Source: Pigmentiphaga sp. NML080357 (GTDB taxonomy: Bacteria; Pseudomonadota; Gammaproteobacteria; Burkholderiales; Burkholderiaceae_B). From it: a DNA stretch of 64,000 nt. The DNA lies in the NCBI RefSeq assembly GCF_002188465.1, contig NZ_NINW01000020.1, positions 1 to 64,000 of the forward strand. The letters are read 5' to 3'. Below are positions 1 to 64,000 of this stretch, piece by piece (position 1 is the first letter of the stretch; each line of letters begins with the position of its first letter). Below the pieces are notes generated by a model. The model made no database searches. It worked only from the letters and a program-made list of their open reading frames with translations, and was not told the DNA's origin. Position numbers and translations under genes: made by a program.

Positions 1-63
1 GCCAGCTTCCACCCGTTTGATGGCTTCGATGATCTGGCTGTCCGTGAATCGTGACTTCTTCAT
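1..63 (-). CDS. IS3-family transposase OrfA, N-terminal 21 codons (partial)
   Basis: On the minus strand an ATG at 63 opens a frame that runs off the window start and reads MKKSRFTDSQIIEAIKR. This is the usual beginning of the small HTH protein (OrfA) of IS3-family transposases. A GAGGAG Shine-Dalgarno sequence lies 9 bases upstream, at 73-78. OrfA normally provides DNA binding and is joined to OrfB by frameshifting; the remainder and OrfB lie outside the window. The gene sits directly against the truncated cusA, so it marks the insertion that broke that gene. The family call is strong; the subgroup cannot be decided from 21 residues. Confidence 0.8.
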   Translation of the reverse strand, partial: MKKSRFTDSQIIEAIKRVEAG

Positions 64-130
64 GCTGTAGAACTCCTCAACGAGAAAATTCTACTTCTGG
101 ATGCAACGCTTTTGCGGGGGGATTACCGTT
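1..130 (-). mobile_element. End of an IS3-family insertion sequence inserted in cusA
   Basis: The transposase start at 63 and the loss of CusA similarity near 130 place one IS end between them. The segment 64-130 would hold the terminal inverted repeat and the transposase leader. The exact terminus cannot be fixed because the other end of the element and the target duplication lie outside the window. Confidence 0.65.
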
Positions 131-2188
131 GCCGGTCACCTTCACCCCGATCGGGCTCTTGATGCCGGTAGCCAGCATATCGATGCGATTGCGGATAGGG
201 GGAATCCAGATATTGGACAGGCCCGGGATCTTCACGGCACGATCCAGCTCTTCCACGAGCTTCTCGGGCGTCATGCCTGGACGCCATTGTTCCCTGGGCT
301 TGAGCTTAACCGTGGTCTCGAACATCTCCAGGGGCGCCGGATCGGTCGCAGTTTCGGCCCGTCCTGCCTTGCCGAACACCTTGTCCACTTCAGGTACGGT
401 CTTGATCATGCGGTTGCTCAGCTGCAGCAACTCCGTGGCGCGCTGCGCCGAGAGTCCCGGCAGGGCCGAGGGCATGTAGAGCAGGTCCCCTTCGTCCAAC
501 CTCGGCAGAAACTCACCGCCGAGCCGCGCCAAGGGCCAGGCCGTGGTCGCCAAGGCCAGCACGGCGATCAGCAGCGTCGCCTTGGGCCGGCGCAGTACCC
601 ACTCCAGTGCTGGCCGGTAGGCTGCAATCAGGATGCGGGTGATGGGGTTCTTCTGCTCATCCGGGATACGCCCGCGAATCCAGTAGCCCATGAGTACGGG
701 AATCAGCGTCACTGACAGCCCTGCGGCCGCGGCCATCGCGTAGGTCTTGGTGAACGCCAGCGGGCCGAACAGCCGGCCTTCCTGCGCTTCTAGGGTGAAG
801 ACCGGGATGAACGAGAGCGTGATGATGAGCAGCGAGAAGAAGAGCGCAGGACCGACTTCCTCCGCGGCCTGTGTGATCACGTCCCACCGTTCCTTGCCCT
901 GCAGCCGTTGATCTGGGTGCGCGTGCTGCCAAGCCTCCAGCTTCTTGTGGGCGTTCTCGATCATCACCACCGCTGCATCCACCATCGCCCCCACGGCGAT
1001 GGCAATCCCCCCCAGCGACATGATGTTGGCGTTGATGCCCTGGTAGCGCATGACCAAGAACGCCGTCATCACGCCCAGAGGTAGCGAGATGATGGCCACC
1101 AGCGCAGAACGAAGATGCCAAAGGAACAGTGCGCAGACCAGCGCCACCACCAGAAACTCTTCGCCTAGCTTGGTCGTGAGATTGCGAATGGCCCGCTCGA
1201 TCAGCGCGCTGCGGTCGTAGGTGGTGACGATCTCGACGCCCGGCGGCAGGCTGCCCTGCAGCTCCGCGAGCTTGGCCTTGACGGCAGCGATCGTCTCCTG
1301 GGCATTCTTGCCGGAGCGCAGCACCACCACGCCGCCGGCGACCTCGCCTTCTCCGTCGAGTTCGGCAATGCCACGCCGCATCTCCGGGCCTATCTGGAGC
1401 GTCGCAACATCCCCCAGCCGCACCGGCACACCGCCGCGTGCCGTCAAGGGGATCTCCCGGAACTCGTCCAGGGTCTTGAGGTAGCCGCTCGCGCGGACCA
1501 TGTACTCCGCGCCTGACAATTCCAGGACGGAGCCGCCGGTCTCCTGGTTGGCCGCCATCAGGGCATCGCGGACTTGAGCCTGACTGAGGCCATAGGACGC
1601 CAACTTGATCGGGTCGAGCACGACCTGGTACTGCTTGACCATGCCCCCCACCGATGCCACCTCGGCCACGTTGGGCAGGCTCTTGAGTTCGAACTTGAGG
1701 AACCAGTCCTGCAACGCACGCAGTTGCGCCAGATCGTTCTTGCCCGTGCGATCCACGAGCGCGTACTGGAAGATCCAGCCGACGCCTGTGGCGTCCGGAC
1801 CCAGGGCCGGCTTCGCCGTGGCGGGCAATCGGCCCTGGACCTGGTTCAGGTATTCCAGTACCCGTGAGCGGGCCCAGTACAGGTCGGTTCCGTCCTCGAA
1901 CAAGACATAGACGAACGAGTCGCCAAAGAACGAGAAGCCGCGCACGGTCTTGGCCCCTGGCACCGACAGCATGGTGGTGGCCAACGGGTAGGTGACCTGG
2001 TTCTCGACGATCTGCGGCGCCTGTCCTGGGTAGTTGGTGCGAATGATGACCTGCACGTCTGACAAGTCCGGCAGCGCATCCACGGGCGTGCTGCGAACGC
2101 CCCACACGCCCCATGCCGTGAGCATGGCGGTGGCCAGCAGCACCAGGAAGCGATTGGCCACCGACCATCGAATCAGCTTGGCGATCAT
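77..2188 (-). pseudogene. cusA: cusA: Cu(I)/Ag(I) RND efflux pump, 3' end removed by an IS
   Basis: Inner-membrane pump of a tripartite CusCBA-type heavy-metal efflux system, using the proton gradient to expel Cu(I)/Ag(I). The frame opens with the RND amphipathic segment [18 protein letters not shown] and keeps the porter domain and the central membrane block, including a [16 protein letters not shown] stretch. Family members are about 1,040-1,050 residues. This one stops at 703, and the last ~17 residues (after IGVKVTG) read into insertion-sequence DNA. The second periplasmic half and TM8-12 are missing, so the pump is almost certainly inactive unless the IS is excised. The start overlaps the cusB stop (ATGA at 2185-2188), the normal operon arrangement. 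The rest of cusA may lie beyond the IS. Confidence 0.9.
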
Positions 2189-3702
2189 GGCTGCACCTTT
2201 TCGATGGCGGTGATCACGTAGTCCTCACCTTGCTTGGAGAAGGTGAATTGCACCTGCTGCCGAACCGAAAGACCCGCGGCGAGCTGCGGGCTGCTCATCT
2301 TGAAGCCCATGGTCATGGCCGGCCATTGGAGGGCTGGCACGGCCTCGTGCGCCAGCGTCAGCTCGGTGGGCGACATCTCCTCGATCACGCCGCGCACCAC
2401 GAAAGCGTTGGTGGCCGCGGCCGGTGGCGACGAGGTGTCGTGCCCGTTGTGCGGCGATGCAGGCGCGGACGCCGCGGCACCTGCAGGCAGCACGCCCCGC
2501 AGGCTGGCTTCCGAATCGATCAGGAACTGCGCCGAGGCCACCACCTGCTGTCCCGCCGCGAGCCCGCCGTTGACCACCAGTTGATCGCCTACCTCCGCGC
2601 CCACCTGGACCTCCACGGGATGGAACTTGCCGGGTCCATCGACCACATAGGCCAGTGCGCGCTTGCCGGTGCGGATGACCGCTTCGCTGGGAACAAGCAG
2701 CGCGGGCTGTTCGTTGCCTTTGAGCGCGATCTGGCCGGACATGCCGGCCTTCAGGCGCTGGCCGGGATTGGCCATTTCAAGCCGCACTCGCACCGTACGG
2801 GTGTCGCGGTTGGCTTCGGGCAGGATGCTCACGATGCGCGCCTGGAGCACTTCACCGGGAAACGCCGCCAGCCGGACCTGCGCCGTTTGGCCGACCTGCA
2901 ATGGTCCGCTTTGTGCTTCGGGGACGGCCGCTTCGATCCACACCGTGGCCAAGCCATTCACCCGGGCCAGGCTTTCCCCGGCGGAAACCGTCATGCCCTG
3001 GCGCACCATCAGTTCGGCCACCAAGCCGCCTTGAGGTGTTGTGACCGTGTACAGCCCCTTGGGCTCGCCTGTGCGCTCCACCTGGGCGATCAGGGCTTGC
3101 GGCATGCCGAGCAGCAGCAGCCGTTGGCGGGCAGCTGCGGTCAACGGTGCGTCGCCCATCGCGCGAACCGAGAGAAACTCGCGCTGTGCGGCGATCCACT
3201 CCGGCAGCAATAGGTCAGCCAGCGGTGCCCCTGCTGCGATCACGTCGCCCGCAGCCCGTGCGTAGACACGCTCGACGAAGCCAGCGGTCCGCGCCTGCAC
3301 GATGCTGACGTCGCGGTCGTTGAGCAGCACGGTGCCCACGACGTTCACATCTGCGCCGATCTTGCCTTGCAGGACTTCGGCTGTACGCAGCCCTAGGGCT
3401 TGCACCGCTTGCGCCGACACGCTGAGGCCCGTGCTGTCTTGCGTGTCTTCATCCGCGTACTTCGGCATCAACGGCATGTCCATGTAGGGCGACTTGCCGG
3501 GCTTGTCGAACTTCTGGGTCGGCACCATCGGGTCGTACCAATACAGCACCTTGCGCTCGGTCGGAGCGCTTGCAACGGTGACGTTGGCAGCGGGGGAGCC
3601 GCTGAGGTGGCCGGCGCGCCATTGGGCGACGCCCCATCCAACGGCAATACCGGCAGCAACCAGCGTCAAGCCGGCAAGGATGTTTCTCGAAGAGGTATTC
3701 AT
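2185..3702 (-). CDS. cusB: CusB-type RND adaptor with fused C-terminal CusF domain
   Basis: Periplasmic adaptor (membrane fusion protein) joining the RND pump to the outer-membrane channel, 505 aa. The start chosen is MNTSSRN at 3702, preceded by GGAGACC; an in-frame ATG five codons upstream has no better signal. In order: N-terminal membrane anchor; a heavy-metal-binding segment with YWYDPM and MDMPLMPKY (about residues 54-85); the barrel-sandwich/alpha-hairpin/beta-barrel core; a Pro/Ala linker; and a C-terminal CusF-like domain (about 430-505) with the metal signature [10 protein letters not shown], where W and the two Met residues are the Cu/Ag ligands in CusF. In E. coli CusF is a separate gene. 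It begins 15 bases after cusC and overlaps cusA by ATGA. Confidence 0.92.
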
Positions 3703-3717
3703 GGCGAGGGTCTCCAC

Positions 3718-5025
3718 TCAGTCCGCGATCAGGCTGTTCAGTCGGGCGACGAGGCTGTCGCGCTGCGCTCCAAGGTCGATCAGACGCATGCGCGTCTCCA
3801 GCACCTGGGCGCGTGCACTGAGCACGGCGCTCAGGTCCCCCTTGGCGGATCGGTAGTTGCTCAATGCAAGCGCCGCTCGGTTCCGTACCAGTTGCAAGCC
3901 GGCGGTCTGCAGGCGGTCGATCTGGCTGTTCAACGCTTGGAGTTCGGCGGCGCTGTCGTCCAGCTCCTGCAAATGCCGCCGCGCCACGTCTTCGCGTTCG
4001 GCGTCCAGACGTTCCAACTCGTGCCGTTTTGCCTCGATCATGGGCACTTGGCGTCGATCCTTCTGCCAAGGCAGATCGAATGTCACCTGAAATGACACCA
4101 TGTCGCCCCATCGGCGATCACGCCGGCTATAGGCTATCTCCCAGGCCCAATCGCCGCGGGTCTCTGATTGGGCTTCGCGGGACTCGGCCCGGGCCATGCT
4201 TTGCATCGCCGGATAGAGTTCAAGCTCCGCGTGATTCGCCAGTTCTGTGCGCAGTTGCGCGACGGGGCGAGTGAGCGGGCCTGGATCGCCTTGCAGTGCT
4301 TCGTCGGCCCTGGAGCCCACCCAGCGCCGCAATGCGGCCCTGGCCTTGGCCCGGTCCCGCTGTAGATCGTCACGGCGGTCCGTGAGTGTCAGCGCCTCCT
4401 GTTGCGCGACCAACAGGTCGCCAGCCTGGGCCGTGCCGCCGGCGACGCGAGCGGGGAGACTGTCTTGCAGGCGCTGGTTCTCCGCGAGCAGTTCCGTCAG
4501 CAGTATCTCCCGTTGCTCCACCGCCTGCGCGGCGATCCACGCCAGGCTGAGTTCCTGGCGGATCTGCAATCGCTGCAAAACCAGCGCCGCGCGCTCTCGA
4601 TCCACACGCGCCTGCGCACTGGCGACCTGGGCGTCGCGCTTGGCCCTGTTGGGCACTTCCTGCATGAGCGCCAGGCGCTGCATCGTCATGGATTCGCGCG
4701 TCATGCTCCAGCGATCCATGCCGCTGATGGGATAGTTTTCGATGCCGAGCGAGAGCTTGGGATCGGGCAGCGAGCCTGCTGCCTTCTGCACGGATTCGGC
4801 GACGTTGACCTGCAACTGCTGCGCGCTTATGCGCGGGCTCTGCTGCTCCGCGATAAGGCGTGCCTCAGCAAAATCGAGGGCGTAGGCTACAGGCGAAACA
4901 AGCGCACTGCCCGCCAACGCGATGCTGATAGCTTTCAGACAATGCAATCGCATCGAGGCCGGCGTTGTGCCTCGGCCGTGCGCCGACGTGCGACCCTCGG
5001 GGGCGCCAAAAAAGGGAGTAAACAT
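3718..5025 (-). CDS. cusC: CusC-like TolC-family outer-membrane channel
   Basis: Outer-membrane factor of the Cus efflux complex, 435 aa from the ATG at 5025, which has GAGGA five bases upstream. A second ATG at 4953 (MRLHCLKAISIALAG) would begin exactly at the signal peptide and could be the true start, but it has a poorer ribosome site. The protein then shows the alternating coiled-coil repeats of the TolC family, with Ala/Arg/Glu-rich helices and an internal duplication. It is the first core gene of cusCBA, with cusB following after 15 bases. The family call is firm; the metal specificity comes from the neighbouring cusBA. Confidence 0.88.
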   Translation of the reverse strand: MFTPFFGAPEGRTSAHGRGTTPASMRLHCLKAISIALAGSALVSPVAYALDFAEARLIAEQQSPRISAQQLQVNVAESVQKAAGSLPDPKLSLGIENYPISGMDRWSMTRESMTMQRLALMQEVPNRAKRDAQVASAQARVDRERAALVLQRLQIRQELSLAWIAAQAVEQREILLTELLAENQRLQDSLPARVAGGTAQAGDLLVAQQEALTLTDRRDDLQRDRAKARAALRRWVGSRADEALQGDPGPLTRPVAQLRTELANHAELELYPAMQSMARAESREAQSETRGDWAWEIAYSRRDRRWGDMVSFQVTFDLPWQKDRRQVPMIEAKRHELERLDAEREDVARRHLQELDDSAAELQALNSQIDRLQTAGLQLVRNRAALALSNYRSAKGDLSAVLSARAQVLETRMRLIDLGAQRDSLVARLNSLIAD

Positions 5026-5100
5026 GGTTGTCCTCGGAATTGGTGTTCACGAAATCACGTGGTCTGCCGCATCGGTGCGCGGCGAGCACGGACACATAAA

Positions 5101-5556
5101 TCAATTCCGCAGGACTTGGAACGTGAGGTAGATCGGCGGAAAGCCCGCGCGGGGATTGGGAGGAATATAGGTAACGTGCCGCCTGAGGGCTACCCGGTCG
5201 AGAACCAACCCGGGCAGCGAGTTGGCGAGCCACATCACGTGCGCTGCGAGAAACTGAATGTCCAGCCCCTGCCATGAAAGCGCCGACTCCCGATCGCCAC
5301 TGCAATGAGCGTGGCACAACTGTGGCGCTTCGCTGTCCATGGAATCAGGCATGCCGGTGCAATCCGACATTGGCAACTTGTCAGCCTGCTGCATCGAGAT
5401 CGTGGCACGCATTTGCGTGGTTTCCACAGATGCCCTCGGGTCTGGCTTGGGACAGACGTACATCGCCATCGCAACCTGCGAGAAAAGCAAGGTTACGACT
5501 AGGCCGCTGGTAATCCAGCGGCTCCATCTTGCGAGAAGGCGCCTTAAGCCGATCAT
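5101..5556 (-). CDS. Small membrane-anchored Cys/Met-containing protein heading the cus operon
   Basis: A 151-residue protein with an N-terminal hydrophobic segment (about residues 15-33: ITSGLVVTLLFSQVAMAM), then a periplasmic part with scattered Cys, Met, His and Asp (MSDCTGMPDSMDSE; LCHAHCSGD) and a proline-rich tail. It lies 75 bases upstream of cusC on the same strand, in the position where many Burkholderiales metal operons carry a small secreted accessory protein. I do not recognise a named family. The Met/Cys/His clusters suggest metal binding in the periplasm. A second protein of similar build (N-terminal membrane segment, His/Cys-rich middle, Pro-rich end) is encoded at 47412-47846. 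No clear Shine-Dalgarno precedes the ATG, so the start is uncertain. Confidence 0.6.
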   Translation of the reverse strand: MIGLRRLLARWSRWITSGLVVTLLFSQVAMAMYVCPKPDPRASVETTQMRATISMQQADKLPMSDCTGMPDSMDSEAPQLCHAHCSGDRESALSWQGLDIQFLAAHVMWLANSLPGLVLDRVALRRHVTYIPPNPRAGFPPIYLTFQVLRN

Positions 5557-5698
5557 GCGGACATACTATTGGAAGTTGTGGGGAGTTGAATTGATCAAGG
5601 TCAGTTTCCAGGATGAATTGATGCGTCTGGACGGCGCCTTGGCCCGAACCGGCACCCACTGCATATCCACCGGCAAGAGCGGGCACCGCACGTGGTTG

Positions 5699-6445
5699 TC
5701 ATGCTTTACGCGCCTCGGCAACTCGCAAGGCTCTAAGCTCAAATCGATCAGCTACAAGATTCGTCTGTCCCGAGAGTCGCTGCAGGTGCGTAATGACCTC
5801 GTAGGGGCCATCGGCTATTGGACGCGTGCAGATTCCGCACTGGCTAGCGGTTTCGATGCGTGATCGCGAAGAAATCCCTACGCCATATCCAGCTGCGACC
5901 CAGAGCAACAACATCTCAAAAGAACTGACATGCTGGACATTCGGCCTTTCCGTTGATGACATGGAGGACAGGTACTGGTCCAGCGAAGGAGAATATTCGG
6001 CCTTCCATCGAAACACGGAGTGCTCCTTAAGTTCATCTATTCTGATTGACTGCTGCCGGAGCAGTGGGTATCGCAGCGGCGTGGCAAGAGCTGTCGCCTC
6101 AAACCAAAGAGAAAGACTCTTCAGCGAAGAATCGCTCACCTGCTTCAGAGAAAGGCCGACGTCGAAGCGCCGTTTGTAGAGGCCTGTAATGAGATCGCTC
6201 GTCGTAACCTCATTAAATTCCATAGAAACATCGGGCTCCTCCGCGCGCTGCAGGGCAAGCAATGCAGCTAGGTTCGAAGAGGCCACACCAGGCGCTATGG
6301 CGAGCCTGAGCTGTGGGCGTGGGCTGGTGGCGTCGTGCATGAGAGGCCCCAAGAAGCGATAAGACAAGGATGGAAAGTCTTCATGATAGCTAGTTTGAGT
6401 TAAACTTAACGCGGTTAAAGTGTCGGGGCTGTTCGACGCTTCCAA
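5699..6445 (-). CDS. LysR-type effector-binding domain protein lacking the HTH domain
   Basis: The protein (248 aa from 6445, or 213 aa from the ATG at 6340) matches the periplasmic-binding-protein-like sensor half of LysR regulators, beginning at LRLAIAPGVASSNLAALL. It aligns along its length with residues ~90-290 of the complete LysR protein encoded at 6758-7648, sharing for example AEEPDV/AEEPEV and VAAGYGVG/VGAGYGIG. The winged-helix DNA-binding half is absent, and upstream DNA shows no trace of it in any frame. The gene is divergent from a small XRE-type HTH protein at 6448, so the two may act together as separate sensor and DNA-binding chains, or this may be a degenerate paralogue. The start is uncertain. 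Confidence 0.7.
   Translation of the reverse strand: MEASNSPDTLTALSLTQTSYHEDFPSLSYRFLGPLMHDATSPRPQLRLAIAPGVASSNLAALLALQRAEEPDVSMEFNEVTTSDLITGLYKRRFDVGLSLKQVSDSSLKSLSLWFEATALATPLRYPLLRQQSIRIDELKEHSVFRWKAEYSPSLDQYLSSMSSTERPNVQHVSSFEMLLLWVAAGYGVGISSRSRIETASQCGICTRPIADGPYEVITHLQRLSGQTNLVADRFELRALRVAEARKA
6399..6410. promoter_or_regulatory. Short dyad GTTAA-ac-TTAAC between divergent regulators
   Basis: A 12-base AT-rich dyad lies in the only AT-rich stretch between the LysR-like and XRE genes. It is a plausible XRE operator and promoter element. Nothing beyond symmetry and position supports it. Confidence 0.3.
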
Positions 6446-6447
6446 GG

Positions 6448-6753
6448 ATGGAGAAGCGAACTGTCCGACGAGGCCGTCCCCCAGGCACTACCACTTTCGA
6501 CGCCGAGCCAGCGTTGGCATTCGGAGCGGCCGTTCGTGTCGCCCGCCTGACGCAAGGTATTGCTCAGGAAGAACTGGCTGCGAAAGCAGGGATCGAGCGA
6601 TCGCACATGGGCAAAATAGAGCGTGGGGAGCACATGCCCACTCTCGCTCTGATCTTAAGAATCGCCGCCGGACTCAAGCTTAGTGCTGCGGAACTCGTCA
6701 GCGCAGCAGAACGCAATCTTCGTGCCGCGGCGCACGATTCAGATAGGCATTGA
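6448..6753 (+). CDS. Small XRE/Cro-CI-type HTH regulator
   Basis: A 101-residue protein that is almost entirely one HTH_3 domain (about residues 24-88). Helix 2-turn-helix 3 can be read around EELAAKAGIERSHMGKIERG, with the usual SHMGKIERGEHMPTLALIL recognition/dimer segment. The N-terminal ~15 residues are basic (RRGRPPG). Such proteins repress their own promoter and neighbouring genes. Here the gene is divergent from the HTH-less LysR sensor protein and convergent with a full-length LysR gene whose stop codon is four bases away. AAGG abuts the ATG, which is too close for a good ribosome site, so translation may be weak. Confidence 0.8.
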   Translation: MEKRTVRRGRPPGTTTFDAEPALAFGAAVRVARLTQGIAQEELAAKAGIERSHMGKIERGEHMPTLALILRIAAGLKLSAAELVSAAERNLRAAAHDSDRH

Positions 6754-6757
6754 CGCT

Positions 6758-7648
6758 TTAGTCATCCGGAGGTCCTCGCAGACGTTCGATGAAGCGATCC
6801 AGCGAAACCGATGAGTTGCTGCTTTCTGGCCGAAGCAGATAGGTTGTGATTACCGCCGTGTCCTGCGCCAGAGGGCGAATCACCACGTCCGGCCTCTGGC
6901 TGATGGGAATCTTGGTCGCTGTCATGAAACCAATCCCATAGCCTGCGCCGACCAGCGTTAGCATCATGTCCAGCGACGACACTTCTTCGACAACGTTGAG
7001 CCTGTGTTCCAGAACCTGTAGCAGCCGATTTAGTTCTCGGCAGTAGCCTTCGCAGGCCAGTTTGTCGCACAGAACCAGTGGGTGACCCTGAAGTTCGTTG
7101 AGCGGAACTTGCTTGTGCGCAAGAAGCGAGTGCCGCGCTGGCACGGCGATCACAATCGGGTCTCGCCAGATCGGTTCAGCCACGATGCCTTCGCCAACAT
7201 CCGCCGCGTGTGCAAATCCGATCGTGAAGTCGCCAGACCGTAGGCCCCGTATCTGCTCGGTCAGCGGTACCTCGGAGAGACGTATCTCGACCTCGGGCTC
7301 TTCCGCGCGGCAACGAGCTAGGAACGCCGATAGTCGTGGGTCCATCGCACCATCGGAAATTGCAATGCGCAGGCTGCCCCTCAGGCCCGCGGCAATGGCT
7401 CTGGCATTCTCACGCGCTTGCTCCAGGACAGTGAAGAGTCGGCGGGTGTCCTGCAAGAATGCCGCCCCCGCCACGGTCAGCCGTGTGCCCCTGCGGTCGC
7501 GGTCAAACAGCGTGACCCCAAGCTCATCTTCCAATTCCTTGATCGCGCGAGACAAGGGGGGTTGCTCTATGTGCAGCCTCTCGGCCGCCCGCGTGAAATG
7601 CAACTCCTCTGCCAAGACGACAAAGCATCGTAGATGACGCAACTCCAT
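6758..7648 (-). CDS. LysR-family transcriptional regulator
   Basis: Complete 296-residue LysR regulator. The N-terminal winged helix opens MELRHLRCFVVLAEELHFTR, followed by the family pattern AAERLHIEQPPLSRAIKELE and then the two-lobed effector-binding domain from about residue 90. LysR proteins bind near divergent promoters and respond to a small co-inducer; the ligand cannot be read from sequence. The gene lies between the XRE regulator and the copper operon, convergent with the former. It is similar enough to the HTH-less protein at 5699-6445 to suggest that they are paralogues. No metal-binding residues point to a role in copper control. Confidence 0.88.
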   Translation of the reverse strand: MELRHLRCFVVLAEELHFTRAAERLHIEQPPLSRAIKELEDELGVTLFDRDRRGTRLTVAGAAFLQDTRRLFTVLEQARENARAIAAGLRGSLRIAISDGAMDPRLSAFLARCRAEEPEVEIRLSEVPLTEQIRGLRSGDFTIGFAHAADVGEGIVAEPIWRDPIVIAVPARHSLLAHKQVPLNELQGHPLVLCDKLACEGYCRELNRLLQVLEHRLNVVEEVSSLDMMLTLVGAGYGIGFMTATKIPISQRPDVVIRPLAQDTAVITTYLLRPESSNSSVSLDRFIERLRGPPDD

Positions 7649-7805
7649 AAATCGGGCTCCTCGCAGGTTCTCCTTCGCGCCAGATGTCCCGTGGACGAAT
7701 CACGGTGGATGGGGAGACTGGATCCATTCCAGGGAAGTTGATGCGCTTGACATCGCAAAAACTGGCATCTGAGCGCTCGTGGTTGCTCGTGACGCGTCCA
7801 AAGCG

Positions 7806-7828
7806 CGCGCGCCCAATCAGGGCGCGCG
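7806..7828 (-). terminator. Strong hairpin downstream of the copper operon
   Basis: A 9-bp perfect stem (CGCGCGCCC / GGGCGCGCG) with a five-base loop lies about 50 bases beyond the copK-like stop and upstream of the LysR gene. On the minus strand it is followed by CTTTG, a weak T tract. A factor-independent terminator for the cop operon is likely but not ideal. Confidence 0.5.
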
Positions 7829-7878
7829 TCTCTGTCACACTGTGCAGAAGCTTTGAAAAGCACCGCGCACCCGCGGCG

Positions 7879-8163
7879 TCATCCGCCGTGCTCTTTTTGT
7901 AGCAGCGACCCGAGGCGAGCGACTTCATTGCTGGTGATCGCGATGTTGCGCCCATCCTTCGTCGACACCGAAGCCCCGACATTGAGATAGACGGCGCGCC
8001 CGAAGCGGCTTTCCTGTGCCATCTTTCCGTCCTTGAAGATGTACAGCGTTCCACCGTCAGCCAAGGGAACCATCTCCTTGGCTGCTTGGGCTGCTGCATG
8101 ACCGGCGAAGGCTGGCACGGAGAGAGCGCTCAACAGGGCGGCAATGACAATTTGCGATTTCAT
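7879..8163 (-). CDS. copK: CopK-like periplasmic copper-response protein
   Basis: A 94-residue exported protein: signal peptide MKSQIVIAALLSALSVPAFA, then a small beta-rich domain with ADGGTLYIFKDGKMAQE and KDGRNIAITSNEVARL, matching the CopK family best known from Cupriavidus metallidurans. CopK binds Cu(I) through methionine thioethers and Cu(II) near its N-terminus. The copy here keeps only the Met of FKDGKM; the later methionines that I recall as Cu(I) ligands in CopK are replaced by other residues (see findings). It is the last gene of the leftward cop operon, with its own 128-base upstream region containing a CopR-like half site. AAGGAG precedes the ATG. Confidence 0.75.
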   Translation of the reverse strand: MKSQIVIAALLSALSVPAFAGHAAAQAAKEMVPLADGGTLYIFKDGKMAQESRFGRAVYLNVGASVSTKDGRNIAITSNEVARLGSLLQKEHGG

Positions 8164-8248
8164 GATCGACTCCTTTGTAAAAACGACGACAACTTGCGCC
8201 GCGTCGTTAAATGTAGAAGCAGGCCGTCTACAGAGCGCTTACCCGTGC

Positions 8249-8274
8249 ATTACATTCAATTCATGTGCTGTCAT
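8249..8274 (-). promoter_or_regulatory. Candidate CopR-responsive region upstream of copK
   Basis: ATTACATTCA at 8249-8258 is identical to the left part of the candidate CopR box upstream of copA (16286-16295), and both copies are followed within 20 bases by TGTCAT. The position between copD and copK suggests a second CopR-controlled promoter. This is inference from shared sequence only. Confidence 0.4.
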
Positions 8275-8291
8275 CTGCCGCCCATGAAGGA

Positions 8292-9218
8292 CTAGGGTCC
8301 AGTGGGAGACAAGATGCCAAGCCATGCAACGCTCGCCAGAACCAAAACGGCCAAGGTCGCCTCCGTGAACAGACTCTGCCTAAGCTTGATGACTGCCTGT
8401 GCGCGATTGCCTGCCTTCAAAGCAGCCTCCAGGCTCGGGCTCAACCGATACCGATTGGCAGCAGCCAACGCCAGCATGCCTGCGAAAAGCAAGAGCTTTA
8501 CCATCAGCAGCCGGCCATACAGCGTCGAGATGAGCGGATCAAACGATGGTCCGGCGATCAACAGGTAATTGAGAATTCCACTCACGACGAGTGCAGCCAC
8601 GATCGCTGTACCTATGCGAGCAAAGCCATTCGACGTCCGACTGAGGACCGCTACCGGGTCTTGCGCGACATCCTGCTTGTGGGATGCCAGCATCAAGAAC
8701 GCCACCAATGCGCCCACCCAAGCGCCCGCTGCCCAGAGGTGCGTGATATCCGACGCAAGATGGATGTAGCCGCGAACGCCGTCGTCCATCGCGCCGTGGC
8801 CTGCCCACGCAAGGGTCGCCAGCGCCACGCCGGTGGAGAGCGCCATCACTGCAAATCGCAAGGTAGCGTTCAATTTCAACATTGCGACGAGCACACACAC
8901 CAACAGCGCGAGGATGCGAATGCACCAGGCGATGCCCATGTGCGTGCCCGTAATGAGCATGTCGAAGACGTGCGTTGACAGCTCCGCGTAGCTCTGGGCA
9001 CCGGACATGGCCTTGGCCATGACCGTCATGCCCCACATCGACAGGGCAATGCCGATGGCAGCGGATGCGCCAATGAGGACGCGATAGCGGCGCGAGATCG
9101 TCGAGGATCGCTCGTCGTTGCCCAAAGCATAGAGACCGAACATGGCGACGCCAAACGCCGCCGCCAGGTCCAGATACAGCGCCAGGCGCAGGACGATGGT
9201 CAACCAATCCCCGGCCAT
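8292..9218 (-). CDS. copD: CopD inner-membrane copper protein
   Basis: Polytopic membrane protein (308 aa, about eight hydrophobic segments) of the CopD/PcoD family, thought to move copper across the inner membrane together with CopC, either for uptake or for loading cuproenzymes. His residues in membrane segments (GTHMGIAWCIRILAL, WAGHGAMDD, SDITHLWAAGAWVGAL) fit the family copper path. It starts four bases after the copC stop, so the two are almost certainly co-translated. The C-terminus ends close to the membrane with no extra domain. Confidence 0.9.
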   Translation of the reverse strand: MAGDWLTIVLRLALYLDLAAAFGVAMFGLYALGNDERSSTISRRYRVLIGASAAIGIALSMWGMTVMAKAMSGAQSYAELSTHVFDMLITGTHMGIAWCIRILALLVCVLVAMLKLNATLRFAVMALSTGVALATLAWAGHGAMDDGVRGYIHLASDITHLWAAGAWVGALVAFLMLASHKQDVAQDPVAVLSRTSNGFARIGTAIVAALVVSGILNYLLIAGPSFDPLISTLYGRLLMVKLLLFAGMLALAAANRYRLSPSLEAALKAGNRAQAVIKLRQSLFTEATLAVLVLASVAWLGILSPTGP

Positions 9219-9222
9219 GGGC

Positions 9223-9609
9223 TTACTTCACCTTGAAGGTGACGTTACCCGTGATCGGATGCGTGTCCGAGGAGACGGCACGCCATTCGACGCGATAGTC
9301 ACCGGGCTGGAGCGCCTGTGCCGGCGTGATGACCATGGTCTTGCCGTCGCCGGCAGCCGCGACGCTGGCGTTGATCTTCATCGGGCCATGGCTCGCCATT
9401 CCCGGCATGCCAGTCATGACAAGGCTCGCGGCGGAGAACTGCGGCACCAGCGTCTCGGAGAACTTCAGTTCGATGGTGGCTGGCGCAGAAACCTGCGACT
9501 TGTCGGCCGGCGTTGAAGACACCAGCGAAGGATGCGCGAATGCGGCGGTGGCGAACAGACCAGCAGCGATCGGCGCGACGAGCTTGGCGATGAAATGTGA
9601 ACGGGTCAT
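9223..9609 (-). CDS. copC: CopC periplasmic copper-binding protein
   Basis: A 128-residue exported protein: signal peptide MTRSHFIAKLVAPIAAGL ending AFA, then a mature N-terminus HPSLVSSTPA, where the free amino group and His1 form the Cu(II) histidine-brace site of CopC, completed by SSDTHPITGNV near the C-terminus. A Met-rich loop (SLVMTGMPGMASHGPM) supplies the second, Cu(I)-type site found in dual-site CopC proteins. The start at 9609 was chosen because the signal peptide begins there; the longer frame to 9681 has no signal logic. It sits directly upstream of copD. Confidence 0.93.
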   Translation of the reverse strand: MTRSHFIAKLVAPIAAGLFATAAFAHPSLVSSTPADKSQVSAPATIELKFSETLVPQFSAASLVMTGMPGMASHGPMKINASVAAAGDGKTMVITPAQALQPGDYRVEWRAVSSDTHPITGNVTFKVK

Positions 9610-9750
9610 AGAAGTTTCTACCTGGATGTGTGAGGTGTGGTTTAAGAACGAAATGCCGAGATAAGGCTTGCACCTTTGCAACGGCGTGGAACGAAAGAAA
9701 CGGTTTGCTGGGCGATAGCAGGCTCCTGTAGTTTCAGAAGGAAAATCCGG

Positions 9751-12231
9751 TCACAGTCGGCTCGCTCTCAGGCGCAAGGCGTTGCCAACGACCGACGCCG
9801 AACTCAGGCTCATCGCCAATGCTGCGATCAGCGGCGACAGCAGCCAGCCCGTGAGGGGATAGAGAACCCCGGCGGCGATGGGGATGCCCAGCGCGTTGTA
9901 GAGGAAGGCGAACATGAGGTTCTGCTTCATGTTGCGCACGGTACTCACCGAGAGCGTGCGAGCGACAGCGATGCCACGCAGGTCACCCTTGACCAGCGTG
10001 ACCTGGGCGCTGTTCATCGCCACGTCGGTTCCCGTTCCCATGGCGATGCCCACGTCTGCCTTCGCCAAGGCCGGCGCGTCGTTGATGCCGTCTCCGGCCA
10101 TGGCGACGATGCGTCCTTCTTTCTGCAGTCGCTCGATCAACATGAGCTTGTCCGCCGGCTTGACCTCACCATGCACCTCGTCGATGCCTAGGCGTGCACC
10201 GACGGCTTTGGCGGTGGTCTGCCCGTCCCCGGTGGCCATGATGACCCGCAGGCCCGCAGCCTTCAACGCGGCCAGGGCCTCGGGGGTGCTGCCCTTGACC
10301 GGGTCGGACACGGCGAGCAAGCCCGCGAGCTGCCCGTCCACCGCCAGGTACATGACGCTGGCCCCTTCGCCGCGCAGAGCTTCGGCCTGGGGTACGAGCG
10401 GTTCCACCGATACGCCAGACTGTTCCATCAGCACTGTGTTGCCCAACGCCAGTTGCCGGTGCTCAACCTTTCCGCGCACGCCGATGCCGGTTCCCGATTC
10501 AAAGCTCTGAGGCTTCACGAGTTGGAGGCCCTGGGCACGCGCGGCCTGCACGATGGCGTCGGCCAGGGGGTGTTCACTGCCCTGGTCCAGGCTGGCCGCA
10601 AGACGCAGCACCTCGTCGTTCGTAAAGCCGGGTGCTGCGACGACCTGATCGAAAGCAGGTCGGCCTTCGGTCAGGGTTCCTGTCTTGTCGATGACGAGGG
10701 TATCGACCTTGCGAAGATTCTCGATCGCCGCGGCATCGCGGAACAGCACGCCCTGCGTGGCGCCACGGCCCGTTGCGACCATGATCGACATCGGCGTGGC
10801 CAGACCCAGCGCGCACGGGCAGGCGATGATCAGGACGGCCACCGCATTGATCAGTCCATAGACCCAGGTGGGCTGTGGCCCGAAGAATCCCCATACAAGG
10901 AGCGTCGTTACCGCAATGGCGACGACGGCCATCACGAAGTAGCCGGCAACGACATCGGCCATGCGTTGCATCGGTGCCTTGGAACGCTGCGCCTGGGCGA
11001 CCATCTGGACGATCTGCGATAGAACGGTGTCCGAGCCGATCCGCTCCGAACGCATGATCAGCGCGCCGCTGGTGTTGAGTGTGGCCCCGATGACCTTGTC
11101 GCCCACGCGCTTGCTGACGGGCAGCGGTTCGCCGGTCAGCATGGATTCGTCAATCGAGCTGCTGCCCTCGTGCACGATGCCATCCACCGGCACCTTCTCG
11201 CCGGGTCGGATGCGCAGCAGGTCGCCGACGTGCACATGGCTGAGTGGCACGTCTTCCTCGCTGCCGTCCGCATTGATGCGCCGCGCCGTCTTGGGTGCCA
11301 GCCCCAGCAGCGACTTGATGGCTGCCGAAGTCTGGGAGCGGGCCTTGAGTTCCAGCACCTGGCCGAGCAGTGTCAGCGAGATGATGACGGCGGCGGCCTC
11401 GAAATACACGCCGACCCGTCCCATGGACATGAAGGAAGCTGGAAACACTTCCGGCGCAACGGTTGCCACAACGCTGTAGATGAATGCCGCACCCGTTCCC
11501 AGGCCGATCAGTGTCCACATGTTCGGGCTGCGGTTGACCACGGACAGCCAGCCGCGGGAGAAGAAGGGCCAGCCGGCCCACAGCACGATCGGCAACGACA
11601 GCACCAACTCGACCCAGCTCTGTGTAGCCATGTCCATCAGGTGCAGCCGCTCGCCCAGCATCGCCAGCGCCAGGACCACGAGCGTCAGCGGCAAGGTCCA
11701 CCAGAAGCGACGCGAGAAGTCACGCAACTCCGGGTTGTCGTCATCGAGGTCGGGCAGCAGAGGCTCCAGCGTCATCCCGCACTTGGGGCAGGTTCCCGGA
11801 TGATCCTGGCGGATCTCCGGGTGCATCGGGCAGGTGTAGATGGTTCCGGGCGCGGTTGGCGATGCCGCCGGGGCCGGTGAAACTGCGGTGCTGGCATGGT
11901 GATGCGGTGCATGGCCGCTGCCTGTGCCTATGCCCGCGTCACCGCTGGCATATCGCGCCGGATCGGCGTCGAATTTGGCCTTGCATCCGGTGCTGCAAAA
12001 CAAGTACGTGTTCCCCAAGTGCGTGGAGCGGTGCTCCGACGCCGCCGTGACCGCCATGCCACACACCGGATCTCGCGTCGCGGCATCGGGCTGCGTGTGG
12101 CTTGAGGACCCGCCCGCGTCGTCACTTCCAGCATGGCTGGCGTGATGGTGGTGGGTATGCGGGCCGGACGTTGTGGCACCCGCCGCCATGCCTGCGTGCT
12201 CATGTCCTGAAGACTTGCTGGGTGAATTCAT
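9751..12231 (-). CDS. copF: Cu(I)-exporting P1B ATPase with YHS and heavy-metal-binding domains
   Basis: An 826-residue P-type ATPase that pumps Cu(I) to the periplasm at the cost of ATP. The N-terminus is unusual: a His-rich tract (25-36), a YHS domain (54-94, DPVCGMAV ... [12 protein letters not shown]), then a zinc-ribbon-like metal domain (132-156, CPMHPE ... CPKCGM) in place of CxxC HMA domains. The catalytic core has SMLTGEP (actuator), ACPCALG (the CPC membrane site typical of Cu(I) P1B-1 pumps), DKTGTLT (phosphorylation), GSEHPLA (nucleotide site) and [10 protein letters not shown] (hinge). It belongs to the cop operon between DUF2933 and copC. A second, quite different ATPase is encoded at 42426-44891. 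Confidence 0.93.
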
Positions 12232-12344
12232 AGTGACAAGTGCCCTCCGCCGTTAACTGTTGGTGTCTGGTGATCGCAGCAGGCCGCAGGCGCGCAAGGA
12301 GACAAGCGCGGCGTCGCGTGCTCGCACGGTGCGAGTGCCTCGAC

Positions 12345-12617
12345 TTATTGCTTCTGCTCCTTGGAGGCTGCGGCACCTTCCTTACCCTGACGCGCGGCAT
12401 GATCGTGTCCGCCGTGGCTGTGACCACGGTGCATGAACAGGTGCATCAGCGGACAAGCCGCCAGCAGCAGGAAGGGGAGATAGCCGGCAACATGTGCCGT
12501 GTGCTCCTTGAGCAGGAAATACGCGGCGACAGCGGCGATGATGAGGAACGCCACGCCGTAGCGCGATCGCCAGCACCGGGGGCGATCGCTGGGGGTCTGT
12601 GTGTGCTGATGCTGCAT
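12345..12617 (-). CDS. DUF2933-type small membrane protein
   Basis: A 90-residue protein with two close hydrophobic segments (YGVAFLIIAAVAAYFLL and LPFLLLAACPLMHLFMH) and a His-rich cytoplasmic or periplasmic tail (HRGHSHGGHDHAA) ending in a Lys/Glu-rich stretch. The pattern LLLAACPLMHLFMH is typical of DUF2933 proteins, which accompany copper ATPases and HMA chaperones in many Proteobacteria but have no established activity. It is the first of three paralogues in this window (also at 19152 and 46605). GGAGAT lies seven bases before the ATG. It lies between the DUF411 protein and the ATPase in the cop operon. Confidence 0.8.
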   Translation of the reverse strand: MQHQHTQTPSDRPRCWRSRYGVAFLIIAAVAAYFLLKEHTAHVAGYLPFLLLAACPLMHLFMHRGHSHGGHDHAARQGKEGAAASKEQKQ

Positions 12618-12650
12618 GGCATATCTCCACGGAGAAGGGTTGATGGATGG

Positions 12651-13136
12651 TCAGCGATGCGACTGATAGACCGTGCTGCTACCGTTTTTCCCGATCAGCA
12701 GCACGTCGTAGGCGTCCTTGCGTCCACCATAGGCCGGACCATCCATGCCGGGCGAACCGACCGGCATGCCCGGCGCCGCGAGGCCGATGGCCTGCGGGGC
12801 TTCGCGCAGCAAGCGTTGAATGTCCGAGGCTGGCACATGACCCTCGATGGCATAGCCGCCGATCTGCGCCGTGTGGCAAGAACCGTACTTCTGCGGGATG
12901 CCCAGCCGTGTGCGCGCTGCGGTGTTCCCGGTGTCGAGAACCTGCACATCGAAGCCTGCGCCTTGCAGGTGTGAGACCCAGTCCTTGCAGCATCCGCAGC
13001 TCGGGTCCTTCCAGACCTTGGCAATCGGTCGGCTCTGCGCCAGGCTCGGTCCTGCGAGTGCCATCACCAACAGGCCAGCGATCAATGCCTGGCGTCTTGG
13101 CACTTTGCCCTGGCTTCTGTCGTAGTGCATGTTCAT
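12651..13136 (-). CDS. DUF411 periplasmic metal-binding protein (CopG-like)
   Basis: A 161-residue exported protein: signal segment RRQALIAGLLVMALAGPSLA, then a thioredoxin-like fold with VWKDPSCGCCKDWVSHL, a CGCC motif at the position of the thioredoxin active site, and a second conserved Cys/His pair in YGSCHTAQIGGYAIEGHVP. Members of this family (CopG in some operons) bind Cu(I) at the Cys cluster and contribute to Cu/Ag tolerance, possibly with redox activity. It is placed between copB and DUF2933, transcribed leftwards with the rest of the cop operon. Confidence 0.85.
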   Translation of the reverse strand: MNMHYDRSQGKVPRRQALIAGLLVMALAGPSLAQSRPIAKVWKDPSCGCCKDWVSHLQGAGFDVQVLDTGNTAARTRLGIPQKYGSCHTAQIGGYAIEGHVPASDIQRLLREAPQAIGLAAPGMPVGSPGMDGPAYGGRKDAYDVLLIGKNGSSTVYQSHR

Positions 13137-13173
13137 AGATTGCCTCTCATCAGATGATCAAACCCGCTAGGTT

Positions 13174-14154
13174 CTAGAACCAGAATCGCACGCCAGCCAC
13201 CCAGCGCGTCTGCTGCGCACGGCCGCCTTCAGCACGCACATAGTCCGCGGTGCGTCCGAAGCTGCCCGCCCGTTCCACGCCGATATAGGGGGCGAACTGG
13301 CGACTGAATTCATAGCGCAGGCGCAAGCCAGCAGACGCTTCGGCCAGGCCCTTGCCGATACCGCGTTCCGGGTCGTCCTTGCCATAGAACTGCAACTCGG
13401 CGCGAGGCTCCAGAATCAGTCGCTGGGTCAGCAGCAGCTCGTAGCTGCCTTCGACACGCAGCGCCGTACGTCCACCACTTCCCACGTAGCCCGTCGCCTC
13501 CAGCTCGAACCAGTAGGGGGCGAGGCCCTGGATGCCGAAAGCCAACCATTGACGGCTCGGGCCTTCCCCGTTATCCACCCGAACGCCGAGCTGGGTGTCC
13601 CAGTACGGTGCGACGGCGTGCCCCCAGAGAAGCTCGGTACGCGATTCTTCGAGCTTTCCTTTGGCGATATCGCCTTCGGCCTTCACGACGGCCTTGTTGT
13701 AGGTCGTCCCATACCACGCCTGGAGGTCGTAGGCCGTGGAATCGTCCCCTTTGCGCGTGAAGCGGCGTTCCAGGGTTTCGCCGCGCAACGAGAAGAACCT
13801 GTGTTCGTCGGCCAGCATCAGCCGCGGCACACCGGGTACGGCGTAGTCGCCCGATCCCAATGTCAGGCCATTGGAGTAGCCATGCGGATCGCGGGCGTCA
13901 GGAGGCGCCGACCCGCCCTGCATCTGCATGTTGCCGTGATCCATGGCCGGGGCCGCGGTCGAGCCGCTCGCCGACGCCGCGTGACCCGCGTGCGGGTCGG
14001 CGGCAGGAGCCACGGTCTGAGTGGATGGCGCGGCCGTTTGAGAGTCGGCCTGGCCGTGCGCAGCATGGTCGTTCTGTGCTTGTGCCTGTGCGGCGACGCT
14101 TACCAGGGCCAGTAGCGTCGTGGCCAGTGCGCGAGTGGGGAGTGCTTTGGACAT
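13174..14154 (-). CDS. copB: CopB outer-membrane copper resistance protein
   Basis: A 326-residue CopB/PcoB protein. The start at MSKALPT (14154) is supported by AAGGAAG seven bases upstream and by the signal peptide that follows (LATTLLALVSVAAQAQA). A linker rich in His, Met, Asp and Ala (DPHAGHAASASG, MDHGNMQMQGG) precedes a C-terminal beta-barrel of about 230 residues ending in F (GVRFWF), as expected for outer-membrane insertion. CopB works with CopA in periplasmic copper sequestration or export across the outer membrane. It starts 25 bases after the copA stop. Confidence 0.92.
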   Translation of the reverse strand: MSKALPTRALATTLLALVSVAAQAQAQNDHAAHGQADSQTAAPSTQTVAPAADPHAGHAASASGSTAAPAMDHGNMQMQGGSAPPDARDPHGYSNGLTLGSGDYAVPGVPRLMLADEHRFFSLRGETLERRFTRKGDDSTAYDLQAWYGTTYNKAVVKAEGDIAKGKLEESRTELLWGHAVAPYWDTQLGVRVDNGEGPSRQWLAFGIQGLAPYWFELEATGYVGSGGRTALRVEGSYELLLTQRLILEPRAELQFYGKDDPERGIGKGLAEASAGLRLRYEFSRQFAPYIGVERAGSFGRTADYVRAEGGRAQQTRWVAGVRFWF

Positions 14155-14179
14155 TCTTGGTCTTCCTTGTGCGCTGGGT

Positions 14180-16162
14180 TCAAGACACCACGACTTCGCG
14201 GAACATGCCGGCATCCATGTGGAACATCAGGTGGCAGTGCCACGCCCAGCGGCCGAGCGCGTCGGCTGTCACCAGGAAGCTGATGCGTTGTGCCGGCTGC
14301 ACCGGCAGGGTGTGGCGGCGCGCAAGGAAGCGACCGTCGGGGCTTTCCAGCTCGCTCCACATGCCGTGCAGGTGCATGGGATGGGTCATCATGGTGTCGT
14401 TGTGCAGAATGACCCGCAGCCGCTCGCCGTGTTTGAAGTGCACCGGCGTGGACTTTCCGAACTCCAGCCCGTCCAGGGACCATGCGTAGCGTTCCATGTT
14501 GCCCGTGAGGTGCAGTTCGACCTCCCGGCCGGGGCCTCTCTTGTCCAGCGGCCCCGACGGGGTATGCAGATCCGCGAGGGTCAACACGCGCCGACCGTTG
14601 TTGCGCAGTCCGATGCCGGGGTCATCGAGGTTGGTGCGCGCCATGTCAACGCGCATGTCCGTGCTGGCACCATACTCGGTGCGAGCGTGGCGAGCAGTAG
14701 TGCTGGGCACAGCCAGTCCCCCCGCAGCCGCGGCGTGTTGGCTGTGATCCATCGCCATGCCACCGTGGTTCATGGCGCCGTGATTCATGCCTGCCATCGC
14801 CCCATGATCCATCCCGGACATCGAACCCGAGCCCATCCCGGTCATCCCGGTCATCCCGGTCATGCCCGTCATCCCGGTCATCCCGGTCATCCCGGTCATG
14901 CCCGTCATCCCGGTCATCCCGGTCATCCCGGTCATGCCCGTCATCCCGGTCATCCCGGTCATCTCCATGGCCTGGCCGGACCCGCCATGGTCCATGCCCC
15001 CCATCATGCCGCCCATCATGTCGTTCATGGTCAGCCATTCGACCGGATCGAGGGCAGGCACGGGAGCTTGAAGACCTTCACGCACGGCCAGCGTGGCACG
15101 CGCGTAGCCTGTCCGGTCCATCGCCTGGGCGAAGATCGTGTAAGCGTCATCCCGTGGCTGGACGATCACGTCGACGGTTTCGCCAGGACCGAATCGGAAC
15201 TCATCGACGGTCACCGGCTCCACGTCAACACCATCGACGTGCACCACCGTGAGTTTCAGTCCTGGAATGCGTACGTCGTAGAAGGTGTTGCCCGCACCGT
15301 TGACCATGCGCAGCCGCACGCGCTCACCCGGTCGGAACAGCGCCGTCCAATTGCCGGCGGGGGTGACGCCGTTGGCCAGATAGGTCAGCGTGGCGGCAGA
15401 CAGATCTGCGAGATCCGTCGGATTCATCCGCATCTCGTTCCACATCTTGCGCTTGTCGATCGCAGCGGCCGTGCCTTCGCGCGAGGCGTCCCGGAAGAAG
15501 TCGAAGACGGTAGGTTGGTTGTAGTTGTAATAGTCGCTTTGGGACTTGAGCTTGGTGAACACCCGCATCGGGTCTTCGTCGGTCCAATCCGAGAACAGCA
15601 GCACGTGGTCACGGTCGGCGTGGATGGTCTCGGCGCCAGCGGGGTCGATGATGATCGCCCCGTACATGCCCGTGAGTTCCTGGAAGCCGGAGTGCGAGTG
15701 GTACCAGTAGGAGCCGCTCTGCTGAACCTTGAAGCGGTACGTGAAGGTCTCGCCGGGAGCGATGCCATTGAAGCTGATGCCCGGCACGCCATCCATCTGA
15801 TACGGCAGGATGATCCCGTGCCAGTGAATGGATGTGGCTTCACGCAGCTTGTTGGTTACACGGATTGTGACGGTGTCACCCTCGCGCCAACGCAATGTCG
15901 GTGCCGGCAGCGAGCCGTTGATGGTCGTAGCCACGCCTGGCTTGCCCGTGAAGTTCACGGGCGATTCGGCGATCACCAAGTCGAACTCGGTGCCCTTCAG
16001 CACAGGGGCGGCACCGCGCGTCGCGGAGCCTTGCTGGGCAAATGCCTTGAACGCCGGCGTGGACAGCCCAGCGAGAACGCCGCCGGCGGCTAACCCTTGG
16101 ACGAAACGCCGACGAGAAAGGCCCTGTGTGGGCACGATAAAAAAGGGTGAACGAGGCGGCAT
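14180..16162 (-). CDS. copA: CopA multicopper oxidase with Met-Thr-Gly repeat tract
   Basis: A 660-residue periplasmic multicopper oxidase, exported by the Tat system (SRRRFVQGLAAGG), that oxidises Cu(I) to the less toxic Cu(II). Three cupredoxin domains are visible. The copper ligands are in IHWHGI, WYHSHSG, HPMHLHGMW and HCHLMFHMDAGM near the C-terminus. Between domains 2 and 3 lies a Met-rich segment: DMMGGMMGGMDHGG, then 14 copies of Met-Thr-Gly, then MSGMDHGAMAGMNHGAMNHGG. Met-rich linkers in this family bind extra copper; the repetitive MTG run is unusual (see repeat entry). It is the first gene of the leftward cop operon, with GGAGG upstream of the ATG and a CopR-type dyad 124 bases further upstream. 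Confidence 0.94.
   Translation of the reverse strand: MPPRSPFFIVPTQGLSRRRFVQGLAAGGVLAGLSTPAFKAFAQQGSATRGAAPVLKGTEFDLVIAESPVNFTGKPGVATTINGSLPAPTLRWREGDTVTIRVTNKLREATSIHWHGIILPYQMDGVPGISFNGIAPGETFTYRFKVQQSGSYWYHSHSGFQELTGMYGAIIIDPAGAETIHADRDHVLLFSDWTDEDPMRVFTKLKSQSDYYNYNQPTVFDFFRDASREGTAAAIDKRKMWNEMRMNPTDLADLSAATLTYLANGVTPAGNWTALFRPGERVRLRMVNGAGNTFYDVRIPGLKLTVVHVDGVDVEPVTVDEFRFGPGETVDVIVQPRDDAYTIFAQAMDRTGYARATLAVREGLQAPVPALDPVEWLTMNDMMGGMMGGMDHGGSGQAMEMTGMTGMTGMTGMTGMTGMTGMTGMTGMTGMTGMTGMTGMTGMGSGSMSGMDHGAMAGMNHGAMNHGGMAMDHSQHAAAAGGLAVPSTTARHARTEYGASTDMRVDMARTNLDDPGIGLRNNGRRVLTLADLHTPSGPLDKRGPGREVELHLTGNMERYAWSLDGLEFGKSTPVHFKHGERLRVILHNDTMMTHPMHLHGMWSELESPDGRFLARRHTLPVQPAQRISFLVTADALGRWAWHCHLMFHMDAGMFREVVVS
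14834..14959. repeat. 14-unit 9-bp tandem repeat with a 36-bp higher-order period inside copA
   Basis: Fourteen 9-base units run without interruption. Two variants occur, CATCCCGGT (a) and CATGCCCGT (b), in the order aaabaaabaaabaa, so a 36-base block (three a, one b) is repeated three and a half times. On the coding strand each unit reads Thr-Gly-Met. The ordered block structure shows that the array grew by duplication of 36-base blocks and not of single units. Confidence 0.95.
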
Positions 16163-16285
16163 GGCCTGAAATCCTCCATAGATGACTCGGAAGTCGTTCT
16201 AAACGCCACCCCATCCTGAGCGGCACAGTTCGACGCAATGCAGGTCATGCTATGGGTTGGGCACTTTCCATCGAATGACCCCTGA

Positions 16286-16301
16286 ATTACATTCATGTAA
16301 T
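16286..16301. promoter_or_regulatory. Candidate CopR box between copA and copR
   Basis: Perfect inverted repeat ATTACA-ttca-TGTAAT lies midway in the 254-base divergent region between copA and copR. Paired hexamers of this kind are typical OmpR-family operators in copper loci. A further TGTCAT lies at 16307-16312. Binding by the adjacent CopR is inferred. Confidence 0.6.
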
Positions 16302-16416
16302 GTTCGTGTCATGTTCGTGGAAGCTGGCAACCAGTAAATTGCTGATTGAAAGTGGATGAATGCGTACATCGTGAGCGGCTATTTTTCCGCGCCGTAGCGA
16401 TTTCATGGGACATGCG

Positions 16417-17109
16417 ATGAAACTGCTGGTCGTTGAAGACGAGAACAAGACGGCGGATTACGTCCGCCAAGGTCTCATGGAGGCGGGATTCGTCGTGGAT
16501 CTGGCGCGCAACGGATTGGACGGACACCACCTGGCCATGGGCGAGACATACGATCTGGTGGTCTTGGATGTCATGCTGCCGGATGTCGATGGTTGGCGCA
16601 TCGTGCGTGCCCTTCGAGATGCCGGTAAACAGGTCCCTGTGCTCTTTCTGACGGCGCGTGGCGGTGTAGACGACCGTGTCAAGGGATTGGAACTGGGAGC
16701 GGACGACTACCTCGTCAAGCCATTCGCGTTCTCTGAGTTGCTGGCGCGGGTGCGGACGCTGCTGCGACGCGGAAGCGCTCCGAGCCAGCCTGATCGCATC
16801 CAGGTTGCCGATTTGGTGCTGGACTTGGCGCGCCGGCGCGCAACGCGCGCTGGCCAACGCATCAATCTCACCAGCAAGGAGTTCGCGTTGCTTGAGCTCC
16901 TGGCCCGTCGCCAGGGGGAGGTCCTTCCACGTTCTCTGATCGCGTCGCAGGTATGGGACATGAATTTCGACAGCGACAGCAACGTCATCGATGTAGCCAT
17001 CCGCCGTCTACGCGCGAAGATAGACGATGCGTTCAATCCGAAGCTCATCCACACCGTGCGTGGAATGGGATACACGCTCGATGCGCCCGATGATGCCCCT
17101 GCGCCATAA
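16417..17109 (+). CDS. copR: CopR/CusR-type OmpR-family response regulator
   Basis: A 230-residue heavy-metal response regulator. The receiver domain begins [19 protein letters not shown] with the acidic pair E8-D9, the phospho-acceptor in [14 protein letters not shown] (about D51), and K in DDYLVKPF. The C-terminal winged-helix (Trans_reg_C) domain holds [15 protein letters not shown] and [14 protein letters not shown]. An in-frame ATG at 16405 would add four residues, but 16417 gives the standard family N-terminus. It is expected to activate the divergent copA operon on copper stress after phosphorylation by CopS, whose gene overlaps its 3' end. Confidence 0.92.
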
Positions 17110-18517
17110 GCCGCGGCAAAGCCGTCCAGCGTCGCTTGCATTGAGGGTCACGGCCCTCGTTGGTATCGCCACGACCTTGGTGTTTCTTGTGTTCAATTGG
17201 GTCATTCTCCGGTCGTTGGAGCACCACTTTGCTCAACAGGATGCCCACGAACTGGAGGCAGTGACAACCGCTTTGGCTCAGCCCTTGCACCAGCTTGCAA
17301 GTGACATCGCAAGCGACGAACTGAAGCAACACTTGGCCAACGCAGTCGCAGGACATCATGGGATGACGTACGGCGTCTACGATGGGGCTGGCAATAGCAT
17401 CTATGCCACGCCCGGTCCTGACCTGTCTAAACTTGCCAGTAGCAAAAAGTTGGTCAACCGCATCACCGCTGACGATTTGATCGTGTGGCAGGAGGATCAG
17501 AGGTCATATCGAGGTGTGGTGCTGCAACTGCCTGCTGACGATTCAGCGGCGCCCGGCTACCGCATCGTCGCTGCCATGGACATCGGCTTTCATCTCGACT
17601 TCCTGGCGGAGTTCAAGCGCATGCTCTGGTGGGCAACCGGCTTGGTCATGTGTCTGGCGCTCGGTGTGGCTTGGCTGGCGGTGCAGTGGGGCCACCTGCC
17701 GATTCGCAAGGTCAATGAAGAGATTCGGGCGATTCGCTCTTCAAAGCTGGATGTGAGGCTGGATCCTCGGGATGTGCCGATCGAACTGGCGGAACTGGTA
17801 TTCGCCTTCAACGATATGTTGGCGAGAATCGAGGAAGGCTTCACCCGGCTATCACACTTTTCCGCAGACATCGCGCACGAGTTGCGCACGCCCGTCACCA
17901 ACCTGGTCACGCAGACTCACGTGGCGCTTGGCCAGCCGCGCAGCAACGAGGAATACAGAGAAATCCTCTATTCAAATTTGGAAGAGTTTGATCGGATGGG
18001 ACGCATGATTGGTGACATGCTGTTTCTTGCCCAAACGGAAAATGATCCCCGCAACTTGCGTCTGTCTACCATTGATCTGTCCGAATTGGTGCGGAGTCTG
18101 TTCGACTATTTCGAGGCGCTGGCAGAAGATAGCGGCATTACGCTTGGTGTTAAAGGGGCGATCGGCAGCATAGCGGCGGATCGGGAAATGCTCACCCGGG
18201 CGCTGAACAATCTTCTCTCGAATGCAATTCGACACACGCCTCGCGGCAAGAGCATCACGGTCTTGCTTTCGCAGGATGAGCAGTGGACAACGATCAGTGT
18301 GGTCAATCCCGGTGAGAGAATTCCTGAGCGCGATCTACCAAAGCTCTTCAACCGCTTCTACCGAGTTGATCCGGCACGGCAACGAAATACGGCGGGCGCC
18401 GGTCTTGGCCTTGCCATCGTGAAATCGATTGCGGAGGCACATGGTGGCTCCGTTGCCGTGACCTCCAGTGAGCTTGTCACCAGGTTTGACTTGGTATTGC
18501 CCCATCTGCGGCAGTAG
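17093..18517 (+). CDS. copS: CopS/CusS-type heavy-metal sensor histidine kinase
   Basis: A 474-residue membrane kinase (ATG at 17093 or 17090, overlapping the copR end by about 17 bases). It has TM1 ([19 protein letters not shown]), a periplasmic sensor loop of about 150 residues, TM2 ([19 protein letters not shown]), a HAMP domain, a DHp helix with the phospho-His in [16 protein letters not shown], and a catalytic ATPase domain with [12 protein letters not shown] (N box), [16 protein letters not shown] and [18 protein letters not shown] (G boxes). It senses periplasmic Cu(I)/Ag(I) and phosphorylates CopR. It is translationally coupled to copR and is the last gene before a geneless stretch. 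Confidence 0.92.
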
Positions 18518-18870
18518 TCCGAGGGCGCTGCGGTCCGTCCAGCCAACTGGCGTATCTCTTTGCCTGATTCTGGGATCTACCCGGCCGGCCACGTTGCTAC
18601 GCGAGCGGGACATTTTTTCTCCGTGACTGCCACGTGCCCAGTCCTAGCGGCAGGCGCCGACATCATGCGCTTGTGTATCCCATCGCTACGTCCACACCAC
18701 ACGCGAGGGCCTTTGCTCGGCCGCGATCCGGTCACAGTTCCGGACACCGTTCGTAGATAGCCTCCGATCGGTGCCGAACGTCTGCCTGCTCGGCACATCT
18801 GTCGCGCGCTCACTTGGCGGTGTGCGCTGAGCCCCTGAGGTGAGCTGGTCTGCTGGTTCGCTGCGCGGGG
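18518..18870. other. Geneless stretch between copS and the next block
   Basis: No frame here has family resemblance, a good ribosome site and reasonable composition. A 7-bp inverted repeat GTGCCGA/TCGGCAC (18771-18777 and 18790-18796, 12-base loop, no T tract) is the only structure I see. The stretch is probably the junction between the copper operon and the separately acquired 18.9-47.9 kb block. Confidence 0.5.
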
Positions 18871-18875
18871 TATGT

Positions 18876-18896
18876 ACCCCGTAGCTGGGTACAGAG
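18876..18896 (-). promoter_or_regulatory. MerR-type operator dyad, apparently without a downstream gene
   Basis: The sequence matches 18 of 21 bases of the MerR-type operator at 47336-47356, including the shared core CCGTAG and GGGTACAGAG. On the minus strand GACTCT precedes and TACATA follows, the right order for a -35/-10 pair with a long spacer, but that promoter would point into the geneless stretch. It lies seven bases before an FNR box, so a MerR protein bound here could also affect the rightward promoter. Confidence 0.5.
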
Positions 18897-18903
18897 AGTC
18901 TTT

Positions 18904-18945
18904 TTGATCAAGATCAAGGTACTGCCTTCACCTCAGCTCTATGCT
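18904..18945 (+). promoter_or_regulatory. FNR/ANR class II promoter reading into the 19-27 kb arm
   Basis: TTGAT-CAAG-ATCAA (18904-18917) is a perfect FNR/ANR/DNR consensus. TATGCT (18940-18945) fits a -10 hexamer; with the start expected at 18952, the box is centred at -41.5, the exact class II activation position. The leader to the first gene (19152) would be about 200 bases. A frame at 18941-19177 inside it has no support as a gene. Confidence 0.75.
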
Positions 18946-19151
18946 GAGCTTAACAAGCCACATTTGGCACGGATCGATCATGCTCAGAAACTATCGAGGA
19001 CTTTTTAGCGGGGCCATGGAAATCTCCGGTGTTCAGCCCCATTCTTCTGGCATACTTGTTTTATGGATGGGCCTGATCAGCGCCCTGCACGGCACTCGAA
19101 TGCGGGAATCTCGCCAATCGACAAGGGTCAACTTCACGAAGGAGCATCGCC

Positions 19152-19478
19152 ATGAATATTCGGCCCGATCGAAGTAAGAGCACAGGAAACGGCCCGAACT
19201 GGTCTCGCATCAACCAGTGGCTGCTGTGGCTCGGCCTCGCCGCCGCCGTTGCCTGGATGTTCTACCGCCACAACGCCCATCTTCTGCAACTGCTTCCCTT
19301 CCTCTTCATCCTCGCCTGTCCGTTGATGCACATCTTCGGCCATGGCAGTCACGGCGCACATGGCGGTCATGACCATCAAGATCAGCCGCCTCGGGGCGAT
19401 GAAGGGGGTTCGCCTGCGCGCCAATCAGACGACCGGAGCCGCCCGAAATCCGTCGACCAGTCCGGGCACCACCACTGA
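19152..19478 (+). CDS. DUF2933-type small membrane protein (second paralogue)
   Basis: A 108-residue protein with two adjacent hydrophobic stretches (WLLWLGLAAAVAWMFY and LLPFLFILACPLMHIFGH) and a long His/Gly/Asp-rich tail ending GHHH. The ILACPLMHIFGH pattern groups it with the proteins at 12345 and 46605. AAGGAG lies nine bases before the ATG. It is the first gene after the FNR-type promoter and lies 18 bases before an HMA metallochaperone, repeating the DUF2933-plus-copper-handling association seen in the cop operon. Function unknown; the His-rich tail suggests metal binding. Confidence 0.78.
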   Translation: MNIRPDRSKSTGNGPNWSRINQWLLWLGLAAAVAWMFYRHNAHLLQLLPFLFILACPLMHIFGHGSHGAHGGHDHQDQPPRGDEGGSPARQSDDRSRPKSVDQSGHHH

Positions 19479-19496
19479 AACCACCGGAGCATCATC

Positions 19497-19796
19497 ATGG
19501 AAACCATCGAACTCAAGGTTGCCGGCATGACCTGCGCCTCCTGCGCGAACTCGGTCAGCAAGGCGCTCAAGCGCGTAGCTGGTGTGCAAGACGTGCATGT
19601 CGATCTCGCTCGCGGCGCAGCGAGTGTCACCGGCGACCAGACGGCCCAGAAGACGCCTGAGCTGATCGCGGCCTTAGCTGCCGCGGGCTACGAGGCATCC
19701 GCTGATTCCTCGCCGGGCATTGCGGCGGGTGCCGGTGCCTCCCATGCGCCGGCCGCTGCCCGTTCAAAGGGGCATGGCGGCTGCTGCTGCCGCTGA
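19497..19796 (+). CDS. HMA-domain metallochaperone with a C-terminal CCC tail
   Basis: A 99-residue soluble protein. Residues 1-68 form a ferredoxin-like HMA domain with the metal loop GMTCASCANSV, as in CopZ and the N-terminal domains of copper ATPases. It carries Cu(I) to a membrane pump. An Ala/Gly/Ser-rich linker follows, then the unusual end SKGHGGCCCR, three consecutive cysteines next to His that could add a second thiolate site or a membrane/partner contact. The gene begins 18 bases after DUF2933 and ends eight bases before the DUF3141 gene, so the three are probably one transcript. No cognate ATPase is in this arm; the CPD-type ATPase of the opposite arm is a candidate partner. Confidence 0.85.
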   Translation: METIELKVAGMTCASCANSVSKALKRVAGVQDVHVDLARGAASVTGDQTAQKTPELIAALAAAGYEASADSSPGIAAGAGASHAPAAARSKGHGGCCCR

Positions 19797-19804
19797 TCGA
19801 CGCC

Positions 19805-21472
19805 ATGGACGCACGCACGAACTCCCAGGGTATCGCCGCCGCACCGCTTGGGCTCTTTGCTGCCTACTGGGGCGACATGCTGTGGCGGACCGTCGCGTCC
19901 GGCGAAGCGCTGAGACAGCGCGCCAACAACATGACCGAACACGAAGCGGCGGGTATGCCGCCGCTGCTCCACTTCGAGTCAGAGCAGGTGGCTGACGGCC
20001 ACGACTTGCAACCGGCGAGCAACTACCGGCTCCTGCGTGTCACTCGCTGTGGCACCGACGCCTTGGAGAAGCATGTGCGCAAAGGCGCCGCGCCGGTGCT
20101 GGTGGTCGATCCACGCGCCGGCCACGGCCCTGGCATTGGCGGCTTCAAACGCGATTCTGAAGTTGGCATGGCACTGCTCGAAGGCCATCCCGTGTACTTC
20201 GTAGTGTTCGATCCGGAGCCCGTCGAGGGCCAGACCATGGGCGCAGTCGTCCAGACCCTGGCCACATTCATCGACATGGTGGCCAAGCGCCACCGAGGCA
20301 AGGCCCCGATCGTCTACGGCAACTGCCAAGGCGGTTGGGCGATCACGCTGGCGCTGTCGCACTGCGAGCACCGTGCCGCCTTGGCAGTGCTCAATGGCTC
20401 GCCGCTGTCGTACTGGGCAGGCGAGAGAGGCATCAACCCCATGCGGCTGCTCGGTGGGCTCACGGGCGGCATCTGGCCGGCGCACTGGGCGTCGGACCTC
20501 GGCGCCGGGCGATTCGACGGTGCCTGGCTGGTCCAGAACTTCGAGGCGTTGCGGCCCGAGGGCGTGTTCAAGAAATACGACACGCTCTTCGCGCAGCCGG
20601 AGACTGAGCGCGATCGCTTCCTGGAGTTCGAGCGTTGGTGGAATGGCTTCTACCAGCTTGCCCGCGAGGAAATGTTGTCGATCGCAGGCGATCTTTTCGT
20701 AGGTAATCACCTGGAGAGCGGCGAGGTCGTGGTCGATGGCCACTGCCGCGCGGATCTCAGCCGCATTGGCGCACCGCTGGTGGTCTTTTGCTCCAACGGC
20801 GACAACATCACACCGCCCCACCAGGCGCTCGGCTGGCTCAAAGCGGTATATCCGACGACCGCAGACCTGGTGGCGGCGGGCCAGCGCGTGGTGTACCTGC
20901 TGCACCAACATGTTGGCCACCTTGGCATCTTCGTCTCCGCGGGGGTGGCGCGACGCGAGCACCGCGCCATCTTGCATCATGCCGAATCGATCCAGGCACT
21001 CAAGCCTGGACTCTACGAGATGGTTCTGGAGGACAGCGCCTCTTCGGAGTCGGCCGCCGCTGCGCAGTTCCAGCCGCGGCGGCTGGAAGACCTGCCTTAC
21101 GACGCCAACCCGGCGGGGTTCGACAAGGTCGAAGCACTCTCGGAGATCACCGAGCGCTTCTATTCGCAGTGGGTGTCGCCGTGGGTCCGCTTCGCCGTCA
21201 CCCCCGACTCGGCTCGTGAACTTCGCGCGCTGCACCCCATGCGCGTCAGTCGCAAGGTCTGGTCCGAGCAGGTGACCCCGGCCCTGGCGCTGCTGCCATG
21301 GGTGCAACGATGGCTTGAGCAGTGGAGTGCGCAGGATCCCCATCGGGTCGAAAATCCTTGGTATCAGCTTGAGCGAACTGGTGCAGACGCGATTGGGCAG
21401 GCCATGGAATCATGGCGCAAGAGCCGGGACCTGTGGGCTGAGCTTGTGTTCGAGCAGGCCTATGCCAACTGA
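19805..21472 (+). CDS. DUF3141 protein, PHA-synthase-like alpha/beta hydrolase
   Basis: A 555-residue protein of the DUF3141 family. The core from about residue 95 to 400 is an alpha/beta hydrolase related to class I/III PHA synthases: a lipase-like box YGNCQGGW places Cys174 as the likely nucleophile, with CSNGDNITPP providing the Asp region and HVGHLGIF the His. The first ~60 residues resemble the PhaC/phasin-like helical lead (DMLWRTVASGEALRQRANN). Family members often sit beside acetate kinase and phosphotransacetylase genes, as here beside ackA, but no phosphotransacetylase is present. The substrate is not known; a thioester or polyester reaction is plausible from the Cys nucleophile. 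Confidence 0.72.
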   Translation: MDARTNSQGIAAAPLGLFAAYWGDMLWRTVASGEALRQRANNMTEHEAAGMPPLLHFESEQVADGHDLQPASNYRLLRVTRCGTDALEKHVRKGAAPVLVVDPRAGHGPGIGGFKRDSEVGMALLEGHPVYFVVFDPEPVEGQTMGAVVQTLATFIDMVAKRHRGKAPIVYGNCQGGWAITLALSHCEHRAALAVLNGSPLSYWAGERGINPMRLLGGLTGGIWPAHWASDLGAGRFDGAWLVQNFEALRPEGVFKKYDTLFAQPETERDRFLEFERWWNGFYQLAREEMLSIAGDLFVGNHLESGEVVVDGHCRADLSRIGAPLVVFCSNGDNITPPHQALGWLKAVYPTTADLVAAGQRVVYLLHQHVGHLGIFVSAGVARREHRAILHHAESIQALKPGLYEMVLEDSASSESAAAAQFQPRRLEDLPYDANPAGFDKVEALSEITERFYSQWVSPWVRFAVTPDSARELRALHPMRVSRKVWSEQVTPALALLPWVQRWLEQWSAQDPHRVENPWYQLERTGADAIGQAMESWRKSRDLWAELVFEQAYAN

Positions 21473-21767
21473 ACGACCCTCCACTGTGGCTGCAAAAAGA
21501 GACGCTCACGGGTCGCAAGCAGCACGCTCCTTGTCGGAGGCGATGCGCCTGCCACGGCCGATTTCGCTTTTCAGCGTCGTCCAGGCACGGATCAAAGTTG
21601 GATTCTCCCGTATCACCACGCCAGCAACGGCGCTACAGCATCGGAAGCATGGGCCTGATCGGCGGCCTCGCGTGCTGCTAGCGCCGAGCGAAACTTGGCA
21701 ATTCGATCTGATGAACGTTGCCAATGGCGGCGACGTCGGCACTGACCGGCGCTGACGGAGCTCCGAC

Positions 21768-22901
21768 ATGCGCGTCCTCGCCATCAATGCCGGCAGTGCG
21801 ACCCTGAAGTTCGGAGTTTTCGAGTCGGCTCGTACCTTGCCATTGATCGACTCGGCGATTGATCATCCTGCGGTGGATGCTGCGACCTTCGAGGAGATCG
21901 AGCGGCACTTGCACAGGGCGGGTGTCACAACGATCGATGGCATTGGTCACCGCGTCGCACACGGTGGCCCACTGTTGAGCAACGCGGTGCTCGTGGATGA
22001 AGAAGTCGAACGCGAGATCGGCAAGGCTTCGGCTCTGGCGCCGCATCACAATCCTGCCGCATTGGCCGGCATACGCCTGACCCGTGAGCGTTGGCCCGGC
22101 GTGCGCCACGTCGCGGTCTTCGACACCGCTTTCCATGACGACATGCCCGAATACGCCCATTCCTATGCTGTTCCGCCATCGTGGCGCGCGGCAGGGGTAC
22201 GGAGATACGGCTTCCATGGCCTGTCCCACCAGGGTGTACTGGCCGCCGTCAGCACCGAGCTGAAACGGCCGCCGTCAGAACTTCGTATCGTGAGCTGCCA
22301 CATTGGAAGCGGCGCCAGCGTCTGCGCGATCGATCGCGGAAGGTCGATCGATACATCGATGGGAATGACCGCGCTTGAAGGTCTTGTGATGGGCACGCGC
22401 TGTGGAGACCTCGACCCTGGCGTACCCGGCTTCGTCGCACGCGCACTGGGTTTGACGTTGGCGCAGATCGAGGCGGCGCTTTACAGCGACAGTGGACTCA
22501 AAGGATTGTCGGGTGAGAGTTCGGACCTGCGGATTGTGGAGAAGCGCGCGGGAGAAGGAGTCGCAGCCGCCCAACTGGCATTGCAGGTACACGCGTACCG
22601 CGTGCGCAAGTACATCGGCGCCTACGCCGCCGCGATGGGCGGTTGCGATGCTGTGGCCTTCACTGGCGGAGCTGGAGAAAATTCGGCCGCGTTGCGTCGG
22701 CGCATCGTTGATGGCCTGGAGTTCATCGGCCTGGAACTAGACGAAGAGCGCAATCGCGCCTACTCGCCCAACACTGAAGTCGCCCAGTTGCAGTCATCCC
22801 GATCCGCCGTCGCCGTGCTGGTGGTTCAAGCACGCGAGCAGTTAGCGATCGCGCGTGAGACGTTCCGAGCGCTGAATGACCAGGCAAGTGGTTTGGTATA
22901 G
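21768..22901 (+). CDS. ackA: Acetate kinase
   Basis: A 377-residue ASKHA-fold kinase interconverting acetyl phosphate + ADP with acetate + ATP. Family signatures: MRVLAINAGSATLKFGVF at the N-terminus, GHRVAHGGPLL, VAVFDTAFHDDMPEYAHSYA, RRYGFHGLSHQGV, CHIGSGASVCAIDRGRSIDT, MGTRCGDLDPGV and TGGAGENSAALRR. All expected catalytic regions are present, though the protein is about 20 residues shorter than E. coli AckA. GGAG lies seven bases before the ATG. With the phosphoketolase-family enzyme at 25161 in the same arm, it can make ATP from acetyl phosphate without phosphotransacetylase. The 295-base gap before it holds no gene. Confidence 0.93.
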   Translation: MRVLAINAGSATLKFGVFESARTLPLIDSAIDHPAVDAATFEEIERHLHRAGVTTIDGIGHRVAHGGPLLSNAVLVDEEVEREIGKASALAPHHNPAALAGIRLTRERWPGVRHVAVFDTAFHDDMPEYAHSYAVPPSWRAAGVRRYGFHGLSHQGVLAAVSTELKRPPSELRIVSCHIGSGASVCAIDRGRSIDTSMGMTALEGLVMGTRCGDLDPGVPGFVARALGLTLAQIEAALYSDSGLKGLSGESSDLRIVEKRAGEGVAAAQLALQVHAYRVRKYIGAYAAAMGGCDAVAFTGGAGENSAALRRRIVDGLEFIGLELDEERNRAYSPNTEVAQLQSSRSAVAVLVVQAREQLAIARETFRALNDQASGLV

Positions 22902-23041
22902 GCAATGAACTGGGACAAGACCACGATAAGTCTTCCTCCGGGCCGGGAGCCACGCCCGTTGATGCTCGCGCCGATGATGGTCCAGTTGCCCATCCAACCG
23001 CACGTTGAAGGAAGAAACGGAGCGGTTCAGACACCGGGCCC

Positions 23042-23072
23042 TTGACCCATGTGCAGCACCTGGGTTCAAACT
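23042..23072 (+). promoter_or_regulatory. MerR-type promoter with long spacer upstream of the MerR gene
   Basis: TTGACC (23042-23047) and CAAACT (23067-23072) are separated by 19 bases, the over-long spacing typical of MerR-controlled promoters. A dyad, ACCCA-N11-TGGGT (23045-23065), lies between and over them. It is placed to autoregulate the MerR gene and the cfa and phosphoketolase genes behind it. Confidence 0.55.
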
Positions 23073-23118
23073 CGCTCGAAAGTGAAGGGATTCAAGACAA
23101 CCTTGCTGGAGGATGGTG

Positions 23119-23571
23119 ATGCAACTCATTGAATGCGCCAAGGCGGCAGGCGTCACACCGGACACGTTGCGTCACTACCTTCGGGTGGGGCTTGTGGTGC
23201 CCGATGGCCGGGGCACGAACGGCTACCGCGCATTCTCGGATCGAAGCGTCGCCCGGGTTCGTTTCATACGCAATGCATTGGCCCTCGGCTTCACGCTCAA
23301 GGACGCTGCAGAGTTTGTCGAGATGAGCCAGCGCGGTGCATCGCCTTGTCCGCGCGCGCGGGCGCTGCTGAGCGAACGGCTTGACGAGCAGGCCCGGCGG
23401 CTGAAGGAGGCGACAGATTTGCATCGCCGCATGCAGCAGGCAGAGCGCGACTGGAAGCGGCTGCCGGACGGCGTCCCGGATGGCCATTCCGTCTGCGGTT
23501 TGATCGAAGGAGCGGATGCGGACGTTCAGCGCAATTCGGTGCGCGCGAAGTCCCGTCGTGTACGCGCATGA
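23119..23571 (+). CDS. MerR-family metal-type regulator
   Basis: A 150-residue MerR regulator. The start is taken at MQLIECAK because GGAGG lies six bases upstream; an ATG two codons earlier abuts GGAGG. The winged HTH (AKAAGVTPDTLRHYLRVGLV, then GTNGYRAFSDRSVARVRFI) is followed by the long dimerisation helix. Two Cys positions match ZntR/CadR-like sensors: SPCPRARALLSERL before the helix and HSVCGLIEG near the end, but the adjacent CC pair of ZntR is missing, so metal choice is uncertain. A MerR-type promoter with dyad lies just upstream. It precedes cfa by 154 bases. Confidence 0.85.
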   Translation: MQLIECAKAAGVTPDTLRHYLRVGLVVPDGRGTNGYRAFSDRSVARVRFIRNALALGFTLKDAAEFVEMSQRGASPCPRARALLSERLDEQARRLKEATDLHRRMQQAERDWKRLPDGVPDGHSVCGLIEGADADVQRNSVRAKSRRVRA

Positions 23572-23725
23572 ATCGCTCTGATCATCGTCGACATTCCCCG
23601 GCATCACGACGCTCTACGTACATGCGGTGCAGCGGTTGTGGTCGTGCCGATCACGCCAGCGCCAAGTATGAGTCGTCTATCCACTTCGCAGCATCCGCTG
23701 CACACGAGCGAGCGAGGCGCCCCCA

Positions 23726-25054
23726 ATGAGCCACCTCACGACACGGGATCGAACCGTATCGCCCGACGGATATGCCGCCGCGCTACGGATCTTGCGCCGG
23801 CTGCTGGCCGGCATCGAGCGCCCGCCGGCGTTGCGTCTGGGCGATATGCTCTTGCACGAGCTCGAATCGCACCCGGAATACACCCTGATCATCCGTGACC
23901 CGGGTCTGCTGCGTCGCTTGGTCCTGCGCCCGGATCCGCTGCTGCTGGCGGAAGCCTATTTCCGCGGCACCATCGACATTGAGGGAGACCTGTACACCGC
24001 GCTCGGGCTCAAGGCGCATTTCGAGAGGTTTTCGCTCTCTTGGCGCGACAAACTGGCCCTGTTGCGCGACGCACTGCTGCTGCGCGTGTCCGACCAGGAC
24101 GGGTTGAAGCCCTCGCGGAGTCTGGCCTCGCGCGTCGCACGTCGCTTCTCCCATCGCCATTCGCGTCAAACCGATCAGGCCGCGATCTCCTTTCACTACG
24201 ATGTGTCCAACGCGTTCTATGGACTCTGGCTCGATGCCGAGAGGGTCTACTCATGTGGCTATTTCAAGGCGACGGATGACACGCTGGACCAGGCTCAGTG
24301 CAACAAGCTGGAGCACATCTGCCGCAAGCTGCGTCTGCAGCGAGGCGAACGCCTGCTCGACATCGGCTGCGGCTGGGGCGCGCTCGTATGCTGGGCGGCA
24401 AGAGAACATGGCGTCCGTGCGCACGGCATCACGCTCAGCCAACAGCAACTCGAATACGCGCGCGAGCGCATCCGCTCGGAGGGCCTGCAGGATCTCGTCA
24501 CCGTTGAACTGCGCGACTACCGTGACCTCGAAGGCACGGCCGTTTTCGACAAGGTGTCAAGCATTGGCATGTTCGAGCACGTGGGACTCGCGAACCTACC
24601 GGCCTACTACGCGGTGGTCCAGCGGGTTTTGCGGCCAGGAGGACTCTTCCTCAACCACGGGATCACCCATGACGAGGAGGGCTGGAGCCGAACCGTCGCG
24701 ACCGAGTTCATCAACCGCTACGTCTTCCCCGACGGCGAATTGGACTGCGTCAGCAATATCCAGCTAGGGATGGAGCGCTCCGGCTTCGAGATCCATGACG
24801 TCGAAGGTCTTCGACCCCACTACGCGCTGACCTTGCGTCATTGGGTCCAGCGACTCGAAGCGCGCCGGGAGGAGGCCTTGCGGGAGGTCGATGAGGTGAC
24901 CTTCCGCATCTGGCGCTTGTACATGGCGGCGTGTGCACTGGAATTCGAGGCCGGGGGGACTGGGATCTACCAGATCGTCGCGTCCAAACGCGACGGCGGA
25001 AGCTGGCCCGTGCCCTTGACCCGCTCTGATCTTTATGGAGAACACCAGCCATGA
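23726..25054 (+). CDS. cfa: Cyclopropane-fatty-acyl-phospholipid synthase
   Basis: A 442-residue SAM-dependent enzyme that adds a methylene bridge to unsaturated acyl chains of membrane phospholipids, usually in stationary phase or under acid/anaerobic stress. The N-terminal lipid-binding region (about 1-150) is followed by SHHYDVSN-type substrate contact ISFHYDVSNAFYGLWLD, YSCGYF, the SAM loop LLDIGCGWGAL, the active-site segment SSIGMFEHVG, and the C-terminal RIWRLYMAACALEFEAG. GAGG precedes the ATG. It lies 105 bases upstream of the phosphoketolase-family gene on the same strand. The chromosome probably carries its own cfa, so this is likely an accessory copy. Confidence 0.92.
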   Translation: MSHLTTRDRTVSPDGYAAALRILRRLLAGIERPPALRLGDMLLHELESHPEYTLIIRDPGLLRRLVLRPDPLLLAEAYFRGTIDIEGDLYTALGLKAHFERFSLSWRDKLALLRDALLLRVSDQDGLKPSRSLASRVARRFSHRHSRQTDQAAISFHYDVSNAFYGLWLDAERVYSCGYFKATDDTLDQAQCNKLEHICRKLRLQRGERLLDIGCGWGALVCWAAREHGVRAHGITLSQQQLEYARERIRSEGLQDLVTVELRDYRDLEGTAVFDKVSSIGMFEHVGLANLPAYYAVVQRVLRPGGLFLNHGITHDEEGWSRTVATEFINRYVFPDGELDCVSNIQLGMERSGFEIHDVEGLRPHYALTLRHWVQRLEARREEALREVDEVTFRIWRLYMAACALEFEAGGTGIYQIVASKRDGGSWPVPLTRSDLYGEHQP

Positions 25055-25160
25055 ACGCTAGATGGCCGTGCCGCTGGCGCGCGAAAGACGATCACAGACG
25101 CCAGCCTTCCCAATCTCGCCGTCGCGCTTACCTGCGTGCCGGCTCTCAAGGACTTTCCAC

Positions 25161-27590
25161 ATGAACCACGAGCTTCCCTGGGTCGCCGAGCGCGTCCGCG
25201 TGTTCCGCGAGTCTGATCCCGAGTTCGCCCGCTGGGCGCGCGGCCACGGCCCCATCACCCACAACGATCTCACGCAACTGCGAGTCCACGATCTCGCACA
25301 GGTGCTGGTTGCCGAAGGCAAGGCGAGCGACACAACCGCGGTGTATCGCACGCTCTGGTCGGCGGACCGCCTGGCCGTGGCAGGCATGTGGTTGACGGTT
25401 CACATGACCTATGCCGACCGGGTCTATCCCGATGGCCGGGAGATGAGAGCCGAGGATTTCAAGGAGACGCCGGAGGGGCATACCGGTGGGGCGCTGAACA
25501 TCGTGCCGGCCTATGTCGGCTACCTGGCCGCGAACGCGCTCAGTGGGTTGACGCGTGGCTGGTTGATGGGCCAGGGCCATTGCGTCGCGGGCATCGATGC
25601 CTGCAACCTTCTGGTGGGCAACATGACGCCGCGCCACGCCGAGAGATACGACCGCAGCGAAAGCGGCCTCACGCGCTTTGCCCGGGATTTCTATAGCTAC
25701 GCGATCGACGCACAGGGGCGTCCCGCCTCGCCGCTGGGCAGCCACGTCGGCCCGAATACGGCAGGCGGTCTGTCCGAGGGCGGCTATCTCGGCTTTGCCG
25801 AACTGCAGTACGTGCACATGCCCTTGCCCGGCGAGCGGCTGGTGGTGTTCCTCAGCGACGGCGCTTTCGAGGAGCAGCGTGGCAGTGACTGGGCGCCGCG
25901 CTGGTGGCGGGCAGAAGACAGCGGCTTCGTGGCACCGTTCATGATCCTCAACGGTCGCCGCATCGAACAGCGCAGCACCATGCAGCAGCAGGGGGGCCGA
26001 GAATGGTTCCACCAGCATCTGCGGCTGAACGGCTTCGACCCGATGGAGATCGACGGCACCGACCCCGCCGCGTTCGCCTGGGCCGTTCACGCGATGGAGG
26101 AGCGGTTGTCGGCCTGCGCGGCTGGAGTTTCGCAGGGCACCGTTCAGTACCCGGTACCCCTCCACTACACCATCGCCGAAGCGCCCAAGGGATTCGGCTT
26201 CCCCGGTGCTGGAACCAATGCCGCGCACAACCTGCCGCTGGAGGGGAACCCCCGGGTCGACCAGATAGCGCTTCAGCAGTTCAACGAGGGTGCTCGCGCT
26301 CTCTTCGTGCCGTCGCACGAACTCGACGAAGCGGTCGCACTACTGCGCCGGCACGAAGTGCAGCATCGTCCCCTGGAGCGGGACCATGCCCTGGCGCACC
26401 GCCAGGTGGCGGCCCCCAGACTTCCGGTTCCGCAGTGGCATGTTGCGGGCCAGGGCGAGGTCTCGCCAATGGCGGCACTCGACGGAGCCTTCGCGGCCCT
26501 CGTCCAAGCCAACCCACAGCTGCGTCCGCGGGTAGGCAATCCGGACGAGCTGCGCAGCAACCGCATGGGCCAGACATTGGACCTGCTCAAACACCGCGTC
26601 TTCACGCCCGAACCGGGCCTGGCGGAGGCCGTCGATGGCGCCGTGATCACGGCGCTCAACGAAGAAGCGGTGGTCAGCGCGGCGCTGGGCAACAAGGGCG
26701 GCATCAACTTGGTCGTCTCTTACGAGGCATTTGCCGTCAAGATGCTGGGCGCGCTGCGCCAGGAAATCCTGTTCGCGCGACATCAGGCGCAGGCAGGCAC
26801 ACCACCCGGATGGCTGTCGGTGGTCACGGTTGCGACGTCCCACACCTGGGAGAACGGCAAGAACGAGCAGTCGCACCAGGATCCGACGCTGGCCGAAGCG
26901 CTGTTGGGCGAAATGTCCGACACCTCGCGCGTGTTGTTCCCGGTCGATGCCAACAGTGCCGTTGCGGCGCTGCGCGCGGCCTACGCCTCGCATGGCCAGT
27001 TCTGGACGCTGGTCGTTCCCAAGCGGGCCGTCGCCAGCCAGTTGAGTGCCGAGCAGGCCGAACGCTTGGTCGATCAGGGTGGTTGGGTGGTGAAGCCCTG
27101 CGACGCCCCCGACGTGTTGCTGGTTGCCATCGGCGCATACCAGCTACAGCAGGCCCTGCTTGCGGCGCGGCGCCTCGAAGCCGCTGGACATCGGACCGCA
27201 GTGACCTGCGTCATCGAGCCGGGCCGCTTCAGAGCACCCCGCGACGAACGCGAGCAGGACTTTGTGGCCGGCGACCAGGCCTTGCGCGCCCTGTTCCCGG
27301 AGACTGCCGCCGTGCGCGTCATCGTCTCGCACATGCGACCCGAGCCGACGCTGGGCCTGATGCGTCGGATCGATACAGGGGCGCGGCAGACCCGTGCCTT
27401 GGGCTACCAGGCGCGCGGCGGGACACTCGATGTGGCCGGCATGCTGTTCGCGAACCGTTGCACGTGGGCGCACGTCGCGGCGGAGGCGGCTCAAGGGCTC
27501 GGTGTCGATCCGCAGAGCTTGCTGAGCGCCGAGGAGTGGGCGGCCGTGCAGGGGCGTGGCGACCCGCGCGTCATCACGGTCTCGGCTTAA
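25161..27590 (+). CDS. Divergent phosphoketolase-family (XFP) thiamine diphosphate enzyme
   Basis: An 809-residue protein from the ATG at 25161 (AAGGA eight bases upstream; an in-frame ATG 33 codons earlier gives a low-complexity leader). Phosphoketolases cleave xylulose-5-P or fructose-6-P with phosphate to acetyl phosphate and an aldose phosphate. The fold can be followed throughout: GHTGGALNIVPAYVGYLA, GLSEGGYLGFAELQ, AAHNLPLEGNPRVDQIAL, LEEFSEH-equivalent SHTWENGKNEQSHQDPTL, and RGGTLDVAGMLFANRCTWAH near the end. Several classical motifs are altered: GQGHCVAGIDACNLL where most have GPGHGGP, and LSDGAFEEQRG where most have GDGEAETGPL. It may therefore be a distinct subfamily (some databases name relatives xylulose-5-phosphate 3-epimerase). 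The neighbouring ackA supports acetyl phosphate as product. Confidence 0.8.
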   Translation: MNHELPWVAERVRVFRESDPEFARWARGHGPITHNDLTQLRVHDLAQVLVAEGKASDTTAVYRTLWSADRLAVAGMWLTVHMTYADRVYPDGREMRAEDFKETPEGHTGGALNIVPAYVGYLAANALSGLTRGWLMGQGHCVAGIDACNLLVGNMTPRHAERYDRSESGLTRFARDFYSYAIDAQGRPASPLGSHVGPNTAGGLSEGGYLGFAELQYVHMPLPGERLVVFLSDGAFEEQRGSDWAPRWWRAEDSGFVAPFMILNGRRIEQRSTMQQQGGREWFHQHLRLNGFDPMEIDGTDPAAFAWAVHAMEERLSACAAGVSQGTVQYPVPLHYTIAEAPKGFGFPGAGTNAAHNLPLEGNPRVDQIALQQFNEGARALFVPSHELDEAVALLRRHEVQHRPLERDHALAHRQVAAPRLPVPQWHVAGQGEVSPMAALDGAFAALVQANPQLRPRVGNPDELRSNRMGQTLDLLKHRVFTPEPGLAEAVDGAVITALNEEAVVSAALGNKGGINLVVSYEAFAVKMLGALRQEILFARHQAQAGTPPGWLSVVTVATSHTWENGKNEQSHQDPTLAEALLGEMSDTSRVLFPVDANSAVAALRAAYASHGQFWTLVVPKRAVASQLSAEQAERLVDQGGWVVKPCDAPDVLLVAIGAYQLQQALLAARRLEAAGHRTAVTCVIEPGRFRAPRDEREQDFVAGDQALRALFPETAAVRVIVSHMRPEPTLGLMRRIDTGARQTRALGYQARGGTLDVAGMLFANRCTWAHVAAEAAQGLGVDPQSLLSAEEWAAVQGRGDPRVITVSA

Positions 27591-27766
27591 CCCCCTTCCA
27601 GCACGACCCACGACCGGACGCTGATTGCGCCGACGCACTCTGCTCTTCATGTGCGTTGCCAGGTCGCACTGGGTTCGGATGTCTGACGAATGGCTGTGGG
27701 ACCGATGGCCACGTCGCGCCTGAATGTCGTCCTCCCGTGCCAAGTAGCACTTCCTTGTCCGGGCGT

Positions 27767-28369
27767 TCAGCGCGAGGCGTCAACCATTTTCCCGCGCTGG
27801 AGAGGGGATTTGCCAGGCGAAAGCATCCGCGCAATCGCCAACTGAATCGCCCGTCTGCGCGCCTCGTGCTCCTGCGAATCCCTCGCCGCCGGTGCCATGC
27901 ACCACGTTTGCACGATCGTCGCTACCAGTCGCACGATCTCATCAGGCGTGAAATCCGCGGTGATGCGTCCTTCCGCCTGGGCAGCGGTGATGGCCGCATG
28001 TTTGGCTTCCAGTACGCTGTGACCGGCGGGGAGCAGGAGCACTTCTTGGCCTCGCTCCAGGTGGAACCAGGTCATGAGCCGCCATAGGTGCGGCCGCTCG
28101 GTGAGCAAATCGTAGGTGCGCCCCGCATAGCCGGGAAGATCGTCCGCATCGAAGCGCTCGTCCTGCGCCGCGGCGAGGATTTCCCGGCTGAGCACGGCGT
28201 CGAAGAGAGCCTCCTTGTCCCCGAAATGGACATAAAGCATCGGCTTGCTGATACCTGCAGCCGCCGCGATCCGGTCAATTCGTGCCCCCGCCAGCCCGTT
28301 CTCGGCAAATTCCCCCAGCGCAGCATCCAGCAGCATTTGCTGGGTCTCGGCGGGACGTCTCTTGGCCAT
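27767..28369 (-). CDS. TetR-family repressor
   Basis: A 200-residue TetR regulator. The N-terminal HTH runs over residues 8-54: MLLDAALGEFAENGLAGARI, DRIAAAAGISKPMLYVHFGDKEAL, with the family tyrosine/phenylalanine recognition turn. The ligand-binding helical domain follows and is not assignable to a ligand. It is divergent from an SDR oxidoreductase at 28475, with a 22-base dyad in the 105 bases between them, the classical arrangement of a TetR protein repressing its neighbour. It lies at the meeting point of the two transcription arms of the 29-kb block, convergent with the phosphoketolase-family gene. Confidence 0.9.
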   Translation of the reverse strand: MAKRRPAETQQMLLDAALGEFAENGLAGARIDRIAAAAGISKPMLYVHFGDKEALFDAVLSREILAAAQDERFDADDLPGYAGRTYDLLTERPHLWRLMTWFHLERGQEVLLLPAGHSVLEAKHAAITAAQAEGRITADFTPDEIVRLVATIVQTWCMAPAARDSQEHEARRRAIQLAIARMLSPGKSPLQRGKMVDASR

Positions 28370-28433
28370 GGGCCGTTACTCCTCAACAACATTTCACCCG
28401 AGCGCCCATCATCGCTTGACACGGGTGCCATCA

Positions 28434-28455
28434 ACTTACAAACTAGTTGGTAAGT
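28434..28455. promoter_or_regulatory. TetR-type operator dyad
   Basis: A 22-base near-perfect palindrome, ACTTAC-N10-GTAAGT centred on AACTAGTT, matches its own reverse complement at 20 of 22 positions. It lies 19 bases upstream of the SDR gene start and 65 bases from the TetR start. It is the expected binding site of the adjacent TetR protein. Confidence 0.7.
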
Positions 28456-28474
28456 AAACCACAGGAGTGCATTT

Positions 28475-29305
28475 ATGTCCAGACATTGGTTCCTCACCGG
28501 CGCATCCAGCGGCATCGGTCGCCATCTTGCCGAAATCATCCTGGCTTCGGGGGATGACCTCACGGCCACCGTCAGGCGTCCCGAGACGCTCGACGACCTG
28601 GCAGCACGCTACGGTGACCAGCTCGTTGTCGAACGGCTCGACGTGACCGTGAAGGGGGACATCGCACCCGTGGTCCAGCGCGCCGAGGCCCGCCGCCCGG
28701 TCGATGTCCTGGTCAACAACGCCGGCGGCGGCATCATCGGCGCCACCGAAGAGTTTTCCGACGCGGACATCGAAGGGCAGATCAGCCTCAACCTGCTGGC
28801 GCCGGTGCACGTCACGCGGGCCTTCATTCCCGCCATGCGCACACGGCGAGCCGGTCGGATCATCCAAATCTCCAGCGCCAGTGGCCAAGGCTCCCTGCCG
28901 ACCAGCAGTCTTTACCACGCCGCGAAATGGGGTCTGGAAGGCTTCAGCGAATGCCTTCGCCAGGAACTGGAGGGGTTTGGGGTCTTCGTCACACTCATTG
29001 AACCGGGCGGCGCACGCACGAGCTTCAGCCGCAATTTGCAGTACGCGCTGGCGAACCCCGCCTATCAGGACACGCCTGCTGGACAGATTCGCGCGATGTT
29101 CGAGAACGCGGGTGACGAGTTGTACACGCTCGATCCGCAGAAGATCGCGCACCGGATCTTCGACACGGCCACGAGCGAGAAGCCACCGCTTCGGGTGGCG
29201 CTGGGCGGTGACGCCTTCGGCGTCATCCAGGCGGCGCTCAAGGGCAGGCTGTCTGCTCTTGAAGCGCAGGAGAGTCTGGCGCGATCGGTGGCCTTCGATA
29301 GCTGA
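28475..29305 (+). CDS. Short-chain dehydrogenase/reductase
   Basis: A 276-residue classical SDR. The Rossmann nucleotide motif TGASSGIGRHLAE is at the N-terminus, VNNAGGGIIGATEE in the middle, the catalytic Ser in SSASGQGSLPTSS and the catalytic YHAAKWG (Tyr/Lys) about residue 150. The family oxidises or reduces alcohols/ketones with NAD(P)(H). The substrate is unknown; the best relatives in general naming are single-domain SDRs under TetR control. CACAGGAG precedes the ATG. It ends eight bases before the convergent DUF4010 gene and is probably repressed by the divergent TetR. Confidence 0.9.
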   Translation: MSRHWFLTGASSGIGRHLAEIILASGDDLTATVRRPETLDDLAARYGDQLVVERLDVTVKGDIAPVVQRAEARRPVDVLVNNAGGGIIGATEEFSDADIEGQISLNLLAPVHVTRAFIPAMRTRRAGRIIQISSASGQGSLPTSSLYHAAKWGLEGFSECLRQELEGFGVFVTLIEPGGARTSFSRNLQYALANPAYQDTPAGQIRAMFENAGDELYTLDPQKIAHRIFDTATSEKPPLRVALGGDAFGVIQAALKGRLSALEAQESLARSVAFDS

Positions 29306-29313
29306 TCGCTGTT

Positions 29314-30576
29314 TCAGGTCAAGCCCAGGGCGACGGCAAAGCCAGCAGCAGCCATGGCCGCGTACGACGGCAGCACTCTCCATGCGAGCGCCCTACCGGC
29401 CAGCGACATCAACAGGACAAGTTTGGTGACCTGATTGACGGATGCGGCGATGAACAAGGCCAGGGTGGCCGAAGCGGCGGTGACGGCGCCCTCGGTCACC
29501 AGGCGGCCAATCGAGAGCGTGATCGCATCGACGTCCACCAGACCCGAGGCAGCGGCGGTCAGCATGACGCCAGCATCCCCGAAGCGATCGGCAAGAAAGC
29601 GGCCTGCCAGCATCACCGCGGCCAGGAAGGCTGCGAACTGGAGCGCGGAGCGCAGCTGCAATGGGTTGCCAAGCTGAAGTTCGGGCAAGTCGTCGGCGGG
29701 CGACCGCGCCGCCAGGAACGTCCCCAGAACACCGCCAGCCACGGCCATGGCCACGAAGATGACCACCGGGTCCCAGCCGATGCCGGGGGCTGCGATGGCG
29801 ACGAGAGCCGCCATGCGCGCAAACATGGCTGCGCAGGCGAGCGCCGCCCCCGCCGCTGCCAGTGGACGCCAGCCTGGCGTCTGCCCGGCCCAGCGCGCCA
29901 ACGTGGCCGTGGTGGCGGTGCTCGACACGATCCCGCCGAGCAGCGCTGTGAATACCAGCCCTCGTTTCCTGCCGAGCGAGCGCATCAGGACGAACCCAGC
30001 GAACGACAGCACTGCCAGCAGGACAACGGCCCACCAAAGGCGATAGGGATTCAACGCCTCATAGGGGCCAAAGCCACGATCAGGGAGTACGGGCAGTACG
30101 ACCACGCTGATCAACAGCAACTGCGTGCCGCTGCTGATCTCCGCCTCGGACAGCTTGCCGACGCCGGCGTGCAAGAGCTGCTTGAAACGCAGCAGCGCCA
30201 GCACGACCACGGCGGCGACCGCCGAAACGTGCCAAGCGCCACTGGTCGCCAGCGCCCCGATGGCGAAAGTCGCAAGGGCGGCGACGGACGTGGTCAGTCC
30301 CATCACGGCATGCATATGCGCCGTCACCAGGTAGCCCACCACCAGATACACCCCGACGAGTACGAGCAGCGCGATGAGCATGCCGGCTCCCCAGCGCTGG
30401 GCCAGCAGCCCGCCAAGGCCGCCGAGCAGGCCGATCAGCGCAAAGGTGCGAACGCCCGCGACGCGATGTCCCTCGGGCCGCTCGCGTTGCTGCCATCCCC
30501 GTTCCAGGCCGATCAGAAGTCCCGAAGCGAGTGCCAGCCCGAGCCCGACCAGCGCGGGATCATCGAATTCACTCAT
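29314..30576 (-). CDS. MgtC/SapB-family membrane protein with DUF4010 domain
   Basis: A 420-residue polytopic membrane protein (about 12 hydrophobic segments). The N-terminal ~130 residues form the MgtC/SapB domain (GLALASGLLIGLERGWQQRE, GVRTFALIGLLGGLGG, GLTTSVAALATFAIG). The rest is the DUF4010 region (ISSGTQLLLISVVVLPVLPD, LGGIVSSTATTATLARW, GLVDVDAITLSIGRL). MgtC proteins affect Mg2+ homeostasis and ATP synthase activity in stress; DUF4010 fusions are uncharacterised. It is the last gene of the long leftward operon, its start overlapping the GAPDH stop (ATGA at 30573-30576). Confidence 0.85.
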   Translation of the reverse strand: MSEFDDPALVGLGLALASGLLIGLERGWQQRERPEGHRVAGVRTFALIGLLGGLGGLLAQRWGAGMLIALLVLVGVYLVVGYLVTAHMHAVMGLTTSVAALATFAIGALATSGAWHVSAVAAVVVLALLRFKQLLHAGVGKLSEAEISSGTQLLLISVVVLPVLPDRGFGPYEALNPYRLWWAVVLLAVLSFAGFVLMRSLGRKRGLVFTALLGGIVSSTATTATLARWAGQTPGWRPLAAAGAALACAAMFARMAALVAIAAPGIGWDPVVIFVAMAVAGGVLGTFLAARSPADDLPELQLGNPLQLRSALQFAAFLAAVMLAGRFLADRFGDAGVMLTAAASGLVDVDAITLSIGRLVTEGAVTAASATLALFIAASVNQVTKLVLLMSLAGRALAWRVLPSYAAMAAAGFAVALGLT

Positions 30577-31628
30577 CGTCTAACCTGGACGCGGTCACGG
30601 ATGAAATCACGCTGCAGTCCCAGCGAAGCATCGGTGCGCGCCATCGACACCTGGAGATCGGTCTCGATGCCGCTCAAGGCGCGAATGGCATCGATGGTCT
30701 CGGGGATTACGATCGCCTGGTTGAAGACCTGGTAGGTGTAGTACGCCTGATCGCCATCGACCGAAAGCACGTCCTCCCACAACGCGACCTCCCACAGGTC
30801 GCCGCGCGGGCGGCCGAGATCGGCCATCAGTTCCACCGTGCTGTTGAGGGCCACGAGACCATCCGAGGATCGCACGAACGCGATCCGTGGCGCAGCGCGA
30901 AAGGCAGCCAGCACCTCGTCGCGCGTGGCCGGCCTCGTCAGTTCGACCCACCAGGTGTGCAGGTGGCTGCTGTTGTGCGGCGCCTTGACCGCGATCGTGA
31001 CGACGTCCAGGTCCGGGATCACAGTGCGCGCGTCCGGTCCCTGATGGCTGGGGATCGTCTTCTCCGGCACGAGCGTGTTGATGATGCCCTCCGCATGCGC
31101 CTCCCACGGGTCGGAAGCCCGGCGGATCAGCGTCCCGCGGGCTCGCTTGAGCAGGCCCGCTGTCCGAAGCGCCCCCAGGGTGCGCACGATCGACGTCGTG
31201 TTGCAGGACACCACCCGGGTGGAGGTGCGGCCGATCGCGGTTGCGTAGTTCTCCTGCGCGACGAACGAATGACCGGTCAACGCGTGGGACTCGCCGCCAT
31301 GGAAGATGGACTTCACACCGGCAGCGTCGTACGCCCTCTTGTTGACCGCGGCGACTTTCTTGGGTGTGCAATCGACCACGACGTCCGCGTTGGCGAGCAG
31401 GTCGGCCAGATCACCCGCGACAGGAAGCCCCGCAGCACGCATCGATTGTGCGGCTTCAGCGGTCGCCGCGTAAATCGGGAAAGCGCGCTGCGCGGCCACC
31501 TGCAGGCGATAGTCGTGCACCACATCCGCGACGCCGGCTAGCGCCATGTCCTCCTGGAGTGCGACCGCATCCGCCACCCGCTTGCCGATCACACCGTATC
31601 CGTTCACCGCCACTCTGACCTTGTTCAT
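30573..31628 (-). CDS. Type II (archaeal-type) glyceraldehyde-3-phosphate dehydrogenase
   Basis: A 351-residue protein that matches the archaeal type II GAPDH and not the bacterial GapA. It has the Rossmann start VAVNGYGVIGKRVADAV, ADVVVDCTPKK, the active-site Cys142 in VVSCNTTSIVRTL, IRRASDPWEAH, and PSHQGPDARTVIPDL. Such enzymes oxidise glyceraldehyde-3-P with phosphate, using NAD(P)+ with loose preference. Phosphoketolase releases glyceraldehyde-3-P from xylulose-5-P, so the pairing in one block makes metabolic sense. It starts 27 bases after the UbiB-like stop and overlaps DUF4010 by ATGA. It is rare in Bacteria, and transfer from another lineage is possible. Confidence 0.88.
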   Translation of the reverse strand: MNKVRVAVNGYGVIGKRVADAVALQEDMALAGVADVVHDYRLQVAAQRAFPIYAATAEAAQSMRAAGLPVAGDLADLLANADVVVDCTPKKVAAVNKRAYDAAGVKSIFHGGESHALTGHSFVAQENYATAIGRTSTRVVSCNTTSIVRTLGALRTAGLLKRARGTLIRRASDPWEAHAEGIINTLVPEKTIPSHQGPDARTVIPDLDVVTIAVKAPHNSSHLHTWWVELTRPATRDEVLAAFRAAPRIAFVRSSDGLVALNSTVELMADLGRPRGDLWEVALWEDVLSVDGDQAYYTYQVFNQAIVIPETIDAIRALSGIETDLQVSMARTDASLGLQRDFIRDRVQVRR

Positions 31629-31655
31629 GCCTGACTCCTTGCTTGATGAGGCGCC

Positions 31656-33278
31656 TCAGCCGCGGCTGCGCGCGATGGAAAACGTGAACCGGATCGCCAG
31701 CGCATAGCCCAGCAGCGCGAGTACCGGGATGTCGCCCCAGCGCGGGCCCACGCCGTGCTGCATCAACAAGCTCGATGCGATGTACAGGCCGAGCGTCACG
31801 AGCGCCAGCGCGACGCGACGGCCGAGGCGGTCGATCCCGCTCAGCATCCTGGCATCCGGCTTGATCGACAGTTGCAGCAGGTCACCCTGCCGCAAGACGC
31901 TGTGCAGACGCCGCGCCAGCAGGGAGGGCAGGGCGTGGGCCGCGTTCCCCAGTTCATAGGGCAGACGCTGCGATGCCGCAGACTTGGGCTCGTCGAAGAC
32001 GCCCGTGGTCGTGTGGCGAGAGATGGCTTCGATGATGGAAAACTCGGGTGCCAGCAGGCGCACCGTCCCTTCGAGCAACAACAGGGTACGCGTGAGCACG
32101 AGGAGGTCCCTGGGCAGCCGGACTTCCTGGGTCCGGCCCGCCGCCACGAGCTGCGCGAGAGCACCTGAGAGCGACCAGTCCTTCAGCGGCCTCTGTGCGC
32201 AGTCTGCGACCAGGGCACGCACGACAGGCACGAACACGGCCCGATCGGTGCCGTCGCCGAGCAGGCCCAGGTCGAGCCAGGCATCGACCACCCATTCGGC
32301 ATCCTGCTCGACGAAGGCCAGGGCGAACGCCACCAGCGCCCGCCGCATGTTGCCGTCGACCCGGCCCACGATGCCGAAGTCGTGCAGGCAGATGCGGCCA
32401 TCGTCCATCACGAAGACGTTGCCGGGATGGGGGTCGCCGTGGAAGAAGCCATCGCGGAAGATCTGGGCGACGTAGCTGTCCACGAGTTTGCCCGCGGCCG
32501 CCACCGCGGTGGGCGAAGGCAGACCGTGCAGGTGAGCTCCGTGGCTGAACTGCTGGACCATGACGGTCTGCGTGCACAGGCCGTCCACCACGTCGGGGAT
32601 CACGATGTCGGCAGAGCCGCGCCAGGCGTCGGCGAAACGTCGCACGGAAGCTGCCTCGCGCGACAAATCCATCTCGTAGCGGAAGTTGGCCGCAACCTCG
32701 TCCACGATGGCTGCCAGCCCCCAGCGACGCAGCGAGGGCACGAGCCCCTGCATGACCAGGACGATGCGGCGCAGGATGCGCATGTCGGTCTCGGCCTGCT
32801 CGGCCGCGCCAGGACGGCGGATCTTCACCACCACTTCCGTTCCGTCCGGCAGGGCTGCACGATGAATCTGGGCGATCGAGGCCGCGGCGAGCGCGTGCAT
32901 GTCGAAGCGTGCGAAGACCTGCTGCCATGGGCGGCCGAGCGCCGCCTCGACCTCCTGGACCGCCTGCTCGGGAGGAAACGGCGCCACATTGGCCTGCAGG
33001 CTGGCCAGAGCCTCTTGCGCATCGGGCGCCAGAATGTCGGCCCGCAGGCTGAGATGCTGGCCCAGCTTCACGAAGGTCGTGCCCAATCGCTGCAGCACTT
33101 CGGCGAAGCGGTCGGCCGCCCGGTGGGTATCGCAGCGCATCAGGCCCCGGTGCCAGGCCACCCAGAGCAGGAGCCCGCTCAGGGCCATAGCGATCTGCGT
33201 GGCCCGGCGCAGCGCCGAGCGTTGCGTTGGGCGGCCCGCAAGACGCACGGTGGAAACGGGGCGGTTCGGTCGCGTCAT
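31656..33278 (-). CDS. UbiB/AarF (ABC1)-family atypical kinase
   Basis: A 540-residue ABC1/UbiB protein with a kinase-like fold. It contains the family KxGQ motif in FVKLGQHLSLRADIL, AAASIAQIHRA (the Ala-rich loop replacing the Gly-rich loop), VVVKIRRPG (Lys of the ATP site), FFHGDPHPGNVFV (catalytic loop) and LHDFGIVGRVDG (DFG-like metal site). Two C-terminal hydrophobic segments (ALVTLGLYIASSLLMQ and IPVLALLGYALAIRF) anchor it to the membrane. Relatives support ubiquinone synthesis by an ATPase-linked role; an accessory copy might act on quinone pools or lipids under low oxygen. Its ATG overlaps the preceding stop (33275-33278). Confidence 0.88.
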   Translation of the reverse strand: MTRPNRPVSTVRLAGRPTQRSALRRATQIAMALSGLLLWVAWHRGLMRCDTHRAADRFAEVLQRLGTTFVKLGQHLSLRADILAPDAQEALASLQANVAPFPPEQAVQEVEAALGRPWQQVFARFDMHALAAASIAQIHRAALPDGTEVVVKIRRPGAAEQAETDMRILRRIVLVMQGLVPSLRRWGLAAIVDEVAANFRYEMDLSREAASVRRFADAWRGSADIVIPDVVDGLCTQTVMVQQFSHGAHLHGLPSPTAVAAAGKLVDSYVAQIFRDGFFHGDPHPGNVFVMDDGRICLHDFGIVGRVDGNMRRALVAFALAFVEQDAEWVVDAWLDLGLLGDGTDRAVFVPVVRALVADCAQRPLKDWSLSGALAQLVAAGRTQEVRLPRDLLVLTRTLLLLEGTVRLLAPEFSIIEAISRHTTTGVFDEPKSAASQRLPYELGNAAHALPSLLARRLHSVLRQGDLLQLSIKPDARMLSGIDRLGRRVALALVTLGLYIASSLLMQHGVGPRWGDIPVLALLGYALAIRFTFSIARSRG

Positions 33279-34306
33279 GGCTCATCCAACCTGTTGCGCA
33301 GGCGGCCCGCATGCCAGGCTGCGATGTTCGAGATGGTCTCGTCGAGGATGCGCGCGATCGCCTCCGACGTATTGAACCCGACATGCGGTGTCACGAGCAC
33401 ACGCGGATGCGTCAGCAGTGGGCTGGATGCCGACCAGCCGGTATCGCAACCCAGTCCGCCGCAGCCCGTGGGCACTTCGGGAGACAGATCCCCTTCCTGT
33501 TCCAGCACGTCCAGTCCTGCTGCGGCGACGGTACCTGCCTCCAGTGCGTGCAGCAGGGCGGCCTCGTCGATGAGCGCACCCCGTGCCGTGTTGATCAGTA
33601 CCATGCCCGGTTTCATGCGCGCGAAGGCCTGCCCATCGAGAAGGTGGTGCGTGGCCTGCGTGGCCGGAACATGAAGGCTCAGAACATCGCTGCTTTGCAG
33701 GATCTGCTCCCACGTCACCACGCGGACGCCGGCGATGGGCGCTGCCGTGATGTCGAGCGATGGGGCGAGGGCCGGGTCGTACGCGAGAACTTCCATGCCG
33801 AAGCCCAGGGCGATACGGGCCACGTGGCGCCCGATCCGGCCCAGCCCGACGATGCCCAGCGTCTTGCCTTCCAGCTCGAAGCCGGTGAGGCCGCGGTAAG
33901 CGAACGAACCTTGGCGCGCCCGCTCGTGGGCTTGTGTCAGATGGCGAGCCACGCCCAGCAGCAGCGCGAAGGCATGTTCGGCGACGCTGGCAGACCCATA
34001 GTCCGGCACGTGGCACACGGCAATGCCGCGTCGGCGGCAAGCCTGCAGGTCGATGTGATCGAAGCCCGCGGAGCGCGTTGCCACGAGCCGCACGCGCGGC
34101 CGCAACCGGAGCACCGATTCGTCAACGCGCGTGCGCACGAAGACGCACAGCACCTCGGTGTCTTCATCGCCGACATCGGATACCACCAGGCGTTCGTTCT
34201 GGACGAAATGCGCGTGCCAGTGGGTCGGAAGCCGTTGCTGCAGCGCGGCCTGGTCCGCCGGTGCGATGTCGGAGAACAGAACGGACAGACGGTTCTGTGC
34301 GGTCAT
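33275..34306 (-). CDS. D-2-hydroxyacid dehydrogenase
   Basis: A 343-residue NAD-dependent D-isomer-specific dehydrogenase. The start at 34306 has GGAGG seven bases upstream and overlaps the previous stop (ATGA). Key elements: RSAGFDHIDLQACRRRGIAV, VPDYGSASVAEHAFALLLG, the nucleotide loop GIVGLGRIGRHVARIAL, the catalytic Arg in INTARGALIDEAAL, the Glu region GLDVLEQEGDLSPE, and the His in VLVTPHVGFNTSEA. The general build matches D-lactate dehydrogenase-like members that reduce pyruvate with NADH. In this block it could reoxidise NADH made by the GAPDH. The exact substrate cannot be decided from the sequence. Confidence 0.87.
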   Translation of the reverse strand: MTAQNRLSVLFSDIAPADQAALQQRLPTHWHAHFVQNERLVVSDVGDEDTEVLCVFVRTRVDESVLRLRPRVRLVATRSAGFDHIDLQACRRRGIAVCHVPDYGSASVAEHAFALLLGVARHLTQAHERARQGSFAYRGLTGFELEGKTLGIVGLGRIGRHVARIALGFGMEVLAYDPALAPSLDITAAPIAGVRVVTWEQILQSSDVLSLHVPATQATHHLLDGQAFARMKPGMVLINTARGALIDEAALLHALEAGTVAAAGLDVLEQEGDLSPEVPTGCGGLGCDTGWSASSPLLTHPRVLVTPHVGFNTSEAIARILDETISNIAAWHAGRLRNRLDEP

Positions 34307-34557
34307 GAGCCCTCCTCGATTACCCGGTGCAGGGACAGAATGCAGAACGCGGCGATGAAGTGCCCGATCTTGGTGCCTTGCGCGAGTCCCGCTTGCGCGA
34401 ATACCGTCGGCAGCCGGCCGGCGACCGCATCGCGCATGGTCTCGAATCCGTCGAGCAACTGAACCGTGAAGAACGCCGCGCGGCGCATCGGGCCCTGCGT
34501 GGGACCGCAGTCCGCGTAGGCCAGTGCGGGCTTGAATCTGGCCGGAGGATTCGTCAT
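34303..34557 (-). CDS. Small conserved-looking protein of unknown function
   Basis: An 84-residue protein coupled on both sides by ATGA overlaps, with DUF6629 upstream (34554-34557) and the hydroxyacid dehydrogenase downstream (34303-34306). That strongly suggests a real gene. I do not recognise a family. The sequence is mixed: a basic, proline-containing N-terminus (MTNPPARFKPALAYADCGP), a middle with AAFFTVQLLDGFETMRDAV, and a moderately hydrophobic end GTKIGHFIAAFCILSLHRV. It has no clear signal peptide, and the terminal segment is too short to be a convincing membrane helix. Confidence 0.6.
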   Translation of the reverse strand: MTNPPARFKPALAYADCGPTQGPMRRAAFFTVQLLDGFETMRDAVAGRLPTVFAQAGLAQGTKIGHFIAAFCILSLHRVIEEGS

Positions 34558-35198
34558 GGCACGGCCAGCCTCGCTCGGGGCTCACGGAACTGCCACAGCA
34601 CGATGAAGCTGAGCACAGCGGCAAAGAAGCACCACACCGAGATGAACCAGGTTGCATAGAACATGTAGGCGGCGATTGCGGAGACAAAGGCGGCCACCCC
34701 AAAAGCCGCCACGCGCCGGTGGCTAGAAACCATCAGGCTTGCGCAGGTGCCGATCAGATACAGGGCCATCGTGGTCATCACGTAGAAGTGCGGCGAGTCG
34801 TAGAGGATGTGCTGGCCGACCACGCGGGCCGTGATGGGCAGCTTCACCAGCATCGCCAGCAGGTACAGACCGACGAGCGCGCCCGCGACTGCAATGGCCA
34901 CCAGAACCCGACGGCGCCAACGGACGCTCTCCAGCGCCAGCGCAGCCAGCGGGACGTAGATCGGCCACAGGACGTGCGAGAAGAACGAGTAGAGATGCGT
35001 CAGCGCCACGTTCAGCAAGGGCGCGCGGTCGGGGAACGTCAGCCACAGCATGCCTTCGAGCAGTTGCTGGACCCCGAACAGCAGCGGGATGGCGGCATAC
35101 GGCAGTTCGCGCCGTGAGCGGGCCCGGCGCATGGTGACGGTCCCCAGGCCCAGCAGAACCGCTGCGGCCGTGAAACTGGCGGGTGCGGAAAAGCACAT
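34554..35198 (-). CDS. DUF6629-type membrane protein
   Basis: A 214-residue protein with about seven hydrophobic segments. It opens MCFSAPASFTAAAVLLGLG, the characteristic beginning of the DUF6629 family, and has AIPLLFGVQQLLEGMLWLT and FSHVLWPIYVPLAALALE, where Trp/Glu/His residues lie within membrane helices. No activity is known for the family. It overlaps the 84-residue unknown gene by ATGA and starts 53 bases after the PRPP-synthetase-like stop. Confidence 0.7.
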   Translation of the reverse strand: MCFSAPASFTAAAVLLGLGTVTMRRARSRRELPYAAIPLLFGVQQLLEGMLWLTFPDRAPLLNVALTHLYSFFSHVLWPIYVPLAALALESVRWRRRVLVAIAVAGALVGLYLLAMLVKLPITARVVGQHILYDSPHFYVMTTMALYLIGTCASLMVSSHRRVAAFGVAAFVSAIAAYMFYATWFISVWCFFAAVLSFIVLWQFREPRARLAVP

Positions 35199-35251
35199 GG
35201 GCAGTCATCTCCCCTCGATCGTGAGCGTCATGGCGAGCGCGGCGCAGCGGC

Positions 35252-36151
35252 TCATGGCGCGCCGGCTTCCATCAGTTCCTGCACCGCTGTCGCCAGCGGT
35301 GCCACCACGCTGATGCCGTTGGAGACATGCGGCACGGTGTCGCAGGTCACCACCCGCTGGGGCCCTGCCGCAAGAAGTGCGTGGTACGCGTCGGCGGCGA
35401 ACAGGGCGTGCACCCCGATGCACACCGGTGGCGGCAATCCCACGCTGCGCACACTGGCGATTGCCTGGATCATCGTGCGCGCGCTGGACACGATGTCATC
35501 GATGAGCACGGGCTGGCGGTCTGCCAGGGCCGCGGTGTCGGGAAGGCTGACCTCCACGTCCTTGTCGCCCCGGCGGATCTTCTGCAACACCGTGAACGGC
35601 GCGCCAGCCAAGCGCGCGACTTCCTGGACCCATTGCTCGCTTTCCGCATCGGGTCCGATCAACACGGGACGGTCCACATGGGCTGCGACCCAGGCCGCGA
35701 TGGCGGGCGCGGACTGGACCACACGGGTCGGCACCCGGTAGACCTCGCCGAGCGAGCGGTAGCGGTGCAGATGGGGATCGACGGTGACGACACCGTCGAA
35801 CACCGTCGACACCAGCGCAGCAAACGTGCGGGACGTGATGGCTTCGCCCGTGTTGAAGCGCCGGTCCTGACGCAGGTACGCCAGGTACGGGGCAGCCAGC
35901 AACACGCGGGTGGCGCCGAGGTCGCGCGCTGCGTCCGCGGCGAACAACAAGGGCAGCGCCTTGGCGTCCGGCTGTGCCAGGCTGGCCACGATCACGACGG
36001 TGCGGCCGGTGACGTCGGCGTCCAGCCGCACCAGCGACTCGCCGTCCGGGAACCGGTGCAGTTGCAGGGCAGCCCGCTGCGCGCCCAACGCCCGGATCAG
36101 TCCATCGGCGAAGTCTTCGTCGCCCGGCAGGTGAAAAACGAGAGGTTTCAT
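35252..36151 (-). CDS. Ribose-phosphate pyrophosphokinase-like protein
   Basis: A 299-residue Prs-family phosphoribosyltransferase fold. The N-terminal subdomain has FPDGESLVRLDADVTGRTV, and ATP-site residues include YLAYLRQDRRFNTGEAITSR. The PRPP loop is VLIDDIVSSARTMIQAI (two Asp, then Ser/Ala/Thr). Canonical enzymes transfer pyrophosphate from ATP to ribose-5-P. Relative to typical Prs it is slightly short, and the flexible loop after HLHRYRSLGEVYRVPT differs. It overlaps the AMP phosphorylase gene by ATGA, so it could act on the ribose phosphate that enzyme releases, either to make PRPP or in reverse. Activity on ribose-1,5-bisphosphate is a possibility, not shown. Confidence 0.8.
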   Translation of the reverse strand: MKPLVFHLPGDEDFADGLIRALGAQRAALQLHRFPDGESLVRLDADVTGRTVVIVASLAQPDAKALPLLFAADAARDLGATRVLLAAPYLAYLRQDRRFNTGEAITSRTFAALVSTVFDGVVTVDPHLHRYRSLGEVYRVPTRVVQSAPAIAAWVAAHVDRPVLIGPDAESEQWVQEVARLAGAPFTVLQKIRRGDKDVEVSLPDTAALADRQPVLIDDIVSSARTMIQAIASVRSVGLPPPVCIGVHALFAADAYHALLAAGPQRVVTCDTVPHVSNGISVVAPLATAVQELMEAGAP

Positions 36152-37689
36152 AGGTTCTCCAAAATCTGGAAGATCGGTGGGCGCGAGCGGACGAACTGCA
36201 GCGCATAGGCCAGCTCGCCCGGCGCCTGGGCGTGCAGCGTGAAGAGCGGCTGTCCCGCTTCGACCTGGTCGCCCAGGCGCGCATGCACGTCGATGCCGGC
36301 GGCAGCGGCGGTCGGTGCTCCGGCGAGCTTGGCCGCCCGCGCGAGCAGCCGGTTGTCGATTCGGGAGACCCGTCCCGTGGACGGCGATGCGACGGTGTGC
36401 CGATGCGTTGCCACCGGGATGCTGCGCAGGCCGCCCTGCTCAGCGCAGATCGCCTGGAACGTGGCCCAGGCGCGGCCGTCGGCCAGCACCTGCGTGGCGA
36501 GCGTCAGGCCGCCGCCGGCGGGCGCTGCACCGCCCATTTCGAGGATGTCCGCCGCCAGCCGCAACGCTCGCTCCCGCAGGTCGGCCGGGGCCTCGGGCGT
36601 CCCTTGCAGGACGGCCAGCACGTCGCGGGCCTCCAGTGCCGGGCCGATCCCGCGGCCGACCGGCTGCTCACCATCGGTGACGCGCAAGGCCACGTGCAGG
36701 CCGATGGCGCTGCCCACCTCCTGCAGGCGCCGACCGAGCGCCGCCGCGGCCTGCGCGCTGCGCACTTTGGCGGTGGCACCCACGGGCAGGTCGATCAGCA
36801 CATGGGTCGAGCCCGCGGCGGCCTTCTTGGACAGGACCGAGGCGACGAGCTGGCCCTCGCTGTCCAGGTCCAGCGGCCGCTCGACGCGGATGAGGATGTC
36901 GTCGGCGGGGCTGAGCCGTACCGAGCCGCCCCAGACGATGCAGCCGCCCGTGCGTTCGACCACGCGCCGCATGCTCGGCACATCCAGGTTCACCGGCGCC
37001 AGCACCTCCATCGTGTCGGCCGTCCCGGCCGGCGAGGTGATGGCGCGCGAGGAGGTCTTGGGCATCGTGAGGCCGCAGGCGGCCACGATGGGCACCACGA
37101 GCAGGGTCGTGCGGTTGCCGGGCAGGCCGCCGACGCAATGCTTGTCCACCACCAGCGGGCGCCCCCAATCGATGCGGTCACCGACGCCAATCATGGCGTT
37201 CGTGAGCGAGACGGTCTCCGCGAGGTCCAGGCGATCGCCGGCGCAGGCGGTGATGAAGGTGGCCAGATGCAGGTCCGAGTAATGGCCCGCCGCGACGTCG
37301 GAGATGATGGCGCTGAACTCGGCATCGCCCAGGGCATTGCCGTAGACCTTGGCCCGGACATGGCTGAGCGAATCCAGCGGCGGTGCATGGGTCACCGTGA
37401 CCAGCTGGCCCGGCTGCGCCCCCAGCGACGCCCATGCCGATTCGGACAGGCCAGCGACGTTCTCGGCCAGCCAATTCCCATCGACGACGCTGAGCGTCGC
37501 CACGATGCTGCGGCGGCCGGCCGTCAGCTGCACGCGCGCCTGGGTCGTGAAACCCTCCGACCGGCAGACAGGGCAGTCGCGCCGCATGTAGACCACCGGC
37601 TCCTGATGGGTGTCGATGCCGGTGCGCCACGCCTGCAGCGTGTTCACGCCATCCTCTCCGGTGCCGGTCTCGTGCAGGTGCGCCGTCAT
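36148..37689 (-). CDS. Archaeal-type AMP phosphorylase / thymidine phosphorylase family
   Basis: A 513-residue protein of the archaeal-type thymidine/AMP phosphorylase group. It has an N-terminal extra domain (residues ~1-95), then the nucleoside phosphorylase fold with VVDKHCVGGLPGNRTT (phosphate loop), TMPKTSSRAITSPAGTADTM, WGGSVRLSPADDILIRVE and VASVLSKKAAAGSTHVLID, and a C-terminal biotinyl-like domain. In Archaea such enzymes split NMPs with phosphate into base and ribose-1,5-bisphosphate. The bacterial role is less known. Its ATG overlaps the beta-CASP nuclease stop and its own stop overlaps the PRPP-synthetase-like start, so RNA cleavage, NMP phosphorolysis and ribose phosphate handling are encoded side by side. 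Confidence 0.85.
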   Translation of the reverse strand: MTAHLHETGTGEDGVNTLQAWRTGIDTHQEPVVYMRRDCPVCRSEGFTTQARVQLTAGRRSIVATLSVVDGNWLAENVAGLSESAWASLGAQPGQLVTVTHAPPLDSLSHVRAKVYGNALGDAEFSAIISDVAAGHYSDLHLATFITACAGDRLDLAETVSLTNAMIGVGDRIDWGRPLVVDKHCVGGLPGNRTTLLVVPIVAACGLTMPKTSSRAITSPAGTADTMEVLAPVNLDVPSMRRVVERTGGCIVWGGSVRLSPADDILIRVERPLDLDSEGQLVASVLSKKAAAGSTHVLIDLPVGATAKVRSAQAAAALGRRLQEVGSAIGLHVALRVTDGEQPVGRGIGPALEARDVLAVLQGTPEAPADLRERALRLAADILEMGGAAPAGGGLTLATQVLADGRAWATFQAICAEQGGLRSIPVATHRHTVASPSTGRVSRIDNRLLARAAKLAGAPTAAAAGIDVHARLGDQVEAGQPLFTLHAQAPGELAYALQFVRSRPPIFQILENL

Positions 37690-39047
37690 ACCAGATCCAC
37701 CGTCTGCAGGTACTCGGGCACGGCAACCGACCAGCCCAGTTCATGGTCGATCCGCGCGCGCAGCGCATCGGCCGCCTCCGGCTCGCCGTGGGTCACGAAG
37801 GTTCGGCGCGGTGTTTGCGTGAAGCCGCGCATCCACGCGAGGATCTCGTCGGCATCGGCGTGGGCGGAAAGGTTGTCGAGCGAGGCCACCTCGGCGCGGA
37901 TCGGCACGTCCTGGCCATGGATGCGGACGGTGGACGCGCCGTGCACGATCGCGGCGCCACGGGTGCCGCCCGCCTGGTAGCCGGCGAACAGGATGGTGTT
38001 GCGATGGTCGGGCGCGAATGACTTGAGGTGGTGCACCACGCGTCCTCCCGTGGCCATGCCACTGGCGGAGATGATGACCATCGGTCCACGACCGGCGCTG
38101 AGCGCCTTGGACTCCTCGACCTTGTTGACGATCTTCGCGGCATGGCACATGCCCTCGCATTCCTCGGGCGAGAGCCGGTGCTCGTCGCGATGGGCGTGGT
38201 ACAGCCGTGTGGCATCGATGGCCATCGGGCTGTCCAGGTACACGGGCAGGTGCTGGTGGACGCGCCCTTGCTTCTTGAGCTGGTAGATGCCGTACATCAG
38301 GCTCTGCGCTCGGCCGACAGCGAACGCTGGGATGACCACGACCCCTCCACGGGCGGCCGTCTTGTTGATGACAGTCTCCAGCTGCGCCAGTGCGTCGGAC
38401 GCTTCATGCTTGCGGTTGCCGTAGGTGGATTCCACCAGCAGGTAGTCGGCGCCGGGGACCTGCACCGGCGGGCGCAGCACCGGGTCGTTGGGCCGGCCGA
38501 TGTCGCCGGAGAAGAGCACGGATCGCCGGCCGTCGTTGAGGTGCACGAAGGCCGAGCCGAGCATGTGCCCGGAAGGCGTCAACCGCGCGGTGAGTCCGGG
38601 CAGCGCCTCGAAGTCCTGAGAGAACGGACGTGGCGCGAACAGCTTCAGGCAGCGCTCGGCGTCCTCACGGGTGTACAGCGGCAGCGCGGGCTGGTGTTTG
38701 GAGAAACCGTGCCGGTTGGCGAACTTCGCCTCTTCCTCCTGCAGATGGCCGCTGTCGGTGAGCAGGATCTTGCACAGCTCGTGCGTCGCGGACGTGCAGT
38801 AAACCCGGCCGCGAAAGCCTTGTCGCGCCAGCAGTGGCAGGTAGCCGCTGTGGTCGATGTGGGCGTGGGTGAGCACGACCGCGTCGACGGTCTTGGGCGC
38901 GACCGGCAGCGGCTCCCAGTTGCGCAGGCGCAGCTGCTTGAATCCCTGGAACAGGCCGCAGTCCACCAGAATGGTCGCGTCGCCATGGCGCAGCAGGTAT
39001 TTGGAACCGGTCACGGTGCCGGTGGCACCCAGAAATTGAAGTTGCAT
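37686..39047 (-). CDS. Beta-CASP metallo-beta-lactamase-fold RNase-like protein
   Basis: A 453-residue metallo-beta-lactamase fold with beta-CASP insertion, as in CPSF73/YSH1-type nucleases. Zinc ligands are visible: THAHIDHSGY (His61, His63, Asp65, His66), SGHMLGSAFV, FSGDIGRPNDP and THGEPEAADAL. The beta-CASP motifs are ESTYGNRKHE (A), the Glu/Asp of PVYLDSPMAIDAT, and SASGMATGGRVVHHL (B/C). Such enzymes cut RNA endo- or 5'-exonucleolytically. The start at 39047 (GGAG upstream) is supported by the family N-terminus MQLQFLGATGTVTGS. It is translationally coupled to the AMP phosphorylase. Confidence 0.9.
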   Translation of the reverse strand: MQLQFLGATGTVTGSKYLLRHGDATILVDCGLFQGFKQLRLRNWEPLPVAPKTVDAVVLTHAHIDHSGYLPLLARQGFRGRVYCTSATHELCKILLTDSGHLQEEEAKFANRHGFSKHQPALPLYTREDAERCLKLFAPRPFSQDFEALPGLTARLTPSGHMLGSAFVHLNDGRRSVLFSGDIGRPNDPVLRPPVQVPGADYLLVESTYGNRKHEASDALAQLETVINKTAARGGVVVIPAFAVGRAQSLMYGIYQLKKQGRVHQHLPVYLDSPMAIDATRLYHAHRDEHRLSPEECEGMCHAAKIVNKVEESKALSAGRGPMVIISASGMATGGRVVHHLKSFAPDHRNTILFAGYQAGGTRGAAIVHGASTVRIHGQDVPIRAEVASLDNLSAHADADEILAWMRGFTQTPRRTFVTHGEPEAADALRARIDHELGWSVAVPEYLQTVDLV

Positions 39048-39072
39048 GGTAGGTCTCCAAAGATGTTGTCGT

Positions 39073-39570
39073 TCAAAGAAGGACCGGCCGATCCGGCAAC
39101 TCGTTGCCGTGGTCCGCGCCCCGCGGAAAGTGCTGCACCAGCAGGTGGCTGACGGCCACGATGCCTTCCAGGGCTCCGGCCTCGAAGCGTCCCTGCGCAA
39201 ACTGGGCTTCCATGCGCTGGCACACAGCCGACCACCTTTCGGCACCGCAACAGGCATGGATGCCGCGATCGGCCACGATCTCCACGGCCCGGTCGGCCAG
39301 CAGCACGTAGATCAGGACGCCGCTGTTGTGCGCCGTATCCCACACACCCAGGCGTGCGAACAGGTCCAGCGCCCGCTCGCCCGGCGATTGGTTGCGCCAC
39401 AGTGGCGATCCGTCCAGCGCACCCTCGACCACGAAGCGCAGTTGGCCCCCATGCTGGAACTCTCCCGTGCGGATGGCCTGCTCGATCGCATCCAGGGCAC
39501 GCGGGGGGAAGGCGCGGCGGACTGCGCGATCCGTGGTCGCAAGGTGGCGAAGAAGTCGTTGCATGTTCAT
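39073..39570 (-). CDS. TPM-domain protein, short soluble form
   Basis: A 165-residue TPM-domain (DUF477-like) protein without signal peptide or membrane segment. It has the family elements LDAIEQAIRTGEFQHGGQLRFVVEG, ALDLFARLGVWDTAHNSGVLIYVL and DRAVEIVADRGIHACCGAERW. TPM domains occur in photosystem repair and in YgcG-like proteins; their activity (acid phosphatase has been proposed) is unsettled. It begins two bases before the preceding TPM gene ends (about 39570-39572), so the pair is co-translated. The C-terminus ends PDRPVLL with no added domain. Confidence 0.8.
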   Translation of the reverse strand: MNMQRLLRHLATTDRAVRRAFPPRALDAIEQAIRTGEFQHGGQLRFVVEGALDGSPLWRNQSPGERALDLFARLGVWDTAHNSGVLIYVLLADRAVEIVADRGIHACCGAERWSAVCQRMEAQFAQGRFEAGALEGIVAVSHLLVQHFPRGADHGNELPDRPVLL

Positions 39571-39571
39571 C

Positions 39572-40477
39572 TCACCACCGTCCTGACGCGCCGCCGCCAC
39601 CGAAGCCGCCGCCGCCGCCGCGGAATCCACCGCCACCACCGCCCAATCCTCCGCCCGGCCAGCCGCCTCCCCGGTGGCGCCCGTGCAGGCCGCCGTGGCC
39701 ACCCATGCCGATGCCCAGCAGCGTGACGAGGAATCCCGCCAGTCCAGCCACCGCGGCCACCGCGAAGGTGCCCACCAACAGCCACGCAGCGGCACCCAGC
39801 ACGCCAGCCGTGACCAGGGAGCCTGGAAGGCGGCCGAGGGCGTTGCGCAGCACTCCGCCCAGCATCAGGGCCGCGACGAACAGGAAGGGCCAGGCCTGCC
39901 CGATGTCGTTGGTCTGCCCCTGCCGCCGTGGGTCCGCCGCAGGCAGGGCCTCGCCATCGATCACCCGCATGATCTGTTCGGCGCCTGCGGCGATGCCGCC
40001 GTCGAAATCGCCCTGGCGAAAGCGCGGCGTGATCACCTCGTCGATGATGCGCCGCGACACCACGTCGCTCAGCCCACCCTCGATGCCGTATCCGACTTCG
40101 ATGCGCACGGTGCGGTCGTCCTTGGCCACCAGGAGCAACGCGCCGTCGTCCACCTTGCGACGGCCGAGCTTCCATTGCTCTACCACCCGCAGGGCGTACT
40201 GCTCGACGGGTTCGGGCCGCGTCGAGCGGACCATCAGCACGGCGATCTGCACGCCCTTGCGTTGCTCGAAGGCCCGAAGCTGCGCATCCAGCGCGGCGAC
40301 ACGATCGGCGGCGAGCGTTCCCGTGAGATCGGTGACGCGCGCCTGCAGCGGGGGAACGGCGACCAACTCCTGCGCGGACGCGACCGAAAGGAACAGGCTC
40401 AGCAGCAGCCAGGCCAGAGCGTGGGCCAGCCGAAGAGGGGCCGCCGGAGAGAGCACCGCTGTTCTGGGCGTTCTCAT
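39572..40477 (-). CDS. YgcG-like TPM-domain membrane protein
   Basis: A 301-residue exported protein. It has a signal peptide (LAHALAWLLLSLFLSVASA), a periplasmic TPM domain (about 35-165: VTDLTGTLAADRVAALDAQL, GVQIAVLMVRSTRPEPVEQYA, GYGIEGGLSDVVSRRII), then one or two hydrophobic segments and a Gly-rich tail (GGGGGGFRGGGGGFGGGG). This architecture is standard for YgcG relatives, which almost always follow a LemA gene, as here. The likely role is in the cell envelope. It is followed within two bases by the short soluble TPM protein. Confidence 0.9.
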   Translation of the reverse strand: MRTPRTAVLSPAAPLRLAHALAWLLLSLFLSVASAQELVAVPPLQARVTDLTGTLAADRVAALDAQLRAFEQRKGVQIAVLMVRSTRPEPVEQYALRVVEQWKLGRRKVDDGALLLVAKDDRTVRIEVGYGIEGGLSDVVSRRIIDEVITPRFRQGDFDGGIAAGAEQIMRVIDGEALPAADPRRQGQTNDIGQAWPFLFVAALMLGGVLRNALGRLPGSLVTAGVLGAAAWLLVGTFAVAAVAGLAGFLVTLLGIGMGGHGGLHGRHRGGGWPGGGLGGGGGGFRGGGGGFGGGGASGRW

Positions 40478-40478
40478 G

Positions 40479-41090
40479 TCAGGGGCGCGCCGCCGGCGCC
40501 GAGGCGCCGAAATCGACCTGTGGCGGCGCCGCCATGGCCTTCTCGTCGGCGACCGAGAAATTGGGCTTGACGTCGTAGCTGAACAGCTTGGCCGTGATGT
40601 TGGTCGGGAAGCTGCGCGTGAGCACGTTGTAATCCTGCACCGCCTTCACGTAGCGCCCACGCGCCACGGTGATGCGGTTCTCCGTGCCCTCAAGTTGGGC
40701 ACGCAGGTCTTGAAAAGCCTGGTTTGCCTTGAGTTGCGGGTAGTTCTCGCTCACCACCAGCAGCCGGCTCAGCGCGCCGGACAGTTCGCCCTGTGCCGCC
40801 TGGAACTTCTGGAAGGCCTCGGGGTTGTTGACGAGTTCCGGCGTGGCCTGGATCGAGGTCGCCTTCGCGCGGGCCTCGACCACCCGGGTCAGCGTCTCCT
40901 GCTCGAAGTTGGTCTCGCCCTTGACGGTCGCGACGATGTTCGGGATCAGGTCGGCGCGCCGCTGGTACTGGTTCAGCACCTCGGACCAGGCGGACTTGGT
41001 CTGCTCGTCCAGCCGCTGGAAGTCGTTGTAGCCGCATCCGCTCAGCGACAGGGCAAGCGCTGCGAGCAGGGACATCAGGATCAGTCTCAT
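40479..41090 (-). CDS. lemA: LemA-family lipoprotein
   Basis: A 203-residue LemA protein. It has a lipoprotein signal ending LALSLSGC (Cys19 lipidated), then the family coiled-coil core NDFQRLDEQTKSAWSEVLNQ, QYQRRADLIPNIVATVKG and VSENYPQLKANQAFQDL, with YNVLTRSFPTNITAKLF near the end. It is anchored in a membrane facing the periplasm. LemA and YgcG/TPM proteins are regularly paired; their function is unresolved. The ATG overlaps the MFS gene stop (ATGA at 41087-41090). Confidence 0.92.
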   Translation of the reverse strand: MRLILMSLLAALALSLSGCGYNDFQRLDEQTKSAWSEVLNQYQRRADLIPNIVATVKGETNFEQETLTRVVEARAKATSIQATPELVNNPEAFQKFQAAQGELSGALSRLLVVSENYPQLKANQAFQDLRAQLEGTENRITVARGRYVKAVQDYNVLTRSFPTNITAKLFSYDVKPNFSVADEKAMAAPPQVDFGASAPAARP

Positions 41091-42412
41091 GGTTCGGTTT
41101 CCGTGGAAGTGAGAAAAGTGCGGGACGGTGAAGCGCTCACCAGGACGGGGTTGGCTGGCCACCAATGCCGCGGAATGAGCAGCAGCGCGAGTGTGGCGGC
41201 CAGTGGAATCGACAGCCACGCAAAGGTGCTCTGCATCACAGCGCCGAATAGCCATCCGCTGGTGGCCGATCCCAGTGTTTGTCCGAGGCCGGCTGCCGCG
41301 GCGAGCCCTCCCATCGCGATACCGAGCCGCCGCGCCGAGGTGCCGGCAGCGAGGTAGGCCAGGGTGGGGAGCACAAGACCCGTGCCCGCAGCCATGAAAC
41401 TCACGCCGACGTACAGCCACATCTCGCTGCCATGGCGGGCCAGCATCAGGAGCCCGGCGATGCCCAGGACCATGCCGCAGGCCAGTACGCGGCGTGGGTC
41501 GGCGCGCTCCAGCAGGCCGGTGAAGAACAGCACCGCGTTGACGCCCAGCATCACCAGACTGCACTCGGCGAACATCAACGACACCTCTCGGGAGGAGAGA
41601 TCGGGGTGGCGCTGGCCCTGCAGCACGATGCCGAGTTCAAAGCCGGCAAGCACGAACATGACCACACCGTTGAGAATCCAGAGCGCCAGGGAGCGGCTCC
41701 GGGGTGCTCCGTCGTGATCGGCTGCGTCCGCCTCTCCAAGGGAGGAAGGTGCGGGAAGCGTTGCGGCCAGGCCCAGCATCATCAGCGCGCCGAGCGCGGC
41801 CGAGAGTGCGATCACGAGCGTGGTCGATGAGCCCTGTACCAGCACGCTCAAGAAGCCCAGGCCGACAAGCCGTTCTGCAGCGGTGTTCAGGCCGGGGCCG
41901 AACAGGAACCCGAGCAGCGACATCGCACCCAGCCATGCAAAGCGCCTGGCGCGAATCGATTCTGGGGTGTACTGCGCGACGAGCGCCGGCACCACCGGCA
42001 CGACCGCGGCCACAAAAAAGCCCGTCGCGCCGCGCAGCGCATAGATGCCGACCACGCCCAGGGACTCGGGGCGCAGCAGCGGGAGCAGGCTGGCCACGTA
42101 GCCGATCAGGCCCACCAGCAACACGCGGGCACGCCCCAGCCTGTCCGCCAGCATGCCCCACAGGGGCGCACCCAGCAGGATGCCCGCCGTGTAGATGCCG
42201 CTGAGGTAGCCGACATGGCGCGCAAGCGCCGCAGGATCCGCGTCGCCCATCAAGGGCCGCAGCCAGTCGGGGATCAAGGGCATCAGTGCCCCATATCCGG
42301 CCGAGACGACGAATACGGCCGCAGCGAGCCAACCCAGCTGCGCGACGCCGAGGTCTTGCTGGCGGGTGGGCCCGGATTCGCGCGGTGATCGCATGGCGCG
42401 GCTCTCTACCAT
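41087..42412 (-). CDS. MFS transporter
   Basis: A 441-residue major facilitator with 12 predicted hydrophobic segments and the MFS motif A region GMLADRLGRARVLLVGL between TM2 and TM3. It resembles multidrug/metabolite exporters of the DHA1 type. The substrate is unknown. The start at 42412 leaves a 13-base gap after the CPD-ATPase stop; an alternative ATG (MRSPRE) lies at 42394. The gene is translationally coupled to lemA. Between an ATPase and LemA it may export a small molecule or metal complex, but this is only context. Confidence 0.82.
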   Translation of the reverse strand: MVESRAMRSPRESGPTRQQDLGVAQLGWLAAAVFVVSAGYGALMPLIPDWLRPLMGDADPAALARHVGYLSGIYTAGILLGAPLWGMLADRLGRARVLLVGLIGYVASLLPLLRPESLGVVGIYALRGATGFFVAAVVPVVPALVAQYTPESIRARRFAWLGAMSLLGFLFGPGLNTAAERLVGLGFLSVLVQGSSTTLVIALSAALGALMMLGLAATLPAPSSLGEADAADHDGAPRSRSLALWILNGVVMFVLAGFELGIVLQGQRHPDLSSREVSLMFAECSLVMLGVNAVLFFTGLLERADPRRVLACGMVLGIAGLLMLARHGSEMWLYVGVSFMAAGTGLVLPTLAYLAAGTSARRLGIAMGGLAAAAGLGQTLGSATSGWLFGAVMQSTFAWLSIPLAATLALLLIPRHWWPANPVLVSASPSRTFLTSTETEP

Positions 42413-42425
42413 GGTGGCCCGCCGC

Positions 42426-44891
42426 TCAGGCTGACGCGGCCGCTGGGACACTGGCACGCGACGTCACGCGCTTGATCCCCGGCAGGCGCGTGCGCTTGAG
42501 CATCAGCGCATTGATCGCGACGATCGCGGAACTGCCCGACATGGACAATGCAGCGACCTCGGGCGACAAGGTGAACGGATACAGCACCCCGGCCGCCAGC
42601 GGGAAGGCGAGCACGTTGTAGGCCACGGCCCACCAGAGGTTCTGGTGCATCTTGCGCAGCGTCGCCCGGGACAGTTCGATGGCCCCGACCACGTCGTAGG
42701 GGTCACTCTTCATCAACACCACCTGGGCGCTTTCCATCGCAACGTCCGTCCCCGCGCCAATCGCAAAGCCCACGTCGGCCTGCGTCAGCGCCGGAGCGTC
42801 GTTGATGCCGTCGCCGACCATGCCGACCTTGTGACCCTGCTGCTGCAGTTCCTTGATCTTGGAGGCCTTCTGCCCGGGCAACACATCCGCAAGCACGATG
42901 TCGATGCCCAGTTCCTTGCCGATGCGCTCGGCGGTCGCCTGGTTGTCGCCGGTCAGCATCGCGACCTTCACGCCGCGTGCCTGCAGCTTGGCGATCGTCT
43001 CGCGCGAGGTCGGCCGCACGGCATCGGCGATCGCGATGAGGCCGATCAGCCGGCCACCGCGCGCGACGTGGACCACAGTGCGCCCCCCGCCTTGCAGCCG
43101 CGTTGCCTCGCTGGCAAGGGGAGCCAGATCCACCTGTTCCGACTGCATCAGCAGCCGGTTGCCCAGGAGCACCGTCTCGCCCCCGATAGTGGCCCGTGCG
43201 CCTTGCCCATCGATGTTGGTGAAGTTCTCGGTGACCTCCGTCGGCATGTCTCCCGCACGCTTGAGCACTGCGAGCGCGAGGGGGTGCTCGGAGAACTTCT
43301 CCACCGCGGCGGCCGTCGCCAGAAGCCGCGTCTCCTCGACACCGGGCGCGGCCACCATCTCGACGACATCGGGCTGCCCCAGTGTCAAGGTGCCGGTCTT
43401 GTCGAACACCACGACCGTCAACTTGGTGGCGTTCTCCAATGCGGCCGCATTCTTGAAGAGAATGCCGTTCATTGCGCCCAGCCCGGTCCCGACCATGATG
43501 GCCATCGGGGTGGCCAGCCCCAGCGCATCAGGGCATGCGATCACGAACACGGTGATGGTCAAGGTGAGTGCGAACAGTAATGTCTGTCCCATCACCCAGT
43601 ACCAGACGCTGAAGGTCAGCAGGCCAATCACGATCGCCGCCAGCACCAGCCACTGGGATGCGTGGTCGGCCAGCAGCTGGCCGGGGGCCTTCGAGTTCTG
43701 GGCCTCCTGGACCAGCTTGACAATCTGCGCCAAGGCCGTGTCCGCGCCGACCTTCGTGGCCTTGTAGCGAAAGCTCCCGCTCTTGTTGATGCTGGCGCCT
43801 ACGACGGTGCTGCCCACGCCCTTCTTGACCGGCATGGACTCGCCCGTCAGCATCGACTCGTCCACTTGTGACGCGCCCTCGACGATCTCGCCATCCACCG
43901 GGATCTTGTCGCCGGGCTTGATCACGACCAGTTCCCCGGCTGCAACCTCGGCGGTCGGTACCTTGGTCTCCACCCCGTTGCGCACGACCGTGGCCATGGG
44001 TGGGGCGAGATCCATCAACGCGCGAATCGCGTCGGATGCGCCCGCGCGGGCGCGCATCTCCAGCCAGTGCCCCAGCAGGATGAAGACCAGCAGCACCGAT
44101 GCCGCTTCATAGAACACCTCACCCTCGTAGAAGAAGGTCGCGCCGATGCTGAACAGGTAGCCGGTGCCCACCGACAGCACGACCAACGTGGCCATGTTGG
44201 CGACGCCGTTGCGCAGCGCGCGCCACGCCGCCACGTAGAAAGGCCAACCTGGATAGATGATCGCGGCACTTGCGAGGAAGAAAAGAAAGAGCTTGTCGTC
44301 CAGCCCGAACGGCGTCTGGAAGTCGCCGAACATCTTCCCCATCGGGGAATAGAAGAACACGGGAATGGCGAAGACCAGGGCCACGAAGAAGCGATTGCGC
44401 ATGTCCCGAGCCATGTCCTGCATCGAGCCCGACCCGTGGCCCATGTCGTGCATCATGTCGTCCATCGCAGGGTCGCCTGCGTGGGCCTGGTGCGCAGCAT
44501 GGGCGGCGGGCGTCGTGGCCGCAGCCTTCGCGCGTGCGGCCGTGGCGGGGGCATGCGCGTGGTGCCCCTCATGCCCCATCTCTTGCGCCTGACGTGCGGG
44601 TGCGCCGTGATGGCCGTGCACCGCATGGCTGGGGTCGGCAGAGACGCCAGCGGCGGGCGCGCACACGTGCTTGGGCGTCTGCTCGCCACGGCAGTGATAG
44701 CCGCATTCGGCGATGCGCTGGCGCAGATCCTCGACACTGAGTTGTCCCTCATCGAGATGGACCGTTGCGCTTCCCGCAACATAGTTGACATCTGCATGAT
44801 GGACGCCGGGAAGCTGCAGCAGCTTGCGGCGTACTCCCTCCGCGCTCAGGCTCGATACGAGCCCTCCGACTTCAACGTTGATCGACTTCAT
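42426..44891 (-). CDS. P1B-type metal ATPase with a CPD membrane motif
   Basis: An 821-residue P-type metal pump. It has the full catalytic set: [12 protein letters not shown] (actuator), [11 protein letters not shown] (phosphorylation), [12 protein letters not shown] (nucleotide site), [14 protein letters not shown], and [12 protein letters not shown]. The membrane metal site reads [12 protein letters not shown], i.e. CPD where Cu(I) pumps have CPC and CopB-type pumps CPH. The N-terminus (1-70) keeps an HMA-like fold but lacks the CxxC pair ([10 protein letters not shown]), followed by a His/Met-rich tail ([38 protein letters not shown]). Start [10 protein letters not shown] at 44891, with GGAAG upstream. 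The metal carried is uncertain. It lies between PPK2 and MFS. Confidence 0.9.
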
Positions 44892-44923
44892 GGCTGTTCT
44901 TCCTGTTCGCTGTGTTCGTGGTC

Positions 44924-45787
44924 TCAACGAGCGAGTCGGCCCGAGTCCAGGCAGTCCTGCGAGAACTCGAAGACGATCTCCCGGTCGGGAGCGATGACCT
45001 TGTGCTTCTTGCCGGCGTAATGCAGCCGGGAGAGGATGTCTCTGATCAGGTTGAGCCTCGCCAACCGTTTGTTGTCGGCGTGCACGACAGACCAGGGCGC
45101 CGCGGCCGTATGGGTGCGCATGAACATCTCGTCGCGCGCCCGTGTATAGCCGTCCCAGTGCTTCAGCGCGACGGCATCCACCGGGCTCGACTTCCACTGT
45201 TTGAGGGGATCACGGCGGCGTTCCCCGAGCCGGCGGCTCTGCTCCTTCTTGCCGATGTCGAGGTAATACTTCAGCAGCTTGATACCGGAGTTGACCAGCA
45301 TCTCCTCGAACTTGGGCACTGAGTTCATGAATTCCTCGTGCTCCTCGGCGGTACAGAAGCCCATCACCGGTTCCACGCCCGCACGGTTGTACCAACTGCG
45401 GTTGAACACCACGAGCTCTTCGCCAACTGGCAGGTGCGGGACGTAGCGCTGGAAGTACCAGCCCGTGCGATCCCGGTCGGAGGGCTTTCCTAGCGCGACG
45501 ACCCGTGTTTCCCGAGGACTCAGGTGTTCGACCAGCCGCTTGATGCTGCCGTCCTTGCCTGCGCCGTCCCTTCCCTCCAAGAGGATCAGGATACGGTCGT
45601 TGCATTTGATGAAATGCCGCTGCAGTTTCACCAGTTCGATCTGCAGCATGTGCAACTGTGCTTCGTAGTCCTCGCGGCCGATCGAGCGTGTCGCTGTCTC
45701 GTCGCGCGCTGAGCCGTGGGCAGTGCCGGTGCCGTCCACATCGGCCTTGTGCTTGGCGCCTTTGGCGCCCTTCTTGTTCTTTGCCAT
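44924..45787 (-). CDS. ppk2: Polyphosphate kinase 2 (PPK2)
   Basis: A 287-residue PPK2-family P-loop enzyme that transfers phosphate between polyphosphate and nucleotides, most often making ATP/GTP from polyphosphate and NDPs. Walker A is [15 protein letters not shown], Walker [19 protein letters not shown], and the lid module [32 protein letters not shown] basic N-terminal tail ([15 protein letters not shown]) is typical. The exact class (NDP or NMP kinase) is not decided by what I can see. It follows the methyltransferase gene, with a 52-codon small frame between, and precedes the CPD-type ATPase by 32 bases. It would supply ATP independently of respiration. Confidence 0.93.
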
Positions 45788-45797
45788 GGGTTCTCCG

Positions 45798-45956
45798 TTA
45801 GGTCTGGTCGCAGGCGATCAGCATAGCGTGTGTCGACGCCCGGCGGGGCGCGGCGCTCATGTCCGCATCCGAGCGGGAGCCGCAGCCATCGCCTTGTCCG
45901 TAGGCTGCAGCCAGGTACGGTCGATTGATGCGCTGACGCCAGCGGGTCTTCTTCAT
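45798..45956 (-). CDS. Possible 52-residue small protein
   Basis: A frame of 52 codons starts one base after the methyltransferase stop (TGACATG), with GAGG upstream, and ends ten bases before the PPK2 start. The peptide is basic at first (MKKTRWRQRINRPYLAAAYG) and then Ser/Ala/Asp-rich. No family recognised. Coupled position is the only support; it may be chance. Confidence 0.35.
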   Translation of the reverse strand: MKKTRWRQRINRPYLAAAYGQGDGCGSRSDADMSAAPRRASTHAMLIACDQT

Positions 45957-45957
45957 G

Positions 45958-46608
45958 TCAGCCTCGCTGGCGCGTGTCCGAGAGGGAGGGAAGGAAGCGC
46001 GGCGTGCGCGCGGCATAGGCGTCGAACTCGGCGCCGAACTGCTTGCGCATGTCCTTCTCCTCGTTGACAGCCAGCCTCGAATACATCACGACGAGGAAGG
46101 GGAACATCAGCAGCGTCAACAGCGTCGGCCACTGCAGCAGAAAGCCGAAAAGGATCGCCACGAAGGCCACATACTGCGGGTGCCGAATCCTGGCGTATGG
46201 GCCGCTCACGGCAAGTTGGGCGTGCCGTTGCGCGTGGTAGAGCACCGTCCAGGCGCTCGACAGAAGCCAGAAGCCGCCCCCGATGAAGATGTAGCTCGCG
46301 ATATGAAGCGGGCTGAAGTGAGGGTCGCCGCTCTCGCCCAGCAGGGTCGACCAGAGATGGCCGCTGTTGTGCGACAGCAAGTCCAGACTGGGATACTTGG
46401 TCTGAAGCCAGCCGGACAGCACGTACAGCGTCAGCGGAAAGCCGTACATCTCGACGAACAAGGCAACAATGAACGCTGCGAATGTCCCGAAGGTTCTCCA
46501 GTCGCGCGAGGTCTGCGGTTTGAAGAAGCTGAAGGCGAACATGATGAAGACCGCCGAGTTCACGAGGACGAGCAGCCAAAGCCCATAAGCGGGCGCATCG
46601 TGGTTCAT
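45958..46608 (-). CDS. Isoprenylcysteine-methyltransferase-like membrane protein
   Basis: A 216-residue membrane protein with about five hydrophobic segments and the C-terminal signature of the ICMT/PEMT superfamily: SGPYARIRHPQYVAFV (cofactor/substrate loop) and VNEEKDMRKQFGAEFDAYAARTP with the Glu-Glu pair. Bacterial members probably methylate small isoprenoid or lipid-like substrates with SAM; functions are mostly unknown. Its ATG overlaps the preceding DUF2933 stop (46605-46608). It lies in the metal-related head of the leftward arm. Confidence 0.85.
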   Translation of the reverse strand: MNHDAPAYGLWLLVLVNSAVFIMFAFSFFKPQTSRDWRTFGTFAAFIVALFVEMYGFPLTLYVLSGWLQTKYPSLDLLSHNSGHLWSTLLGESGDPHFSPLHIASYIFIGGGFWLLSSAWTVLYHAQRHAQLAVSGPYARIRHPQYVAFVAILFGFLLQWPTLLTLLMFPFLVVMYSRLAVNEEKDMRKQFGAEFDAYAARTPRFLPSLSDTRQRG

Positions 46609-46844
46609 TTGCGCTCTCCCGGGTACGGTGGATTCGCCTTGCTACCGTCGCCTGGTACGGCATGGCGATGCATCAGCACATGAGCGATGACGCAAGTCGC
46701 CAGGAGGACCAGTGGCAGCGCGGCCAGGTAGTGCCCGCGGTGTTCCGTCAGCAGCATGTAGATGCTCACGGCCAGGAAGACCAGAAAGCCCAGGAACCAT
46801 CGCGAGCGCGAAAACCTTGGACCGGTGCGGTGAGAAGTTGTCAT
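46605..46844 (-). CDS. DUF2933-type small membrane protein (third paralogue)
   Basis: A 79-residue protein with the start at 46844, where GAGGA lies five bases upstream (a GTG at 46859 would add five residues). It has two hydrophobic segments (WFLGFLVFLAVSIYMLL; LAALPLVLLATCVIAHVLMH) and a short polar tail. It aligns with the DUF2933 proteins at 12345 and 19152 but replaces their ACPLMH core with ATCVIAHVLMH and lacks the long His-rich tail. It lies between a Met-rich secreted protein and the methyltransferase, coupled to the latter by ATGA. Confidence 0.72.
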   Translation of the reverse strand: MTTSHRTGPRFSRSRWFLGFLVFLAVSIYMLLTEHRGHYLAALPLVLLATCVIAHVLMHRHAVPGDGSKANPPYPGERK

Positions 46845-46855
46845 GGTCGTCCTCC

Positions 46856-47257
46856 TCACTTCGCCGGCTCAGGCATCCGGTCCATCATCATCTGCATCAT
46901 GGACTGGCACATGTCCATGCGCATTTCGAGCATTTGCTGCCGCTCAGCTGTCGGCGCCGACTCGGCTCCATCCTTCATTGCGCCCATCATCGCCATGCCA
47001 GCCCGCATGGCCTGCATGTGTTCGGCCATGAGCGCCTTGCGCTGCGCAGGCGTCTTCGCAGCCACCATCCGTTCGTGCATGGCCTGCATCGACTTCAGTT
47101 GCGCATCCATGCCCTCGGTGGTCGGCGCCCTTGGCGTCTCGGCCGCGGTCGGACTCGCACCTGCGGGGTGATGGGCCTGATGGTTGTCCTGCGCGAACGC
47201 AGACAAGGTGACCAGTGCGGCGCCAACGATGGCCGCGATCGAATGCGTGAATTTCAT
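46856..47257 (-). CDS. Exported Met/His-rich protein
   Basis: A 133-residue protein. The start at 47257 is preceded by AAAGGAG and opens a signal peptide (MKFTHSIAAIVGAALVTLSAFA). The mature part begins QDNHQAHHPAG and is rich in Met and His, with a helical segment of many methionines (MRAGMAMMGAMKDG; MLEMRMDMCQSMMQMMMDRM). Such proteins bind Cu(I)/Ag(I) or related soft metals in the periplasm. It stands behind a MerR-type promoter (47330-47360) that matches the operator near 18876, so it is likely induced by a metal through a MerR regulator. Confidence 0.75.
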   Translation of the reverse strand: MKFTHSIAAIVGAALVTLSAFAQDNHQAHHPAGASPTAAETPRAPTTEGMDAQLKSMQAMHERMVAAKTPAQRKALMAEHMQAMRAGMAMMGAMKDGAESAPTAERQQMLEMRMDMCQSMMQMMMDRMPEPAK

Positions 47258-47329
47258 TTCTCTCTCCTTTAGCCGCGGGTGCCTGCCATTGGGGCGAAAC
47301 CGATGTCGCCGCAAGCGGACAAAGCCCTA

Positions 47330-47360
47330 TGAAAACTCCGTAGTCGGGTACAGAGTCAAG
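47330..47360 (-). promoter_or_regulatory. MerR-type metal-responsive promoter
   Basis: On the minus strand TTGACT (47360-47355) is followed after 19-20 bases by TTTCAT/TTCATA. A 22-base dyad ACTCCGTA-N6-TACAGAGT (47336-47357, plus-strand sense) fills the spacer, which is the layout of MerR-family operators. It drives the Met/His-rich protein gene starting 73 bases downstream. The MerR protein at 47990 or 23119 is the likely regulator. Confidence 0.75.
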
Positions 47361-47411
47361 GCTTATGAGTTGTGCGCCGGGTGTGACCGACACGGCAACT
47401 CAAAGGAGGCG

Positions 47412-47846
47412 CTACAGCGCGAGACGCTCGAACAGCAGCCACGACGGCCGCTTGGGAGGTGGTCGCTGGTGACCCCTCGACGGGATGGCTCGCAGAGCCA
47501 ACGTCGGAGCCAGCAGCTGGTCTCCATAGGCGGGAGGCGCCAAACCGACGAGGTCGAACGCAAAGGTTGGTGCTTTCTGAATGGCGGACTGGTTGACGTC
47601 GCCGCAGAGCTTCAGGCACGGGGCCTTCGACGGGTCGTGGGAACCTTCTTCGTGCTCACCATGGAGGCCTTCATGATTTCCATGCCCGGACGATGGGACA
47701 TGCTCATACCCGACAGCATGCCGATGTTGCTGCGGAGACTCCAGAAGGCAGGCATTGGCCACCCCGGCCCCGAGCGCAAACAGCCATACCCCGAGCACCA
47801 TCCACGCGATGGCGCGAATCCTGCGGTGGTTGAGAAGTGTGCGCAT
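47412..47846 (-). CDS. Exported His-rich small protein, first gene behind the right FNR promoter
   Basis: A 144-residue protein with an N-terminal hydrophobic segment (IAWMVLGVWLFALGAGVANA, residues 13-32), then a His/Glu/Cys-rich middle (HGNHEGLHGEHEEGSHDP; APCLKLCGDVN) and a proline/arginine-rich end. The build resembles the 151-residue protein that heads the cus operon. No named family is recognised. It is the first gene downstream of the leftward FNR-type promoter; AGG precedes the ATG, and the leader from the predicted start site is only 24 bases. A MerR-type promoter follows it, so later genes can be expressed separately. Confidence 0.65.
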   Translation of the reverse strand: MRTLLNHRRIRAIAWMVLGVWLFALGAGVANACLLESPQQHRHAVGYEHVPSSGHGNHEGLHGEHEEGSHDPSKAPCLKLCGDVNQSAIQKAPTFAFDLVGLAPPAYGDQLLAPTLALRAIPSRGHQRPPPKRPSWLLFERLAL

Positions 47847-47876
47847 GTGCGGCCTATTGACCCATTGACACCTGTG

Positions 47877-47918
47877 ATTCTATTCCCAACTGAGCTGCGG
47901 GAAATTGATTTGGATCAA
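47877..47918 (-). promoter_or_regulatory. FNR/ANR class II promoter reading into the 47-29 kb arm
   Basis: TTGAT-TTGG-ATCAA (47905-47918) is a perfect FNR/ANR consensus. On the minus strand TAGAAT (47882-47877) is a near-ideal -10; with the start expected at 47870, the box is centred at -41.5. It mirrors the promoter at 18904-18945. Confidence 0.78.
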
Positions 47919-47989
47919 ATGGAGGCAAGGGTCAACTACGCGGTACTGCGTTATTCTGTGTTGCTCGTGAATAGACAGTGGATCGCTCG

Positions 47990-48412
47990 ATGAACGAAGG
48001 TTTGGGTGATTGGATGACGGTTGGCAGGCTGGCGAAGGTCGCTGGCGTCGGCGTGGAGACAATCCGCTACTACCAGGGACGCGGCCTGTTGCCGATCCCG
48101 AAGAACGCCGGCAGCTTCCGGCGCTACCCCGCTTCGATGATCCAGCGGATCGGCTTCATCAAGCGCGCTCAGAGCCTTGGGTTCTCGCTGGACGAGGTGA
48201 AGTCGCTCTTGGATCTGGAGGATGGGCGGAATCGCCGGGCTATTCAGACGGTGACACGGCGGCGCCTTGACCAGATCGATGAGAAGGTTGGCGACCTTCA
48301 GCGCATGCGAGGCGCTCTGAGAGACATGCTGGAGAGGTGCGAAGACACGGGAGAGGCGCTTCCTTGCCCTATCATTGCTGCGCTCATGGGGCCTTTGAAT
48401 ACGTCCGAATGA
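47990..48412 (+). CDS. MerR-family regulator resembling mercury MerR but lacking one Cys
   Basis: A 140-residue MerR protein (ATG at 47990; a GTG at 47978 would add four residues). The HTH is VGRLAKVAGVGVETIRYYQGRGLL, then SFRRYPASMIQRIGFIKRAQ. The effector end has CEDTGEALPCP, two Cys with eight residues between, as in the Cys117/Cys126 pair of Hg-type MerR. The third ligand, expected just before the long helix (LEDGRNRRAI here), is not Cys. The sensed metal is therefore doubtful. It is divergent from the leftward arm and shares its upstream region with the FNR box, so it may be co-controlled. The candidate operators are at 47336 and 18876. Confidence 0.85.
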   Translation: MNEGLGDWMTVGRLAKVAGVGVETIRYYQGRGLLPIPKNAGSFRRYPASMIQRIGFIKRAQSLGFSLDEVKSLLDLEDGRNRRAIQTVTRRRLDQIDEKVGDLQRMRGALRDMLERCEDTGEALPCPIIAALMGPLNTSE

Positions 48413-48646
48413 TTGCGCGCTGTGAGGAACAGACGAGACCCAAGGAAAGCGAACGAGGCCTGTCGCACTTCGTTGGTAATGGTCGTGCGGACTGTTCGCT
48501 GCACAAAAATGCCGAATGAATTTTCAGCAATCTCACGGCCGACTTAGACGACGTGAACTGCGGCGGTCGGCGTAGCGGATACATCGCCCTACGTCGACCC
48601 TGCCGGCGCGATCCACTCAGTCGACTGTCAATCTCACAAGTCCCGC
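48413..48646. other. Intergenic stretch after the MerR gene
   Basis: About 230 bases with no supported gene, no T-tract hairpin and no recognisable repeat. It separates the MerR gene from the soxR 3' fragment, which is convergent with it. Confidence 0.4.
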
Positions 48647-48952
48647 CTATTCTCGCTCAAGGATACGCGCACCGGGCCCCTGGCCCGCGAGTATGTCGCC
48701 CGGATTACGCAACGGGCACTCTTTGAGAGAGAGACAACCGCACCCGATACATCCCCCGAGTTCGTCCCGCAGCCGCATCAACTGCGTAATGCGGTCGTCA
48801 AGGTCTTCACGCCACCTAGACGCCACACGGCGCCAATGCGCAGCAATCAGATGAACGCCCGGCTGATACTGCCCGAGAGCGTCGAGCACTTCGTCCAGCG
48901 ATAGTCCGGCCCGCTGCGCGACTTTGACGATGGCCAGATACCTCAAGATATG
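48647..48952 (-). pseudogene. soxR: soxR, C-terminal half (minus strand)
   Basis: The frame matches the second half of SoxR, the [2Fe-2S] redox sensor of the MerR family. It starts at ILRYLAIVKVAQRAGLSLDE (the LRYVAIIKIAQ region of SoxR) and ends with the iron-sulfur loop CIGCGCLSLKECPLRNPGD, where all four Cys are intact. Upstream of 48952 the reading frame continues into unrelated low-complexity residues, and the DNA-binding half is missing. That missing half is found on the opposite strand at 50186-50371. Alone this fragment cannot bind DNA. Confidence 0.85.
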
Positions 48953-49127
48953 GGGCGCGGTGCTGGGGGCACTGATCATGGCGTGCGCCGGTGCGACGGT
49001 GCTACTCAACGGCGAGCCCGGCCGCGTGCTGGCGCCCTCGATCGTGCTGGCAATGTGTGTGCTCGCCGGCCTGCTGCACGATGGCGCCCGCACCGTTGGA
49101 TCCGTTCAGGAGGAAGCTCGACCATGA
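48930..49127 (+). CDS. Possible small membrane protein at the soxR breakpoint
   Basis: A 65-residue frame with two hydrophobic runs (IWGAVLGALIMACAGATVLL; VLAPSIVLAMCVLAGLL). Its first codons overlap the soxR fragment on the other strand, so the natural start may have been lost at the junction. A further 26-codon frame (49124-49204) overlaps both its end and the NmrA GTG start. Weak support. Confidence 0.3.
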   Translation: MARYLKIWGAVLGALIMACAGATVLLNGEPGRVLAPSIVLAMCVLAGLLHDGARTVGSVQEEARP

Positions 49128-49200
49128 ACGAGCGCAGCCCGCGCATCGCGGCAATCGCATTTCTGCGCAGCCGGCACACTCCGCCAGGGGGAGCCATCCG

Positions 49201-50112
49201 GTGACCCGGTTGCTTTCTCCGTGCCTGCTGGTTGCCGGTGCCCATGATCCGCTCGGCCGGCGCGTCGTCGAACTGCTGCTGCGCCGCGATGAAACGGAGG
49301 TCATCGCCACCAGCCGCCAACCAGTGCACCTTGTGGATCTGGCTGCCCGTGGGGCGCGTATTCGCGGCGCGGATCCCGACGATGCAGCGTCCCTGGATGC
49401 CGCCTTCACCGGCGCACACCGCCTGCTGCTCCTGCCGGGCGCTGCCGACGGCTCGTGGTCGCGGCGTCGCCAACTGCAGGCCATGATCGATGCCGCAGCG
49501 CGCGTCGGCGTCCGCACCGTGGTGTACGCGGCCCAGATCGAAGTGTTCGACCCCTCGCTGATGACTGTAGCGCGGGAATGCGAGACGGTGGCACAGGCAT
49601 GCGAGGCTCGCAACCTAGCCTTGTCAGTCTTGCGGGTGAGTTGGCCTATGGAGCGATTGTTTCCGCGGATCATCCTGGCGCTTCGGTGCGGGAAATGGTT
49701 TAGCTCAGCGCCGCAAGGCAGACTGCCTTACGTGGCGGGCGAGGACGTGGCGCGCACCGCTGCGGCGGTACTGCGGGCGGCCCCTGTTCCGCCCGGAGAG
49801 CTGGCGATCACCGGCCCGCAGGCTCTCACCGCCGAGGCGCTGGTGAACAGCATCAATATCATCTTCGGAGCCAGCATCGACCTGGTGCCCGTCAGTGAGG
49901 AAGCCCTGGCGCTGCATCTGCAGGTCTCGGGCTTTCCGAAATCCACGGTGCGAGAGGCGCTGATCATCGAAGAGGTGTCCAAACGCGGGCTGGCGCCGTT
50001 CTCCGACGGTGTCATCGAGCAGATGACCGGTCAGCCGCCGCGCAGCATCGAGGCGGTGCTGGTCGAACACCGCCTCGATTTGCTGTTGTCCACCAGCACC
50101 CCCCGGCTTTGA
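49201..50112 (+). CDS. NmrA-like NAD(P)-binding protein
   Basis: A 303-residue atypical SDR of the NmrA/NAD(P)H-binding group. GTG start with GGGGGAG seven bases upstream. It has a Rossmann loop near the N-terminus (LVAGAHDPLGRRVVELLL, a degenerate GxxGxxG), TSRQP after the second strand, ARGARIRGADPDDAASLDAAF, and VRTVVYAAQIEVFDP. NmrA-type proteins act as redox sensors or quinone/NADPH reductases. Its position between the two soxR halves suggests that it was a soxR-linked gene before rearrangement; oxidoreductases of this type are among SoxR targets in other bacteria. Confidence 0.8.
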   Translation: MTRLLSPCLLVAGAHDPLGRRVVELLLRRDETEVIATSRQPVHLVDLAARGARIRGADPDDAASLDAAFTGAHRLLLLPGAADGSWSRRRQLQAMIDAAARVGVRTVVYAAQIEVFDPSLMTVARECETVAQACEARNLALSVLRVSWPMERLFPRIILALRCGKWFSSAPQGRLPYVAGEDVARTAAAVLRAAPVPPGELAITGPQALTAEALVNSINIIFGASIDLVPVSEEALALHLQVSGFPKSTVREALIIEEVSKRGLAPFSDGVIEQMTGQPPRSIEAVLVEHRLDLLLSTSTPRL

Positions 50113-50115
50113 GAC

Positions 50116-50134
50116 GAGTCGACTTCTTCGACTC
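50116..50134. repeat. Perfect inverted repeat after the NmrA-like gene
   Basis: GAGTCGA and TCGACTC arms (7 bp) flank a five-base spacer, three bases past the NmrA stop. There is no T tract, so terminator function is doubtful; it could be an operator for the soxR 5' fragment that follows. Confidence 0.45.
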
Positions 50135-50185
50135 TAGAGGCTGCAGGCGTGCTTGCTGCAGTACATGATCCACGCCGAGACGATG

Positions 50186-50371
50186 ATGAAACAACGATCT
50201 GTACGAACAGCCACCCCGACGACGGTGGTCGCCAAGCCTTTTGCCACGGAACGTGTGCCAATTGTTGGCGACGTCGCCAGCCTCGGCGGCGTAACCGTGT
50301 CCAACGTTCGTTTCTATGAAGCAGAGAGGTTGATCCATGCTACACGCACGGCAGGCAACCAGTGCCTCTAT
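50186..50371 (+). pseudogene. soxR: soxR, N-terminal half (plus strand)
   Basis: The frame from the ATG at 50186 matches the winged-helix half of SoxR: VGDVASLGGVTVSNVRFYEA, RLIHATRTAGNQCLY, corresponding to the VGEVAKRSGVAVSxLHFYE and SIRNSGNQRRY segments. Similarity ends at the Tyr codon (50369-50371), where the C-terminal half on the other strand (48952 leftwards) would follow with only two or three codons missing. The frame then runs into the 3' end of traI and stops at 50407. Without the dimer helix and Fe-S loop it is not expected to be functional. Confidence 0.8.
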
Positions 50372-50388
50372 GGGCCCGTATCTAGCAC

Positions 50389-52206
50389 CTATGCCAGTTT
50401 CAAGTAGGGATTGTTCGGTGGCCGCTCATCGAACAGTTGGCCAGGGTCATCGAGTAAGTAGCCATGCAGCTTGCGCGACTTGCGCGGGCCGGTGACCTCG
50501 CAGGTCCAGATGTTCAAGCTGCTGGGCTGCTTGCGATGGACCTGCAGCTTCTCGAAGCGCTTCTGGACCCATTGCCAGTCGACAACGGCATCCTGCTTGG
50601 CGAGTGCTGGAACTTGAGGATGCTCCTGGACATAGCGCTGAAACACCCCAGGGCTTACCAGGAACACCGTGTCGTCCACGGTATGCACCAGTGCCTTGGC
50701 ATCGTTGAGAATCAGCTTTCGGCTCTGCAAGCCATGCCTAAGCCAGCCCATGAAGTGCTCGCCCGAAGGCTGCTGTGTCGATGCCGAAGATTTAGACGCT
50801 GGCACAGGCAGTACCAGCGAACTCGTTGCGAAGGCCGGGACGGGCTCTGCATCCTGTCGCGTCGCAAGGAGGTGTCCGGAGCCCACCATCGCCAGCATGT
50901 CTTCCATGACGTCAGGCAGGGGCTGAACTGCGGGCGGTGAAGCCAAGTTAGCGGGGCTGCTGCCTTCCCAAGGTGGCGTCGTCTGTTCTTCCAAGACAGG
51001 CTTCGCGGCAGTCATAGGCGGGGCAGCCTCCGAGCCAGCATCCTTCTCGATTGCCGCAGCGTCGATTGCCACCGTGCCGGTAAACGATGCTGGCCGTTCG
51101 CCAGCTTCCCAGATCAGCGCGGGAGCTAGACGCAGCAGGGTAAATGAGTGGGACCAGCCGGTCGCACTGGTCACGGTCGCGCGCCAGACCGCCTTCCCGT
51201 CCGACGTCGGCTGCAATATGCCGTGGTCCTGAAGCACGTTGAACACCGCAGTGTTGTTCGTAGGGATGCCATCGATGCCCTCTGACAGCAGGTGCGCACG
51301 TAGCTTGTCCGAAACCGTCTTGCTCACCAGCCACAAGGCGTCCTCGGTGAGCCAGCCATCGGAGGCTTCGGGCTGGTTCAGCTTCAACTCTTCCTTGAGC
51401 AGGTAGCGCAACCCGTCCAGCAGCTTGCGTTGCAGCGCGTGCTTGGGGGCGGCCATAGCGCGCGCGGGATCGCCTCCCAACTCTTGGGCCACGGAAGCGC
51501 GGTCGGCCTGTACGACAAGTTCGCCCAGCACGCCGGCGTGCTCGTACTGGCCGGCCAGGACGTAGAGCAGCGGTCCCCACAGGTCGGGATAGCCACTGAG
51601 CCAGTCCAGGGCATCACGGTCGAGGAGTTGGCGGTAGAGCAAACCTGTCGCAGCGCTGTGGAGCCGATATTCTCGATCGTCGCGGTAGCGGAAGCGGTAT
51701 GGCTGGTGCAGCGGGCCGTGCCAGGGGTGCCACAGCGAGCCGTCGGCCAGTTCGACGTGCAGATCGACGGCGATCTTGCCGATGTCGTGCAGCAGCGCGG
51801 CATAAGCGACTGCGGCAGTCCAGGCTTCAGACTGCGCCGCCTGGTCTTCGGGACTGGCGCCAATGGGCAGCAGATGGGACTGCCGCAGCTTCAGGCTGTA
51901 GGCGACGATTTCCAGGCCGTGGTCGAGCATGCCGCCGGGGTAAGCGTGATGATGCGCCTCGGAAGCCGGGAAAGCCTGGACCAGCTCGGCGTAGCGTTCC
52001 AGTGGCGCCCGGTACAAGGTGGCGAACTGCTTACGTGAGAGCGACGTGCGCTGCCAGATGTGCTCCAGCAGTTTCTGCCGGCGCGGGGTGGCCAGCAGCG
52101 ATGCGGCCGACTCGGGCCGCATCAACCCTTTCGGGAGGTCGGATGCGGGAGGTGGCGTCGGAGCGGTAGCGACCGCGGGCCGTTTTCGCTGGAACAGAGA
52201 GAGCAT
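50389..52206 (-). CDS. traI: TraI-type MobH relaxase of the ICE
   Basis: A 605-residue MobH-family relaxase (TraI_2 and TraI_2_C domains) that nicks oriT and leads the DNA strand in ICEs of the PAGI/ICEclc kind. Start MLSLFQRKRPAVA at 52206, with AGGACA upstream. The N-terminal half has the histidine-rich relaxase motif EAHHHAYPGGMLDHGLEIVA and the HD motif in YAALLHDIGKIAVDLHVEL. The C-terminal domain follows a Pro/Ala linker (about 390-470) and ends PNNPYLKLA. Its 3' end abuts the soxR fragment, which marks the border between backbone and cargo. oriT is not recognised here. Confidence 0.9.
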   Translation of the reverse strand: MLSLFQRKRPAVATAPTPPPASDLPKGLMRPESAASLLATPRRQKLLEHIWQRTSLSRKQFATLYRAPLERYAELVQAFPASEAHHHAYPGGMLDHGLEIVAYSLKLRQSHLLPIGASPEDQAAQSEAWTAAVAYAALLHDIGKIAVDLHVELADGSLWHPWHGPLHQPYRFRYRDDREYRLHSAATGLLYRQLLDRDALDWLSGYPDLWGPLLYVLAGQYEHAGVLGELVVQADRASVAQELGGDPARAMAAPKHALQRKLLDGLRYLLKEELKLNQPEASDGWLTEDALWLVSKTVSDKLRAHLLSEGIDGIPTNNTAVFNVLQDHGILQPTSDGKAVWRATVTSATGWSHSFTLLRLAPALIWEAGERPASFTGTVAIDAAAIEKDAGSEAAPPMTAAKPVLEEQTTPPWEGSSPANLASPPAVQPLPDVMEDMLAMVGSGHLLATRQDAEPVPAFATSSLVLPVPASKSSASTQQPSGEHFMGWLRHGLQSRKLILNDAKALVHTVDDTVFLVSPGVFQRYVQEHPQVPALAKQDAVVDWQWVQKRFEKLQVHRKQPSSLNIWTCEVTGPRKSRKLHGYLLDDPGQLFDERPPNNPYLKLA

Positions 52207-52449
52207 GCGGATGTCCTGTCGCGGGCCGAGCGGGGTGCCTTTTTGCCTTTTCGAGGTAGGGCCATTCCCCTTGCAACCCATTCCCTCGCCATTTCGACCC
52301 TTTACAGCCTTTGGGTATAGGGCGACGGGTGCTGACCGTCCACCGCCAATGCGGGTTGCGGAAGGGCCGTATTGATACAGGAAGGCTGGCTGTTCACGCC
52401 CTACGATGGGCCGATTCTTGGACTCGGGAGAACGCTGTGAGGCCTCAGA

Positions 52450-52478
52450 TTGACAAAGTAAGGAAATTTCCTTACCAT
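52450..52478 (+). promoter_or_regulatory. prlF-yhaV promoter with palindromic operator
   Basis: TTGACA (52450-52455) and TACCAT (52473-52478) have an ideal 17-base spacing. A perfect 18-base palindrome, GTAAGGAAATTTCCTTAC (52458-52475), fills the spacer and touches the -10. Binding of the antitoxin here would give the usual autorepression. Confidence 0.8.
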
Positions 52479-52505
52479 GCAGGTATCGCAATCAGGAGAG
52501 TCGCC

Positions 52506-52823
52506 ATGCCTGCCATCCACGAAGTCGCCACGCTGACCTCTAAAGGCCAGATCACGCTGCCCAAGCCCATCCGGCAGGCGCTCGGCGTCGATGCCGGCGG
52601 CAAGCTCGCGTTCGATCTGCGGGGCAGCGAAGTCGTCGTCACCCGTGTTGATGCCGAGCACGAGGACCCCGCCATTGGCGCGTTTCTGAGCCTGCTGGCC
52701 CGCGACATCGAAGCTGGCCGGAACGTCCGGGGCCTGCCCGAGGATCTGGCGCGCGCCATGCTGGAGCATGCTGGCCACGGTGTGAACCTGGACGAGGAGA
52801 TCGACGGGAAAGTGGAACTCTGA
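52506..52823 (+). CDS. prlF: PrlF/SohA-type antitoxin (AbrB fold)
   Basis: A 105-residue antitoxin. The N-terminal swapped-hairpin AbrB/SpoVT domain is visible: ATLTSKGQITLPKPIRQALGV, with the family TSKGQITLP core, then a helical C-terminal part that wraps the toxin (RGLPEDLARAMLEHAG). The ATG at 52506 follows AGGAG. It is the first gene of a toxin-antitoxin pair, its stop overlapping the yhaV start by one base (TGATG), and is preceded by a palindromic operator. It probably stabilises the ICE. Confidence 0.9.
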   Translation: MPAIHEVATLTSKGQITLPKPIRQALGVDAGGKLAFDLRGSEVVVTRVDAEHEDPAIGAFLSLLARDIEAGRNVRGLPEDLARAMLEHAGHGVNLDEEIDGKVEL

Positions 52824-53281
52824 TGCAACGGCATGGCTGGACGCTGCTCTTCCACGACTGCGTGATCGAGCAGTTGCAGAAACTGCATGCGGCCGCGAGG
52901 CGCGCGCAGGAGAATGACCCGGCGGGCTTCGAGTCCAATGCCAACGTCAAGCTCTTCCGGGCCCTGAGCCAGTTGATGTTGGATGTGGTGCCAGGCGATC
53001 CGGCACGCGACGAGTACCGCCAGGGCAACACCTTGGGACCTGCCCACCGCCACTGGCGAAGGGCCAAGATCGGACGGCGGTTCCGGCTGTTCTTCCGGTA
53101 CGACTCGAAGGCGAAGGTCATTGTGTACGCCTGGGTCAACGATGAACAGACCCTGCGGTCTTCGGGTAGCAAATCGGACCCGTATGTCGTGTTCGAGAAG
53201 ATGCTCGGACGCGGGAACCCACCAGACGACTGGCACGCGCTGATACAGGCAAGCAAGCAGGATTGGAGCAAACTGGAATAG
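52823..53281 (+). CDS. yhaV: YhaV-type RNase toxin
   Basis: A 152-residue toxin of the YhaV family (RelE-like fold), a ribosome-dependent mRNA nuclease neutralised by PrlF. Family segments: WTLLFHDCVIEQLQKLHAA, DPARDEYRQGNTLGPAHRHW (the YRxGxTLG-RHW motif), RRAKIGRRFRLFFRYDS, and VYAWVNDEQTLR near the end. Arg, His and Glu/Asp residues needed for catalysis appear intact. It is placed between traI and DUF3742 on the strand opposite to most transfer genes. Confidence 0.9.
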   Translation: MQRHGWTLLFHDCVIEQLQKLHAAARRAQENDPAGFESNANVKLFRALSQLMLDVVPGDPARDEYRQGNTLGPAHRHWRRAKIGRRFRLFFRYDSKAKVIVYAWVNDEQTLRSSGSKSDPYVVFEKMLGRGNPPDDWHALIQASKQDWSKLE

Positions 53282-53307
53282 GCATCCCTCAGTAGCAGGA
53301 GACGACC

Positions 53308-53685
53308 ATGAACACCACGACACGCATCAGCACCGCAGAACGCCTCGGCCGCACCTTGGGTCGCGGATGGCGTGCCTACGTGCGCGGCGAACGCCGGGCA
53401 TCGAGTTGGTTGGTGTCCAAGGGGGGGGCGGCGGCCGGTGCCACCGCGCTCGTGTGGGTGGTCAAGCTGGTTGCGCTCGGGGTGCTGCTGTACACCACCT
53501 TCTGGCTGGCGGTGTTGCTACTGCTGGGCGTTGCGGCGGTATGGATGGCTGGCAATTCGGCTAGAGATGAAGACCGCTGGACGCAACAGGATGAATTGCG
53601 CAATGGCGAGGCGGGCTTTGGCCTGTATTCTTCCAATGGCCAGCGGCTCGACCCTCACGACCCGAACGATCCGTTCGATGACTGA
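53308..53685 (+). CDS. DUF3742-type ICE protein
   Basis: A 125-residue protein with an N-terminal basic region (ERLGRTLGRGWRAYVRGERR), two joined hydrophobic segments (ALVWVVKLVALGVLLYTTFW, LAVLLLLGVAAVWMAG) and an acidic C-terminus (DPHDPNDPFDD). It matches DUF3742, a small membrane protein regularly found between traI and traG in this ICE family. Function unknown. AGGAG precedes the ATG. It is convergent with traG, whose stop lies 15 bases away. Confidence 0.85.
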   Translation: MNTTTRISTAERLGRTLGRGWRAYVRGERRASSWLVSKGGAAAGATALVWVVKLVALGVLLYTTFWLAVLLLLGVAAVWMAGNSARDEDRWTQQDELRNGEAGFGLYSSNGQRLDPHDPNDPFDD

Positions 53686-53700
53686 GGTTTGGCCTGTTTG

Positions 53701-55218
53701 TCACAGAACCTTGCCGGCTACCTTGTTTACACCTGACCCGGCGCTATCACGCGCTTCCTTGGAGCCGACAGCAAGGTTCTGAGCAATCACCCCAGCCTTA
53801 ACTCCGACCCACCCCAAAGCAGCGACCCAAAACGTCGGCAGGACCAGAAACATCGTGCCTGTGACGAACATCAGGAGCATGTCGCCGAAGGCGTTGTTCA
53901 GCCCCACCAGCGGGTCGAAGTTGGTGTGCGGCCGGTTCCAGCCGAACCCCCAGCCATAAAGTGCGTCCAGGATCGTCGAATCGATCCAGCGCGCAAGCTG
54001 AAACCAGAAATCCGTGAAGAACAGCGCGAACTGCACGACGCTGACCGTGACGACCGTCTTCAAGTCATAGGTGCCCACGACCAGCACGAGCGGGATGCAG
54101 ATTACCAATGCCATCTTGAGCAAGGCGAGCACCATCGGCAGCGCCTGCCGCACGACGTCCATCGCGGGAAACGAGGCAATCGCGCCAACTGCCATTCCAA
54201 CGTCTCCCGTAGCCCGCGTCACGATGTTTGGCAAGGTCTTGTCGATCTGGCCGCCGTAGTCGGTATAGACGCTGCCTTGGTTCAGCTTCTGCTGCCGCGG
54301 TGACGCGATCGCGCGGATCACCGAATTGTCCACCTCGGCCCGGCTCAGGAAGCCAGCCCAGCCCGCCAGGCGATTGAGCAGGCTCGGGTCCACCTGTCCC
54401 AGCAGCCGTGCCCGCAGGCCATTGCTGCCATCAGCCCACCATTGCCTGCAGGTCGGGTAGCCACCGCCACTGGATACCTGGGCCAGCCCAGCGTCGCGGT
54501 TGCTGTCATAGGGCCAGTCATCGCGCGGCGTGCTGGAGCGATACGTGTCGTAGTACCCGTTCGTGTCGGTGAAGAACCGCGATCCGATCCAGGTCACGTC
54601 GTGCATCTGCTGCTCATCAAGTTGAGGGCGCTGCATGAACAATTTGGCCCGTGCAGGCCCATAGCAATCCCGAGAGAAATCCGCTACTTCCTGAGCCAGC
54701 ACCGGATCATCGATGCGCGTGGCGTCGATCTCCATGCGCATCTGCCGCAGGTCCGTGCCGCACGGGATTGCCGCCACCGAAGCGCCCGTGACGGCGCGCG
54801 AGAGCGCGTGCATGAACGCCCACCACACCGGCACCTTCGCCGACTGGTTGTTGATGGTGCTGAAGGACTGCGACCAGCCGGTATCCGCGGGCTGCGCCAC
54901 GCTGACCTGGCACTGGGCCGAGCGCGAGCTGTCGTACTGGATGGTGTTTAGGTCCACGTCGATGAACGGAATGCCGGCGAACATCACCACCACGATGGCG
55001 ACGAAGACCCGGTTCTCGATGCGGGCGGCGCTCAGCACGCCTTTATTGCCCTCGTCGGCGCCTTCAGCACGAGCTTTCAACCACTCCTGCACGACGATGG
55101 CGACGAAAGGCAGCGCGAATACCCCGCTGGATACGAGGGCCGCCCAGATGCCGTTGTTGACGATCCAGGAAACGAGTGTGAGGTAGTACTCCAGGTAGTC
55201 GGTCGTGAAAAGCGTCAT
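53701..55218 (-). CDS. traG: TraG N-terminal-domain mating-pore protein
   Basis: A 505-residue inner-membrane protein with the TraG_N domain of F-like and ICE transfer systems, probably in mating-pair stabilisation or pilus assembly. Hydrophobic segments lie near residues 30-55, 75-90, 355-420 and 440-480, with a long periplasmic loop between the first pair and the last that carries paired Cys (AAIPCGTDLRQ; DFSRDCYGPA; YPTCRQWW). The F-plasmid C-terminal entry-exclusion region is absent, as is usual for this ICE group. It starts 13 bases after the small membrane protein gene. Confidence 0.88.
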   Translation of the reverse strand: MTLFTTDYLEYYLTLVSWIVNNGIWAALVSSGVFALPFVAIVVQEWLKARAEGADEGNKGVLSAARIENRVFVAIVVVMFAGIPFIDVDLNTIQYDSSRSAQCQVSVAQPADTGWSQSFSTINNQSAKVPVWWAFMHALSRAVTGASVAAIPCGTDLRQMRMEIDATRIDDPVLAQEVADFSRDCYGPARAKLFMQRPQLDEQQMHDVTWIGSRFFTDTNGYYDTYRSSTPRDDWPYDSNRDAGLAQVSSGGGYPTCRQWWADGSNGLRARLLGQVDPSLLNRLAGWAGFLSRAEVDNSVIRAIASPRQQKLNQGSVYTDYGGQIDKTLPNIVTRATGDVGMAVGAIASFPAMDVVRQALPMVLALLKMALVICIPLVLVVGTYDLKTVVTVSVVQFALFFTDFWFQLARWIDSTILDALYGWGFGWNRPHTNFDPLVGLNNAFGDMLLMFVTGTMFLVLPTFWVAALGWVGVKAGVIAQNLAVGSKEARDSAGSGVNKVAGKVL

Positions 55219-55231
55219 GGCCTCGATCCCC

Positions 55232-55603
55232 TCAAGCGGCCTGCATCAACAAGCTGGCTTCCAGCACGACGATGGCGACGACGCCCGCGATCTCGCTGCG
55301 CATCAGGCGGCGCCGTGCCTGCCCATCTGCCCCGTCCTGGTCTTCGCGCGCCAGCAGCCGGCGGCGCATCCAGAGCCACCCGTAAACCGTGGCCCCGTAC
55401 AGACACAGCCGCCACACGAAGAAGTAGCCCGATGCGGCCGCGAGCCACCGCTCCCATCCGGCCACGCTGCCGACCAGGTAGATGCCGGCGATGTTGGCAC
55501 CCACCGCAGCGGCGACGAGCACCACCGCCCACAGCAGCGCCGTCGCCGCGCGCCGGCTGAAGAGCCAGCGCAAGGGGCGCCAGGCCATGCGCTCCGCGTT
55601 CAT
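55232..55603 (-). CDS. Small ICE membrane protein
   Basis: A 123-residue protein with about four hydrophobic segments (ALLWAVVLVAAAVGANIAGI; YFFVWRLCLYGATVYGWLW; IAGVVAIVVLEASLLMQ). It is consistently placed between TIGR03755 and traG in related ICEs, but I know no family name or activity. It overlaps the TIGR03755 stop by ATGA (55600-55603), so the two are co-translated. It may be an assembly factor of the transfer channel. Confidence 0.75.
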   Translation of the reverse strand: MNAERMAWRPLRWLFSRRAATALLWAVVLVAAAVGANIAGIYLVGSVAGWERWLAAASGYFFVWRLCLYGATVYGWLWMRRRLLAREDQDGADGQARRRLMRSEIAGVVAIVVLEASLLMQAA

Positions 55604-56994
55604 GGCCTGGCTCCGGGATTGCCCTTCTGCAACTGGTCAAGGCGGTCGGGTACCGGATCGCCCTCGTAGATGCCGCGCGAGCCGGCCGCCCGCGTGCCGT
55701 GGCGCTGGATGATGGCCATCGGCGAGTTGTTCGCCAGTTCGCGCCGCAGCTCCAATTCCGTCTTCAGGTTGCGGATCTCCCGGTCGAGCGTGTCGCTCTC
55801 ATGGTTCACGGCCTGCACCGCAAGTTCGTTGGCTGCGACGTTGGGCTCCTTCTTGCCCGTGAGCAGCGTGCGTTGGAGCAGGAGCGCCTTCTCCAGCACC
55901 GATGACAGCGCCACTTCGGACGCGAGGCGCCGCGCCAGCAGGTCCTGGTCCGGCTCGTCGCGCAGCGCCTCGATCACGCCGCGGGTGATCGGCAGCGACG
56001 TGCTGCCGGCCTCGCGCAAGTTCTCGAAGGTGGTATTACGCGTGCCGGAAACCAGCTCCTGCAAGACCTCCAGCTTGGCTTCGTACTCCTCCTGGATCAG
56101 CGGCGTCAGCCCGACGCCGGGCACCGTCTCGGTCTTAGTGCAGGAGTCGCACGTGCGCTGCACCTGCTCTCCGAGGGCGCGCGTGGCCCATTCGGTCGCC
56201 TGCTGCGGCGACGTCCAGGTCTGGCAGGACAGGCTCGCGCAACTGGTGGACGCGATGGAGGAGGTGTCCGTCACGCCGCGACCGTTGACCAGGTTGTAGC
56301 CCGCGCGGGTGACGTCGCCGACCACCCGGATGGCGGACTGGCCCGCGCCACCGGCATTGCTGCCGCCCACCCAGGGCACGCCGTCGTTGCCGCGGCGCGT
56401 CTCGGCCTGTTCGACGGCCGATACGGCATCGTTGCTGCCAACCGCGTCACGCAGGGCCATGCCTTCGGCCATCTGGCTCCAGCCAAGCTGGCCACCCGCC
56501 GTCTCGGCCATCTTCTCCGCCATGGCGCGGCACGTCAGCTTGGAGCGGTCGAAGTCCAGCCGCGCCTGCAGCACGCCGTTAGTCAGCAGGTTGTACAGGC
56601 CCGGATCGGCGCGCTGAATGATCAGCGCCGGCAGCGATGCAACCGCGCTGGTCGCGCTCTGGATCACGTTGCTCATGATCTGCTGAAAGCCGTTCGTGAT
56701 GCCGTTAAGCTGATTGCGCAGCGTGGTCTGGATGCTCATGTCGCCGCAGATCAGGTTGCTGTTCCACCCCACGCCGACCCCGATGGAACGCATGCCGGCC
56801 GCGCGGCCCATGGACACCGCACTGCCACCGCCGATCGAGTACATGACGTCATCGCCGAGGACGGGGCCGCTGTTCTGGTATCCGACCTGCGCCCACGCCA
56901 TGCCGCAGACCAGAGCGAGCGTGCCGGCCAGCGCCGTCGGGCGCAGCAGGCGGCACGCCTTGGCGGAAAGGTTCATCGGTTCAGGACGCTTCAT
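55600..56994 (-). CDS. Integrating conjugative element protein, TIGR03755 family (TraH-like)
   Basis: A 464-residue exported protein of the TIGR03755 (PFL_4711) family. Signal peptide RPTALAGTLALVCGMAWA; conserved start YQNSGPVLGDDVMYSIGGG; then a Cys-containing central region (NSNLICGDMS, SKLTCRAMA, SCASLSCQTW, RTCDSCTKTET), coiled-coil helices, and a DELANNSPMAIIQRHG-like end (ELANNSPMAIIQRHG). It is thought to be a periplasmic component of the ICE transfer channel related to TraH. The starts MKRPEP and MNLSAK (six codons later) are both possible. It begins nine bases before the TIGR03756 stop region. Confidence 0.9.
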   Translation of the reverse strand: MKRPEPMNLSAKACRLLRPTALAGTLALVCGMAWAQVGYQNSGPVLGDDVMYSIGGGSAVSMGRAAGMRSIGVGVGWNSNLICGDMSIQTTLRNQLNGITNGFQQIMSNVIQSATSAVASLPALIIQRADPGLYNLLTNGVLQARLDFDRSKLTCRAMAEKMAETAGGQLGWSQMAEGMALRDAVGSNDAVSAVEQAETRRGNDGVPWVGGSNAGGAGQSAIRVVGDVTRAGYNLVNGRGVTDTSSIASTSCASLSCQTWTSPQQATEWATRALGEQVQRTCDSCTKTETVPGVGLTPLIQEEYEAKLEVLQELVSGTRNTTFENLREAGSTSLPITRGVIEALRDEPDQDLLARRLASEVALSSVLEKALLLQRTLLTGKKEPNVAANELAVQAVNHESDTLDREIRNLKTELELRRELANNSPMAIIQRHGTRAAGSRGIYEGDPVPDRLDQLQKGNPGARP

Positions 56995-57003
56995 CGTGGC
57001 ACC

Positions 57004-57954
57004 TCAGAGGAAATCGACGCTGCCCAGGAACACCTGACCGCGGCGTTCGCAGCACGCATAGGGACGCCACAGCGCCCAGGCGTAGTCGCCTTGCTGGGCC
57101 TGGGTCAGCGTGCCGCTGTGCGGGAACACCACGCAGGTGTTGGACAGGCGCGGCGTCAGCTCCTGCCACTTGCCCGTAGAGGCATCACCCTCCATCAGCT
57201 CGCCGGCCGGCCAGTAGCCGTCGCGGGCGTTGGCAAGCAGCGGCTGGTACACGTGGATCTGCCCGCGGCGCGTGACGACATCGCCCGCGCGCTGGGCCAC
57301 CACAGCCCCGGATTTTTGGTCGTCGGTCTGGTGCAGGAAGCCGCCGCGCGGATAGACGTTGCCCCAGAGATTCATCGTGGTGCGCGCACCGACCTCGCGC
57401 ATGCCCGGAATCAACGCCTCCGGGTAGGCCATTTCAGGCACGTTGTAGCGCCAAGCCAGCGTGTCCAGCGTGCTGAGTAGATACGGCATGAAGGCCGTGC
57501 CCGCGCCTTGGCAGAAATAGCCCGACGACGATGCGAACTGGTTGAATACCTCGCCGCCAGGATGGCCGATGACATCGCTGTTCTTGAATTTGGCGAGGTT
57601 GTTTTCGTGGTCTTCGTTCGTGGTCCCATCCCCACCTGCCTGTGCGGATGGGTTGGGCGTGCTCATCGCCTGCACTTCGACCCAGGGGTTCTCCCCGGTG
57701 TTGCTGTAGCTGGAGACGACCGCATCGGGCACGTAGTGCCGGACCTTGGTGGACGTGCGCACCGTGCAGCCCGTCCAGGTGCAGTAGAGCCAGTAGCAGA
57801 TGCCCACCACCCGGTATTCCAGGCAGTCCGGCGACATGACGGAGGACACGATGGTGGCGGTGTTCAGGGCGTAGCTGCCGGTGGCGCTGACCAACAGCAG
57901 CGAGGCCACGGCGACGCGCAGGCGGCGCAGCAAGTCGAATGGGCGATGGGTCAC
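57004..57954 (-). CDS. TIGR03756-family ICE protein (TraU-like)
   Basis: A 316-residue exported protein of the TIGR03756 (PFL_4710, TraU-like) family. GTG start at 57954 overlaps the preceding stop (GTGA at 57951-57954). Signal segment RVAVASLLLVSATGSYA; then a Cys-rich region (SPDCLEYRVVGICYWLYCTW, TGCTVRTST) expected to form disulfides, which fits the Dsb-like protein encoded upstream, and the C-terminal YACCERRGQVFLGSVDFL. In F-like systems TraU is needed for DNA transfer and not for pilus assembly. Confidence 0.9.
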   Translation of the reverse strand: MTHRPFDLLRRLRVAVASLLLVSATGSYALNTATIVSSVMSPDCLEYRVVGICYWLYCTWTGCTVRTSTKVRHYVPDAVVSSYSNTGENPWVEVQAMSTPNPSAQAGGDGTTNEDHENNLAKFKNSDVIGHPGGEVFNQFASSSGYFCQGAGTAFMPYLLSTLDTLAWRYNVPEMAYPEALIPGMREVGARTTMNLWGNVYPRGGFLHQTDDQKSGAVVAQRAGDVVTRRGQIHVYQPLLANARDGYWPAGELMEGDASTGKWQELTPRLSNTCVVFPHSGTLTQAQQGDYAWALWRPYACCERRGQVFLGSVDFL

Positions 57955-58397
57955 GGCTGCGTCCTCCGGTACTGCTCGATGCGGGACACCGCCCGGGCCA
58001 CGTCCGGCTCGCCATAGACCACATAGCGTTGATCTACCACGACGGCCGGGATGGCGGCGACGCCCAGGCTCCATGCATCGGCGACGCCCTGGTAGGCGGT
58101 GCCGATGCGGCGCTGAAGATCGGTGCCGCCTTGGTTCAGTCGTTGCCGGACGATGGCTGCTGCCCGCTCGGGGTCGGCCGGCAGATCCGCGGAAAGCTCG
58201 GCCTCGATCCGGGGCGCTTCGTCCAACTCGATCAGCCGCTCGCCGCCGGCGGTCTTGACCGGGTGGCGGCTGTCGGTGACGACCACCACGTCGGCGGCGA
58301 AGGTGGCCGGGCTGAACACGGCCAGAGATGCCGGCAGCGCCACGGCCAGGCCAAGGGTTCGCCAGCCTGGTGCGAACCGGGTAAAAGCTGCTGGCAT
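57951..58397 (-). CDS. TIGR03757-family ICE protein
   Basis: A 148-residue exported protein of the TIGR03757 (PFL_4709) family. Signal peptide LGLAVALPASLAVFSPATFA, then a thioredoxin-like domain without CxxC: VVVVTDSRHPVKTAGGERLI, ELDEAPRIEAELS, and IPAVVVDQRYVVYGEPDVA. It is co-translated with the TraU-like gene. The conserved arrangement with TIGR03756/55 suggests a periplasmic assembly role in the transfer apparatus. Confidence 0.88.
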   Translation of the reverse strand: MPAAFTRFAPGWRTLGLAVALPASLAVFSPATFAADVVVVTDSRHPVKTAGGERLIELDEAPRIEAELSADLPADPERAAAIVRQRLNQGGTDLQRRIGTAYQGVADAWSLGVAAIPAVVVDQRYVVYGEPDVARAVSRIEQYRRTQP

Positions 58398-58510
58398 GTC
58401 ATGCGCCCCGGAAGTTGATCAGGGCCATAGTCAAACGCCGAACCCCACGCGGCCCCAACAAACAATGCGCATCGCGGCCACCCCGCATACCTGCTTGCGT
58501 CGCTGCGAAG

Positions 58511-58535
58511 AAAAAGCGGAGGCCGAAGCCTCCGC
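58511..58535 (-). terminator. Rho-independent terminator after radC
   Basis: On the minus strand an 8-bp perfect stem (GCGGAGGC/GCCTCCGC) with a TTCG tetraloop is followed by TTTTT. It ends transcription of the radC gene 25 bases downstream of its stop, separating it from the TIGR03757-56-55-traG group. Confidence 0.88.
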
Positions 58536-58560
58536 GCTGATCAACGAAGCAGTGCAACCT

Positions 58561-59055
58561 TTACAGCAGGCCGGACTCCGCAAAGGAGAACGGGGCACCC
58601 TGGCCGACGATGATGTGGTCCAGTACCCGCACATCGATGAGCGCCAGCGCGACCTGCAGTTGCTGGGTCAGCATGCGATCCGCGCTCGACGGTTCGGAGA
58701 TGCCCGAGGGGTGCTGGTGGCTGAAGACCACCGCGGCGGCATTCAACTCCAGCACACGCTGCGCGACGACACGCGGATAGACCGATGTCGAGTTGATCGT
58801 GCCCCTGAACAACGGCTCGTAGGCCAGCACCTGGTGCATGCTGTCCAGGAACACAGCGGCGAATATCTCATTGGGCTCAGCGACCAGTTTCAGACGCAGG
58901 TAGTCCCGCACAGCGGCCGGTCGGCTGAGGCACGGTCCAGCTTTGAAGATCCGTCTCTCCAGCAGCACGATGGCTTGCTGGATGATCCAGTCCTCGTGTT
59001 GGGTAGCGATGGCGGAAAGCGACTCCAGGTAGGAGTCATTGACGACGAAAGACAT
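58561..59055 (-). CDS. radC: RadC-like JAB/MPN-domain protein
   Basis: A 164-residue RadC-family protein made only of the JAB domain. The metal-binding motif is complete: VVFSHQHPSGISEPSSADRML (the HxHPSG...SxxD zinc site), preceded by FAAVFLDSMHQVLAYEPLFR. It lacks the N-terminal HhH part of chromosomal RadC (about 220 residues). Short RadC copies are common in genomic islands and conjugative elements; their role is not proved. The start at 59055 was chosen because the JAB lead MSFVVNDSYLESLS begins there. A strong terminator follows. Confidence 0.92.
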   Translation of the reverse strand: MSFVVNDSYLESLSAIATQHEDWIIQQAIVLLERRIFKAGPCLSRPAAVRDYLRLKLVAEPNEIFAAVFLDSMHQVLAYEPLFRGTINSTSVYPRVVAQRVLELNAAAVVFSHQHPSGISEPSSADRMLTQQLQVALALIDVRVLDHIIVGQGAPFSFAESGLL

Positions 59056-59230
59056 GGCGAACCTCCAGACGGTGAGATCGGAGGGCGCGCGCCCTGGGAG
59101 GGCAAGCCCTCCTGGGGAACGAACAAGGTGCATCCATCACCGCGGTAGCGGTGATCGTTCGCGGCCAGGACGCGAGGCGAACGGGTTGCGGTCAGCGCAG
59201 CGGACTGCGCCGTAGCCTTGAAGACCGGGG

Positions 59231-59995
59231 CTACCTGGGCATGTCGCCGACGACGTCGGCAGGCATTTCCGATGTGGGTGTGGTGGCGGGATCGCCGGCG
59301 GCGAGCATGTCCATGGCTGACAGCAAGGCATCGCCCTCGATCGGACCCTGCAGCAGGATCGCCTTGCCGCTTTCGCGATCGTGCAGCCGCAGCGACGGCG
59401 TGGCGGTCACGCCGCTGTTCGTGGCTTCCGCAGTTTGGGTACGAATCGCCGCGTCGGGCCGCTCGCTCGCGATGCACTGCTCGATGGCTGGCGTCAGGTC
59501 GGGGTAGCGCAGGTCCTCGGGCAAGCCCTGGCCGTCGCTGCGCGTGTGGGCATATACCCACTCGACGGCTTGCCAGAAGGTGGCATGCCCGCCGGCTTCG
59601 CCGGCGCATTCCGCCAGACGCGCTTCGGCAGAAGCGGCCGGTTCATGTGCGGCCAACGGCAGGTGGTGCCATTGCAAGGCCACGTCGGCATTGCCGGCCA
59701 CCCAACGTTTGAGCACAGGGAAATAGGACCGGCAGAACGGGCATTCGAGGTCCGCGTACAGCGTCAGTGTGAAACGACCTTCCGGATTGCCCATCTGCCA
59801 CGGAGGCCCTGCCACCTGTGTCTCGCTGACTGGCGCCGAAGTCTGAGGTGTGGACCCGCCTGGCGAACGGGACACGAGCCAGATCAGCAGCAGCGCAACC
59901 AGCACTGCAGCCAACGCCCACGGCCAGCGGGTCCCCCAGCGCCGACGGCGGAACGCCTGCACCTGCATCGGGATGGAAGGATGTTTGTGTTCCAT
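59231..59995 (-). CDS. DsbA/DsbG-like thiol-disulfide oxidoreductase of the ICE
   Basis: A 254-residue membrane-anchored thioredoxin-fold protein. It has one N-terminal membrane segment (WALAAVLVALLLIWLV), a Pro/Ser linker, then the DsbA-like domain with the redox site DLECPFCRSYFPVL (CPFC), an inserted helical part (AECAGEAGGHATFWQAVEWVY) and the cis-Pro loop GVTATPSLRLHD. It should form or isomerise disulfides in Cys-rich periplasmic transfer proteins such as the TraU-like and TIGR03755 proteins. It starts 13 bases after the traC stop; 175 bases follow before radC. Confidence 0.88.
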   Translation of the reverse strand: MEHKHPSIPMQVQAFRRRRWGTRWPWALAAVLVALLLIWLVSRSPGGSTPQTSAPVSETQVAGPPWQMGNPEGRFTLTLYADLECPFCRSYFPVLKRWVAGNADVALQWHHLPLAAHEPAASAEARLAECAGEAGGHATFWQAVEWVYAHTRSDGQGLPEDLRYPDLTPAIEQCIASERPDAAIRTQTAEATNSGVTATPSLRLHDRESGKAILLQGPIEGDALLSAMDMLAAGDPATTPTSEMPADVVGDMPR

Positions 59996-60008
59996 GGCGT
60001 TCTCCGGC

Positions 60009-62904
60009 TTACGACAGTTCCAAGGCGGGCGACTCGATGCCGCGTGCCTGGTCGATCTTCTCGGCCACCTTGAAGGCGGCTTCCAGCTCGGTGCAGCCGT
60101 ATTGCTGCATGAGCTGGTAGCGCTCGGCCTTCTCCTCGGGTTCGGTCTGCGCAAGCGCGAGGTAAAGGCTCGGCGGCACCGCGCGGAACAACACTTCCAT
60201 CGACTTCGACAGGATCACGCCCTCGGTGAATTTCCCCCCCCTCCTTGCGCGCAGAAAGCATCAGCGCTTTCTGCGCTGGTGAGAGTTCACGGAAGCGTGC
60301 AATCTTCTCGACCTCATCGGGCGGCATCGACAGGCAGATCCACCACTCAATCATGTTGAGCATGGGCTCTGCGGCACGCGGCAGGTCGTCGATGTTCTGG
60401 GTCGCCAGCCAGAACCAGGCGCCCAATTTGCGCCACATCTTGGTAATTTTCACGACGTAGGGCGCGAGCAACGGGTTCTTCGTGATGATGTGGCCTTCGT
60501 CGGTCACATTGATGATCGGACGACCCAGGTACTGGTCGCGCTCGGCGATGTTGTTCACCGTGCTGATCAGGCTGATGTAGGCGATGGAGAGCTGCGCGTT
60601 GTAGCCCTCGCGGGCATAGGTCGCCAGATCCACCAGCGTGATGTCGGCCTCGGGCCACGGCGTGCCATCGCGGTCGAACATCTCGCCATCGGTGCCTTGG
60701 CAGAACATGTCCATCGCGTCCGCCATCTCCAGCAGCCGCATGCGCCGCATCTCGGGAAGCGTCGAGTCCTGACCGCGGGCGCGCAGCGCGTTGCGCACGT
60801 CGCGAGTGAGCACCGTGCGCTTCTCAGCCACGCAGTGTTCGGCGGCGTCGAGGATGCACTGGCGGATCAGCGAACGGTCGGCCCGCGTCATCCGGGCTTC
60901 CTCCTTGTCCTCGCCGCCGGTGATCATCAGCCGTGCCGTGATCTCCAACTCGCCCAACACGTCACGCTGTTCGTCTGCCTCCATGACCGAGGCATCCGGT
61001 GGCAGGTCTTCGTCCAACGCATCGGCATCGAGCGTCTGCACGTCGCTGGGTGTTTCGATCAGCCGGCGGGCATCCGCGAACGGTGCCAGGCTGATGCCCG
61101 ATCCGGGGGCCAGCTTGACCCGGTTCACCGTCAGGCCCAGGCGCCTGGCGAAGTCGCTGAACAGCCCGAAGCTGTTGCCGGCTTCCACGATGAAGAGGCG
61201 CGGCCGGTAGATGGCCGTGACCTGGTTCAGCAGGTTGTTGAGCGTGGCGCTCTTGCCCGAGCCGGTGGGGCCGAACAGGAATAGATGGGCATTCATCTGC
61301 CTGTCTAAGCGGTTCAGCGGATCAAACGTGATCGGCCCGCCACCGCGGTTGAAGAACGTGTTGCCCGGATGGCCCGTACCCTGGCTGCGACCCCACGCCG
61401 GCGAGAGATTCGCCACATGCTGGGCGAACATCAGTTGGGTGAACCAGTTTCGCCGATCCTGCGCGGGGTTGTAGCAGCACGGTAGCCAGCGCAGATAGCT
61501 GTTGAGCGGCGCGACTTCATCGTCCTCGCGAACGGGCTGCAACCCCGCGTTGAGCATCACGTTGGCGAGGTCCAGACCGCGCCGGTCAAGCTCGGCTTCG
61601 TCGCGTCCGCGCAGATAGAAGGCCAGCGTGCCGCGGTAGAGTTTGTGCGCGCTGCCGATGAGCGAGCGCGCCTCCTGCACGTCCTTGAGCGTCTGCTCCG
61701 ATGCCAGTGTTTCGCCGACTGCCTTCTTCGCCAGGTGGTTCAGGTGCGATTCGAGAATGTCCTGGGGCGTCGCCACCATGGTCAGACACATCGTCGTGTC
61801 CTCGGGCATCTGATCGAACAGCGTGTTGATCGCATCGCCCTTGCGGGTTTCGCCAGTCAGGTGTCCCGTTCCGGGCGGCATGCGCAGCCGGTCAGTGACC
61901 AACACACGGTGCGGTATGCCGTCGAAGTGCCAGGTGCCATGCTCCACGTCCGAGCGTGGCTGGCTGAAGAAAAGCCGCTGGCTAAAATCCCGCCCGCTCG
62001 CCAGTTCGATCTCGCCAGCCTCGGTGTCGGCGGGGTAGCGCGCGAACGCATAGAAGCGCTCCCGGTCCTCGACCCCAGGCCCGAGCAGCGTCGGACGCGG
62101 GTTGAACCAGCGCAGCAGCCAGTCATGGACGTCTGCCGCACCCAGGCGGCGAGCCTGGATGCCGGCGTTCGCCAGCCCGCCGCACAGGCGGTCGCAGACG
62201 ATGTTCAGCATCTGCTCGGGTGTCTGGCCCCGGCGGTTTGCCTGGCCCTGTCCTTGTCCGGTCACGCGGCGATAGACGACCATGCGCACACGCCTCGTCT
62301 GGCCGCGCCAGCGCAAGCGTGTGACCACCGTGTCCTGGAACAAGCCACCGGGCTTGGCCACCGCGCGCAGATGGTGGGCAAAGAACCGCAGGTAGAACTC
62401 CGTGAACACCGTGCCACGGGCGCGCGGCTGCACGTAGTCGCGCAACGTCTGCATGTACTGGTCGAAGCTCGGTTCGTCCTGGGCGTAGAGCTGCAACACC
62501 CAGGGGTTCTCGTCCAGTTCATCGAAGCTGTCCTGGAGCGCGTTTTCTAAGGCGTCGCGGGCGTGCGCGAGCCAGCCGGGTTCCCGGCCCTCGGTCCCCA
62601 GCGGCACCAGCTCGAAGAAGGCGGCCACCGATTGGCCGTCCTCCAGGAGCATCGATTTCGACTCGGGCAAGAACTCCACCCAGGGCAGCAGTTCCACGAA
62701 GGACGGTGCGACGTCGTACAGCGCCTGCTCGTCGGCCTCCGTCGCCGGCTTGCGGCCCCGGACTGCCGAGCCGGGTTCGGGGATGCCGACCTGCCGCAAG
62801 GCCTCGACGTGGCGCTGCCAGCCGTCCGGCTGCTCATCATCACCAGCGCCGGATGCGGCCAGCTTCGGCGCGGCCGGCTTAGGCCAGGGAAGTTTCCACC
62901 GCAT
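60009..62904 (-). pseudogene. traC: TraC/VirB4-like conjugative ATPase with a +1 frameshift near its end
   Basis: ICE conjugation ATPase of the TIGR03744 (PFL_4706) family, which powers pilus and channel assembly. The ATG at 62904 overlaps the lipoprotein stop (TGATG). Residues ~1-890 are intact: Walker A FLFGPTGSGKSATLNNLLN, Walker B region VTDEGHIITKNPLLAPYV, and WFWLATQNIDDLP. At 60234-60241 a run of eight C (G on the coding strand) replaces the seven needed to read ARKEGGKFTEGVILSKS, and the frame shifts. The correct C-terminus continues in another frame to 60009 (PPSLYLALAQTEPEEKAERY, GCTELEAAFKVAEKIDQARG). If real, the last ~75 residues are replaced by a ~120-residue unrelated tail. It may be a sequencing error. 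Corrected length about 964 aa. Confidence 0.88.
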
Positions 62905-63353
62905 CAGTAGGCCTCCACGCGCTCGCCTGGCATGGCGTACTGGATGCGCTGGTTGAGCGGGAAGACCGTCGTGTAGCCCGGCACCGGCACGGGGTCCGTG
63001 CCCGCCAGGTGCGGATACACGTACATGACGAGATCGGGATTGGGCAGACGCTGGAACTGGCGGTGGACCTCATTGCGCGCGGTGCGCGTGTAGCGCATCT
63101 GCTCGACGGGTGCGACCTGCACGTCGGCGTCGGTCAGGGGCCGACGCAGGCTCTGGCGCGCATCGAGCAGCTGGCGGCCGGCGTTCCGTCCGGCTGCGCC
63201 ACCGCCGTCGCCGGCCTCCTGCTGCCAGATGTCCATCATCGTGCGGTCACCGTGGGTCAGCAGCTTTTCCTTGCTGGTGGCGCAGCCGCCAAGCACCGCG
63301 ACGGCGAGGGCCAGTGCCAGGCCACGGGCCAGGTTAGTCAAGTTCGAGTGCAT
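62904..63353 (-). CDS. TIGR03751-family conjugative transfer lipoprotein
   Basis: A 149-residue lipoprotein with start MHSNLTNLARG at 63353. The signal ends AVAVLGGC, giving a lipidated Cys about residue 24. Conserved segments: SKEKLLTHGDRTMMDIWQQE, RNEVHRQFQRLPNPDLVMYV, and HLAGTDPVPVPGYTTVFPLN near the C-terminus. It resembles TraV-like outer-membrane core lipoproteins by position, next to the TraB-like TIGR03752 and the TraC ATPase. Its first 20 bases overlap the end of the TIGR03752 gene. Confidence 0.88.
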   Translation of the reverse strand: MHSNLTNLARGLALALAVAVLGGCATSKEKLLTHGDRTMMDIWQQEAGDGGGAAGRNAGRQLLDARQSLRRPLTDADVQVAPVEQMRYTRTARNEVHRQFQRLPNPDLVMYVYPHLAGTDPVPVPGYTTVFPLNQRIQYAMPGERVEAY

Positions 63354-64000
63354 GGCTTTCTCCTGCGCGGTGATCGACCTTGCGGCCTTCGGGATCGAAG
63401 TCGATGGCGAGCGGCTTTTCGAGGTGGACGGCAACCTTGGCGCCGGGCTGGACATAGACGGCGGCGAACGCCTGGCCGTACAACTTGTTGACCCAGGCCG
63501 ACATGTCCCGCACGCCGCCCGCCAGAATCTGGCCGACCGCTTCCTGGCCGGTGATGCCCACGGTGCCGATGGAGCCGTCCGAGCCGACATAGGACATGCG
63601 GCCGCTGTCGCTCTCGATGAGTGAGGCCACACCGGCGCCGGCCGCGGTGATCAGGGCCTGCGAGCCGAGGTATTGCTGGGCGTTGCTGCGCCGCTCGCCG
63701 CTGACGCAAGGAATGCCGTGGGGATCGCTGATCCAGCCCAAGCCATCGCGCTGTTGGTTGTTCTGCTGGTTGCCCTCGCGGTCTTCGGGGATCGTGCGAA
63801 TCGTGCCGTCGTGGAAGACGAACGTGATGCTGCGCACCTGGCCGCGCACGCACGAGAGCGTCCAGTCGCCCGAAGCGGTGCCGCTGAACACGGCGCCGGC
63901 CACGTCGGGAATGTCGATGCCATTGGCGGTCAGGTTGTCCGGCCCGACCAGAACTTTGAACGGATAGGGATCGTTGACCGTGCCGTCGATCGGCACGCGG
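63334..64000 (-). CDS. TIGR03752-family ICE protein (TraB-like), C-terminal part
   Basis: The last ~222 codons of a longer gene that enters from beyond the right edge. The segment matches the C-terminus of the TIGR03752 (PFL_4705, TraB/VirB10-like) family: FKVLVGPDNLTANGIDIPDV, WTLSCVRGQVRSITFVFHDG, a Ser/Gly-rich loop, MSAWVNKLYGQAFAAVYVQP and KVAVHLEKPLAIDFDPEGRK. VirB10-like proteins span the periplasm and link the two membranes of the channel. An internal Met (63996) is not the true start. Confidence 0.88.
   Translation of the reverse strand, partial: RVPIDGTVNDPYPFKVLVGPDNLTANGIDIPDVAGAVFSGTASGDWTLSCVRGQVRSITFVFHDGTIRTIPEDREGNQQNNQQRDGLGWISDPHGIPCVSGERRSNAQQYLGSQALITAAGAGVASLIESDSGRMSYVGSDGSIGTVGITGQEAVGQILAGGVRDMSAWVNKLYGQAFAAVYVQPGAKVAVHLEKPLAIDFDPEGRKVDHRAGESHALELD

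Follow-up and report, generated by a model that had tools for sequence, protein, structure and literature searches.

Results

Two gene arms between inward-facing FNR/ANR boxes

In the window, by which we mean the whole 64,000-nucleotide stretch of DNA analyzed, a cargo of energy-metabolism genes (18904 to 47918) is bounded by two inward-facing FNR/ANR-type boxes. The rightward arm comprises 7 genes and the leftward arm 17 by our count, where a preliminary description had given about 20. The features are as follows.

18878 to 18895, no strand assigned: MerR-type operator preceding the right FNR box, CCCGTAGCTGGGTACAGA, centre about -65
18904 to 18917, plus: perfect FNR/ANR box of the rightward arm, TTGATCAAGATCAA, from the TTGAT-N4-ATCAA scan
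18940 to 18945, plus: -10 TATGCT of the rightward arm, 22-base spacer from the box, implied start 18952
19152 to 19478, plus: DUF2933 small protein (PF11666)
19497 to 19796, plus: HMA metal-binding protein (PF00403)
19805 to 21472, plus: DUF3141 alpha/beta-hydrolase-like protein (PF11339)
21768 to 22901, plus: acetate kinase (PF00871)
23113 to 23571, plus: MerR-family regulator inside the right arm (PF13411/PF09278)
23726 to 25054, plus: cyclopropane-fatty-acid synthase (PF02353)
25062 to 27590, plus: phosphoketolase (XFP; PF03894/PF09364)
27767 to 29305: divergent pair between the arms, TetR (27767 to 28369, minus) and SDR oxidoreductase (28475 to 29305, plus), from profile matches
29314 to 30576, minus: MgtC/DUF4010 membrane protein, last left-arm gene (PF13194, PF02308)
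30573 to 31628, minus: type II glyceraldehyde-3-phosphate dehydrogenase (TIGR01546 over cut-off)
31656 to 33278, minus: ABC1/UbiB kinase-like protein (PF03109)
33275 to 34702, minus: D-2-hydroxyacid dehydrogenase (PF00389 from residue 142, PF02826 from residue 245)
34554 to 35198, minus: DUF6629 membrane protein (PF20334)
35252 to 36151, minus: ribose-phosphate diphosphokinase-like protein (NF005537 over cut-off)
36148 to 37689, minus: archaeal-type thymidine/AMP phosphorylase (TIGR02645 and NF003338 over cut-off; TIGR03327, AMP phosphorylase, below)
37686 to 39257, minus: beta-CASP metallo-beta-lactamase-fold ribonuclease-like protein (PF10996, PF07521)
39572 to 42457, minus: TPM, LemA and MFS transporter genes (PF04536, PF04011, PF07690)
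42426 to 45197, minus: P1B-type heavy-metal ATPase with CPD replacing CPC (ORF overextended at its 5' end)
44924 to 45787, minus: polyphosphate kinase 2 (PPK2; PF03976)
45958 to 46859, minus: isoprenylcysteine-methyltransferase-like protein (45958 to 46608, below the NCBIfam cut-off) and DUF2933 protein (46605 to 46859)
46856 to 47314, minus: 152-aa small protein rich in His and Met; the first gene after the mer-type promoter (no family)
47337 to 47359, minus: mer-type promoter in the left arm, TTGACT fused to the operator TCTGTACCCGACTACGGA
47412 to 47846, minus: 144-aa small protein; the first gene after the left FNR promoter (ORF; syntenic)
47877 to 47882, minus: -10 TAGAAT of the leftward arm, 22-base spacer from the box, implied start 47870
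47905 to 47918, minus: perfect FNR/ANR box of the leftward arm, TTGATCCAAATCAA (read on the minus strand, 47918 to 47905)
47978 to 48412, plus: divergent MerR-like regulator (TIGR02051, 130.7 bits against a cut-off of 150.85)

The best NCBIfam matches of the MerR-family regulator inside the right arm are ZntR models, below cut-off, and the true start of the D-2-hydroxyacid dehydrogenase probably lies near 34.3 kb. The two-arm layout proposed earlier is present, but the TetR/SDR pair belongs to neither arm; it is absent from loci L019 and L048, whose alignment to the window skips from 27598 to 29314. Gaps within the arms reach 314 bp, so internal promoters are possible. A sigma-70 promoter scan of the two arms returned 1 site (1.6 expected) and 0 sites (1.4 expected), and terminator-like sites numbered 8 (6.5 expected) and 14 (8.1 expected, standard deviation 3.1), one of them at 34710 to 34689 on the left arm's strand.

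Genes of PFGI-1-class integrative and conjugative elements (ICEs) adjoin the block, identified over cut-off by profile search (TIGR03760, 03755, 03756, 03757, 03744, 03754, 03761 and 03764). As in these ICEs, MobH/TraI relaxase, TIGR03755 to 03757, TraC, TraD and ParB genes are found, but the cargo of the block differs. Metal genes lie both inside and beside the block, and the contig, which ends at 114 kb, carries a mer operon with merA (L181), the operator of which is exactly TCCGTAG-N5-TACGGA. Searching 72,556 plasmid records with 18600 to 19800 yielded two partial matches. One, to the Tistrella mobilis conjugative plasmid pTM3, covers 18600 to 18925 at 86.9%, with operator and perfect box retained, but stops short of the -10 and the first gene; the second spans the DUF2933 gene only.

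The boxes are rare and their geometry recurs

Both TTGAT-N4-ATCAA boxes and their -10 hexamers lie, facing inward, where they had been described, and the identical 22-base spacers place each box centre at -41.5 relative to the start predicted from the -10, which is the arrangement of class II FNR/ANR promoters. The window contains no other perfect box, and a first-order model predicts 0.019 for it (probability of two or more, about 2e-4). All 16 other window sites carry two mismatches, and none with 0 or 1 mismatch was found inside the block by the window scan, in agreement with the earlier remark that no further perfect box was noticed in the intergenic stretches read there. The genome-wide scan that had been named beforehand as a check counted 7 perfect boxes across the host's 5.73 Mb (reversed-pattern control, 0). 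Those followed after 21 to 22 bases by TAnnnT are exactly the block's two (control 0; this control was nonzero in 6 of 61 genomes scanned).

We then surveyed 80 DUF3141 loci, 73 of which remained after 7 with less than 1700 bp upstream were dropped. In the 2 kb preceding DUF3141, a perfect box was present in 8 of the 12 near-identical copies, in 10 of the 24 closer loci that are non-identical (protein identity of at least 60%) and in 1 of the 37 others, and each of 19 permuted-palindrome controls gave 0/73. The box is not a universal feature of DUF3141 relatives, as 14/24 closer and 36/37 more distant loci lack a perfect one. TAnnnT stood at the same offset in nine of the ten closer non-identical loci bearing the box, and one base nearer in the tenth (L047). 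Across 68 non-identical loci around a cargo gene, with the 12 near-identical copies left out and boxes not picked for their -10, 16 of 19 perfect boxes had TAnnnT 35 or 36 bases after the start of the box, whereas all 38 other offsets (20 to 59) together gave 3 matches; L059, L061 and L065 had none at 35 or 36. The class II geometry thus recurs in related loci.

Spacer, N4 and flanks have diverged around the right box among the lineages compared. The nine lineages aligned were picked for having the box, and four of them are as much as 69% alike in the surrounding sequence, so that its invariance there is not independent evidence. Near-duplicates (L013 to L017, L019, L020, L025, L026, L028, L030, L035 and L048) were left out of this alignment, as were the Azohydromonas loci L044, L045 and L047, which have the box and, by eye, no operator. 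In the near-identical copies L017, L018, L019 and L035 the match to the window begins only at 19186, yet they carry a one-mismatch box; in the three displayed, operator and -10 are still in place.

On the left, 20 loci were surveyed, and L161 to L165, without the merR/144-aa/PPK2 order by tblastn, were set apart. The left box is syntenic in 16/16 left-arm copies and perfect in 10, with TAnnnT at 36 bases in eight near-identical copies (window included) and at 35 in L153 and L160. The other six (L154 to L159) carry a TTGAC variant with one mismatch and no TAnnnT at 34 to 38 bases. Two Roseateles saccharophilus loci have a perfect box: L161 with TAAGCT at 36 bases, before a relative of the 144-aa gene (33% identity, E 3e-11), and L162 with TATGCT at 36, directly upstream of a second PPK2 gene. 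No perfect box was found in L163, L164 or L165. In the window, the implied leader of the 144-aa gene is 24 nt. Of the eight non-identical left-arm loci L153 to L160, seven have the 152-aa protein gene in syntenic position; it was not found in L160.

Mer-type operators accompany the FNR boxes

A second conserved, putative input, overlooked in the preliminary description, consists of mer-type operators alongside the FNR boxes, beside a MerR-like gene. The right operator, TCCGTAG-N5-TACGGA in most relatives, was seen in 14/14 right-arm loci displayed, both halves being exact in 10; L023 has one mismatch, and the window, L020 and L021 have two. The window's own copy is marginal when taken alone (3 mismatches to the full palindrome). 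With a mean column consensus of 0.76 and 2 of 18 columns invariant, this operator falls below the box and the -10 in conservation, and no TTGAC is fused to it in the right-arm loci displayed.

In the left arm, TTGACT overlaps a TCCGTA dyad in 16/16 copies, TTGACTC[CT]GT lying 550 to 602 bp behind the left box start; in the window this motif occurs only there. The first operator half reads TCTGTA in near-identical copies and TCCGTT in L160, and at a 19- to 20-bp spacer only weak -10 candidates were seen by eye. The mer operator-promoter of L181 likewise has TTGACT fused to a TCCGTA dyad, but the block's leads into metabolic and metal genes, the right-arm operator lacks TTGACT, and the MerR-like protein beside the block lacks one mercury-ligand cysteine. 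Of the three mercury-ligand cysteines of MerR, the proteins of the window, L153 and L160 lack that of the THC segment and keep C-X8-C. With a TIGR02051 score below cut-off and the first ligand cysteine missing, the gene at 47978 is not recognized as a mercury-responsive MerR.

The host provides an Fnr

A chromosomal protein of the host passes the Fnr model (248 bits; cut-off, 228) and has the C-X2-C-X5-C segment, so that an Fnr is available to class II promoters. HTH_Crp_2 gave 20 matches in the host (150 of 185 candidates scored; proteins behind four matches inspected), of which 6 are over cut-off and one has an E-value below 1e-12. None of the 20 lies on the window's contig, which rules out a CRP/FNR gene carried there among the candidates scored.

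Comparison with known systems

In Bradyrhizobium diazoefficiens, according to the parts of PMC9104804 available, a phosphoketolase-acetate kinase set and an MBL nuclease-PRPP synthetase-thymidine/AMP phosphorylase set depend on FixK2: bll2517, bll2518, bll3115 and bll3117 have predicted boxes and drop 10.2-, 10.0-, 30.6- and 6.6-fold in a fixK2 deletion under microoxia. FixK2-dependent, microoxic expression of these like-named relatives also emerges from the accessible parts of PMC6515984, where the genes are not listed among the direct FixK2 targets. The likeness, which is one of product names and order and not of sequence, supports the reading of the block as a low-oxygen regulon. Both systems have FNR-family boxes, but the Bradyrhizobium operons are separate, whereas the block is packed between two promoters beside ICE genes.

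The low-oxygen-activated (lxa) locus of Burkholderia cenocepacia J2315 (BCAM0275A to BCAM0323), as far as the available portions of PMC4981469 and PMC6127331 describe it, is likewise an accessory locus of patchy distribution with acetate kinase, PHA-polymerase-like, MBL and cation-ATPase genes, and is predicted to be controlled by CRP/FNR regulators. By product names, however, universal stress proteins (USPs; six of them) and a CRP/FNR gene whose number falls inside the locus (BCAM0287) occur only in lxa, and only the block has phosphoketolase, PPK2, thymidine/AMP phosphorylase and PRPP synthetase. No USP or Crp/Fnr family was found among the arm proteins scanned. On these gene lists, the block resembles lxa but is not that locus. 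Among the matches listed from the open-licence PMC literature, no paper appeared to treat the block or its parts, which may still be published.

Discussion

We consider it likely that the block constitutes a mobile low-oxygen regulon that lacks an oxygen sensor of its own and is switched by the host's Fnr at both boxes for anoxic survival, with an additional metal or thiol input through a MerR-like regulator. To judge from its promoters, it is probably turned on when the host bacterium runs out of air. As oxygen falls, the chromosomal Fnr would bind the two inward-facing boxes at -41.5 and activate, presumably with read-through along each arm, the 7 rightward genes (phosphoketolase, acetate kinase and others) and the 17 leftward genes (PPK2, metal ATPase, beta-CASP nuclease, PRPP synthetase, nucleoside/AMP phosphorylase, type II GAPDH and others). 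The block would most likely serve anoxic survival, RNA and nucleotides being converted to pentose phosphates, which phosphoketolase would turn into acetyl phosphate and acetate kinase into ATP. The MerR-like regulator beside the left promoter may contribute a metal or thiol signal by acting on the mer-type operators next to the FNR boxes and on the distinct mer-type promoter that follows the first left-arm gene. The original proposal of one low-oxygen regulon carried as ICE cargo thus gains from the class II geometry, the conserved boxes, the host Fnr and the adjoining PFGI-1-class genes, but has to accommodate six left copies without a -10 at that distance, the mer-type second input and a TetR/SDR pair outside the arms.

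It could be that class II FNR activation works at the right promoter alone and that the left box is a relic or serves chiefly the divergent merR. We think this rather unlikely: the six left-arm copies whose box has one mismatch and is not followed by a -10 at the usual spacing point this way, as does the mer-type promoter just behind the left box, but 10/16 copies, two of them from diverged lineages, have a perfect box with a -10 at 35 to 36 bases, and L161 has both before its relative of the 144-aa gene.

It is improbable that the block is first of all a metal-stress island, controlled by MerR-like and mercury MerR proteins through the mer-type operators, with the FNR boxes secondary. The mer-type promoter in 16/16 left arms, the metal genes in and beside the block and the mer operon on the same contig, with its exact operator, would fit such control. 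The right operator, however, has no fused TTGAC and is less conserved than box and -10, the position of the -10 is set by the box (16/19 at 35 or 36), and the cargo genes are mostly metabolic.

Equally improbable is a different reader of the boxes. Dnr/NnrR and FixK-type proteins share the FNR half-site, and with one of them the signal would be nitric oxide or a two-component cascade. FixK2 has such boxes (PMC9104804, in the parts available). Against this, the best host match is the protein that passes the Fnr model with its C-X2-C-X5-C segment, and of the 20 HTH_Crp_2 matches, 6 are over cut-off and one has an E-value below 1e-12 (proteins behind four inspected). Finally, that the boxes are two chance palindromes is, short as the motif is, very unlikely indeed because 16/19 boxes have TAnnnT at 35 or 36 against 3 over 38 other offsets, and the rarity in window and host genome and the 0/73 permuted controls agree.

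Returning to a host-switched regulon, we tentatively propose, as a possibility more likely wrong than right, a self-transferable regulon for surviving anoxia, which would rely on the Fnr of its host and combine it with a metal signal. Its paired inward promoters would each join an FNR box to a mer-type operator, half or full, lying upstream at a constant distance, and the module would ferment the cell's own RNA to acetate and ATP. If this is true, the module would work at once in new genera, since Fnr and its box are shared. A mobile element could then move a whole physiological state, anoxic survival, from one genus to another, with the sensing left to the host. Oxygen and metal signals would be wired together on metal-resistance ICEs, and DUF3141, DUF2933 and the CPD-type metal ATPase would gain a testable role.

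Two FNR/ANR boxes bound the gene block

The metabolic gene block had been described as lying between two perfect (TTGAT-N4-ATCAA), inward-facing and equally spaced FNR/ANR boxes, with no further perfect box noticed in the intergenic stretches read inside. The window sequence bears out all of this. The features concerned are the following.

18904-18917, + strand: right box, perfect
rightward of the right box: right arm of seven genes, as first counted (DUF2933, HMA, DUF3141, acetate kinase, MerR-like, cyclopropane synthase, phosphoketolase)
47846 down to 29314: left arm of 17 genes, not about 20 as first estimated
47905-47918, - strand: left box, perfect
47978-48412, + strand: MerR-like gene

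A TAnnnT -10 hexamer lies 22 bases past each box. No other perfect box occurs in the whole window, for which a first-order model predicts 0.019; all remaining sites at up to two mismatches carry exactly two (18 sites in total versus 9.8 expected). A genome-wide scan found 7 perfect boxes in the 5.73-Mb host genome (reversed control, 0), and only the block's two are followed by TAnnnT after 21 to 22 bases. The box observation is right and far exceeds what chance would give. Among 60 relatives, a genus-mate carrying the block (G004) has the same two box and -10 sites, and 6 of 10 genus-mates have none; the reversed control of this search was nonzero in 6 of 61 genomes.

The top host HTH_Crp_2 protein exceeds NCBI's Fnr cut-off and carries C-X2-C-X5-C and a later cysteine, which we take to be iron-sulphur ligands. 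None of the 20 HTH_Crp_2 matches in the host genome lies on the window's contig. A host universal stress protein gene (L180, G000:C58 near 223771) also has a perfect box upstream, followed after 22 bases by TGTACT and not TAnnnT, as judged by eye; it is possibly a chromosomal member of the block's regulon.

Conservation of the right-arm promoter

The 80 loci used were the best of 106 DUF3141 relatives from a scan of the genome collection; right boxes were counted in the 73 of them that have 1700 bp or more upstream of DUF3141. A perfect box was present within 2 kb upstream in 19 of the 73 (8/12 near-identical copies, 10/24 closer non-identical loci, and 1/37 others), and each of 19 permuted palindromes gave 0 over the same loci. 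In the most stringent test, the spacing was analyzed in 68 loci, not selected for a -10 and with near-identical copies left out. In 16 of their 19 perfect boxes, located anywhere, TAnnnT began 36 (10 boxes) or 35 (6 boxes) bases after the box start, and the remaining 38 offsets between 20 and 59 gave 3 matches in total; the hexamer was not found at 35/36 in L059, L061, and L065. All 16 sites are oriented like the DUF3141 gene, some upstream of it and others behind it, and since Piscinibacter loci L025-L027 are nearly alike, fewer than 16 are independent.

Upstream of the right box, a mer-type dyad (TCCGTAG-N5-TACGGA), centered near -65, occurs with 0 to 2 mismatches in 14/14 displayed loci. 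We compared columns in nine lineages, chosen for having the box, anchored on it and otherwise unaligned. Invariant columns made up 9/10 of the box arms, partly by selection, and 4/6 of the -10. Mean consensus was 0.76 for the operator, 0.60 for the spacer, 0.56 for the N4, and 0.49 for upstream sequence. Outside, pairwise identity had a median of 31%, and among L022, L023, L024, and L027 it rose to as much as 69%. In four near-identical copies (L017, L018, L019, and L035), the match to the window (segments of at least 400 bp, 96.6 to 99.5%) starts only at 19186, so that the sequence holding their promoter and first gene is not that of the window. Each nevertheless has the box with one mismatch, and operator, box, and -10 are still in place in the three displayed, which resembles a natural promoter exchange with preserved architecture. 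The alphaproteobacterial Tistrella mobilis conjugative plasmid pTM3 (L217:6302) keeps the right-arm upstream region with operator and box, its match stopping just past the box.

Conservation of the left-arm promoter

PPK2 searches led to 20 fetched loci, 15 of which share the merR/144-aa gene/PPK2 order, making 16 copies with the window. Comparing promoters in these loci showed the left box at the same place in 16/16. A perfect box with its -10 was found in 10: eight near-identical copies, the window included (TAnnnT at 36), Roseateles puraquae L153 and the MAG L160 (both at 35). This did not extend to six Piscinibacter/Rubrivivax-type loci (L154-L159), which have a TTGAC variant and no TAnnnT at 34 to 38. 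In Roseateles saccharophilus, a perfect box with TAAGCT at 36 (L161:7354, the same site as L038:3819) directly precedes a relative of the 144-aa gene (33% identity), and another with TATGCT at 36 (L162:7492, same genome) precedes a second PPK2 gene.

The P1B ATPase of this arm (42426-45197) has the membrane motif CPD, not the usual CPC, as do 11/11 relatives checked (L153-L160, L164, L166, and L170); L158 also encodes a second ATPase, with CPC.

mer-type operators accompany both arms

The right-arm dyad matches mer operators, that of the same-contig mer operon being TCCGTAGTCAACTACGGA; centered near -65, it is a putative operator. In the left arm, between the 144-aa gene and the next, TTGACT is fused to a mer-type dyad in 16/16 copies, 550 to 602 bp behind the left box start. 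The mer promoter is built in this way. A half operator, GTAGTTGAC, lies upstream of the left box in 15/16 copies, L153 differing. An oxygen-only picture of the block is incomplete, the mer-type operators being a candidate second input.

The MerR-like protein beside the left box falls short of the mercury MerR cut-off, and the first of the mercury-ligand cysteines is missing from it; it might sense a metal or thiol. merA was found on the window's contig, in a mercury operon (merR, merA) amid ICE genes at about 88.3 to 91.2 kb (L174, L181), for whose MerR the block's operators could be targets.

Genomic setting

PFGI-1-class ICE genes occupy 50 to 64 kb and continue to 106.7 kb of the contig. 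Records under the names Achromobacter, Stenotrophomonas, Pseudomonas, Hydrogenophaga, Variovorax, Diaphorobacter, and Aquabacterium hold block copies at about 95 to 99.8% identity. Of seven left-side stretches compared, L168-L171 match the ICE genes past 50 kb of the window as well, unlike L166, L167, and L172; the block is thus tied to no single backbone. A SoxR-like protein (48647-49093) exceeds its cut-off, matching only from profile position 42 on, and L170 and L172 cease to be near-identical to the window at 48957, so that soxR may be cut at the block's outer edge. Directly beside the block, 77-18517 holds genes for copper/silver efflux and oxidases, along with a CusS-like sensor. A multicopper-oxidase-like protein at 14180-16162 has a long MTG repeat run.

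A probable low-oxygen role

According to its gene table (PMC4981469), lxa has acetate kinase, a PHA-polymerase-like gene, MBL, and a cation ATPase in common with the block, but, unlike the block, has six USPs and a CRP/FNR regulator numbered within the locus; as excerpted, the table gives no phosphoketolase, PPK2, or nucleoside phosphorylase. Identity with lxa was rejected on this differing gene content; the block may work like it.

In Bradyrhizobium diazoefficiens, two gene sets agree in names and order, on which the likeness was judged, with those behind the block's two FNR promoters: phosphoketolase-acetate kinase (bll2518-bll2517) and thymidine phosphorylase-PRPP synthetase-MBL (bll3117-3116-3115). 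As excerpted, PMC6515984 reports that microoxia raises phosphoketolase and all three bll3117-3116-3115 products, and marks these as not direct FixK2 targets. In the table of PMC9104804, bll2517, bll2518, bll3115, and bll3117 fall 10.2-, 10.0-, 30.6-, and 6.6-fold upon fixK2 deletion and have predicted boxes, bll3116 appearing in the operon column only. This parallel is the strongest independent evidence that the block has a low-oxygen role. The low-oxygen reading of the preliminary description probably holds, except for oxygen as its single input. Judging from the gene sets, the block would convert RNA to nucleotides, pentose phosphate, acetyl phosphate, and finally ATP and acetate.
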